A stretch of 35,395 bases of DNA from Kiritimatiellia bacterium (GTDB taxonomy: Bacteria; Verrucomicrobiota; Kiritimatiellia; CAIQIC01; Lenti-01): assembly GCA_017445365.1 (NCBI GenBank), contig JAFSUH010000066.1:1-35395 (forward strand), given 5' to 3'. A program made the translations under genes and the position numbers. How positions within the stretch are numbered: position 1 is the stretch's first letter; every line of letters begins with the position of its first letter. The notes under the pieces were generated by a model. That model searched no databases. It was given only the letters and a program-made list of their open reading frames with translations, and was not told where the DNA came from. Below are positions 1-35,395 of this stretch, one piece after another.

Positions 1-846
1 GCCGCTTGCGGCGGCGACGGCGACTTGGTGGAGGGCGGGGGTGGCGACGTCCCCGGCGGCGAATACGCCGGGCGGGAGGGCCGCCGCGTCGGCGAGGTAG
101 CCGCGCGCGTCCCGCGGGAGGGCCGGGGCGAAGGCGGTCGCCGGGGTCGCGCCGCGGGAGACGAAGAGCGCGGGGGAGGGGAGGACGGTGCCGTCGGCGA
201 GGCGGACGCCGGTCATCGTCCCGTCGGCACCGGTCTCGAAAGCTTCGGGCTTCGCGTCAAGCAAAATCGACACATTGCCGAGTTTTGCCGCGCGTTCGAG
301 CGCGGCTTCGGGGAGGGCCGGGGCGAGGCAGAGGAAGGTCACGCGGCGGACGAGGCGGGAGAGTTGCGAGGCGGCGCCGAGGGCGGAAGGTCCGTCGCCC
401 AGGAGGAGCACGTCCTGGCCGCGGTAGAGCGGGCCGTCGCAGGGGACGCAGTAGGAAACGCCGCGGCCGACGAGGGCTTCTTCGTTGGGCAGGCCCGCCG
501 GGCGCGGACGGATGCCGGTGGCGACGACGACGCGCGCCGCGGAGAGGGTCGTGCCGTCGGAGAGGGAGAGGTCGGCACCGGCGGGGGCGCGGGGGGAGAG
601 GGAGAGGACGGTGGCGGGGGAGAAGCGGGCCCCGGCGAGTTCGGCGCCGCGGCGGTAGCGGTCGGCCAGCTCGAAGCCCTCGATGCCGTCGGGGAAGCCG
701 GGGACGTTTTCGAGGCGGGGGAGGGAGACGATCTGCCCGCCGGGGGAGGGTCCTTCGAGGACGAGGGGGGAATGGCCCGCGCGGGCGATGAACTGCGCGG
801 CGGCGAGCCCGGCCGGGCCGGAACCGAGAATGGCGAAATCTTCCAT
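1..846 (-). CDS. Thioredoxin-reductase-like FAD flavoprotein, 3' end outside window
   Basis: Partial: 282 codons read from the ATG at 846 and continue past base 1, so the C-terminus is missing. The N-terminal FAD motif is LGSGPAG (residues 7-13). A redox CxxC, CVPC followed by DG, sits at 133-136 where thioredoxin reductases carry CATCDG. A second Rossmann motif, LLLGDGPSA, is at 147-155, and the FAD-binding AAGDVAT is near 263-269. This order fits the low-molecular-weight thioredoxin reductase family, which passes electrons through FAD and the CxxC to thioredoxin. The HRRxxxR signature that binds the NADPH phosphate in E. coli TrxB is absent: residues 171-179 read FLCLAPALP. The electron donor may therefore be NADH, or ferredoxin as in the ferredoxin-dependent flavin thioredoxin reductases. 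No Shine-Dalgarno precedes the ATG. A palindromic element lies upstream at 978-1027. Confidence 0.85.
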   Translation of the reverse strand, partial: MEDFAILGSGPAGLAAAQFIARAGHSPLVLEGPSPGGQIVSLPRLENVPGFPDGIEGFELADRYRRGAELAGARFSPATVLSLSPRAPAGADLSLSDGTTLSAARVVVATGIRPRPAGLPNEEALVGRGVSYCVPCDGPLYRGQDVLLLGDGPSALGAASQLSRLVRRVTFLCLAPALPEAALERAAKLGNVSILLDAKPEAFETGADGTMTGVRLADGTVLPSPALFVSRGATPATAFAPALPRDARGYLADAAALPPGVFAAGDVATPALHQVAVAAASG

Positions 847-977
847 GGGAAGAAGAACTGTAGCGGACCCGCGCCGCGAGTGGAAAGTGAAAAGCGCCCG
901 GGCCCGGGCCGGTGCCGGAGGCACGTTGCTTCGCGGCGCTCCCCCTTCGTGCAGCGCCGCGTCCGCCCTCAAGCCAA

Positions 978-1027
978 TTTGCCAATGTTTGGCAAAAACA
1001 GGCCAATTTTGCCAAACATTGGCAAAA
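978..1027. repeat. Nested palindromic intergenic element, copy 1
   Basis: The first unit (978-997) has arm TTTGCCAA, loop region TGT and arm TTGGCAAAA. A 9-nt spacer, ACAGGCCAA, follows. The second unit (1007-1027) is the reverse complement of the first. Each unit can fold alone as a hairpin of about 9 bp with a 3-nt loop, and the two units can also pair with each other over their full length. The element lies between the stop of the VIT/PEP-CTERM gene (1116) and the start of the thioredoxin-reductase-like gene (846). Confidence 0.9.
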
Positions 1028-1055
1028 CGGCAAAACCGCGCGCGAAACTTGGGGT

Positions 1056-1078
1056 CCCCGGAAAGCTGCTTTCCGGGG
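1056..1078 (-). terminator. GC-rich hairpin downstream of the PEP-CTERM gene
   Basis: Arm CCCCGGAAAG, loop CTG and arm CTTTCCGGGG form a perfect 10-bp stem, 37 bases past the stop codon of the minus-strand PEP-CTERM gene. No U-tract follows it on the minus strand. It is therefore a candidate terminator or 3'-end structure, possibly working with the palindrome at 978-1027. Confidence 0.45.
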
Positions 1079-1115
1079 TTTAGCCGCGCGTCCGCACTTC
1101 TTGCTTCTTCCTTTT

Positions 1116-3926
1116 TTACTTCTTGCTTCGCCCGCGACAGCGGGTGGCCGCCGCAAGCGTGGCGGCGCCGAGGGCGAGCAGGGCGAGGGTCCCCGGCTCG
1201 GGCGTGGCGGTGGAGACGGGCGGCTCCGGCGCGGTTTCGTGGAAATCCAGCGACTTGTCGGCGGCCAGGGCGCGCTTTTCGTCGAGGGTGAGTTCCTTTT
1301 CCTGGATGGTGTTTTCGAGGACGATGCAGGCCGACTGGGTGGTCAGGACGCCGGTTTCGCGGGTTTTCGCCAGCAGTTCGGCGCGGTGGTCTTCGCCCGG
1401 ATAGCGGAACGCCCGCTCCTCGATCTCCCATGCTTTCGCGCCTTCCGCCCACGCGCCGCCGACGGGAGCGGCCCCGGCGAGCCGCGCGAACACGAGGGCG
1501 TCCTGCCCGCGACGCCACGGGACGGGCACGTTCCGTCCGTCGTCGGTCGCCAGGAAGAACCAGCCGTCCAGCGTCTCGTCGCCCAGCCATTCCAGGCCCG
1601 GAAACTCGCGGCGGAGCATCCGCTTTTCGGCGTCGGAGAGCGCGGGTTCGCCCCCGCCGGAAAACGCGACGCGCGGCGTCCCGGCGGAGGGGCCTCCGGT
1701 TTCCAGGCGGCGCCACGCCTGGCGCAGGACCCGCCGCAACTTGCGGGCCAGGTTGGGGTCGGCGGGGTCGAATGCCGTTTCTTCGCCGCCGGGGGCCAGC
1801 TGCACGGCCTCCCCGGCGCGGCCGTCGAACCACGCCGCGGCGATGCGCGTCACCTCCGCACCGTCGGCCGACTGCATGCCCGACGCCGCTTCGCCCGCGC
1901 CTTCGGGCGCGTTGGCGGGAATCCAGCCGGTGCCGTCGCCTTCGTCGGCGATGTCCTTGCGCTGCCAGCGGCCGGTTTCTTCGTTCTTTTCCCAATGCGT
2001 ACGCGACCGCTTCCACTCCGGCACGCGGAACTCCGCGACGGCGGCCGCCGCGCCCGCGGCGGGGAGGCGAACGGCCAGTTCCAGCTCGCGCGAGCCGTCC
2101 GGCGGCACGGGGAACAGGCGGAGGCGGCCTTCGGCGGGCGTATCCATCGTGACGAGGAGGGGGTCCTGGGCGCGCTGGTGGGCGATCTTGAGATAAATCC
2201 ATTCGGCGGCCTTTCGTTCGCTGGCGCGGGCATCCTTCCACCCGCCGCCGGGCATCTTGAGGCGCGCGCCTTCGAGCCACGCGCCGGCGGGGAGCCGGAA
2301 ATCGAGGACGAGCTCCTGGTCGGGGTTCCATTCGGACCCCTCCGGCCGCTCCCGGCCGCGCACCACGATGCCGACGGCATAGCCGCCCGCGCCGTCGCCG
2401 TCCACGCGCGCGACGGCGAAGTCGTCCGTGGGCAGGGGGACGGTGAAGCGCTCTTCCATCCCGCGTCCCCGGGAGGCCGAGAACACGGCCTCGCCCAAAA
2501 AGTTGCGCTTGGCCTTTTCCCAGTCGCGCGGGTCGGCGACCTCCCGGCCGAGGATGCGCCGGTTGAGCGCCTGGCGGAGGGGGTTGGCCATGTGCATCCC
2601 GCCGTACACCCGCCACGTCCGCCACGCCGTCAAAAACGGCGTCTCGACCCCGAAGCGGTAGTCGTTGACCCGCTCCATGATCCGCGCCGCCCGCCGCATC
2701 CCCATCGGTGGCGGGATCTCCGGCTCGTCGAAGTTCTCGCCCGCGTGCCACGCGACGAGGGCCTTGAGCTGCGCGCGTTCGACTTCGATGTCCGCCGCCC
2801 ACAGCGCCGGAAGGAGCAACGCCGCGGCGGCCGCGAGCGCGGCGAGCGGCAATGCGCGGTAGCGTCCGCGCAACGTCCGCCAGCTTTCCGCGATGTCGCG
2901 GCACCAGAACTGGAAGAGCAGGAGCGGTGCCACCATCAAGATGCCCGCTCCCAGGAGCGCCACCGCCCACGGCACGAGCGGCAGGAACGGGAGGAACAGG
3001 AGGAAGAAGTAGAGCACGTACACCCCCACCGCCCAGCGCCCCGCCCACGCCGCCAGCCCCGCCAAGCCCCCGCGCAGCGGCGTCAACATCACCACGCCCG
3101 CCGCCACCGCGATTCCCCACGTCCACGGATTCGCGAAGTCCGCCGGGAACGGAATCTTCAGGTTCAGCGCCAGCCCGCCCAGCGGCAGCGCCAGCCCGAA
3201 CAGAAGCGCCTCGCCGATGCGCCACGCCTCGCGGTGCGGGCCTTCGCGGCGCTTCCGCCCCAACCAATACGAGATGCGCAGCAGCAAAAACAATCCCGCC
3301 AGCGTCCCCAGCACGTAAACCAGCACGCACACCGTCACGAACAATCCGCCCAAGAGAAGCTCGAGGCGATCGAAAAGCTTCCCTCCCCACGATGTCGACA
3401 CCGGCCAGATGCCGAGAGCCAGCGCCAGCACCCCGCCGAGGCCGATTCCCAGCGTCCACAGCCACCAGCGCTTCCCCTTCCGCGCCCCGGCGTCCATCCA
3501 GCGGCCCACGCCCGCGTAAACCATCGGAAGCATGCCCAAGAACACCGAGAATATCCCCATCGGGGTCGGTGCGGCGTCCGGGAGCCCCTCCATCACGCGC
3601 TTCATCGCCGGGAAGAGCCCCCAGAGGAAGGCCACGCCCGCCACCGCGAAGCCCGACATGACCCAGGCGTTCGTTCTCCGCCGACCCGCCGACCGCATCC
3701 AGCCCCAGCACGCCCACCCCAGCGCCGCCAGCAGCAGCGGCACCGCCCACAGACCCAGCGACAGCCATGCCGCCGTCCCATGCACCTCCCCCTTGATCAG
3801 CCACCACTGGTAGAGCATCGCCCCGACGGCGAAGAGGGGGAAGATGCCGTGGGTGGCAAGGAAGGTGGCGGGTCTCTCGAAGAGTCCGCGACCGGGTTGC
3901 GTGGGTTCTCGGGGTTGTCCGTCCAT
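1116..3926 (-). CDS. Multi-pass membrane protein with VIT domain and PEP-CTERM sorting signal
   Basis: 936 aa. The N-terminal part (about residues 25-375) holds roughly ten hydrophobic segments. Residues 535-620 resemble a VIT (vault/inter-alpha-trypsin) domain: LDFRLPAGAWLEGARL, then QRAQDPLL, then RLRLFPVPPDGSRELEL. No VWA domain follows. A segment near 860-890 (TTQSACIVLENTIQEKE) resembles the end region of VIT-type surface proteins. The C-terminus (909-936) is a textbook PEP-CTERM signal: PEPGTLALLALG, a hydrophobic stretch, then a basic RCRGRSKK tail. Such tails are recognised and cleaved by exosortases. The architecture resembles the MSEP-CTERM group of exosortase-associated proteins. 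No exosortase gene is in the window. AAAGG lies about 10 nt before the ATG. The link to the exopolysaccharide operon at 11-18 kb is inference from the known co-occurrence of PEP-CTERM and EPS systems. Confidence 0.85.
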   Translation of the reverse strand: MDGQPREPTQPGRGLFERPATFLATHGIFPLFAVGAMLYQWWLIKGEVHGTAAWLSLGLWAVPLLLAALGWACWGWMRSAGRRRTNAWVMSGFAVAGVAFLWGLFPAMKRVMEGLPDAAPTPMGIFSVFLGMLPMVYAGVGRWMDAGARKGKRWWLWTLGIGLGGVLALALGIWPVSTSWGGKLFDRLELLLGGLFVTVCVLVYVLGTLAGLFLLLRISYWLGRKRREGPHREAWRIGEALLFGLALPLGGLALNLKIPFPADFANPWTWGIAVAAGVVMLTPLRGGLAGLAAWAGRWAVGVYVLYFFLLFLPFLPLVPWAVALLGAGILMVAPLLLFQFWCRDIAESWRTLRGRYRALPLAALAAAAALLLPALWAADIEVERAQLKALVAWHAGENFDEPEIPPPMGMRRAARIMERVNDYRFGVETPFLTAWRTWRVYGGMHMANPLRQALNRRILGREVADPRDWEKAKRNFLGEAVFSASRGRGMEERFTVPLPTDDFAVARVDGDGAGGYAVGIVVRGRERPEGSEWNPDQELVLDFRLPAGAWLEGARLKMPGGGWKDARASERKAAEWIYLKIAHQRAQDPLLVTMDTPAEGRLRLFPVPPDGSRELELAVRLPAAGAAAAVAEFRVPEWKRSRTHWEKNEETGRWQRKDIADEGDGTGWIPANAPEGAGEAASGMQSADGAEVTRIAAAWFDGRAGEAVQLAPGGEETAFDPADPNLARKLRRVLRQAWRRLETGGPSAGTPRVAFSGGGEPALSDAEKRMLRREFPGLEWLGDETLDGWFFLATDDGRNVPVPWRRGQDALVFARLAGAAPVGGAWAEGAKAWEIEERAFRYPGEDHRAELLAKTRETGVLTTQSACIVLENTIQEKELTLDEKRALAADKSLDFHETAPEPPVSTATPEPGTLALLALGAATLAAATRCRGRSKK

Positions 3927-3950
3927 GGGGTCCGCCTTTCAATCCCCCGC

Positions 3951-3979
3951 ATTTTGCCACATCCCGCCGCCGGGCGCAA
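3951..3979 (-). promoter_or_regulatory. Candidate sigma70-type promoter of the PEP-CTERM gene
   Basis: On the minus strand TTGCGC (3974-3979) is followed after 17 nt by CAAAAT (3951-3956), giving a leader of about 20 nt before the ATG at 3926. It sits just downstream of the palindrome at 3997-4047. Both boxes are imperfect, so this is tentative. Confidence 0.35.
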
Positions 3980-3996
3980 TCCGCGCGGCAAGGCGG

Positions 3997-4047
3997 TTTT
4001 GCCAATGTTTGGCAAAATCGGCCCGTTTTTGCCGAACATTGGCAAAA
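3997..4047. repeat. Nested palindromic intergenic element, copy 2
   Basis: The first unit (3997-4017) has arm TTTTGCCAA, loop TGT and arm TTGGCAAAA. The spacer is TCGGCCCGT (9 nt). The second unit (4027-4047) has arm TTTTGCCGA, loop ACA and arm TTGGCAAAA. The element lies 21 nt after the stop codon of the MacB-like permease (4069) and upstream of the PEP-CTERM gene. Unit length and spacer length match the other complete copies. Confidence 0.92.
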
Positions 4048-4068
4048 CGGCCTGCGGGCGCGGCGGGG

Positions 4069-5289
4069 CTATTCGTACCGCAACGCTTCGATCGGGTCCA
4101 AGGCCGCGGCCTTGCGCGCCGGGTAGAAGCCGAAAAAGACGCCGATCGAGCCGCTGAACAGGAACGCCAGCGCCACCGCCCCCGGCTCCACCACCGTGTC
4201 CCAGCCCAGCTGCACGCGCACGAACCACGCGACCGCCACCCCCAGCAGCATGCCGATCAACCCGCCCCCCGCGCTCAGCACCACCGATTCGACCAGGAAC
4301 TGCAGGAGGATGTCCGACCCCTTCGCCCCCACCGCCATGCGAAGCCCGATTTCCTTCGTCCGCTCCGTCACGCTCACCAGCATGATGTTCATGATGCCGA
4401 TGCCGCCGACCAGGAGCGACACGCCCGCGATGGCGCCCAGGAGCACCGTCATCGTGTCGGCGGTGGAGGTGGCCACCTCGCGGATTTCCTGCTGGTCGAG
4501 GAAGCTGAAATCGTCCTCCTTGCCCTCGGCGATGCGGTGGCGCTGGCGGAGGAGGGAGGCGAGTTGTTCGACGACCTCGCCGCTGCGTTCGGCGGATTCG
4601 AGCTGCACGGTGATCGAGCGGAACGTGCTGCCGCCGGTGATGCGGACCATCGCGCTGGTCCAGGGGACGAGGATCATGTCGTCCTGGTCGTCGCCCATCA
4701 TGTTCGCGCCCTTGGGCTTGAGCACGCCGACGACTTCGTACGGCGCGTTCTTGATGCGGACGGTCTGCCCGACGACGCCTTCGGCGCTCCCGAAGAGGTT
4801 GGTGGCGACGGTGTTGCCCAGCAGGGCGACCTTGGCGGCGCGGGCGACGTCGGTGTCGGTGAAATTGGCGCCGTCGGCCAGGGTCCAGACGCGGACGGAA
4901 AGGAAGTCTTCGCTGACGCCGTACACCGTGGTCGAGACGTTCTGCGCGCCGAACGACGCCTGGGCGGTGCCGCGCAGTTCCGGGGTCGCGCCGGTGATGC
5001 CGGAAACTTCGCTGCGGATGGCGGCGTAATCCTTCTTGGTGAGGGTGGGGGCGGAGCCGAAGCCCATGTGCACGCGCCCCTTGCGGGCGGCGCCGGAGAA
5101 GACGAGGAGCACGTTCTGGCCCATCTGGGCGATGTTGCGGGCGACCTGGGCCTTCGCACCGGTGCCGATGGCGATCATCGCGATGACGGCGGCGACGCCG
5201 ATGATCATGCCGAGCATCGTGAGGACCGACCGCATCACGTTCTGCCGGAGGGCGCGCAGGGCCATCATCCAAGTGGCGGAAAACTTCAT
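4069..5289 (-). CDS. MacB/FtsX-type ABC transporter permease
   Basis: 406 aa. An N-terminal membrane segment (about 17-40, VLTMLGMIIGVAAVIAMIAIG) is followed by a large extracytoplasmic MacB_PCD-type domain (about 45-270). The C-terminal FtsX core has three membrane segments and contains GGIGIMNIMLVSVTERTKEIGLRMAVGA, ending YPARKAAALDPIEALRYE. Both motifs are hallmarks of MacB-family permeases, which work by mechanotransmission rather than by a translocation channel. No ATPase is fused to it. The start at 5289 is chosen because AAAGGGAG lies just before it and the product begins MKFSATWMMALRAL as in the family. Its ATG overlaps the stop of the upstream ATPase gene in an ATGA (5286-5289), which suggests translational coupling. 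Family assignment is firm. The substrate is unknown. Confidence 0.93.
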   Translation of the reverse strand: MKFSATWMMALRALRQNVMRSVLTMLGMIIGVAAVIAMIAIGTGAKAQVARNIAQMGQNVLLVFSGAARKGRVHMGFGSAPTLTKKDYAAIRSEVSGITGATPELRGTAQASFGAQNVSTTVYGVSEDFLSVRVWTLADGANFTDTDVARAAKVALLGNTVATNLFGSAEGVVGQTVRIKNAPYEVVGVLKPKGANMMGDDQDDMILVPWTSAMVRITGGSTFRSITVQLESAERSGEVVEQLASLLRQRHRIAEGKEDDFSFLDQQEIREVATSTADTMTVLLGAIAGVSLLVGGIGIMNIMLVSVTERTKEIGLRMAVGAKGSDILLQFLVESVVLSAGGGLIGMLLGVAVAWFVRVQLGWDTVVEPGAVALAFLFSGSIGVFFGFYPARKAAALDPIEALRYE

Positions 5290-6242
5290 GGCTCCCTTTC
5301 TACCGCGTCCGCCCGCGCGAAGGCGAGACAGGAAACGCCGCTCTCCGCCGTCCCCGTCCAGCCGGGGCGGACGGCGGCGCAGGCGGGGCGCGCTTCGGGA
5401 CAGCGCGGGGCGAAGGCGCAACCGGGGTGCGGTTCGGCGGGGGAGGGCGGCTCGCCCGCGAGCGGCCGGAAGGGGCGCTTGGCGCCGAGCACCGGAATCG
5501 AGGCGAGGAGCGCGCGCGTGTACGGGTGCCGCGGGGAAGAGACCACTTCGGCGGAAGGCCCCAGTTCGGCGAGCCGCCCGGCATAGAGCACGCCGATGCG
5601 AGACCAGGCCCGCCGGAGGACGGCGAGGTCGTGCGAGATCACGAGCATCGCGAGATTCCTCTTCGCACGGAGGTCTTCCAGAAGGGCGAGAATCTGCGAC
5701 TGGACGGATACGTCGAGGGCGCTCGTGATTTCGTCGCAGACGAGGAGCGCGGGGCGGAGGAGCAGGGCGCGGGCGATGGCGACGCGCTGTTTCTGGCCGC
5801 CGGAGAGGGAGAAGGGATAGCGGAACAGGAGGTCGCCGGAAAGACCCACTTCTTCGAGCGCCGCCGCGGCGCGCGCTTCGGCCGCGCGGCGGGGGAAATC
5901 GCCGCGGACGAGGGGCGCTTCGGTCACGAGCTCGAAGACGCTCCGGCGCGGGTTGAGGGAGGAGGACGGGTCCTGGAAGACCATCTGCCGCGCGCGGAGG
6001 GGGACGCCGGTGACGGAACCGGCGGCGAGCGGAACGAGGCCGCAGAGGGCGCGGGCGAGGGTGGTCTTGCCGCTGCCGGATTCGCCGGCGAGGCCGAACG
6101 CTTCGCCGGGGGCGATGGCGAAGGAGACGCCGTCGACGGCGCGCACGCGGCCGGTGGCGCGGGCGAAAACGCCGCGGCGGACGGGGAAATCCACGACGGC
6201 GTCTCGCAGGGCGAGGACGGGAGCTGGGAGGGGCGGAACCAC
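5286..6242 (-). CDS. OppF/DppF-type ABC transporter ATPase
   Basis: 318 aa from a GTG at 6242. Walker A is GESGSGKTT, the Q-loop is MVFQDPSSSLNPR, the signature is LSGGQKQRVAIARALL, and the H-loop is VISHDL. Walker B reads LLVCDEITSALD, with Ile where the family has Pro (DEPTSALD) but the catalytic Glu kept. The C-terminal extension contains the oligo_HPY region (RHPYTRALLASIP) and a Cys cluster GCAFAPRCPEARPAC with a later Cys, typical of oligopeptide-transporter ATPases. No OppABCD partners are nearby. Instead the gene overlaps a MacB-type permease by 4 bp, which is an unusual pairing. No Shine-Dalgarno is evident, and a promoter-like sequence ends about 7 nt before the GTG. It may serve peptide import with distant subunits, or an undescribed hybrid transporter. 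Confidence 0.92.
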   Translation of the reverse strand: MVPPLPAPVLALRDAVVDFPVRRGVFARATGRVRAVDGVSFAIAPGEAFGLAGESGSGKTTLARALCGLVPLAAGSVTGVPLRARQMVFQDPSSSLNPRRSVFELVTEAPLVRGDFPRRAAEARAAAALEEVGLSGDLLFRYPFSLSGGQKQRVAIARALLLRPALLVCDEITSALDVSVQSQILALLEDLRAKRNLAMLVISHDLAVLRRAWSRIGVLYAGRLAELGPSAEVVSSPRHPYTRALLASIPVLGAKRPFRPLAGEPPSPAEPHPGCAFAPRCPEARPACAAVRPGWTGTAESGVSCLAFARADAVEREP

Positions 6243-6602
6243 GCCGCGACCCTACCCCGCCGCCCCGCCGCCTTCAAGCCGCATCCCGCGCGCCCGCAGG
6301 CCGTTTCCCAGACACCCAAAAACATGGAAAAGCATTGAATCCCGACCATTTTTCGTAATCTCGCGGCAAATTCCGCTCTCTCGCGTTCCGTGGCGTCGTC
6401 GTCGTCCCCGTCATCATGTCCCGCGGAGAGTTTTCGGGCAGGATTCACGGGATGGAGAGGATTTTTGGGAGGGTCTCGCTTGTCGCGACCGCAATGAAAA
6501 GCTCGCGAAGGACGCGAGGGATCGAGACATCGCAATCCATGGAAGCTCCTTCACGGCCCTCGTGTCGTCCTCGGCGCCGTCGCGTGAGATCCCGGCGTTT
6601 TC
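6243..6602. other. 360-bp gap without a supported gene
   Basis: Near the OppF-type start lies a promoter-like pair (6249-6277). At about 6300-6340 is an A/T-rich stretch (CCCAAAAACATGGAAAAGC) that looks faintly like a decayed relative of the window's palindromes. Positions 6430-6480 contain AGGATTCACGGGATGGAGAGG followed by ATTTTTGGGAGGG, which reads like the low-complexity intergenic GGAT/ACAGG-type sequence seen in other bacteria of this kind. Short frames here lack ribosome sites and recognisable products. Confidence 0.5.
6249..6277 (-). promoter_or_regulatory. Candidate promoter of the OppF-MacB pair, possibly giving a leaderless mRNA
   Basis: Minus strand: TTGAAG (6272-6277), 17-nt spacer, TAGGGT (6249-6254). 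A start 6-7 nt after the -10 box would fall on the GTG codon at 6242. The absence of a Shine-Dalgarno agrees with this. Inference from box spacing only. Confidence 0.4.
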
Positions 6603-7175
6603 CTACGGGATGCGGTAGGCGCTTCCGCGGCGGTGGCCGGTGCGGTCGGTGATTTCGACCCAGAGGGCCGGGGGGCGTCCGAATCCGGGCGCGGGAACGG
6701 CCAGTTTGGCGTAGCCTTCCGCCAAGGTTTCCCGCGGCAACTCCACGACGGAGCCCGTGATGTCGACGGGGGGATATGAAATCATCCCGCCGGTGTGCCG
6801 GTATCCAGTCGCGAAGGTCACCCGCGCGAGTTGCGACGCGTCGCCGCGGTAGCGGTAACGGAAGGTCACGCGCGTCGGGGTCGTGAATCCGCCGCCGCAC
6901 GCCCGGACCGCGTAGGATGGCTTCACGTGGAGCCAGAGCCGCCGCGCGCTCCAGAGGAAGGACGCCGTTCCCGCGAGGATGGCGAGGGCGCACGGCCAAC
7001 GCGCCCCCGGATTTCCCGGCGGGGAGCGGAGCAGGTCCCGCGTCGCCCATCCCGCGAAGCAGGCGCCGAAGAGGAGGAGGAAGAGCGCACCTTTCGGCAG
7101 GCGGCGGTCCAGCGCCACCCATCGCGATGCATGCCGTTTCCGCGGCTTCGGCGGTTTTGCCCGTATCGTGCCCAT
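6603..7175 (-). CDS. Hypothetical membrane protein with two transmembrane segments
   Basis: 190 aa from the ATG at 7175, the first good methionine of the frame. A basic N-terminus (residues 4-26, rich in K/R/P) is followed by two hydrophobic segments at about 29-48 and 60-82. An extracytoplasmic-looking beta-rich domain follows with TRVTFRYRYRGD near 101-112 and repeated aromatic/Gly residues. The layout is reminiscent of DUF3592-type membrane proteins, but the resemblance is too weak for a firm call. No function can be assigned. Its upstream neighbour, the tRNA-Leu gene, is on the other strand, so it is probably transcribed alone. Confidence 0.7.
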   Translation of the reverse strand: MGTIRAKPPKPRKRHASRWVALDRRLPKGALFLLLFGACFAGWATRDLLRSPPGNPGARWPCALAILAGTASFLWSARRLWLHVKPSYAVRACGGGFTTPTRVTFRYRYRGDASQLARVTFATGYRHTGGMISYPPVDITGSVVELPRETLAEGYAKLAVPAPGFGRPPALWVEITDRTGHRRGSAYRIP

Positions 7176-7238
7176 GCGGCGACTTTCGCCGATTCCCCCG
7201 CGGAAGGCAAGCAACGCGCCGCCGGGGCAAAATTACGC

Positions 7239-7266
7239 TTGCATCGGGGCGCGGGACGGCTAGGAT
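7239..7266 (+). promoter_or_regulatory. Candidate promoter of tRNA-Leu
   Basis: Plus strand: TTGCAT (7239-7244), 16-nt spacer, TAGGAT (7261-7266). Predicted initiation is about 28 nt before the mature tRNA 5' end at 7301, a usual length for a trimmed tRNA leader. Confidence 0.55.
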
Positions 7267-7300
7267 ACGCCGTGTCAACCACGAGTTTGGTCTGCAAGGT

Positions 7301-7385
<85 letters not shown>

Positions 7386-7422
7386 ACTTTTTCCGGCGGA
7401 CGCTTTCCGGCGCCCGCCTTCT

Positions 7423-8241
7423 TCATGCCCAGAACGCGTGGAAGTGGTGCACCGGGCCGTGGCCGTGGCCGATTTCGTAGGCCGCGCCCGCGCGGATGGC
7501 TTCGGTGATGTACGCCTTGGCCTTCGCGACCGCGTCGGCGACGCCGCACCCGTGCGCGAGGAAGGTCGCGATGGCGCTCGAAAGCGTGCATCCGGTCCCG
7601 TGGTTGTTTTTTGTCGCGATGCGCTTGCCTGCCAGCCGCAGGGTCTCCCCATTGCCGAGCCGCAGGAAGTCGTCGCTCTCCGGCTCGTCTTCCAGGTGCC
7701 CGCCCTTGATGAGGACGGCGGTCCCGGTCCCCGCTTTCGCGGCAATCGCTTCGGCCGCCCGGGGCAGTTCGCCGCCCGTCCGGATCGGCATGCCGCCAAG
7801 CGCTTCGGCTTCGGGGAGGTTCGGGGTGACGATGGTCGCGCGCGGCAGGAGCAACGTTTCCAGCGTCGCGGCGCTCGCGTCGTCCACGAGCCGGTCGCCG
7901 CTTTGCGCGACCATGACCGGGTCGAGCACGACGGGGATGCCGCGGGCTTTTTCGTCGAGGGAGGCGGCGACCGCCTTGATGAGGTCGGGGCTTCCCAGCA
8001 TGCCGATCTTGATGGCGTCGGCTCCGATGTCGTCGAGGCAGGAGGCGATCTGTTCGCGCACGAAATCCGCGGGGACTTCGTGGATGGCCTGGACGCCGAC
8101 GGTGTTTTCGGCGACGAGGGCGGTGACGGCGGCCATGGCGTACCCGCCGCAGGCAGAGATGGTTTTGAGATCCGCATCGATGCCGGCGCCGCCGGAGCAG
8201 TCGCTGCCGGCGATGGAGAGGACGCGTTTGTAGGTTTTCAT
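7423..8241 (-). CDS. thiD: Hydroxymethylpyrimidine/phosphomethylpyrimidine kinase
   Basis: 272 aa, close to the usual ThiD length. It phosphorylates HMP and then HMP-phosphate to HMP-diphosphate for thiamine synthesis in the cytoplasm. The N-terminus VLSIAGSDCSGGAGIDADLKT is the ThiD substrate-binding signature. Also seen are GYAMAAVTALVAENT, the VVLDPVMVAQSGDRL stretch, TPNLPEAEAL, and the ribokinase-family anion hole/catalytic segment NNHGTGCTLSSAIA. Start at 8241 with AAAGG about 9 nt upstream. No other thiamine genes are adjacent, and no TPP riboswitch was recognised in the 110 bases upstream. It may therefore act in salvage or be regulated elsewhere. Confidence 0.96.
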   Translation of the reverse strand: MKTYKRVLSIAGSDCSGGAGIDADLKTISACGGYAMAAVTALVAENTVGVQAIHEVPADFVREQIASCLDDIGADAIKIGMLGSPDLIKAVAASLDEKARGIPVVLDPVMVAQSGDRLVDDASAATLETLLLPRATIVTPNLPEAEALGGMPIRTGGELPRAAEAIAAKAGTGTAVLIKGGHLEDEPESDDFLRLGNGETLRLAGKRIATKNNHGTGCTLSSAIATFLAHGCGVADAVAKAKAYITEAIRAGAAYEIGHGHGPVHHFHAFWA

Positions 8242-8348
8242 GGGGAGACCTTTCGGAGGGGGACAAAACCGCGCGAAACCGTGCAAAAGGGGTGAGCGGC
8301 AGCGCAAGCAAATTTTCCGCGCGGCGCGTTCCCAAGCAACGCAAGCGC

Positions 8349-8380
8349 AAAAAAAACACGGGAAACATGCGTTTCCCGTG
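8349..8380 (-). terminator. Intrinsic terminator of rplU-rpmA
   Basis: On the minus strand CACGGGAAAC, a short GCAT loop and GTTTCCCGTG form a 10-bp stem followed at once by eight T residues (8356-8349). It lies 43 bases past the rpmA stop, so it ends the ribosomal-protein operon before thiD. Confidence 0.92.
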
Positions 8381-8423
8381 GAACCGGATGGATGGTGTGC
8401 GCGGGGCGGCGCCCCGGCGGATG

Positions 8424-8681
8424 CTATGCCTTGGCTTCGGCGGGCTTGACCGACACGCGGCGGCCTTCCCGGTCGAAGGAGACGACGCCGTCCACCAGCG
8501 CGAACAGCGTGCAATCCCGGCCCATGCCGACGCCCGTGCCCGCGACCTTGCGGGTGCCGCACTGGCGGACCAAAATCGAACCTGCGGTCACCGTTTCGCC
8601 GGCGAAACGCTTGACGCCGCGGCGCTGGGCGTTGCTGTCGCGCCCGTTGCGGCTGGAACCCTGACCCTTTTTGTGTGCCAT
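8424..8681 (-). CDS. rpmA: 50S ribosomal protein L27
   Basis: 85 aa. The N-terminus [26 protein letters not shown] is the strongly conserved L27 tail that reaches the peptidyl-transferase centre, followed by [32 protein letters not shown]. No N-terminal propeptide precedes the AHKKG motif, so the cleaved form known from Firmicutes is not needed. It follows rplU by 15 bp in the conserved L21-L27 order and is followed by a strong terminator. Confidence 0.98.
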
Positions 8682-8696
8682 TTCGTGCCTCTTTCC

Positions 8697-9014
8697 TTAC
8701 GCGACGGAAACGATCTTGACCTTGAGCAGGTCCTGGCGGTGCCCGACCTTGCGGTGGTAGCCCTTGCGGCGCTTCTTCTTGAACGCAACGACCTTCTTCC
8801 CGCGCGTCTCTTCGATGACATCCGCTTGGACCACGGCGCCTTCGATGGCCGGCGCGCCGATTTCCAGCGTCCCGGACACGTTGCGCGCCAGCACGGGGGC
8901 GAGCGAAACCTTGCTGCCCGCCTCGGCGCCGTCGATGCGCTCGATTTCCAGCTCGTCGCCGGCCTGCACCCGGTACTGCTTGCCGCCGGTTTCTATTACT
9001 GCATACGCTTCCAT
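8697..9014 (-). CDS. rplU: 50S ribosomal protein L21
   Basis: 105 aa, the normal L21 length. The N-terminus MEAYAVIETGGKQYRVQAGDELEIERI and the C-terminal basic KKVVAFKKKRRKGYHRKVGHRQ segment, which binds 23S rRNA, are diagnostic. The start at 9014 is set by this family N-terminus and by GAGG about 8 nt upstream. It is the first gene of the rplU-rpmA operon with a near-consensus promoter at 9051-9079. Its short C-terminus ends KIVSVA. Confidence 0.98.
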   Translation of the reverse strand: MEAYAVIETGGKQYRVQAGDELEIERIDGAEAGSKVSLAPVLARNVSGTLEIGAPAIEGAVVQADVIEETRGKKVVAFKKKRRKGYHRKVGHRQDLLKVKIVSVA

Positions 9015-9050
9015 AAGTATTGCCTCGTTTCTGGGGGATAAAGCGGGCGG

Positions 9051-9079
9051 AAGATACCCGCCGCCTCCCCCGCTGTCAA
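9051..9079 (-). promoter_or_regulatory. Sigma70-type promoter of rplU-rpmA
   Basis: Minus strand: perfect -35 TTGACA (9074-9079), exactly 17 nt, then TATCTT (9051-9056). The predicted leader is about 30 nt before the rplU ATG. This is the best promoter match seen in the window. Confidence 0.8.
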
Positions 9080-9097
9080 GCCGCGGGCAAGATTTAA

Positions 9098-10555
9098 TCA
9101 AGGCCGCGCCCGCGGACTCCCTTCCCGCGCGGTTTCCGCGAGGAGCCGGGCGAGGAAGCGCGCGGTGGGTCCGACGGTATCGACCGCAAGCGTCTCCCGC
9201 GTCGAATGCGGGAACCGGAGCGTCGGGCCGAACGAGAGGATTTCGAGCCGCGGCGCCTTTTCCGCGAAAATCCCGCATTCGAGCCCCACGTGCGCCTTGG
9301 TGAAGCGGAAGGGCGCGCCGAACACCCCTTCCGCCGCCTTCGCGGCCAGCGCGCGGACGCCCGCCGTCTCCGGCACGCGCCACGGCGCGGTCGCTTCGCC
9401 CGCCTTCGTTTGAAAACCGTGCCGCGCGGCGCAAGCGGCCACCGCCCGCCGCACCCGCTCCATCCCCTCTTCCGTGTGCGAGCGGATGTGGAGAGTCAGC
9501 CGCATCCGCGCCGTCTTCGCGTCGGCCGAAGCGATGCCGAGAGAGCTCGAATCTTCCACTTTCCCGTCCCCGTCGCGCGCCAGGACGCCGTTGGGGAGCT
9601 CCCGGAGGAGCGCGAGGAAGTTCCGCGTTTCCTCTTGCGTGAACGCCGGAACGAGCGGCGCGCCCTTCCGCGGGCGGACGAGCCCCGCTTCCGCGTCGGC
9701 CGGGATGGCGTTGGGGGCCCTGCCGCCCGCGAAGGAGACGAGCCGGGGGGCGCGTTTTGCGCCGATTGCGCCCCCCAGCGCGAGGAGGGCGTTGGGGATG
9801 CCGCGGTCGATGTCCGCCCCGGAATGGCCGCCGGGGAGGCCCGAAACCGACAGCCGGGCGGGTTCGGCCGCGACCGGCGCGGTTTCCCCGCGGCGCGAGA
9901 GGACGAGCGTCCGCGCCCCGGCGGAGGAGACGCACGCCTCCCCGGCCTCCTCCCAGTCGATGTTGAAGAGATAGCGCGCGTCGGCGAGCCATTCCGCCGG
10001 GAGGGCCCGCGCACCGCTCATCCCGCTTTCCTCGTCGGTCGTGAAAACCGCGCGCAGGGGGCCGTGCGGGGCGGCGGAGGCCATCGCGTGGAGCGCGAGG
10101 GCGAGCCCGATGCCGTCATCCGAGCCGAGGGACGTGCCGCGGGCGCGGAGCGTCTTGCCGTCGGGCGAAAGGAGGAGTTCGGGAGGCGTGTGCGCGTCCA
10201 GATTCCCCGCAAGCACCATGTCGAGGTGCGCCTGAAGGATGACGCGGGACGCCTTGGCGAAGCCGCGCGTGGCCGGGCAGTCGATGCGCAGCGACCCGCC
10301 CGCCGCGTCCACGGCGGTTTTCCATCCGCGCGCTTCCGCCCACGCGGCGATGGCCTCGCGGACGGCGCCTTCCTTCTTCGAGGGGCGCGGAATCGTGGAA
10401 ATCGCGGCGAAAATCGAAAGAATTTTGGCCGTTTCCGGCGGAAAAGCGTCATTTTTGCCAAAAACCTGGCAATTTTCGGCCGAAAACGGGTCGATTCCGG
10501 CCGGAGAAGCGGGTTTCGGGGCTTTGGAAGGCGTTCGGGGGCGTTTGCAGGGCAT
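9098..10555 (-). CDS. pepD: Aminoacyl-histidine dipeptidase (M20 family, PepD)
   Basis: 485 aa, the usual PepD size. A cytosolic zinc dipeptidase of broad specificity. The metal ligands seen are the HxD in ILQAHLDMV (His110, Asp112), the bridging Asp in GTSLGSDDGIGLALA (about Asp146), Glu175-Glu176 in FTTDEESGMSGA, Asp in FNIDWEE, and the C-terminal His in FGPTLRFPHSTRE. SGLPGGHSGADI marks the lid/dimerisation domain. The family-like sequence begins near ILSIFAAISTIPRPSKKEG, so the first 43 residues are an extension. A degenerate 21-nt palindrome unit (10453-10473) falls inside that extension, and no ATG, GTG or TTG in frame lies between it and the conserved part. The response-regulator stop is only 18 bp upstream, so co-transcription is likely. 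Confidence 0.92.
   Translation of the reverse strand: MPCKRPRTPSKAPKPASPAGIDPFSAENCQVFGKNDAFPPETAKILSIFAAISTIPRPSKKEGAVREAIAAWAEARGWKTAVDAAGGSLRIDCPATRGFAKASRVILQAHLDMVLAGNLDAHTPPELLLSPDGKTLRARGTSLGSDDGIGLALALHAMASAAPHGPLRAVFTTDEESGMSGARALPAEWLADARYLFNIDWEEAGEACVSSAGARTLVLSRRGETAPVAAEPARLSVSGLPGGHSGADIDRGIPNALLALGGAIGAKRAPRLVSFAGGRAPNAIPADAEAGLVRPRKGAPLVPAFTQEETRNFLALLRELPNGVLARDGDGKVEDSSSLGIASADAKTARMRLTLHIRSHTEEGMERVRRAVAACAARHGFQTKAGEATAPWRVPETAGVRALAAKAAEGVFGAPFRFTKAHVGLECGIFAEKAPRLEILSFGPTLRFPHSTRETLAVDTVGPTARFLARLLAETAREGSPRARP
10453..10473. repeat. Degenerate solo unit of the palindromic element
   Basis: TTTTGCCA, then AAAACC, then TGGCAAT resembles a single 21-nt unit of the family with a larger, altered centre. 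It lies within the 5' extension of pepD, unlike the intergenic copies. This may be chance similarity. Confidence 0.4.
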
Positions 10556-10573
10556 TTTCGGGGGATTTCCGGG

Positions 10574-11227
10574 CTAGATTCCTTCGGTTTCCGCCGCGGA
10601 GGGGCCGTTCCGGAGGCGCCGGAAGGCCATCGCCTTGGCGAGGAAGTCGGCGGGGGTGTCCGCGCGGACCTTCCGCTTGATGTTGGCGCGGTGCACGTCC
10701 ACCGTGCGCGCCGAAAGGCCCATGCGCTCGGCAATCGCCTTGGTGGAAAGCCCGTCGGCGACGGCGAGGAAGATTTCCTCCTCGCGCGGGGAAAGGCCGT
10801 GGGCGCCGGGGGCGGCGCCATCCGCGGCACCGGCGGATGCCGGGAAGCAGGTGCCGCCGGCCAGGACGGTGTCGAGGGCCTCGAAGAGCTCCTCGTCGGC
10901 GCGGTCCTTCATGACGTAGCCCTGGGCGCCGGCGTCGCGGGCCTTGGCGGCGTACAGCGCCGCGTCGTGCATCGAAAGGACGATGCAGGGGGCGGAAACC
11001 CCGGCGGCGCGCACGTCGCGGAGGAGGGAGAGGCCGCTCGCGTCCTTGAGGGAGAGGTCGAGGACGATGGCGTCGTAGCCGCCGGAGAGGATTTTCGCGC
11101 GTGCCTCTTCGGCGTCCCCGGCCTCGCCGGCGACGGCGAAGCGGCCGGAGGAGGAGAGGAGGGCGGAGAGGCCCTGGCGGACGATGGCGTGGTCGTCGAC
11201 GAGAAGAAGGCGGGCGGGAGAGGACAT
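10574..11227 (-). CDS. NarL/FixJ-type response regulator
   Basis: 217 aa. The receiver domain (about 5-120) has the acidic pair in LLVDDH (Asp11-Asp12), the phospho-acceptor Asp57 in IVLDLSL, and Lys107 in GYVMKDR. The C-terminal LuxR-type helix-turn-helix (about 143-200) reads LSPREEEIFLAVADGLSTKAIAERMGLSARTVDVHRANIKRKV. It is therefore a transcription factor controlled by phosphorylation. No histidine kinase is in the window, so it is an orphan here. No Shine-Dalgarno is visible, and promoter boxes at 11234-11262 place initiation at or next to the ATG. pepD follows 18 bp later. Confidence 0.95.
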   Translation of the reverse strand: MSSPARLLLVDDHAIVRQGLSALLSSSGRFAVAGEAGDAEEARAKILSGGYDAIVLDLSLKDASGLSLLRDVRAAGVSAPCIVLSMHDAALYAAKARDAGAQGYVMKDRADEELFEALDTVLAGGTCFPASAGAADGAAPGAHGLSPREEEIFLAVADGLSTKAIAERMGLSARTVDVHRANIKRKVRADTPADFLAKAMAFRRLRNGPSAAETEGI

Positions 11228-11233
11228 GCCGGA

Positions 11234-11262
11234 ACCATAGCACGGCGCGCTTCCGTCCCCAA
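11234..11262 (-). promoter_or_regulatory. Candidate promoter of the response regulator, possibly leaderless
   Basis: Minus strand: TTGGGG (11257-11262), 17-nt spacer, TATGGT (11234-11239). Initiation about 7 nt after the -10 box would coincide with the ATG at 11227, which has no Shine-Dalgarno. Confidence 0.45.
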
Positions 11263-11304
11263 GCGCTTGTTCCGCTCCCGGCCGCCCGCCGCGCCCGGAA
11301 CGCA

Positions 11305-11354
11305 TTTTGCCGATGTTCGGCAAAAATGGCCCGATTTTGCCAAACATTGGCAAA
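11305..11354. repeat. Nested palindromic intergenic element, copy 3
   Basis: The first unit (11305-11325) has arm TTTTGCCGA, loop TGT and arm TCGGCAAAA. Compared with copies 1, 2 and 4 it shows a paired A-to-G and T-to-C change that keeps the within-unit stem. The 9-nt spacer is ATGGCCCGA. The second unit (11335-11354) has arm TTTTGCCAA, loop ACA and arm TTGGCAAA. It lies between the glycosyltransferase stop and the response-regulator start. Confidence 0.92.
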
Positions 11355-11420
11355 GGGTTGTTCGACCCTTTGCTTGCAGGGCCTCCGCTTTGCACGGCCC
11401 CGCTTCCGCCTCCATGCGCA

Positions 11421-11441
11421 TTTTGCCGACTACCGGCAAAA
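11421..11441. repeat. Solo 21-nt unit of the palindromic element
   Basis: Arm TTTTGCCG, centre ACTAC, arm CGGCAAAA: exactly 21 nt, like one half of the 51-bp element, without a partner. It lies 23 nt after the stop codon of the glycosyltransferase gene, where the complete copies lie relative to other genes. Confidence 0.75.
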
Positions 11442-11464
11442 CCGCTTGGGCAACCCGGAGCGCG

Positions 11465-12913
11465 TCAACCTTCGGGGGCGGTGGCGTCCGCGAGGCGCTG
11501 TTCCTTCGCCATGCTTTCGTCGTCTTCGTGGTGGAGGCCGGCCGCGATCGTGTACACCGTTTGCAGGGCGATCGCCGCGTCCAGCAAAAGCGACATGTTT
11601 TTCATGTAGAACAGGTCGTATTCCAGCTTCGTCCGCGTCGCTTCCAGGCTCGCCGCGTAGGGAGCCTTCACCTGCGCCCATCCCGTCAACCCCGGCGGAA
11701 CTTCCGTCCGTTCGCCGTAGAACGGGATTTCCTTCTCCAGCGCCGCCGTGAACTCCGGCCGCTCCGGCCGGGGGCCGACGATGCTCATCTCGCCCTTGAG
11801 GATGTTGAAAACCTGCGGGATTTCGTCCAGGCGGAACTTGCGCAACCAGTACCCCACCCGCGTGACGCGGTTGTCCGCCGCCCCCGCCCACACCGCGCCG
11901 TCCTTTTCCGCGTCGGGCCGCATGCTCCGGATCTTGTAGAGCGTGAACGGCTTCTTCCCCCGCCCCACGCGCACCTGTCGGTAGAACACCGGTCCGCGGT
12001 CCTCGAGCTTGACGGCAAGCGCGCAGAGGGCCATCAGCGGCAATCCGGGCACCAGCGCAAGCAACGCGAAAAAGACGTCCGCGGCGCGCTTGAGGTTGCG
12101 GACGTGGATGAGGGACGAATTCATCGCCGCGTCCACGAGCCACGTTTCGTTCACGTATTTGAGGGGAATCCGTCCGAAGAGGATTTCGCTCAGGGCGATG
12201 CCGTCGACGATTTCGACGCCCGCGTACCGCAAGCGGCGGAGCGGCGAGAGGATGTGCGGCGCTTCCGCGATGGGCGTTTCGAGCAGGATGCAGCTGACCG
12301 GGCGGGCCTTTGCGACGGTTTCGACGTCGGCGGCGCGGCCGAGGACGGGAAGCCCCAGGCATTCGCGCGGCAAGGGCACGCCCGGCACGGGATTGGCGAG
12401 CAGGATCCCCTCCACGTGGAAGGGCGAAAGCGCCCCGCGCAGCGCGCGCACCAGTTCGCCGTTCGCTTCCGGGTCGTGCGTGACGAGGTAGGCGGAGCGT
12501 TGGAGGAAGCCGTAGTGCAGCGCCAGGAGGAAGACGCGGCGGACGAGGAAGGAAAAGACGAGCATCAGCCCCGCCGCGAGAATCCACACGCCGCGGCCGA
12601 TCTGCGAGACGGGCCGCGCGTAGAAAACAAGCCCCGTCACCGCGACGGCGGCCAGGTTGGCCACGAGCGTCGCGGCACGGCGGTGGTTGGCGCGCGAGAC
12701 CGCGTACAGCCCCGCCGCGTAGAAGCTCAGGAGGTAGACGAAAAGGCTGCCGATCGCCGTGAAAAGGTGGGAGAGCAGGTAGTCGAGCCATTCGGCGGCG
12801 CCGAAGCGGATCCAGATGGCGAGCAGGTGCGCCGAAGCAAGGCAAACGACATCGCAGAGGACGAGGACGACGCGCTTGCGGCTCAACCGCGACAAACCGG
12901 AGGGACCGGCCAT
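11465..12913 (-). CDS. Polyprenyl glycosylphosphotransferase (exopolysaccharide initiating enzyme)
   Basis: 482 aa. It likely transfers a sugar-1-phosphate to undecaprenyl phosphate at the inner membrane, the first step of exopolysaccharide repeat-unit assembly. Four membrane segments lie in the first 130 residues, followed by a cytoplasmic nucleotide-binding-like domain. The bacterial sugar transferase domain lies at about 282-470. Its hallmarks are the membrane hairpin plus KLEDRGPVFYRQVRVGRGKKPFTLYKIRSM, the LRKFRLDEIPQVFNILKGEMSIVGPRPERPEF core, and PGLTGWAQV. The architecture is that of WcaJ/EpsZ-type enzymes. It is the last gene of the five-gene operon, 3 bp after the Wzc-like gene. The sugar is not predictable. 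Confidence 0.93.
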   Translation of the reverse strand: MAGPSGLSRLSRKRVVLVLCDVVCLASAHLLAIWIRFGAAEWLDYLLSHLFTAIGSLFVYLLSFYAAGLYAVSRANHRRAATLVANLAAVAVTGLVFYARPVSQIGRGVWILAAGLMLVFSFLVRRVFLLALHYGFLQRSAYLVTHDPEANGELVRALRGALSPFHVEGILLANPVPGVPLPRECLGLPVLGRAADVETVAKARPVSCILLETPIAEAPHILSPLRRLRYAGVEIVDGIALSEILFGRIPLKYVNETWLVDAAMNSSLIHVRNLKRAADVFFALLALVPGLPLMALCALAVKLEDRGPVFYRQVRVGRGKKPFTLYKIRSMRPDAEKDGAVWAGAADNRVTRVGYWLRKFRLDEIPQVFNILKGEMSIVGPRPERPEFTAALEKEIPFYGERTEVPPGLTGWAQVKAPYAASLEATRTKLEYDLFYMKNMSLLLDAAIALQTVYTIAAGLHHEDDESMAKEQRLADATAPEG

Positions 12914-12916
12914 CCG

Positions 12917-15238
12917 TCAGGCTTCCCCGTCCGCGGACGGCGGCGGGACGCCTTCCGGCGCGGCGCCGGCGGCCGGTTGCCCGCCGGACGCGCCGTAGGC
13001 ACCGGCCGTGGCCTCGTCGGTGGAAGCGTACCGGTAGTCGTAGCCGTAGTAGTGGTAGTAGCTCGAATACCCGTAGGAGGAAATGCGCGTCAGGTCGAGC
13101 TTGTTGAGAATGACGCCCAGGACGTTCGCCCCGCGGACGAGCAATTGGCGGACCGACGTGCGCAGGAGCTTCTGGCTGGTCCGCCCCGCCCACACGACGA
13201 AGAGCGTCGCATCCGCCTTCGAGGCGATGACGGCCGCTTCGGAGATGACCATCGTCGGCGGTGCGTCGACGATCACGAGGTCGTACCGCTCCTTCGCCGC
13301 GGCGAGGAACGCGTCGAAGGCGTTCTGCATGACCAGTTCGGCCGGATTGTCGGGGAACGCGCCCGTCGCGATGAAGGAAAGGCCCGGGACCGTGGCGATT
13401 TCCTGGGTCACCTCTTCCGCCGTCTTGCGGCCGGAAAGGATGTCGCTCAACCCCCACCCGGCGTTGACGTGCAACTGGTGGTGGAGCATGCCGCGGTGAA
13501 GGTCGCCGTCGACGAGCAGGACCCGGCTTCCCGCCTGCGCGAAGCAGACCGCGAGGTTGATGGACGTCGTCGTCTTCCCTTCCTGCGGGACGGCGCTGGT
13601 GACGGCGACGACCTTGCTCGCGGCGGAATCGGGATCGAGGAGGAGGGCGCTCCTGACGTTGCGGTACGCCTCCGCGAAACCGCTGGTCGGGTCGATGTCG
13701 AGGAGCAGGCTGGTGTTCTTCCCGTGCCGGTCGCGCGCCGCCGCCGGGATGAGGCCGATGAAGGGGACGCCGAGCGCGCGGGAAACTTCTTCCGGGTAGC
13801 GGATGGAGTCGTCGATCAGGTCGAGGAGGAAGACCAGCGCGAGCCCCATGCCGATGCCGACGAGCGCCGCGAGGAAGAGCATCTGCATGTTCTGCGCGTT
13901 GACCGGGGCCGTGGGCACCTGCGCGCTCTCGATGATGCGGACGCTCTCCTGGTCGATGCCAGCGGAGATGTCCACTTCCTTCAGGCGGTTGAAAATGAGG
14001 TCGTAGAGCTTCTGCGAACGGTCGATGTTGCGCTTGAGCCCGTCGTACGCCTTCTGCTTGCGGTCGATTTCGAGCGCCTCGTCCTCCCATGCCTGCTCGA
14101 CGCGCTTGGCCGCGCGCTCGCGGATGGTGAGGGCCTCCAGCTGCGAGTAGTACTGCTTCAAGGCGAACTGGATTTCGACCTTGAGGGCGTCCTCGTTCTC
14201 CTGCAGCTTGCGGAGCGTTTCCTGGATGAGCGGGTGGGCGTCCTTGTATTTCTTCCGGTAGTTCGCGAGCTGCGCTTCCAGCATCGCGTTCTCGCGCTTG
14301 AGGTCGCCCCAGCGCGGCTGGGAAACGACATCGTGCTCGATCAGGCTTTCCGCGTCGGACGCGCCCGCGGGGGCGGCGCCGGCCGCGTCCGCCCCGCCGC
14401 CCGGGGCGGCGGCCTGCGCGGGCAGGGGCTGGAGGACCGCGCCGTATCCCAAGGTGGCGAGAATCGCGTCGTCGCTCGCCTGGTTGAGCAGGGGCTGCTG
14501 GGCTTCCAGCAGCATCCGTTCGGTCTTGAACTTCGCCGCCTGCTTGGAGAGGTCGCCCAGCAGTTCCGCGGCGACGTTGCCCCTCTCGTCGATGCCCACC
14601 ACGCGGTTTTCGCGGACGAACGCGAGCATGTCGTCTTCGAGGCGGGCGATTTCGCCGTTCAGCCGCTCCGCCTGCTGGGAGAGGTTGACGATGGTGTTGC
14701 GCGAGGAGTCGCTCCGCTCGACGGCCTTGTACTCGACGAAGGCCTCGGCGATGGCGTTGGCGTAGTCGGAAGCGAACTCCGGCTCGTAGGCCGTCACGCG
14801 GATGAAGAGAATGGCGGTTTCCCAGAGGACGTCGACGAGCAGGGAATCGTATTTGCGCGAGAACTGCTCCGGCGAAAGGCCCAGTTTCGCCTTCGCCGCC
14901 TCGATCACGTCGCGCGAAAGGAGCAGTTGCCGCTGGGTGTAGAGGTAGCTTCCGAGAACGTTTTCCCGGTTCTGGAGGGCGGCGGGCAATCCCCCCGGCT
15001 GGACCAGGTGGATGTGCGCTTCGCTCGCGTATTTCGGGACCTGCCGCGCCATGCGGACGAGCGCGAACCCCACCGCGACGGCGAAGCAGAGGAGCACCAG
15101 CCACAGGCGCCGGACGACGAGGAAGAGGTAGCGGCGGATGTCGAAGACCTTGCGGGGAAAACCCGACGGCACGGCCGGCGCGGAAGCGGGGGAAGCCGCG
15201 GCGGCGGAAGAAGCGGGCGGGTCGAACATGTCGCGCAT
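12917..15238 (-). CDS. Wzc-like polysaccharide co-polymerase and tyrosine autokinase
   Basis: 773 aa from the ATG at 15238, chosen because GGAGGG lies 10 nt upstream and it starts 4 bp after the Wza-like stop. An in-frame ATG at 15289 would overlap that gene. An N-terminal Wzz domain with its first membrane segment follows a Pro/Ala-rich cytoplasmic start. A long periplasmic coiled-coil region comes next, then the second membrane segment (MLFLAALVGIGMGLALVFLL). The BY-kinase domain has Walker A SAVPQEGKTTT (about 548), Walker A' VLLVDGDLHRG (about 573) and Walker B LVIVDAPP (about 654). The tail has a Tyr-rich cluster YGYSSYYHYYGYDYRY (about 722-737), the autophosphorylation sites of this family, then a Gly/Ala/Pro-rich end. 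It controls chain length and export together with the Wza-like protein. Confidence 0.95.
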   Translation of the reverse strand: MRDMFDPPASSAAAASPASAPAVPSGFPRKVFDIRRYLFLVVRRLWLVLLCFAVAVGFALVRMARQVPKYASEAHIHLVQPGGLPAALQNRENVLGSYLYTQRQLLLSRDVIEAAKAKLGLSPEQFSRKYDSLLVDVLWETAILFIRVTAYEPEFASDYANAIAEAFVEYKAVERSDSSRNTIVNLSQQAERLNGEIARLEDDMLAFVRENRVVGIDERGNVAAELLGDLSKQAAKFKTERMLLEAQQPLLNQASDDAILATLGYGAVLQPLPAQAAAPGGGADAAGAAPAGASDAESLIEHDVVSQPRWGDLKRENAMLEAQLANYRKKYKDAHPLIQETLRKLQENEDALKVEIQFALKQYYSQLEALTIRERAAKRVEQAWEDEALEIDRKQKAYDGLKRNIDRSQKLYDLIFNRLKEVDISAGIDQESVRIIESAQVPTAPVNAQNMQMLFLAALVGIGMGLALVFLLDLIDDSIRYPEEVSRALGVPFIGLIPAAARDRHGKNTSLLLDIDPTSGFAEAYRNVRSALLLDPDSAASKVVAVTSAVPQEGKTTTSINLAVCFAQAGSRVLLVDGDLHRGMLHHQLHVNAGWGLSDILSGRKTAEEVTQEIATVPGLSFIATGAFPDNPAELVMQNAFDAFLAAAKERYDLVIVDAPPTMVISEAAVIASKADATLFVVWAGRTSQKLLRTSVRQLLVRGANVLGVILNKLDLTRISSYGYSSYYHYYGYDYRYASTDEATAGAYGASGGQPAAGAAPEGVPPPSADGEA

Positions 15239-15242
15239 GGCT

Positions 15243-16424
15243 CTAAATCCCTCCAGGGCCCCAAAGGGTTTCGGGCACGATGACGACATCCCCGTCCTGG
15301 AGGGGCAAATCGTGTTCGAAATGGCCTTCGTTCAAAATGCTCTTGACGTCCACCGTCAGGATTTTCTTCTCGCCGTCCGGGTTCATCCGCTGGACCTGCA
15401 CCTTGGAGGGGTTCGCGAATTCGGCGAAGCCTCCCGCTTCCAGGAGAACGCGCGCGAGGGTCGCGTTGGGCCCGGACGAGAAGGTGAAAGCCCCCATGTG
15501 CTTGACCTTGCCGAGGAGATACACCTGCTGGCCGACCACGTTGCGCGTGGAGGGGACGAAAAAGATGTCGCGGGGTTCCATTGCCGCGTTGACGGACATG
15601 TCCGCGGCGGAGAAGAGGCGGCCGAGATCGACGGGGATGACCGTGTACGTGCCGTCCTTGCGCGGCCGGAGGATGCGGCCCTTGTCCCAGTCGGCGAATT
15701 CGCCCAACCCCCCCACGAGCGTCACGGCCTTGATGACGTCCATGCCCGGCGTGTACGGGTGGAAGCCCGGCGAGCGGACTTCGCCCAGGGCGAGGAATTC
15801 GCTCGCGGCATCCGTCTCCCCGCGGCGGGGGACGACGACGATGTCGCGCGGGCGGAGGTACTGGTCGCGCGAATAATCGAGGCTTTCGCTCATTTCCTTG
15901 ACGTTCACCTCGATCGTCTCCCGTTCCATGCCCCCGCCGGGCGCCCAGCGGAGGATGCGGACGTGCTCGCTGGCGGCGTCGGGCGTCAAGCCGCCGCTGC
16001 GGACGATGGCTTCCATCAAGGTCAGGATCGCGTCCCCGCGGAAAGGAAGGACGCCGGGGGAGGCGACCTCGCCGGTGATCATCACGTCGCCTTCCACGAA
16101 GTTGGCGATGGAAACCGAGACGGTCGCTTCCTTGAAAAAGTCCTTTTCGAGGGCCTTTTCCAGCTTGCGGGCCGCTTCGCCGGGCGTGAGTTCGGCGATG
16201 ACGATGCGTCCGGCGAAGGAGAAGTCGATGGTGCCGTCGCCCGCGACGGGGTAGACGCGCGAAAGGTCCGGCTGTTCGCGGACGGTGATGTTCAGCCGGT
16301 CGCCCGCCAGGATGCGCCGGGCGGAGGCGTCTTCTGCGGCCCGGACGGGAAGGGAAAGGAGGGCGGCGCAGAGGGCAACGGGGGAAAAACGGCGAAGGAG
16401 GTTGAAAAACGGCCTAGAAGACAT
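15243..16424 (-). CDS. Wza-like outer-membrane polysaccharide export protein
   Basis: 393 aa. Residues 1-29 form a signal peptide (RRFSPVALCAALLSLPVRA, cut before AED). There is no lipobox Cys, unlike E. coli Wza. A Poly_export domain (about 36-118) reads ILAGDRLNITVREQPDLSRVYPVAGDGTIDFSFAG. It is followed by several SLBB-type beta-grasp repeats, for example VMITGEVASPGVLPFRGDAILTLMEAIVRSGGL, FLALGEVRSPGFHPYTPGMDVIKAVTLVGGL and VYLLGKVKHMGAFTFSSGPNATLARVLLEAGGF. It should form the periplasm-to-outside conduit for the polysaccharide. Its start overlaps the end of the upstream barrel gene by 11 bp. Confidence 0.95.
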   Translation of the reverse strand: MSSRPFFNLLRRFSPVALCAALLSLPVRAAEDASARRILAGDRLNITVREQPDLSRVYPVAGDGTIDFSFAGRIVIAELTPGEAARKLEKALEKDFFKEATVSVSIANFVEGDVMITGEVASPGVLPFRGDAILTLMEAIVRSGGLTPDAASEHVRILRWAPGGGMERETIEVNVKEMSESLDYSRDQYLRPRDIVVVPRRGETDAASEFLALGEVRSPGFHPYTPGMDVIKAVTLVGGLGEFADWDKGRILRPRKDGTYTVIPVDLGRLFSAADMSVNAAMEPRDIFFVPSTRNVVGQQVYLLGKVKHMGAFTFSSGPNATLARVLLEAGGFAEFANPSKVQVQRMNPDGEKKILTVDVKSILNEGHFEHDLPLQDGDVVIVPETLWGPGGI

Positions 16425-17940
16425 AGTTCAACGAATACGAAACCACGTGTTCCTGTTGCGGGCCGTGATGGTGGAAGTTGCTCAGTTCGTAGCTGTACGT
16501 GTAGGAAAGGGTGCGCGAGAGCGACAGCGTCAGTTGGCGGGAGTGGGAAACGGACGCGTCGATGGTGCGGGTGTATTCGATGCCGCTTCCGGCGTCGCCG
16601 CTCCCCTCTTCCCCGTCGGCTCCGTCCCCGGAGAGGGCGGACTCCTCCTCGTCGGCGGAGGCGGAAGAGTCGTCGCCCAAAGGCTCTTCGATTTCGTATT
16701 GGAAGGAGGCGGAGAGGCTCAAGCCCTTGATGAAAACGTCGGAAACGCCGATCGTGTAGGCGAACGTGGTGTCCTTGGTGTCCTGGTTGCTGCCGAACGT
16801 CGATTCGGGTTCCTGCGTGAAGTTGAGCGCGTGCGTCAACCGTCCCCACGTGTGGGTGAGCGACAAATCGTATTCGAAGGAAATGTCGTCCTCATCGACC
16901 TCCCGTTCCCAAGTCAGGGACCCGGCGAAGAGAAGGTTCGGCATGATTTGGAAGGAGTCGGAGGCGCCGATGGAATAGGTCGGCTCCCACGAGTATTCAC
17001 GTTCGGCCGGTTCGTCGTTGGAGGACTCGATGCCCACGGACCACGTAATGACCGGGTGGCGGATCCACGGGAGAGAGCCGTCCACTCCGAATTCATGGGT
17101 GTTTTCGATTTCCCGGACGGAGTTCGTCTGGTGCGGGTAGGTCGTTTCCGTCCGTTCGTAGGTGTAGTAGAGACCGAGGAAGCTCGTCAGGTCGTAGTGG
17201 ACGCCCGCCGTGTAATCCCACTCGTCGTTGTCGCCTTCCTGCGACTCCTTCTTGTCGTACGCTTCGGAGGTGAAGGTCGCACCGGCATTCGCGGTGAAGT
17301 TGCCGACCTCGAACGTGGCGTCGGCGCCGTAGGTGAGGGTCAGGCACGGATCGTGGCGGAGGTGCGAATGGCCCTTCCGGTAGGTCTTCTTGCGGATTGT
17401 CCCGGTCGTCGCGTCGTATTCGTACTCGGTTTCGGTCTCCCCGCCTTCCGCTTCGGCTTCCGCTTCCGAAATTTCCATTTCCTCGATGGAGTAGTCCGCT
17501 CCGGCCATGCCGTGTAGGGCGAGGAAAGGCGGCAGGCGCACGGTCATGTCGGCAATCCCCGAGTAGGTCATCGTGTCGTCCGCGTCGTGGTAGAGGTATT
17601 TCTCGTACCCGATGGAGCCGCCCAGCGCGAATCGCACGTTTTCGCGGACCGCCAGCCCCGTGTTCGCGGCCAAGCCCGCCGTGAAGGTGAAGTCGTCCTT
17701 GTGTTCGGAGTGGTCCACCTCTTCGGGATAGGCACCGTCGTAGTTGTCGGAGTACTCGACCCCGGCGTTCGCCGAAGCGAAAATGTCGAACGGCCCCAAA
17801 TGGAGCGCGGGTCCTGCGGCAAGAACCGGCCCCGCGGCCAATCCCAAGGCAACCAAGAGCGCCAAGCCCGCTTCACGACCCCACGAACGCGGGACGGACG
17901 CGTTGCGTCGCGGAAAGCGGAAAATGGACGGGCGGAACAT
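16414..17940 (-). CDS. Outer-membrane beta-barrel protein of the exopolysaccharide operon
   Basis: 508 aa from the ATG at 17940; a TTG at 17952 in the same frame is less likely. The signal peptide (about 18-42, AGLALLVALGLAAGPVLAAG) is preceded by a basic stretch. The rest alternates in a beta-strand pattern rich in Tyr, Thr and Ser (LGLYYTYERTETTYPH, SLSLSRTLSYTYSYELSNF) and ends in Phe (SYSLNYVF), the C-terminal signal for BAM insertion. Two highly acidic loops (about 155-180 and near 440-470) interrupt the strands. Such barrels often stand beside Wza/Wzc genes and are suspected to help secretion, but no specific function is visible. It overlaps the next gene by 11 bp. Confidence 0.85.
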   Translation of the reverse strand: MFRPSIFRFPRRNASVPRSWGREAGLALLVALGLAAGPVLAAGPALHLGPFDIFASANAGVEYSDNYDGAYPEEVDHSEHKDDFTFTAGLAANTGLAVRENVRFALGGSIGYEKYLYHDADDTMTYSGIADMTVRLPPFLALHGMAGADYSIEEMEISEAEAEAEGGETETEYEYDATTGTIRKKTYRKGHSHLRHDPCLTLTYGADATFEVGNFTANAGATFTSEAYDKKESQEGDNDEWDYTAGVHYDLTSFLGLYYTYERTETTYPHQTNSVREIENTHEFGVDGSLPWIRHPVITWSVGIESSNDEPAEREYSWEPTYSIGASDSFQIMPNLLFAGSLTWEREVDEDDISFEYDLSLTHTWGRLTHALNFTQEPESTFGSNQDTKDTTFAYTIGVSDVFIKGLSLSASFQYEIEEPLGDDSSASADEEESALSGDGADGEEGSGDAGSGIEYTRTIDASVSHSRQLTLSLSRTLSYTYSYELSNFHHHGPQQEHVVSYSLNYVF

Positions 17941-18011
17941 GCGGGACGGCAAACGTCATTCGGTCCGCCGCCGCGTCCGGGAACCCGGAAGCGGCGGACG
18001 GGAAACGGCTG

Positions 18012-18359
18012 TCAGCGACCCTTGGTGGGCGTGTAGTCGCGGACGTTGGTCGCGGACCCGGTGTAGTCGCCGGGTTCGCCCCACTGGACGACGCGGCCGT
18101 TTTCGAAATAGACCCAGTAGGTCTTCGGCGACCACGTGAAGGCGGGCGGCAGGTATTCCCAGACTTCGGAGGATTCGCCGTCGGCGTAGAGCTTCGACGA
18201 GCGGATGACGAAGGGGTCGCCGATGGCTTCGCGGACCTGCGCGGCGTCCATGCCCAGCTGCAGGAGGCTGACGTTCGTGTTCCAGGACGCGCACCCGACC
18301 GCGCAAAGCAGGAGGGCGGGGAGGGCGGCGGGAAGAAGCCATTTGCGGAGAGAGTTCAT
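18012..18359 (-). CDS. Small BamE/SmpA-like lipoprotein, first gene of the exopolysaccharide operon
   Basis: 115 aa. Signal peptide with lipobox CAVGC (Cys23). The mature part has the SmpA/OmlA fold signature: a helix then turn, LLQLGMDAAQVREAIGDPFVIRSSKLYADGESSEVWEYLPPAF, followed by YWVYFENGRVVQWGEPGDY. In BamE this domain supports outer-membrane protein assembly. Here the small protein heads the exopolysaccharide gene set and may help assemble the barrel or exporter encoded just downstream (gap 71 bp). AAAGG lies about 9 nt before the ATG. Confidence 0.8.
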   Translation of the reverse strand: MNSLRKWLLPAALPALLLCAVGCASWNTNVSLLQLGMDAAQVREAIGDPFVIRSSKLYADGESSEVWEYLPPAFTWSPKTYWVYFENGRVVQWGEPGDYTGSATNVRDYTPTKGR

Positions 18360-18525
18360 GGAAACGCCTTTCGGGGATGGGGAAAGAAGAAGGAGCGGCG
18401 GAACAACCGCACCGTTGGAAAAGGAAAGCAGAATCCCGAACCCAAAGCAAACCTTATTCCCGCCGGCGGGGACCTTCCGGGGAAATCGGGGCGGGGAAGG
18501 AAAGGCATTCCCCGGAAAAACGGCG

Positions 18526-18560
18526 GGAAAAAGGAAAAGGCCGGGGGGAACCCGGCCTTT
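18526..18560 (-). terminator. Intrinsic terminator of rpsB-tsf
   Basis: On the minus strand AAAGGCCGGG, loop TTCCC and CCCGGCCTTT form a 10-bp stem followed by TCCTTTTTCCC. It starts 21 bases after the tsf stop codon and separates the translation operon from the exopolysaccharide operon. Confidence 0.9.
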
Positions 18561-18581
18561 CCGATGGCGTTGGAGGGCGGC

Positions 18582-19421
18582 TTACGCGCCGAGCTGCCAG
18601 CGGACGAAGCGGCGGACGCGGATTTCGTCGCCGAGCTTCTTCGAAACTTCCGCGATGACGTCGGAGACCTTCTTCGAGTTCTCCTTGACGTATTCCTGTT
18701 CGACCAGGCAGACGCCGGAGAAGTACTTGTCGAGCTTGCCGTTCACGATCTTTTCGATGATCTGCGCGGGCTTGTTTTCGACCTGCTTCGCGTAGATCGC
18801 CTTCTCGTTTTCGACGAGTTCCGCGGGCACCTGGTCGCGGGTGACGCACAGCGGCGCCGCCGCGGTGATCTGGAGGGCGAGGTCCGTCGCGAGTTCCTTG
18901 AACTCCGCCGCCGCCTTCGTCTCTTCCTTGCCGCAGCCGATTTCGGCGAGCACGCCGAACTTGCCGCCCATGTGGATGTACGAAACGATCGCGCCCGTGC
19001 CCTGCACGGAAAGCGTGACGTTGCGGCGCGCGACGATGTTCTCGCCGATTTCCGCGATTTTCTGCTCGACCTTCGCCTTCGCCGCCTCTCCGATGGTGCC
19101 TTCCGCCGCGCCGCGCGCGTCGGCGAGCAGTTCCCGCACGAACGCCTGGAAGCCTTCGTTCTTCGCGACGAAGTCGGTTTCGCAGTTGACTTCGACCATC
19201 GTCCCGCTCTGCCCGTCGCCGGAGATGCAGGAGGCGATGACGCCTTCCTTCGCGGTGCGCGCCGCGCGCTTCGCGGCGACCGCGACGCCCCGCTCGCGCA
19301 GGATGCGGATGGCCGCGGCCTTGTCGCCGTCGGTCTGGACGAGGGCCTTCTTGCATTCCATCATGCCCACGCCGGTTTCTTCGCGCAGTTCCTTGACCAA
19401 TGCTGCCGTGATAGTTGCCAT
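18582..19421 (-). CDS. tsf: Translation elongation factor Ts
   Basis: 279 aa, within the family range. It is the guanine-nucleotide exchange factor for EF-Tu. The N-terminal UBA-like domain with LVKELREETGVGMMECKKAL and the TDGDKAAAIRILRERG segment is followed by the core motif VEVNCETDFVAKNEGF, which contacts EF-Tu. A second core half has YIHMGGKFGVLAEIGC, and the coiled-coil region contains ENKPAQIIEKIVNGKLDKYF. It lies 48 bp after rpsB in the near-universal rpsB-tsf order and ends at a strong terminator. Confidence 0.98.
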   Translation of the reverse strand: MATITAALVKELREETGVGMMECKKALVQTDGDKAAAIRILRERGVAVAAKRAARTAKEGVIASCISGDGQSGTMVEVNCETDFVAKNEGFQAFVRELLADARGAAEGTIGEAAKAKVEQKIAEIGENIVARRNVTLSVQGTGAIVSYIHMGGKFGVLAEIGCGKEETKAAAEFKELATDLALQITAAAPLCVTRDQVPAELVENEKAIYAKQVENKPAQIIEKIVNGKLDKYFSGVCLVEQEYVKENSKKVSDVIAEVSKKLGDEIRVRRFVRWQLGA

Positions 19422-19469
19422 GGTAGTCGTCTTTCTTCTCTGTTGGTTGCGGTTTCGGGGGAATCGGGG

Positions 19470-20405
19470 TTACGCGTCGGCCTTCGGGGCTTCCGCGGCG
19501 GCTTCGGCCATGCCCTTGGCGATGGCGGCGGCTTCGGCTTTCGCCTTCGCGTCGCGCTCGGCCTTGGCGATGGCGGCGGCTTCCGCGCGCTTGGCGGCGG
19601 CGGCTTCGCGTTCGGCGCGTTCGGCCTTGGCCTTGGCTTCGGCGGCGGCGCGCTCTTCGGCGATGCGCTTGGCTTCGGCGGCGGCGACCTTTTCGTACGC
19701 CTTCCGGGCTTCGGCGATCGTGCAGGCGAGAAGGTCGCAGACGAGCTTGATGCCGCGGATGGCGTCGTCGTTGGCGGGAATCGGGTAGTCGACGCAGGTC
19801 GGGTCGGCGTTGGCGTCCACCATCGCGATGACGGGGATGTGGAGGCGGCGGGCCTCTTCGACGGCGATGGACTCGGCGAGGACGTCGATGACGAAGAGCG
19901 CGCCGGGGTTGCCGTTCAGCCCGGCGATGCCGGAGAGGTTGTACTGGAGGCGCTCGAGGTCGTGGCGCATCCGGTAGGCTTCCTTCTTCGGGAGGTTGTC
20001 GATGGACCCGTCCGCGACCATGCGCTCGATGGTGTGCATCTTGTCGATGGACTTGGCGATGGTGACGCGGTTGGTGAGGGTGCCGCCGAGCCAGCGGTTG
20101 ACGACGTACGGCTGTCCCGCGGCTTCGGCCATGGCCTTGACGGCCTTCTGGGCCTGCTTCTTGGTGCCGACGAAGAGGATCTGCTTGCCGGAGGAAACGA
20201 CGTTGTAGACGATCTGGCGGGCCTGCTGGAGTCCGACGAGGGTCTTTTCGAGGTCGATGATGTAGATGCCGTTGCGCTGCCCGAAGAGGTAGGGGCGCAT
20301 CTTGGGGTTCCAGCGTTTGGTGCGGTGCCCGAAATGGAGACCGGCCTCGAGGAGGTCCTGGATGGCGACGTCGTTGCGGACGTTGGGGGTGTCGATGAAT
20401 TCCAT
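19470..20405 (-). CDS. rpsB: 30S ribosomal protein S2 with Ala/Lys/Glu-rich C-terminal extension
   Basis: 311 aa. The S2 hallmarks are LLEAGLHFGHRTKRWNPKMRPYLFGQRNGIYIIDLEKT, GKQILFVGTKKQAQ, NRWLGGTLTN and the PVIAMVDANADPTCVDYPIPANDDAIRGI segment. The core ends near residue 235. The remaining 70 or so residues (EARKAYEKVAAAEAKRIAEERAA and onward) form a low-complexity, probably helical tail, well beyond the usual S2 length. The start at 20405 fits the S2 N-terminus, with AAGGA upstream. The leader contains hairpins that could serve S2 autoregulation. Confidence 0.97.
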   Translation of the reverse strand: MEFIDTPNVRNDVAIQDLLEAGLHFGHRTKRWNPKMRPYLFGQRNGIYIIDLEKTLVGLQQARQIVYNVVSSGKQILFVGTKKQAQKAVKAMAEAAGQPYVVNRWLGGTLTNRVTIAKSIDKMHTIERMVADGSIDNLPKKEAYRMRHDLERLQYNLSGIAGLNGNPGALFVIDVLAESIAVEEARRLHIPVIAMVDANADPTCVDYPIPANDDAIRGIKLVCDLLACTIAEARKAYEKVAAAEAKRIAEERAAAEAKAKAERAEREAAAAKRAEAAAIAKAERDAKAKAEAAAIAKGMAEAAAEAPKADA

Positions 20406-20476
20406 GCGTGTTGGTTCCTTGTTTGTTTGTCCCGCCCGCCTTGGAAAGTGGCGGGAAGGAAATCCGCTTTTCCCGA

Positions 20477-20534
20477 GGGGCAAGGGACCTTGTCCCCAAG
20501 GATTTCGCTTCCGTTGCCGCGTCGGTGCGGCAAC
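20477..20534 (-). promoter_or_regulatory. Hairpins in the rpsB leader, candidate S2 autoregulatory site
   Basis: Two inverted repeats lie between the putative promoter and rpsB: GTTGCCGC/GCGGCAAC with a 6-nt loop (20513-20534), and GGGGCAAG/CTTGTCCC with one wobble (20477-20496). Leaders of rpsB in other bacteria carry S2-binding structures. The match here is positional only. Confidence 0.35.
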
Positions 20535-20542
20535 GGCCGGGG

Positions 20543-20572
20543 AAGCTACGCTTGGGGTGGGTGCGGGTGCAA
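20543..20572 (-). promoter_or_regulatory. Candidate promoter of rpsB-tsf
   Basis: Minus strand: TTGCAC (20567-20572), 18-nt spacer, TAGCTT (20543-20548). This would give a leader of about 130 nt in front of rpsB. Confidence 0.5.
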
Positions 20573-20667
20573 GCGAAAAGCGCGCCATCCCGGCCGCGCA
20601 CCGGGAGCGTCGTTTGTCATTGCGCCGGGAGGCGCGCGGCGCAAAACTCCCCGTCAAGGAGACACCG

Positions 20668-21705
20668 ATGAAAACCTTCGACGAAGCCACCGCCTCCATC
20701 CCGCTCGCCTGGGTCGGTCCGGTCAAAACGACCGGCCCGTTCCCGTACGACGGGCCCGTCCCGCTCGCCACCTTCGAGTCGCCCCTCTGGCCCAGCGTCG
20801 CGCGCGGCGCCGCCGTGACGCGTCACGCCGGGGGCATCTTCGCCGCCGTTCCCGACGCGCGCATGACCCGCTCCGTCGCCCTCGCCGCGCCCGACGCCGA
20901 GCGCGCCGCCGCCTGGGCCGCGGAAGTCCCGTCCCTCGCGGAGGAGCTCCGCCGCGCGACCGGGGCCACCAGCCGCCACGCGAAGTACCTCGACTGCCGC
21001 GCCGAAACCGCGGGCCGCCTCCTCTTTCTCCGCTTCGCCTTTTCCACCGGCGAGGCGAGCGGCCACAACATGGCGACCAAGGCCGCCGCCGCCGCGCTCC
21101 AATGGCTTCTCGCGCACTGGGAGGGCGCGGAGTACGTCAGCGAATCCGGCAACCTCTGCTGCGACAAGAAGACGAGCGCCGTCAACGGCCTCCTCGGCCG
21201 CGGCAGGCGCGCCGTCGCCGAAGCGCGGATTCCCGCCGCCCTCGTCAAGCGCTTCCTCCACGTCGAAGCGGCGGACATCGAGCGGCTCAACTGGCGGAAG
21301 AACTACGTCGGAAGCGTCCTCGCCGGATCCCTCCGAAGCGCCAACGCCCACTTCGCCAACATGCTTCTCGCCTTCTACCTCGCCACCGGCCAGGACGCCG
21401 CCAACATCGTCGAAGGCTCGCAGGGTACCGTCCTCGCGGAGGCGGAAGCGGACGGGGCCCTCCGCTTTTCGGTGACCCTCCCCAATCTCGTCGTCGGCAC
21501 CGTCGGCAACGGCAAGGGCCTGCCGTGGGTCAAGGAAAACCTCGCCCGCCTCGGGTGCGACGGCGGCGGCGACGGGTCGGCTTCGGCACGCCTCGCGGCG
21601 CTCGCGGCGGCCACGGTGCTCTGCGGCGAGCTCTCGCTCCTCGCGGCGCTCGCCAAGCCCGGCGAACTCATGGGCGCGCACCTCGCCCTCGAACGCGGGA
21701 AATGA
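20668..21705 (+). CDS. Hydroxymethylglutaryl-CoA reductase, soluble bacterial type
   Basis: 345 aa with no membrane segments. It interconverts HMG-CoA and mevalonate with NAD(P)H. Catalytic residues seen: Glu37 in PLATFESPLWPSVARG, Lys167 in NLCCDKKTSAVN, Asp243 in LATGQDAANIVEG, and the C-terminal His338 in GELMGAHLALE. The cofactor region is STGEASGHNMATKA, replacing the DAMGMN of eukaryotic enzymes. LPNLVVGTVGNG and LCGELSLLAALA are further family blocks. AAGGAG lies 5 nt before the ATG. The gene shares an ATGA with the following flavoprotein gene. HMG-CoA reductase is not expected in bacteria that use only the MEP route, so either a mevalonate pathway or mevalonate catabolism is implied. 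No other pathway gene is in the window. Confidence 0.93.
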   Translation: MKTFDEATASIPLAWVGPVKTTGPFPYDGPVPLATFESPLWPSVARGAAVTRHAGGIFAAVPDARMTRSVALAAPDAERAAAWAAEVPSLAEELRRATGATSRHAKYLDCRAETAGRLLFLRFAFSTGEASGHNMATKAAAAALQWLLAHWEGAEYVSESGNLCCDKKTSAVNGLLGRGRRAVAEARIPAALVKRFLHVEAADIERLNWRKNYVGSVLAGSLRSANAHFANMLLAFYLATGQDAANIVEGSQGTVLAEAEADGALRFSVTLPNLVVGTVGNGKGLPWVKENLARLGCDGGGDGSASARLAALAAATVLCGELSLLAALAKPGELMGAHLALERGK

Positions 21706-23159
21706 GGCGCGCCGTCGCCATCGCGGGTGCGGGATTCGCGGGCCTCGCCTGCGCCATCCGCCTCGCGGAACGGGGCAACAAGGACATCCTCGTGCTGGAG
21801 GCCGGCCCCGCCCCCGGCGCGCGCACCGCTTCGGGCGTCCTGCTCCGCCCCGGCATCCTCGACGCGTGGTTGCCCGACGAGCGCGGACTTGCCATCGCCC
21901 GCCGCCGCTTCGCCTTCCTCTCCTCCCGCCGCTCCCTTTGCTTCCCCGTGCCCGCGGGGAAGAAGCGGCTGTACCGCGGAAGCGGACTCGTCCGCGCGCT
22001 GGCGGCGAAGGCCGAAGCGCTGGGGGTCGAAATCCTCTTCGGTGCGCCGGTGGAATCGCTCGCCGTCGGAAACGGCCGCGTCACCGGCGTCCGGGTGCTG
22101 GGCGAGACCTTGGAAGCGGACTGCGTCGTGCTGGCGGAAGGCGCGGGCGGCCATCTTCTGCGCGAAGCGCACGACGCGGGCGCGTTCCCGGCGGGAAGCG
22201 ACCCGAAGGCGGAACGGACCCGCGCCGTCGCCTTCCGCGCGGATTTCCGTTTCCCGGAAGCGGACGGGCGGCGCCGGGGGCTGGTGCTCCAAACGGTCGG
22301 ATTTCCCTTGACGCAGGAGTATCCGTCCCTCTACGGCGGCGGCTTCCTCTACGGCACCGCCGCGGACCGCCTCGCCGCGGGACTCGTCATCGCCCTGGAC
22401 TGGGCGCGGCCGGACTTTTCGCCGCACGCGGCGTGGGAAGCGTGGAAACGCCATCCCTTGGTCGCCCGCTTCCTCGCGGGCGGCGAAGAGGTTTCCTGCG
22501 GCGCCAAGCTGCTCCCCGAAGCGGGCTTCGCCGGGCTCGGCGCGATGGAAGGAAACGGCATCAAGGTCGCCGGCGACGCGGCGGGGCTGGTCGAGCCGCT
22601 GGATCTGGCCGGGGTCGAAGGCGCGCTCGAAAGCGGACGCGCCGCCGCCGATGCCATCGCGGACGGAAGGCCGCTTGCCGCGGAAAAGCTCGCCTTCGCG
22701 AAAAAGATGGAACGCGCCCGCGGATACCGCGAGGGATTCCGCCGGGGACTTGCGGCGGGCATCGCCGGAGCCGCCGCCATCGTGCTGAGCGGCGGGCGGA
22801 TCCACCCGCGGGACGGGGGCGGCAAGCCGGACCGCGAAACGCTTGCGCCCCGCTCGCCGGGCGCCGTCAATGCCGGGGAGGGAAAAGACGGCCGCGAAGC
22901 GGAACTCGCCTTTTCCGGCCTGCGGGGAAACGACCGGGAAGCGATTTTGCTTGACACGGAACGCTGCCGGGCATGCGGCGCGCGCTTCGGCCGCCCTTGC
23001 CTTGTTTTCTGTCCGGGCAAGGTGTTCCGGGCGGCGGACGGCGGGGGCGTCCGGCTCCAGACGGAAAACTGCCTTTCCTGCTGGACCTGCGAAAACAAGT
23101 GCCCGCTTGCGGCCGTCTCCAAGCGCGCCACCGCCGCCGGGCCCGTTTACGACTTGTGA
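21702..23159 (+). CDS. FixC/ETF-QO-like flavoprotein fused to a FixX-like ferredoxin domain
   Basis: 485 aa. The N-terminal FAD motif is AIAGAGFAGLACAIRLAERG, and a second FAD block, VAGDAAGLVEPLDLAGVEGALESGRAAADAI, lies near residues 288-320. Both are typical of the geranylgeranyl-reductase/FixC/ETF-quinone oxidoreductase superfamily. A short hydrophobic stretch (GLAAGIAGAAAIVLSGG) precedes the C-terminal part. The last 85 residues contain CRACGARFGRPCLVFCPGKVF and CLSCWTCENKCP, matching the 4Fe-4S region of ETF-QO or free-standing FixX. FixC and FixX are therefore joined in one chain, but no FixA/FixB (electron transfer flavoprotein) genes are near. It is translationally coupled to the HMG-CoA reductase gene by a 4-bp overlap, hinting at an isoprenoid-linked redox step, which is inference. 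Its 3' end overlaps the convergent PG0541-type gene by 13 bp. Confidence 0.85.
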   Translation: MRRAVAIAGAGFAGLACAIRLAERGNKDILVLEAGPAPGARTASGVLLRPGILDAWLPDERGLAIARRRFAFLSSRRSLCFPVPAGKKRLYRGSGLVRALAAKAEALGVEILFGAPVESLAVGNGRVTGVRVLGETLEADCVVLAEGAGGHLLREAHDAGAFPAGSDPKAERTRAVAFRADFRFPEADGRRRGLVLQTVGFPLTQEYPSLYGGGFLYGTAADRLAAGLVIALDWARPDFSPHAAWEAWKRHPLVARFLAGGEEVSCGAKLLPEAGFAGLGAMEGNGIKVAGDAAGLVEPLDLAGVEGALESGRAAADAIADGRPLAAEKLAFAKKMERARGYREGFRRGLAAGIAGAAAIVLSGGRIHPRDGGGKPDRETLAPRSPGAVNAGEGKDGREAELAFSGLRGNDREAILLDTERCRACGARFGRPCLVFCPGKVFRAADGGGVRLQTENCLSCWTCENKCPLAAVSKRATAAGPVYDL

Positions 23160-23479
23160 GGGCCGGCGGCCGGCGCGGCCTGCGAGAGCGTTTCGAGGAC
23201 CGGCGTCGTGAAGGCCCAGATGCCGGTGAGGGAATCCGCTTCGTTTTTGAGCTTCTGGAGCTTGGCCATCGCCGAGGCGACTTTCCCTTCGTCCGCGACG
23301 GCGAGGTAGACCGCGTTCGCGCCCGGCCAGACGTGGTCGTCGAGCCTTGCGCCGCTGCCCGGCCCCTCCCCTGTCAGCCGCGGCCAGCGCGTGTACGCGG
23401 CAATCCCCGCTTCCGCGAGGAGCGTTTTCACCTTTCCGTCGAGCACCATGTCGAAAGCAATCCACAACGCTTTTTCCAT
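23147..23479 (-). CDS. PG0541-family small protein linked to RND transporter
   Basis: 110 aa from the ATG at 23479, with AAGGAG 6 nt upstream. Soluble, with a PII-like beta-alpha-beta pattern: KALWIAFDMVLDGKVKTLLAEAGIAAYTRWPRLTGEGPGSG, then HVWPGANAVYLAVADEGKVASAMAKLQKLK. The YTRW, GxG and HxWPGxN pattern fits the PG0541 group of small proteins encoded beside RND efflux pumps, mostly in anaerobes, whose role is unknown. It lies 17 bp after the RND permease gene as the last gene of that operon. Its stop codon lies inside the end of the convergent flavoprotein gene. Confidence 0.85.
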   Translation of the reverse strand: MEKALWIAFDMVLDGKVKTLLAEAGIAAYTRWPRLTGEGPGSGARLDDHVWPGANAVYLAVADEGKVASAMAKLQKLKNEADSLTGIWAFTTPVLETLSQAAPAAGPHKS

Positions 23480-23496
23480 CTTCCGCTCCTTCCTTC

Positions 23497-26400
23497 TCAC
23501 GCGGCCTTTTCCGCCGCCTTTTTTCCGCCGCGGCCCCGGTGGGCCAGCGAGTAGAGCACCGGCACCAGCACGAGCGTCACGAACATCGCGAAGAGCAGCC
23601 CGCCCGCCACGGTCGCTCCCATCGGCCGCCACATCGCCGAACCTTCCCCGCGCGAAAACACCATCGGCGACATCCCCGCCACGCTCGAAAGGGTCGTGAT
23701 GAGCACCGGCCGCAGGCGCGAGCGGCCCGCCTCCACGATCGCTTCCTCCACCGCCTTCCCCCGCGCGCGCAACAAGCCGATGAAGTCGATGAGGACAATC
23801 GCGTTGTTCACCACCACGCCCACGAGCATGATCATGCCGATGAAGCTCATCATGTTGATGGTGAGTCCCAGCAGCTTCAGCGACACCGCCACCCCCGTGA
23901 ACGCGAAGGGAATCGAGAACATGATGAGGAGCGGGTCGAGGAGGCTTTCGAACTGCGAGGCCATCACCATGTAGACCAGCAAAATCCCCAGTGCCATCAT
24001 CAGCTGCATCTCCCCGAAGGTGTCCGCCTGGTCCTCCGCCGTGCCGCCGAAATGGACCGCCACCCCTTCCGGCAGGGCCACCTCGCGGGCGATGCGCGCG
24101 CGCAAGTCGCCCACCACCTCGCCGGCGGACCGCCCGAACACGTCGGCCTCCACCTTGACCATGCGCTCCTGGTTCTTCCGGTCGATGGAAAGCGGTCCGG
24201 TCCGCTCGACGACGTTCGCGACGGACGAAAGGCGGATGCGCTTGCCGCCGGAGGTGGCGATTTCGCTGCTTTCGAGGTCGGCGACGGAGCGGCGGAACGG
24301 CTCGTCCAAGCGCAGCAGCACGTCGTACTCGTCGTCGTCCTCGCGGAATTCGGTCGCGGTCGCGCCGTAGAAGAGCGTGCGCATCCCTTGCGCGATTTGA
24401 CTTGTGTTCAGCCCGTGCGCCGCGGCCTTGACCCGGTCGATTTCGACGTGGATTTCCGGCCGCCCCTTTTCGCGGGAAACGTTCACGTCCACCGCGCCGG
24501 GCGTGGAGCGGACGATGGCGGCGATTTCCTCGGCGGTGCTTTCGAGCTTTTCCAGATCGAATCCCAGCACCTCGACGGAAACCGGCTTTCCGCCGCCCCC
24601 CGGTCCGTTCCCGCCGCCGGAGACGGACACCTTGACCAGTTCCGGCCAGTCCTTGACGCGGTCCGCGGCGGCGCGGCCGACGGCCTTGGCGGTGACGGAG
24701 CGGAGGGTGGGGCTGACGAGGCGCAACTGGATTTGCCCGGCATGCGAGCCTTCGCCGGAGCCGCCGCCCCCGCCGCTGCCGGCGCGGATCGAATGGCTTT
24801 TGACGATGTCGCCGTGCCTGGCGGCCTCTTCCAGGGCAACGGCCAGCACGTCGCGGCAGCGGTTCATGGTTTCTTCGAGGCGGGTGCCGACGGCGGTTTC
24901 GATCTTGATGGTCAGCCGGTCGGAGTCGTCTTCCGGCGAGTACTCGCTTCCCAGTCCGAAGAAGATCCACGCGCCGCCGCCGAGGAGCGCGAGAAGGAGG
25001 GCGATGACCGGCAGGCGGTGCCGCAGGGCGGCGGCGAGGAGCCGCGCGTAGCGCGCGTCCACCGCGTCGAACGCCTTCCCCAAGGCGTCGGCGAGGCGCG
25101 TGGCGGACGCGAACGCGGGCTTTTGCGAGGCGGGCCGCAACAGCTTGCTCGAAAGCATCGGGGTCAGCCACAGCGCGCAGACCATGCTCGCCAAGAGCGT
25201 CGCCGTCAGGAGCCCCCCCAGCTGCGTGAACATGATGCCGGCCTCGCCGGTGAGGAAGATGAGCGGGACGAAGACCACGATGGTGGTCAAGGTCGAAGCG
25301 AAAATCGCGGTCGTCACCTCTTCGCTGCCGAACATCGCGGCCTCGCGCGGGGCGACGCCGCGCTCGACTTTTTTGGAGATGTTTTCGAGGACGACCACCG
25401 CGTTGTCGACGACCATGCCGATGGCGACGGCGAGCGAGGACATCGAAATGATGTTGATGGTCCACCCCATCGCGTAGAGGAAAATCACCGCGGCGACGAG
25501 GGAAAAGGGTATCGTCAGCGCGACGATGAGGCTTGTCCGGAACGAGCGGAGGAACAGCCAGGTGACCAGGACCACGAAGACGAGCCCCCACTTGACGGCG
25601 CCGGTGACGTTGGCGATGGAGGAGACGATGTCGTGGGACGTGTCGGCGTACAGGTGGAACTCGATGTCGCGCGGGAGCGTCGGCTTGATGCGTTCGAGTT
25701 CCCCCGTCACTTCGCGGGCGACGGCGACCGTGTTCGCGCCGGAGCGCTTCTGGATCATCATGACGAGCCCCCGCTTGCCCATGGTCTCGGTTTCGGCGGT
25801 TTTTTCCTCGAAGCCGTCCTCGACCGCGGCGATGTCGCGCAAATAGAGATATTTGCCGTCCCGGTTGCGCAGGACGACGTTTTCCATTTCTTCGGGCGTG
25901 GCGTATTCGCCGGGGACCCGGAGCGAATAGTCCACGATGCCGACCTTGAGGTTTCCCGCCGGGAGCGTGACGTTTTCCGCGGCGAGGGCGGCGGAAACTT
26001 CGTCCAAGGTGATGCCGTATCCGCGCAGTTTCGCCGGGTCGAGCAACACGTGGATTTCCCGTTGGTAGCCGCCGAAGATGTTGACGGTGCCCACGCCGGG
26101 CAGGCGCTTCAAGGGGTCGGCGACGCGCTCGTCGATGATGTCGTAGAGCCGCTCGATGCTTTCGACCGCGGTGACGCCGTAGAACTGGATGGGGATCTGC
26201 GTGGTGTCGAACTTCATGATGCGCGGTTCGTCCGCGTCGTCGGGGAGGGAGTTGGCGACGCGGTCGAGGGCGCTGCGCACGTCGTTGCTCGCCTCGTCGA
26301 GGTTGCTGCCCCAGTTGAACTCGCAGGTGATGCGGCTCTGGCCCTCCTTGGTGGTGGAGGTCATTTCCTTCAAGTTGTTGACGCTGCCCAAGGCGCGTTC

Positions 26401-26601
26401 GAGGAGCTTGGTGACGCGGGTTTCGACGTCTTCGGTGGAAGCGCCGCTCCAGGTGGTGACGATGGTGACCTGGGGGTTGTCGATTTCGGGGAGGTAGTCC
26501 ACGGAAAGGCGCGTGTACATGACGCAGCCGATGACGAGGACGGCGAGGAAGAACATGAGCGTCGTGACGGGACGCCGGACGCCTAGGGCGGAAAGGTTCA
26601 T
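23497..26601 (-). CDS. RND efflux permease, HAE1/AcrB-like
   Basis: 1034 aa, standard length for the inner-membrane proton-driven pump. The N-terminus is MNLSALGVRRPVTTLMFFLAVLVIGCVMYTRLSVDYLPEIDNPQVTIVTTWSGAS. The two sets of six membrane segments and two large periplasmic loops expected of the family are visible. TM4 carries the acidic proton-relay motif in SLAVAIGMVVDNAVVVLENI. The second half has MSFIGMIMLVGVVVNNAIVLIDFIGLLRARG. The periplasmic part includes a Gly-rich loop (AGSGGGGGSGEGSHAG). It pairs with the upstream membrane fusion protein (22-bp gap). No TolC-like outer-membrane gene is in the window. Substrate unknown. Confidence 0.97.
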   Translation of the reverse strand: MNLSALGVRRPVTTLMFFLAVLVIGCVMYTRLSVDYLPEIDNPQVTIVTTWSGASTEDVETRVTKLLERALGSVNNLKEMTSTTKEGQSRITCEFNWGSNLDEASNDVRSALDRVANSLPDDADEPRIMKFDTTQIPIQFYGVTAVESIERLYDIIDERVADPLKRLPGVGTVNIFGGYQREIHVLLDPAKLRGYGITLDEVSAALAAENVTLPAGNLKVGIVDYSLRVPGEYATPEEMENVVLRNRDGKYLYLRDIAAVEDGFEEKTAETETMGKRGLVMMIQKRSGANTVAVAREVTGELERIKPTLPRDIEFHLYADTSHDIVSSIANVTGAVKWGLVFVVLVTWLFLRSFRTSLIVALTIPFSLVAAVIFLYAMGWTINIISMSSLAVAIGMVVDNAVVVLENISKKVERGVAPREAAMFGSEEVTTAIFASTLTTIVVFVPLIFLTGEAGIMFTQLGGLLTATLLASMVCALWLTPMLSSKLLRPASQKPAFASATRLADALGKAFDAVDARYARLLAAALRHRLPVIALLLALLGGGAWIFFGLGSEYSPEDDSDRLTIKIETAVGTRLEETMNRCRDVLAVALEEAARHGDIVKSHSIRAGSGGGGGSGEGSHAGQIQLRLVSPTLRSVTAKAVGRAAADRVKDWPELVKVSVSGGGNGPGGGGKPVSVEVLGFDLEKLESTAEEIAAIVRSTPGAVDVNVSREKGRPEIHVEIDRVKAAAHGLNTSQIAQGMRTLFYGATATEFREDDDEYDVLLRLDEPFRRSVADLESSEIATSGGKRIRLSSVANVVERTGPLSIDRKNQERMVKVEADVFGRSAGEVVGDLRARIAREVALPEGVAVHFGGTAEDQADTFGEMQLMMALGILLVYMVMASQFESLLDPLLIMFSIPFAFTGVAVSLKLLGLTINMMSFIGMIMLVGVVVNNAIVLIDFIGLLRARGKAVEEAIVEAGRSRLRPVLITTLSSVAGMSPMVFSRGEGSAMWRPMGATVAGGLLFAMFVTLVLVPVLYSLAHRGRGGKKAAEKAA

Positions 26602-26623
26602 GCGGGGTTTCCTTCGGGGGGGC

Positions 26624-27817
26624 TCAGGGAACGCTGTTTTTCTGTTCGTTTTCGCTTGACGTTTCCGCGGCCCCTTCCGCGCCGTGCGCCCCGGCCACGG
26701 AGACGGGCACGCCGTCGGTGAGCTTGTTCTGCCCCATGACGACGTAGGTCTCGCCCGCCGCGAGCCCCGAAAGGATTTCCACGCGGTCGCCGGAGCGGAT
26801 GCCGGTGACGACGTCCCGCGCGCGGGCGGTGCCGTCTTCCACGACGAAGAGGATGCGCCGCTCGAACACCCGCGTCAGCGCCGAAGCCGGCACGGCGAGC
26901 ACGTCCTTGCGCGAGACGAGCGTGGCCGACGCGGTCGCGTACATGCCGGGGCGCAGCAGCCAGTCGCCGTTCTCCGTCCGCTCGTTTTCGAGGAGCACTT
27001 CCGCCGTCGCCGTGCGCGTGGCCGTGTCCACCGTCGGCCACACGCGCGAGACGGTGCAGTCGAACGTGCGCCCGGGGACCGCGTCGAGCGCGACCGAAAC
27101 CGCCGTCTGCCGGGCGCGTACGAGCGGAAGCAGCCGGTCGGGAACGGCAATCACCAGCTTCAGCGGCGTCATTTCGACAATGCGGACAACCGGCGTGGAG
27201 GCGGAGAGCATGCTGCCGGGGTCCACGTAGCGTCGGGCGACGACGCCGTCCATGGGCGAGACGATGAAGGCGTTTTCGAGGTTGACGCGCGCGAGCTGGA
27301 GTTGCGCCTGCGCCTGCGCGAGGGAGGCCTTGGCGGATTCGTGGGCGGTGGCGGCGGCGTCGCGGGCCTGTTCGGTGGCGACCTCTTCGGCGAAGAGGGC
27401 TTCGATGCGGCGGCGTTCGCGTTCCTTTTCGGCGAGGGTGACTTCGGCGGACTGGACCTGGGCGCCGGCGAGGGAGACCTGCGCTTCGAGTTCGCCGGTG
27501 TCGAGGACGCCGAGGCGCTGGCCGTTGGTGACGGCGGTGCCTTCGAGGAGGGGGACCCGGCGGCCTTCGACGGTGGCGTAGAGCTTTTCGAGGCGGCCGG
27601 AAAGCTTGCTGGCGACCTCGACGGTGCGGAGGGACTCGAGTTCGCCGGTGAAGGAGAGGATTTCGTCGATGTCGGACGGGGCGGCGACGGCGGTGCGGAC
27701 GGCGACGGGCGGGAGGGAGGACGGGGCGGAGGGCCCGCCCTCCGGTGCGGAGGGGGAACAGGCCGCGAGGAGGAGGGAAACGGGCAGGGCGATTGCGGGA
27801 AAAAGGAAATGTTTCAT
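26624..27817 (-). CDS. RND efflux membrane fusion (periplasmic adaptor) lipoprotein
   Basis: 397 aa. The signal peptide ends in lipobox LAAC (Cys20), so it is a lipoprotein like AcrA. The biotinyl-lipoyl half-motifs are SFTGELESLRTVEVASKLSGRLEKLY and ARVNLENAFIVSPMDGVVARRYVDPGSML, which flank an alpha-hairpin (about 110-180, Ala/Gln/Glu-rich: LAGAQVQSAEVTLAEKERERRRIEALFAEEV). Beta-barrel and membrane-proximal domains follow, ending GQNKLTDGVPVSV. GGAAAG precedes the ATG at 27817. It is the first gene of the three-gene RND operon. Confidence 0.96.
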   Translation of the reverse strand: MKHFLFPAIALPVSLLLAACSPSAPEGGPSAPSSLPPVAVRTAVAAPSDIDEILSFTGELESLRTVEVASKLSGRLEKLYATVEGRRVPLLEGTAVTNGQRLGVLDTGELEAQVSLAGAQVQSAEVTLAEKERERRRIEALFAEEVATEQARDAAATAHESAKASLAQAQAQLQLARVNLENAFIVSPMDGVVARRYVDPGSMLSASTPVVRIVEMTPLKLVIAVPDRLLPLVRARQTAVSVALDAVPGRTFDCTVSRVWPTVDTATRTATAEVLLENERTENGDWLLRPGMYATASATLVSRKDVLAVPASALTRVFERRILFVVEDGTARARDVVTGIRSGDRVEILSGLAAGETYVVMGQNKLTDGVPVSVAGAHGAEGAAETSSENEQKNSVP

Positions 27818-27849
27818 CGTCTTTTCTTTCCACCGGAGGGGACGGCGCC

Positions 27850-27879
27850 TTTCTACCAAACCCCCGCCGCCGCCTTCAA
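27850..27879 (-). promoter_or_regulatory. Candidate promoter of the RND operon
   Basis: Minus strand: TTGAAG (27874-27879), 18-nt spacer, TAGAAA (27850-27855). The leader to the ATG at 27817 would be about 25-30 nt and contains the Shine-Dalgarno GGAAAG. The -35 box is the same TTGAAG as at 6272-6277. Confidence 0.45.
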
Positions 27880-27909
27880 GCCGCGCCGCCAGGGGGGCGT
27901 TCCCGCCCG

Positions 27910-27960
27910 TTTTGCCAATGTTTGGCAAATCCGCCTGAAATTTGCCGAACATTGGCAAAA
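27910..27960. repeat. Nested palindromic intergenic element, copy 4
   Basis: The first unit (27910-27930) has arm TTTTGCCAA, loop TGT and arm TTGGCAAAT. The 9-nt spacer is CCGCCTGAA. The second unit (27940-27960) has arm ATTTGCCGA, loop ACA and arm TTGGCAAAA. The terminal bases of the two inner arms have changed together (A-to-T and T-to-A). It lies 27 nt after the stop codon of the Ig-domain protein gene and upstream of the RND operon promoter. Confidence 0.9.
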
Positions 27961-27987
27961 CGCCCTTGCGGCGCGGCGGGGAGGGGG

Positions 27988-30513
27988 TTAGGGAACGGCC
28001 ACCGGGAAGGGGAAGCCGATCGGGTCGAGGGCGGGGGCTTCGTCTCCTTCCGCGCCGCGGGCGGCGCGGCGGGAGGGCAATTCCCCGTCCGGATCGGCGC
28101 CGCAGCGCGTCATCGACCAGGTGCCGGAGACCCCCGTGCACGAGGTCATGGTCCCCGACATGTACGTTTCTTCCTTCCGCGTCCCGCGATACACCGCGCC
28201 CACGCCGCCGTCGAAGCGGTCGCGCGTCTCGAACCTCACGGTCGCACCGTTGACGTGCCAGTCCCACCAGTGGTCGGAAGGCGAGGTGTCGTGCATCGTC
28301 CCGTCCGCGTAGAACCGCGCCGCGTATTCGCGGGAGGGCTCCCCCTCCCACTGGTACCGGAAGCGCCACAACCCCGCCACCGGGACGTTCGTCGCGAGCG
28401 ACACCACGGCCGAGGCCTCCTCCGTCCCGTAGCCGTTGCTCACCCTCACGGTGTACGTCCCCGCCGTCGCCTCGCCGGCCGACAGCACGAGGAACGTCTC
28501 GCGCCGCCCGGTGTCGATCCCGTTGTGGTACCACGCGTACCGCAACGGCCGCGTCCCTTCCGCCTCGACCGCGAGCATCACCGCGTCGCCGTCCGCCGCC
28601 TCGCAGTTTTCCGGCGCCGTCACGATGCGCGGCGGCGTGTTGGTCCCTTCCAGGTGCAGCAACTGCTTGCGGAGGGGCGGAAAGGTCTTGTGCGGCGGGT
28701 CGCCCCAGCTGTCGGACCAAATGGTGGAGGCGAGTCCGATTTCCGCGTTCAGTCCCGCGTACGCGGTCAAAAGATAGTAGAAGTCCGGCGCGGCGAGGTT
28801 CCGCCCCTGCACGCGACCGGTCGCGTTGCATTCGAGGTACGGTTCGACCCAGCCGTACGCGCCGATGAGACTGTACACCTTGACCGTCACCGTCGGCTTG
28901 ACCGCCACGCGCACGCCCGCGCTTCCTTCGACCTCGTAGGTGAAATTGGTCTCCGCGATCACCCACCCCGGATTGCCGCTTCCCACCTGCTTCCAGACGT
29001 CGTCGGAGAGTTTCCAGTGGTAGTCGAGCGCGCGGACGATGTCGATGACCGCGGCCACGCTCGCGTTGGTCGCCTGCGCCTGCACGGAAAGTTCCACGGG
29101 CACCGTGACGCCGAGGTCCACCCAGATCGGTACCGGCCCGATGGTCCCGCCGAAGGTTTTCTTCGCTTCGGCGACCGTCCAGCTCCAGTTGGTGGCGAAC
29201 GCCGCGTTCGTGGTCGCGACGAGCTTCGGGTTCAAATGCAGGTGCACCTGCCCGTCCACCGCGAGGTCGCAACTGTTGAACTTGCGCTTGAGGATGCCGA
29301 AGTCGGCCGCGACCGAGAACCCGGCGCTGACGTCCCAACTGCCCAGATCGCCCTCGAACGCCAGCGGCACCCGGGCGGGGATTTTCGCGTTGAGCCGGTC
29401 GGAGGAGATGACGCCGTTGGTGGAAAAGCGCCGCGCCGTGCCGCCGGAAACGCAGGGACGTGCGAGCGTGCGCCGCGACGACGCCGACGGCGCCGCGTCC
29501 TCCACGTCGTACTCGCTCCACGCGCCGTCGTCGCTCGAAAAGCTGCCGCCCGCGAAGAAGTCGGCCAGGGTCGCTTCCGAAGTCGAAGCGCGGACGGTCC
29601 CCGCCTCTTCGTCGGGGGCGTCCAGCGATTCGATCCGCCGGTAGAAAATGCCGATGGCCGGGTCGCTGCTCGCCCAGAGCTGCCCCGCCGCGGGCAGCTT
29701 CCACCCGTCGCCCGTGAAGGCGAAGAGGAGGAATCCGTCGCCCGCTTCCAGCACCTCGATCGACCCCGCCGAAGCCGAAGCCGCCGAAGCGCCCGTCGCG
29801 CGCGCGGTGGCTTCCGCGAGCTCTTCCACCGCTTGCGCGCCGCTTCCGATGACCACGAAAGGCGGGATTCCTTCGCCCGTGCCGGTCTCCCCGCCGGTCA
29901 CCGCGCGCAAGTCGCTGGCGAGCACCACGAGCGACGAGGCGCTGCCGGCGGTGTTGCCGGCGAGGTCCGTCGCCGTCGCCCAGATTTCGACGCGTTCGCC
30001 GGGGGCGCCGAGCGCGCCGCCCGCGTACGAGAGAACGCCGTCCTCCCACGAAACCGCGGGGTCTTCGCCGAAGAGGTGGCGCTCCCCGCCGATGTAGATC
30101 GCGAGCCCCTCCTCCGAGACGCCGCCCGGGTCGGAAACCGCGATGCGCACGGGGGTGTCCGCCGGAACCGATACCGCGTCCGGCGCGGGGGAGAGGAACT
30201 CGAACGCCGGTCCCTCCTGGTCCACCTTTTCGACGCGGAAGAACATCATCCGGTTGGTGCCCGTGGCGATGGTTTCGCCGAGCGACCAGCCGGAGCCGGA
30301 GACGTAGCCGCCCGCGAGCGCCCACGCTCCGTCCGGGTCGGTCAGCGAGGAGCGGCCCGTCACGCGGTAGGTCGTGCCGGGGTCGCTTTGCCAGCGCAAG
30401 GTCGCGGCGCTCCCGTCGAAGGTCGCTTCGTCGATGGGCGCAAGGTCCTGCGCCGCCGACGCGAGCGCGAGCGCGGCCGCGGCGGCCGCCGTCCAAAAAC
30501 TCCTCCGCGACAT
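27988..30513 (-). CDS. Secreted protein with immunoglobulin-like domain
   Basis: 841 aa. The signal peptide (about 1-21, WTAAAAAALALASAAQ) is followed by a region near 40-95 (GTTYRVTGRSSL, then TGTNRMMFFRVEKVD) like those in secreted proteins of Verrucomicrobia-type bacteria. Next comes an Ig/bacterial-adhesion-like stretch (about 100-200) and a long middle part without recognised domain. An Ig-like domain lies at about 627-708 (PPRIVTAPENCEAADGDAVMLAVEAEG, RYAWYHNGID, AGTYTVRVSNGYGTEEASAVV). A small beta-rich domain follows (about 713-803) with GLWRFRY, YADGTMHDT and GTWSMTR. There is no PEP-CTERM tail. AAAGGAGG lies before the ATG, 12 bp after the lipase-like gene. It probably acts outside the cell; function unknown. 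Confidence 0.88.
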   Translation of the reverse strand: MSRRSFWTAAAAAALALASAAQDLAPIDEATFDGSAATLRWQSDPGTTYRVTGRSSLTDPDGAWALAGGYVSGSGWSLGETIATGTNRMMFFRVEKVDQEGPAFEFLSPAPDAVSVPADTPVRIAVSDPGGVSEEGLAIYIGGERHLFGEDPAVSWEDGVLSYAGGALGAPGERVEIWATATDLAGNTAGSASSLVVLASDLRAVTGGETGTGEGIPPFVVIGSGAQAVEELAEATARATGASAASASAGSIEVLEAGDGFLLFAFTGDGWKLPAAGQLWASSDPAIGIFYRRIESLDAPDEEAGTVRASTSEATLADFFAGGSFSSDDGAWSEYDVEDAAPSASSRRTLARPCVSGGTARRFSTNGVISSDRLNAKIPARVPLAFEGDLGSWDVSAGFSVAADFGILKRKFNSCDLAVDGQVHLHLNPKLVATTNAAFATNWSWTVAEAKKTFGGTIGPVPIWVDLGVTVPVELSVQAQATNASVAAVIDIVRALDYHWKLSDDVWKQVGSGNPGWVIAETNFTYEVEGSAGVRVAVKPTVTVKVYSLIGAYGWVEPYLECNATGRVQGRNLAAPDFYYLLTAYAGLNAEIGLASTIWSDSWGDPPHKTFPPLRKQLLHLEGTNTPPRIVTAPENCEAADGDAVMLAVEAEGTRPLRYAWYHNGIDTGRRETFLVLSAGEATAGTYTVRVSNGYGTEEASAVVSLATNVPVAGLWRFRYQWEGEPSREYAARFYADGTMHDTSPSDHWWDWHVNGATVRFETRDRFDGGVGAVYRGTRKEETYMSGTMTSCTGVSGTWSMTRCGADPDGELPSRRAARGAEGDEAPALDPIGFPFPVAVP

Positions 30514-30525
30514 GGCCCGCCTCCT

Positions 30526-33500
30526 TTACTCCGCCACCAGCACGGCCCAGAAGCGCACCGGCCCGTCGCAGAAGACGTCCATCTCCGGTTCCGTCACGCG
30601 CTCGGAGAACGAGAAGCCTTCGAGGAGGTTCGCCGAGACGTACACGTCGTACGCCGTCCCCTCCGCCATCGCGACCGCCGCGCCAGAAGCGTCTTCCACC
30701 TCCCACGCCGCCAGCACTTCCATCCGGCCGTCCGCGGCCGGTCCCGCCATCATCGCGGTGAAGCGGACGCCGCTTGCCGCGGCCATCGCCGCGAAGGTTT
30801 CCGGCGGGACGACCACGCCCGTCGGCGGCAGCGCCGAGGCGACCACCTCGAGTTCGAAAACCGCTTCGGTCGAGAGGCCCTGCGCGTCGGTCGCGCGGAT
30901 CCGGACCGAACGCGCGGCGGCGGGGAGGGTGTCCTTCGTCCGCAGGGTGTCGCCGACCACTTCCACGTACGCGTTCGCGCCGTCGCCGTCGCCGTCGGCC
31001 AGCGCGAAGGTGATTTCGTCGCCTTCGTCGTCGTCGAGGGCGGAAAGGGTCCCGATGTATTCGTCCGCGCCGTTCCGCTCGCGCACGGACTTGCTGGAAA
31101 GGGCGATGTCGCGGGGCGCGCTCGCGTCCGCGGTGGTGCCGGACGCTTCGACCCACGCGGAAACGTGTCCCCAAGCGTCCACCGAGCGCACCCGCACCCA
31201 GTATTTCGTCCCCATCGCGAGCCCCGCCGCGGTCGCCGCGGCTTCCGCGGACGACTGCGCCGCGTCGGCGAGAGGCGAAGGCACCGCCGGAAGGTTCGTC
31301 ACCGCCGTTTCCGCCTCGTAGTCCGGGGCGGGCTTGCCGGTGCCGAGCAGCGTGATGTTGCGGACGCCGTCTCCTTCGGCCGCCGCCTGCCAGACGCCGT
31401 TCGTGCCGGTGGCGCCGGGAACGCCGAGTTCGAGCCGCACGCCGTCGACGAGGGCCTCTTCGGGCAGGTCGAGATAGAGGAAACGGGTGTTGTAGATGGG
31501 AGCGCGGTTGGTCGTGACGGAGCCCGCCGCTTTCCATTCGCCGCCGGGCAGTTGGTAGTACAGCACCATCGGTGCGCCTTCGGTATTGTCGGCGACGCCG
31601 CGCGTCCGCGCCACGAAGCGCAGGGACGCGCTTTCGCAGCCGGAAAGGTCGAGCGCGGGCGACTGGACCCCCGGAAGCGGAGCGGTCACCAGCCCGTGGT
31701 AGTCGCCGTAGGGCGTTTCCCCGCTCTTGCAGAACCAGCTCTTGGTCGTCGCCGCGTGGTCGGCGGAATAGCGCCAGCCGCTCGTGCCGTCCGCGGCGAG
31801 GTCCGCGTTCGGCGCGGCGGCAATCTCGTTTTCCGTCCCCGACGCGAGAACCGGCGTCAATTGCACTTCGAAACAATCCACCGCGCCCGGATCGGTCCAG
31901 GAGATGCCCAGCGCCGTCGAGCTTTCCGCCGCCACGGACAGCCCTTCGGGCGGGGGACCGGTGTTTTCGGTCGTTTTCCGGCCGTATTCGACATCCACCC
32001 ATTCGTCGCCGACGAGTGCCTGCACGCGGTACCAGTACGTCGTCTCCTCCGGCAGGTCGGGCAGGCGGAAGTCCGTCACGTTCATCGTGTACTGCCCGAG
32101 GTAAACGTCCGGGTCGGAGAAGTCCGGTTGGCCGTAGAGGGAGACGATTGCTTCGGTCACGTAGGTTCCGCGCTGCCGGTTGTTGCGGTAGGCATTCGGC
32201 GCCGCCATCCGGAACTCCACGGTCTCCGCCCCATCGGGAACCCGGACGTACACCGGATTGTCCGAAGTCGGCCAGGTCACTTCGCCGCCGTCGGCGGTGC
32301 CGGTCGCCGTGCTGGTGTGGAGGTCCTGCCATCCGCCGCCGTCGAAGCGGTAGCTCGCGTCGATGCGCGAAACGTTCGTGTCGCCGCCGCCGTTCCACGT
32401 GCCGTGCGTGAAATCGAGGGCGATCGCCGTCGCGCCCCGCAAGGGCAGTCCGTCCGTCACGAGCGCCACGCCGTTGGAGCCGCAGAGGAAGTGCGCATCG
32501 ACCCGTTGGGTCACCACGCCGGAAGAATTGGTCTCGGTGTACACCGCCCACGCCGGAGCGACCTTGATGGCCCCCAGTTCCGCGCGCATCGTCACGGACG
32601 GATCGGGCGTTTCGTACTTCCAGTACTGCCCGTCGAGGAATTCGTTGGTGCCGATGGCTTCCTTTGGCACGACGTACATCGACCCCGTCGTCCCCGCCGT
32701 CAGGTCCACGCGGTAGTCCGTCGCCCCTTCGACCGGGGCCCACGAAAGGGCGAGCCATGCGTCGCCGGTCGCTTCGGCGGGCGTCGTCTCGTCCACGTCT
32801 TCCACCGCGATGGTGAAAGCCTCTTCCGCCGTGCCGCCCTTCCCGTCGGAGACGCGGATGCGGCAGTAGTGCGCGGGATGTTCCTCGAAATCGAAGACCT
32901 GCGCGGTCAGAAGCTTGTTGCCGTCGAGGGAGAAGCAGTCGTTGCCGGTGGCGCCTTCGCCCGTGGCGAACGAGTACGTCAAGGTGTCGCCGTCCTCGTC
33001 CACCGCGGAGAGCGTCCCGACAAGCGTCCCGACAGGTGCGTTTTCTTCGACGGACGCGTTGTCGAGCGCAAGCCCCGTCGGTGCGTGGTTCGTGCTCGTG
33101 GGAGTCGTGTACGTCCCGGTCACGGCCTTGGTGACGGATTTGGTCGCGGTGAACGTGACGTTGCCCGGCTTGACGAAGCCTTCGGCATCCTGGAATTCGA
33201 CCGTGTAGCTGCGCCCCGGCACGAGCGCGGGCAGGCGCACGCCGCTCTTCTGCCACGGGCTCCTTTCCTGCGTCACGTTGTCGACGAGCTGCCACATCGC
33301 GCCGGCTTCCACCGCTTCCGCGGGCGCGCAGGTCCCGCGCACCTGCGTCAGAAGCACCGCCTTGACCGAGTCCATCGTCACGGGCACGTCCAAGTAGCTC
33401 GCGTGGTCCACCTGCTGGCCTTCGAGGACGTTCAGGTTGAACTTCGCCGCCGTCGGGTGCGCGTTTTTGTCGCTCGCGAGCGCGCAACCCAAGGAATCGC

Positions 33501-35256
33501 TCATCAGGGCGGAAATCACCGGGACCAGCCCGTCGTTGTCGCCCACGCCGGTGCCGTCGGCGTAGCTCATGGAGCGGTAAATCTTCGCCGCCGCCCAAAG
33601 CCCCATGTGGTCGGTTTTGATTTCGCCCGAGGAGGCGTCCGGCCAGCCGTCCTTCATCGAGTCGGAAATCATGTTGGTCGAGCTGCCCGCGAAGAGCACG
33701 CACTTGTTGTCGGCGGACTTGCTGCGCATCCCCGCGCGGCCGGTGAAGGGGTCCCGGAGGCTGGTGCGCAGGAGCGCCGTGTCGTAGCTGTCGCCCATTT
33801 CGGAAATCGCGCTTTCCGCGAGCGCTTCCTTGGGGATTTCGTTGGTCGCGTACCACGCCAGCTCGAAGCAGCCGGCCGTGTTGTTGTGCAGGTTGAAGGA
33901 GTTGTAGATGCTTGAAACGAACCAGCTGTTGTCGTCCGGCCCGGAATACTTGATCCACGTGGGGTTCGCGCCTTGCGCGCCCAGGTGGGGGCTTCCCAGC
34001 GTCACCAGGCGGTGGACGCGCGAGGCGAATTCGGAATCCGTGTTCATCGCGTAGCGGCTGACGAGCCCGCCCATGCTGTGGGCCATGATGACGACCTGCC
34101 GGTCGGCGAACTCGGGGTGGGAGGCGTAGAAATCGTTGACGAACTTCGCGAAGCGCAGGCCGTTGGTCGCGATGAAGTCGCGGGAGTCGTAGACGTAGCG
34201 GTACACGCGGAACATGTCGCCCATCGGCGGCTGGTTGAAATACCCGAGCGTGTAGTTGGTGTCGGCGTTCATCCACCCGTACCAGTAGTTCAAAGTCTCG
34301 GGCTTTCCGTCGCCGCTCATGCCGTGGACGAGGATGACGGGGATGCGGTCGTCGGTGAGGGCCACCGTGCCGCTGGAGGCGCCCACGGGCCCGCCGTCGG
34401 TCCGGTTCGTCGTGATGTTGTTGTCGTAGTAGAAGTCGTTCTTCGCCGCCGCGTAGCTCGGCACCATCCGGTCCTTGGAGACGTGGAGGTACGACCCGTC
34501 GTTCTGGCCGCTCGTGGCGGAGTATTTCTTGCCGTCCTGCTCGTAGCTCGCCTCGAAATAGTACTCCGGGTCGCCGCTTGCATCGTCTTCCCACGCCGCC
34601 GTCCACGTGCGGACGAAATACGCCGTCCCGTCCGCGCGCTGCCGCACGGTCGCGTCGAAGGAGCCGATCGTGTCGTCGCCGAGCGGGTCGTCCTCGAAAA
34701 TGGTGATGGTCACCGTTTTGCCCGCGGGGATGTTCGCGCATTCGCCGTACATCGTGACGGCATCGCCCTGTGAAACGTAGAGCGGTTCCTGCCAGCCGAG
34801 GGAGGAGAAGCTGGGCGTGCCGATGACCGTGAACTTCGCCGCGCGGGTGTTGTTGGCCTCGTTGCTTTCGGCGATTTCGTCTTCCGCGTCGGCCTTGCAA
34901 ACGATGTAGTAGATGCCCGGCGGCGTGTCCGACGGAATCGTCCAGGAGAGCGTGTCCTCTTCCTCTTCGCCGTTGGAGATGCCGTTGACCTCCTGGTAGT
35001 TGGGCGTGACGCCGCTGCCGATCTTGGTGGCGTTGGAGAGGTTCGTCGTCGTCCCGAAATGGTAGTACACGTCGCAGTACTTCCACCACCCCGTCGCGTC
35101 ACCGTTGTTGCGCGTGACGCTGTCGATTTTGATTTTGTCTCCGGGATACGCCCGGTTCGTCGAAAGCGAAATCGACGAAATCACCAAATCCGGGAGCGCC
35201 CAAGCCGCCGCCGCCATCCCCCACGCCAAAAATGCCGCAAAAACCGTCTTTTTCAT
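30526..35256 (-). CDS. Large secreted multidomain protein with lipase-like alpha/beta hydrolase
   Basis: 1576 aa with a signal peptide (1-20, cut near AWA-LPD). A CARDB-type adhesion domain (about 21-145) has PGIYYIVCKADAEDEIAESNEANNT. An alpha/beta-hydrolase domain (about 300-635) has IPVILVHGMSGDG (oxyanion region), VVIMAHSMGGLVSRYA with nucleophile Ser394, the GDNDGLVPVISAL block (Asp575) and VDHASYLD (His618) as probable triad members. Then comes a cadherin-like repeat (about 724-822, APTGLALDNASVEENAPVG, SAVDEDGDTLTYSF). Fibronectin-type regions follow (RYRVQALVGDEW-like, KYWVRVRSVDAWGHVSAW), and a second cadherin-like repeat near the C-terminus (ALDDDEGDEITFALADGDGDG). The enzyme part resembles PGAP1/lipase-type esterases. 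The substrate is unknown. A strong GGAGGG ribosome site precedes the ATG. Confidence 0.9.
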   Translation of the reverse strand: MKKTVFAAFLAWGMAAAAWALPDLVISSISLSTNRAYPGDKIKIDSVTRNNGDATGWWKYCDVYYHFGTTTNLSNATKIGSGVTPNYQEVNGISNGEEEEDTLSWTIPSDTPPGIYYIVCKADAEDEIAESNEANNTRAAKFTVIGTPSFSSLGWQEPLYVSQGDAVTMYGECANIPAGKTVTITIFEDDPLGDDTIGSFDATVRQRADGTAYFVRTWTAAWEDDASGDPEYYFEASYEQDGKKYSATSGQNDGSYLHVSKDRMVPSYAAAKNDFYYDNNITTNRTDGGPVGASSGTVALTDDRIPVILVHGMSGDGKPETLNYWYGWMNADTNYTLGYFNQPPMGDMFRVYRYVYDSRDFIATNGLRFAKFVNDFYASHPEFADRQVVIMAHSMGGLVSRYAMNTDSEFASRVHRLVTLGSPHLGAQGANPTWIKYSGPDDNSWFVSSIYNSFNLHNNTAGCFELAWYATNEIPKEALAESAISEMGDSYDTALLRTSLRDPFTGRAGMRSKSADNKCVLFAGSSTNMISDSMKDGWPDASSGEIKTDHMGLWAAAKIYRSMSYADGTGVGDNDGLVPVISALMSDSLGCALASDKNAHPTAAKFNLNVLEGQQVDHASYLDVPVTMDSVKAVLLTQVRGTCAPAEAVEAGAMWQLVDNVTQERSPWQKSGVRLPALVPGRSYTVEFQDAEGFVKPGNVTFTATKSVTKAVTGTYTTPTSTNHAPTGLALDNASVEENAPVGTLVGTLSAVDEDGDTLTYSFATGEGATGNDCFSLDGNKLLTAQVFDFEEHPAHYCRIRVSDGKGGTAEEAFTIAVEDVDETTPAEATGDAWLALSWAPVEGATDYRVDLTAGTTGSMYVVPKEAIGTNEFLDGQYWKYETPDPSVTMRAELGAIKVAPAWAVYTETNSSGVVTQRVDAHFLCGSNGVALVTDGLPLRGATAIALDFTHGTWNGGGDTNVSRIDASYRFDGGGWQDLHTSTATGTADGGEVTWPTSDNPVYVRVPDGAETVEFRMAAPNAYRNNRQRGTYVTEAIVSLYGQPDFSDPDVYLGQYTMNVTDFRLPDLPEETTYWYRVQALVGDEWVDVEYGRKTTENTGPPPEGLSVAAESSTALGISWTDPGAVDCFEVQLTPVLASGTENEIAAAPNADLAADGTSGWRYSADHAATTKSWFCKSGETPYGDYHGLVTAPLPGVQSPALDLSGCESASLRFVARTRGVADNTEGAPMVLYYQLPGGEWKAAGSVTTNRAPIYNTRFLYLDLPEEALVDGVRLELGVPGATGTNGVWQAAAEGDGVRNITLLGTGKPAPDYEAETAVTNLPAVPSPLADAAQSSAEAAATAAGLAMGTKYWVRVRSVDAWGHVSAWVEASGTTADASAPRDIALSSKSVRERNGADEYIGTLSALDDDEGDEITFALADGDGDGANAYVEVVGDTLRTKDTLPAAARSVRIRATDAQGLSTEAVFELEVVASALPPTGVVVPPETFAAMAAASGVRFTAMMAGPAADGRMEVLAAWEVEDASGAAVAMAEGTAYDVYVSANLLEGFSFSERVTEPEMDVFCDGPVRFWAVLVAE

Positions 35257-35268
35257 CGTTTTCCCTCC

Positions 35269-35395
35269 TTATTCCGCCAGTCCCGCCGCCTTGAGCGCCG
35301 CGGCCCGCGCCTTGGCCTTTTGCGCGTCGGCCGCCGCGCCCCAGCGCGCCTTGGCCGCTTCCGCCGCTTCCGCTTCCGCTTCGTCCGCCAGCGCC
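35269..35395 (-). CDS. C-terminal tail of a gene running off the window, Ala/Lys/Glu-rich
   Basis: Only the last 42 codons are present, ending TAA at 35269. The visible tail (ALADEAEAEAAEAAKARWG, then AAADAQKAKARAAALKAAGLAE) is alanine-rich and likely helical. The stop lies 12 bp before the ATG of the lipase-like gene, the same spacing as between that gene and the Ig-domain gene, so the three probably form one operon. Family cannot be judged from this fragment. Confidence 0.75.
   Translation of the reverse strand, partial: ALADEAEAEAAEAAKARWGAAADAQKAKARAAALKAAGLAE

What the first reader, a model, noticed from the sequence alone, without database searches (positions are those of the whole stretch)
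978..27960. Dispersed family of 51-bp nested palindromes with fixed 21-9-21 architecture
Four complete copies (978-1027, 3997-4047, 11305-11354, 27910-27960) have the same design: a 21-nt palindromic unit (20 in copy 1's first and copy 3's second), a 9-nt GC-rich spacer, and a second unit that is the reverse complement of the first. Every copy sits between the stop of one minus-strand gene and the start of the next, often 20-30 nt after the stop. In copy 3 both arms of the first unit changed together (A-to-G, T-to-C), which preserves the within-unit hairpin. In copies 2 and 4 the second unit instead carries one change that gives G-U on the plus strand. The element can fold as two small hairpins or one long 21-bp hairpin. 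The seen facts are position, length and symmetry. A role as 3'-end, mRNA-stability or protein-binding element (REP-like) is inference. I know of no named family with this exact layout.
Basis: seen in the sequence. Interest (0 to 1): 0.85.

Follow-up and report, generated by a model that had tools for sequence, protein, structure and literature searches.

The report
Genome-wide phased intergenic palindrome arrays
A short mirror-image DNA word, mostly set in pairs about three DNA turns apart, fills many gaps between genes of this uncultured Kiritimatiellae-type bacterium, and relatives carry the same layout in their own spelling, which points to an unknown DNA-binding or DNA-copying protein.

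Summary
The four copies belong to a family with 417 exact units and 198 exact pairs in a 2.3-Mb, 66%-complete MAG; the pair is absent from 344 other genomes of its class. In a 668-kb sample, 55 of 57 placed clusters are intergenic and 75 of 109 neighbour gaps are exactly 30 bp; pairs also join into 4- and 6-unit arrays through a shared 23-24-nt linker. Relatives (Kiritimatiellae/Lentisphaerae-labelled MAGs) carry the same palindrome spelled TTTTCC-N7-GGAAAA, up to 718 per genome, mostly 22 or 30-32 bp apart, with centres that differ between genomes.

The RNA/hairpin reading is not supported: halves of a unit vary almost independently, long-hairpin pairing is no better than between shuffled pairs, and G-U is not significantly preferred over A-C on transcripts. 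RAYT genes are generally not flanked by the units (one own RAYT gene has a single off-centre relative behind it), and RAYT number does not track units.

I favour double-stranded sites of an unknown protein, spread as copied cassettes. Verdict: a REP/BIME-like family that fails tests for RAYT-linked REP/REPINs; a new variant of a known kind. Protein unknown; function inferred.

The parts
977..1027 (.). Copy 1: two palindromic units (977-997, 1007-1027) with 9-nt spacer; first unit lacks the outermost pair
3997..4047 (.). Copy 2: two 21-nt units with 9-nt spacer; second unit has one asymmetric change (position 8/14)
3981..4063 (.). Copy 2 with its GC-rich outer arms; arms 3981-4021 and 4023-4063 are 83% complementary over 41 nt
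   Evidence: inverted repeat I8
11305..11355 (.). Copy 3: two units with 9-nt spacer; first unit has G and C at positions 8 and 14; second lacks the outermost pair
11421..11441 (.). Degenerate single unit of the same family, 116 bp after the first unit of copy 3
27910..27960 (.). Copy 4: two units with 9-nt spacer; both units lack the outermost pair

Best explanation
A REP/BIME-like family of dispersed intergenic palindrome arrays, widespread in one order of Kiritimatiellae-type bacteria. Each 21-bp unit is most likely a double-stranded DNA site with two inverted half-sites (TTTTGCCRA here, TTTTCCA in relatives) for a symmetric, probably dimeric, sequence-specific DNA-binding protein that is not yet identified. 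Units are set near whole helical turns (22, 30-32, rarely 42 bp; here 30 and 44-45, together 74-75), so that neighbouring dimers sit on nearly the same face and could bind together. The arrays spread as copied cassettes (shared linkers and arms). The change of spelling between genera would follow a change in the protein. Shown here: copy number, intergenic position, spacing, half-site conservation with next to no covariation, shared linkers, dialects, presence/absence between relatives. Inferred: the protein, cooperative binding, and any function (for example separating transcription or supercoiling between convergent genes; BIME-2 elements are reported to bind gyrase, passage in PMC2817692).
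For: Copy number and specificity: 417 units own, at most 5 in each of 55 relatives; 198 pairs own, 0 in 344 others. Relatives' form: unit in 37 of 56 genomes (own included), up to 718, reversed-pattern control at most 1 per genome; pair in 52 of 345 genomes (own included), control 0. Spacing: own 30 bp (75) and 44-45 bp (20) of 109 gaps. In relatives' stretches 22 (9), 30-33 (65), 42 (1) of 79 gaps. In named loci, of 132 neighbour gaps other than the exact pairs searched for, 64 are 21-22 and 57 are 30-33; 150 different spacers at spacing 31, searched pairs included. Half-sites: pairwise identity 0.82-0.84 in units, 0.97 in TTTGCC, 0.42 in the 9-nt spacer, 0.27 random. Next to no covariation. 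Shared linker in 4- and 6-unit arrays. Dialects. Core half-sites kept while centres differ at orthologous sites (L118/L165, L199/L256). 13 of 15 arrays one-directional in two MAGs. More clusters between convergent genes: 17 for 36 gaps against 38 for 223 others, p = 0.0002.
Against: No protein was found; the MAG is 66% complete. Own spacings (30, 44-45) are less well phased (2.86, 4.2 turns) than the relatives'. Matching between the halves of a unit is about 2 sd above permutation (7.81 against 7.72 +/- 0.05), mostly in the outer three T/A positions (2.42 against 2.36 +/- 0.03), and 55 of 1000 permutations reach the long-hairpin outer-arm value: weak traces of pairing. The sample favours stretches with elements, and the detection pattern favours conserved cores. 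Conserved units with diverged spacers are also expected if the units are only transposase sites of a selfish repeat. Fixed linkers can come from copying rather than phasing. The 51-53 and 62-63 gaps may be 22+31 and 31+31 with a lost unit. The convergent excess was not seen in the G017 sample.
Confidence: 0.45

Rival explanations
1. Selfish miniature repeats (MITE-like): the units are binding sites of a transposase or recombinase of unknown type acting in trans; no host function.
For: Shared linkers and arms among dispersed copies; a unit-bearing stretch of 137 nt at L126:7322-7458 where L226, 83-90% identical around it, has 3 nt; an array in L219 where the aligned gap of L129 has no unit; large differences in number between genera.
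Against: No target-site duplication visible at L126/L226. In 7 of 16 aligned locus pairs (5 sites) the same gap holds units in both genomes. No such transposase identified.
Confidence: 0.25
2. REP/REPIN proper: single-stranded hairpins moved by a RAYT (Y1 HUH) transposase in trans.
For: Layout like REPIN doublets. The own genome has two Y1_Tnp proteins of 339 and 328 aa. One of them (contig C110) is followed, 20 nt after its stop, by a single palindrome with the same outer core, TTTTGCC-GGGGGCG-GGCAAAA; it is 1 of 145 such core palindromes in the sample and its centre is unlike the others. Weak traces of pairing.
Against: That palindrome is on one side only, and the other own RAYT gene (C42) has its nearest arrays 2.9 kb upstream and 1.0 kb downstream with a gene between. 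Both own RAYT genes instead have another palindrome, GGGGACAGACCCC or its complement, about 45 nt before the start; it occurs 3 times in the 668-kb sample. Of 30 Y1 loci (own C42 among them; up to 1.5 kb flank held), 3 contain a unit-like match, each over 1 kb from the Y1 match. RAYT and unit numbers: rho = -0.28, p = 0.25, 19 genomes; G003 has 72 units and no Y1 match, G001 has 6 Y1 matches and 10 units. No GTAG/CGTC tag.
Confidence: 0.15
3. RNA 3'-end element (terminator, mRNA-stabilising hairpin).
For: Each window copy folds as one long RNA hairpin, z = -3.8 to -7.1. In tandem gaps the element is nearer the stop in 18 of 28, p = 0.18. Median distance to the stop is 13-39 nt in 6 of 8 relatives' samples (3 and 67 in the others; some rest on one or two clusters). 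Transcript-strand G-U against A-C leans to G-U in own tandem gaps, 28 to 18. Some copies lie just after terminator-like GC hairpins.
Against: That lean is not significant (p = 0.18) and is 19 to 21 in relatives (p = 0.87). No long-hairpin covariation overall. Ten of 55 intergenic clusters lie between divergent genes. The unit ends in A's, not U's, on both strands. In two MAGs 7 of 8 arrays in tandem gaps face against the genes, which puts C-A on the mRNA for units with the GG centre.
Confidence: 0.1
4. DNA-uptake signal sequence.
For: Genome-wide repeated word with lineage dialects.
Against: The half-site word outside units is hardly enriched in genes: 35 genic copies against about 24 for permuted words; 30 intergenic against 7, as expected of decayed units.
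Confidence: 0.02

Closest known systems
REP / BIME elements (PMC2817692 and PMC3733652, passages seen)
   Same: Short palindromes, hundreds of copies, extragenic, grouped in regularly spaced arrays
   Different: No GTAG/CGTC tag; RAYT genes here are not delimited by two of them; half-sites vary almost independently; in two MAGs most arrays have all units pointing one way rather than alternating
REPINs (PMC3116915, passages seen)
   Same: Doublet with a poorly conserved spacer of nearly fixed length
   Different: The paper reports common compensatory changes and proximity to RAYTs; here next to none of the first and little of the second; spacer 9 nt; arrays of 4-7 units occur
GTAG repeats of O. 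terrae, Verrucomicrobia (PMC3733652, passages seen)
   Same: Abundant palindromic repeats in the same superphylum
   Different: GTAG-tagged; the text has 0 occurrences of TTTTTCCA
Dispersed palindromic sites of chromosome-organising proteins such as Noc and MatP (recalled, no call)
   Same: Many short palindromic duplex sites
   Different: Other sequences, and not phased intergenic arrays, as far as I recall

Membership tests
REP (RAYT-associated) | More than 100 short extragenic palindromes per genome | tested here: met
   417 units; 55 of 57 placed clusters intergenic in the sample
REP (RAYT-associated) | GTAG or CGTC tag at one end | tested here: not met
   Outward flank positions 1-4 over 131 flanks: C or T (0.87), G (0.66), C or G (0.83), C (0.50)
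REP (RAYT-associated) | RAYT gene delimited by two inverted REPs | tested here: not met
   No unit-like match within 1 kb of the Y1 match in the DNA held for 30 Y1 loci; own C42 not flanked. Own C110 has one off-centre palindrome with the same outer core on one side only. The MAG is incomplete, so a cognate gene may be missing
REPIN | Doublet of inverted palindromes with a spacer | tested here: inconclusive
   Doublets abound (77 pairs at 29-30 bp in the sample), but the units are near-symmetric; centres read TGT then ACA in 28 of 77 pairs, ACA-ACA in 13, TGT-TGT in 6, others in 30
REPIN | Compensatory changes that keep the hairpin | tested here: not met
   Long-hairpin matches 17.30 observed against 17.37 permuted; outer arm 8.05 against 7.95, reached by 55 of 1000 permutations
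BIME | Regularly spaced palindromes in alternating orientation | tested here: inconclusive
   Regular spacing and shared linkers met; orientation alternates in part of the own pairs, and 13 of 15 arrays are one-directional
MITE | Terminal inverted repeats and target-site duplication | tested here: inconclusive
   Inverted GC-rich arms in part of the copies; no duplication visible at L126/L226
Intrinsic terminator | GC-rich hairpin followed by a U run on the transcribed strand | tested here: not met
   Window 700-4300: 4 terminator-like sites against 3.8 in shuffles; one is unit 1 of copy 2 on the + strand, none is at copies 1 or 2 on the gene (-) strand; copies 3 and 4 not scanned
Known structured RNA | Match to an Rfam family | tested here: not met
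   0 matches at gathering cut-off in 95,395 bases (window, L123, L131, L285)
DNA-uptake sequence | Over-represented also inside genes | tested here: not met
   35 genic half-site words outside units against about 24 for permuted words

The most novel reading that the evidence does not exclude
A lineage-wide, genome-scale set of duplex operators for an undescribed sequence-specific DNA-binding protein, arranged in helically phased arrays whose spelling changes in concert across a genome (dialects) while sites and spacing are kept: a protein-site co-evolution system unlike RAYT-REP.
Probability: 0.3. Interest if true: 0.85.

Novelty: new variant of a known kind. Interest (0 to 1): 0.62.

Why it matters
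REP-type repeats are usually explained by RAYT transposases and hairpins. Here is an abundant REP-like family in a poorly known bacterial class that lacks the tag, the delimited RAYT gene and the covariation, but keeps half-sites and near-helical spacing across genera with different spelling. That makes a direct test possible of whether extragenic palindromes can be duplex protein sites with a co-evolving partner, and gives one motif per genus with which to fish for that partner.

Tried and rejected
RNA hairpin selection: covariation, long-hairpin pairing and G-U/A-C tests gave nothing significant for it apart from a small within-unit excess of about 2 sd. RAYT: position and copy number mostly negative. 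Uptake word: negative. Flank complementarity specific to each copy (insertion into terminator loops): left and right flanks of one copy are no more complementary than flanks of different copies (13.86 against 13.88, 65 clusters); the arms are a shared feature instead. Functional theme of neighbours: Pfam on 10 flanking genes gave 7 with unrelated families and 3 with none. Viral contigs: 0 for the own pair pattern. Named genomes: 0 for the own strict pair (the own record may be left out there). Literature searches: no listed title or abstract start describes this element; one search covered the letters and listed 15 of 143 papers, none on bacteria of this group by title; only open-licence papers are held.

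Rows dropped: hits with 2-3 mismatches without a good neighbour at about 30 or 44 bp were left out. Clusters at contig ends (9 of 66) were left out of the position counts. In one search the relatives' clusters inside called genes are 10 (8 in G020, 1 in G005, 1 in G017). In one search, 7 of 16 locus pairs are aligned on one flank only, or are weak or unclear, and were counted for neither side; 3 of the 7 conserved pairs are the same site.
Full report
Observation. The four copies are in the window as described, with small corrections. The core 17-mer, up to 3 mismatches, occurs 8 times against 0.05 expected. The window is contig C236 of a 2,325,113-base MAG, 65.8% complete. That genome holds 417 exact units and 198 exact pairs. 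Its kinship is inferred: members of its family are named Kiritimatiellae, Lentisphaerae or Verrucomicrobia MAGs (for example L123 of G004 equals L218, L113 of G009 equals L221 over 8000 nt).

Specificity. The same unit occurs at most 5 times in each of 55 relatives. The exact pair is absent from the 344 other genomes of the class that were searched, from viral contigs in the pattern used, and, in its strictest spelling, from named GTDB genomes (where the own record may be left out).

Anatomy. In 668,066 bases of the own genome (window plus 60 stretches, partly chosen for hits) there are 66 clusters with 175 units. Neighbour gaps are 30 (75), 29 (2), 44-45 (20), others (12) of 109. Single pairs at 30 bp are the commonest form (27 of 66); 11 are solo units. 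Arrays of pair-linker-pair use a 23-24-nt linker that is plainly related between most copies. GC-rich arms flank part of the copies (GCGCGGC outward in 35 of 109 flanks of multi-unit clusters, 2 of 22 of solo ones). Pairwise identity is 0.82-0.84 in units, 0.97 in TTTGCC, 0.42 in the spacer; the detection pattern favours conserved cores.

Position. With a home-made codon-model gene finder (482 genes), of 57 placed clusters 28 are tandem, 17 convergent, 10 divergent and 2 inside a called gene. Clusters are commoner between convergent genes, 17 for 36 gaps of at least 30 bp against 38 for 223 (Fisher p = 0.0002). Tandem copies are nearer the stop in 18 of 28 (p = 0.18).

Hairpin tests. The halves of a unit vary almost independently: positions 8/14 are AT 76, AC 40, GT 34, GC 25 (p = 0.32). 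Matches within units are 7.81 of 9 observed against 7.72 +/- 0.05 in permutations (largest of 1000: 7.86), a slight excess that sits mostly in the outer three positions (2.42 against 2.36 +/- 0.03). Long-hairpin matching is 17.30 against 17.37, with the outer arm at 8.05 against 7.95 +/- 0.06. On the transcript strand of tandem genes G-U/A-C is 28/18 (own, p = 0.18) and 19/21 (relatives, p = 0.87). Single copies do fold well as RNA (z -3.8 to -7.1), as near-palindromes should.

Relatives. A search for neighbouring palindromes in relatives' stretches found the same layout with other letters in five of the six relatives sampled at that point (G002, G003, G004, G005, G009; not G001). The unit TTTTCCA-N5-TGGAAAA is present in 37 of 56 genomes (own included; up to 718, reversed-pattern control at most 1 per genome), and the pair in 52 of 345 genomes of the class (control 0), among them 25 of the 28 genomes of the own order (own included). 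Within the own order G001, G023 and G027 have no such pair. Own consensus TTTTGCC-AATGTTT-GGCAAAA differs from a relatives' form with the same centre (seen in G018 and G022) by one symmetric letter per half. Commonest centres differ by genome.

Spacing. Relatives' stretches: 22 (9), 30 (5), 31 (35), 32 (24), 33 (1), 42 (1), others 4 of 79. Named loci: 132 neighbour gaps outside the searched exact pairs, 64 at 21-22, 57 at 30-33, 11 at 42-66; 150 different spacers at 31. These lie near whole turns of B-DNA (10.5 bp, recalled). The own 30 and 44-45 are less well phased, their sum of 74-75 well. Phase concentration of the 75 gaps outside 28-34 was R = 0.93 at 10.5 bp (0.96 at 10.0), but it rests mainly on one value, 22.

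Turnover. Of 16 aligned locus pairs of relatives, 7 (5 sites) hold units at the same gap in both genomes, mostly with different numbers; 2 (L126/L226, L129/L219) hold them in one only at a gap aligned on both sides; 7 are unclear. At L118/L165 and L199/L256 the half-sites are kept while centres differ. In two MAGs, 13 of 15 arrays are one-directional and 7 of 8 in tandem gaps face against the genes (small numbers).

RAYT. The own genome has two Y1_Tnp genes. Of 30 Y1 loci with up to 1.5 kb flank, none has a unit-like match within 1 kb of the Y1 match, and 3 have one further off. Numbers do not correlate (rho -0.28, p = 0.25, 19 genomes, own counted with its own spelling). Against my reading, the C110 gene is followed, 20 nt after its stop, by one TTTTGCC-N7-GGCAAAA palindrome with an unlike centre, GGGGGCG. 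In the sample 127 core palindromes have the usual centre and 18 another, of which this is the least like the family. Both own RAYT genes have a different palindrome, GGGGACAGACCCC or its complement, about 45 nt before the start, out of 3 exact copies in the sample; it is in 1 of the 30 Y1 loci (the own one). I read that as the likelier RAYT-linked repeat, but this is an inference from two genes.

Interpretation. What is conserved is the half-site and the distance, much more than the pairing. I therefore favour duplex protein sites, spread as cassettes, over an RNA or single-strand hairpin. That a protein binds, that binding is cooperative and that it matters to the cell are inferences. A selfish repeat with an unknown transposase is the main rival and explains turnover and shared linkers equally well.

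Known kinds. It works like REP/BIME elements as far as layout goes, but three features of the RAYT-linked families (tag, delimited RAYT gene, compensatory changes) were tested and not met. I found no description in the held literature (listings, and passages of three papers).

Noticed in passing
L046:7556-7568 and L047:9001-9013: Palindrome GGGGACAGACCCC / GGGGTCTGTCCCC lies about 45 nt before both own RAYT-like genes; 3 exact copies in the 668-kb sample: a candidate for the true RAYT-linked repeat.
   Followed up: partly
L047:10060-10091: A 12-bp-stem hairpin TTGGCTTTTGCC-N7-GGCAAAAGCCAA lies just after the own RAYT gene of contig C110; same outer core as the units, other centre.
   Followed up: partly
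L172 (own contig C18), 1408-1647: The own MAG has 20 units (8 pairs) of the relatives' TTTTCC spelling, none with its usual centre in my 668-kb sample; L172 is 87.5% identical to L278 over 200 nt around the array: mis-binned contig or transferred cassette.
   Followed up: partly
L016-L045: Relatives carry up to 17 Y1_Tnp matches per genome, many in open frames of about 330-370 aa, not linked to these palindromes.
   Followed up: partly
L061:6600-6640, L093:6690-6731, L052:19071-19111: Some elements lie immediately after a GC hairpin with a T run that looks like a terminator.
   Followed up: no
window 11465-15238: Polysaccharide genes: a sugar transferase and a Wzz/tyrosine-kinase-like protein; copy 3 lies between the sugar transferase gene and a LuxR-type response regulator gene.
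   Followed up: no
window 1116-3926: 936-aa protein with a C-terminal PEP-CTERM-like motif just below the Pfam cut-off (20.6 of 20.7 bits).
   Followed up: no
window 7301-7385: tRNA-Leu (gag) on the + strand by ARAGORN, while Rfam at gathering cut-off listed nothing in the window.
   Followed up: no
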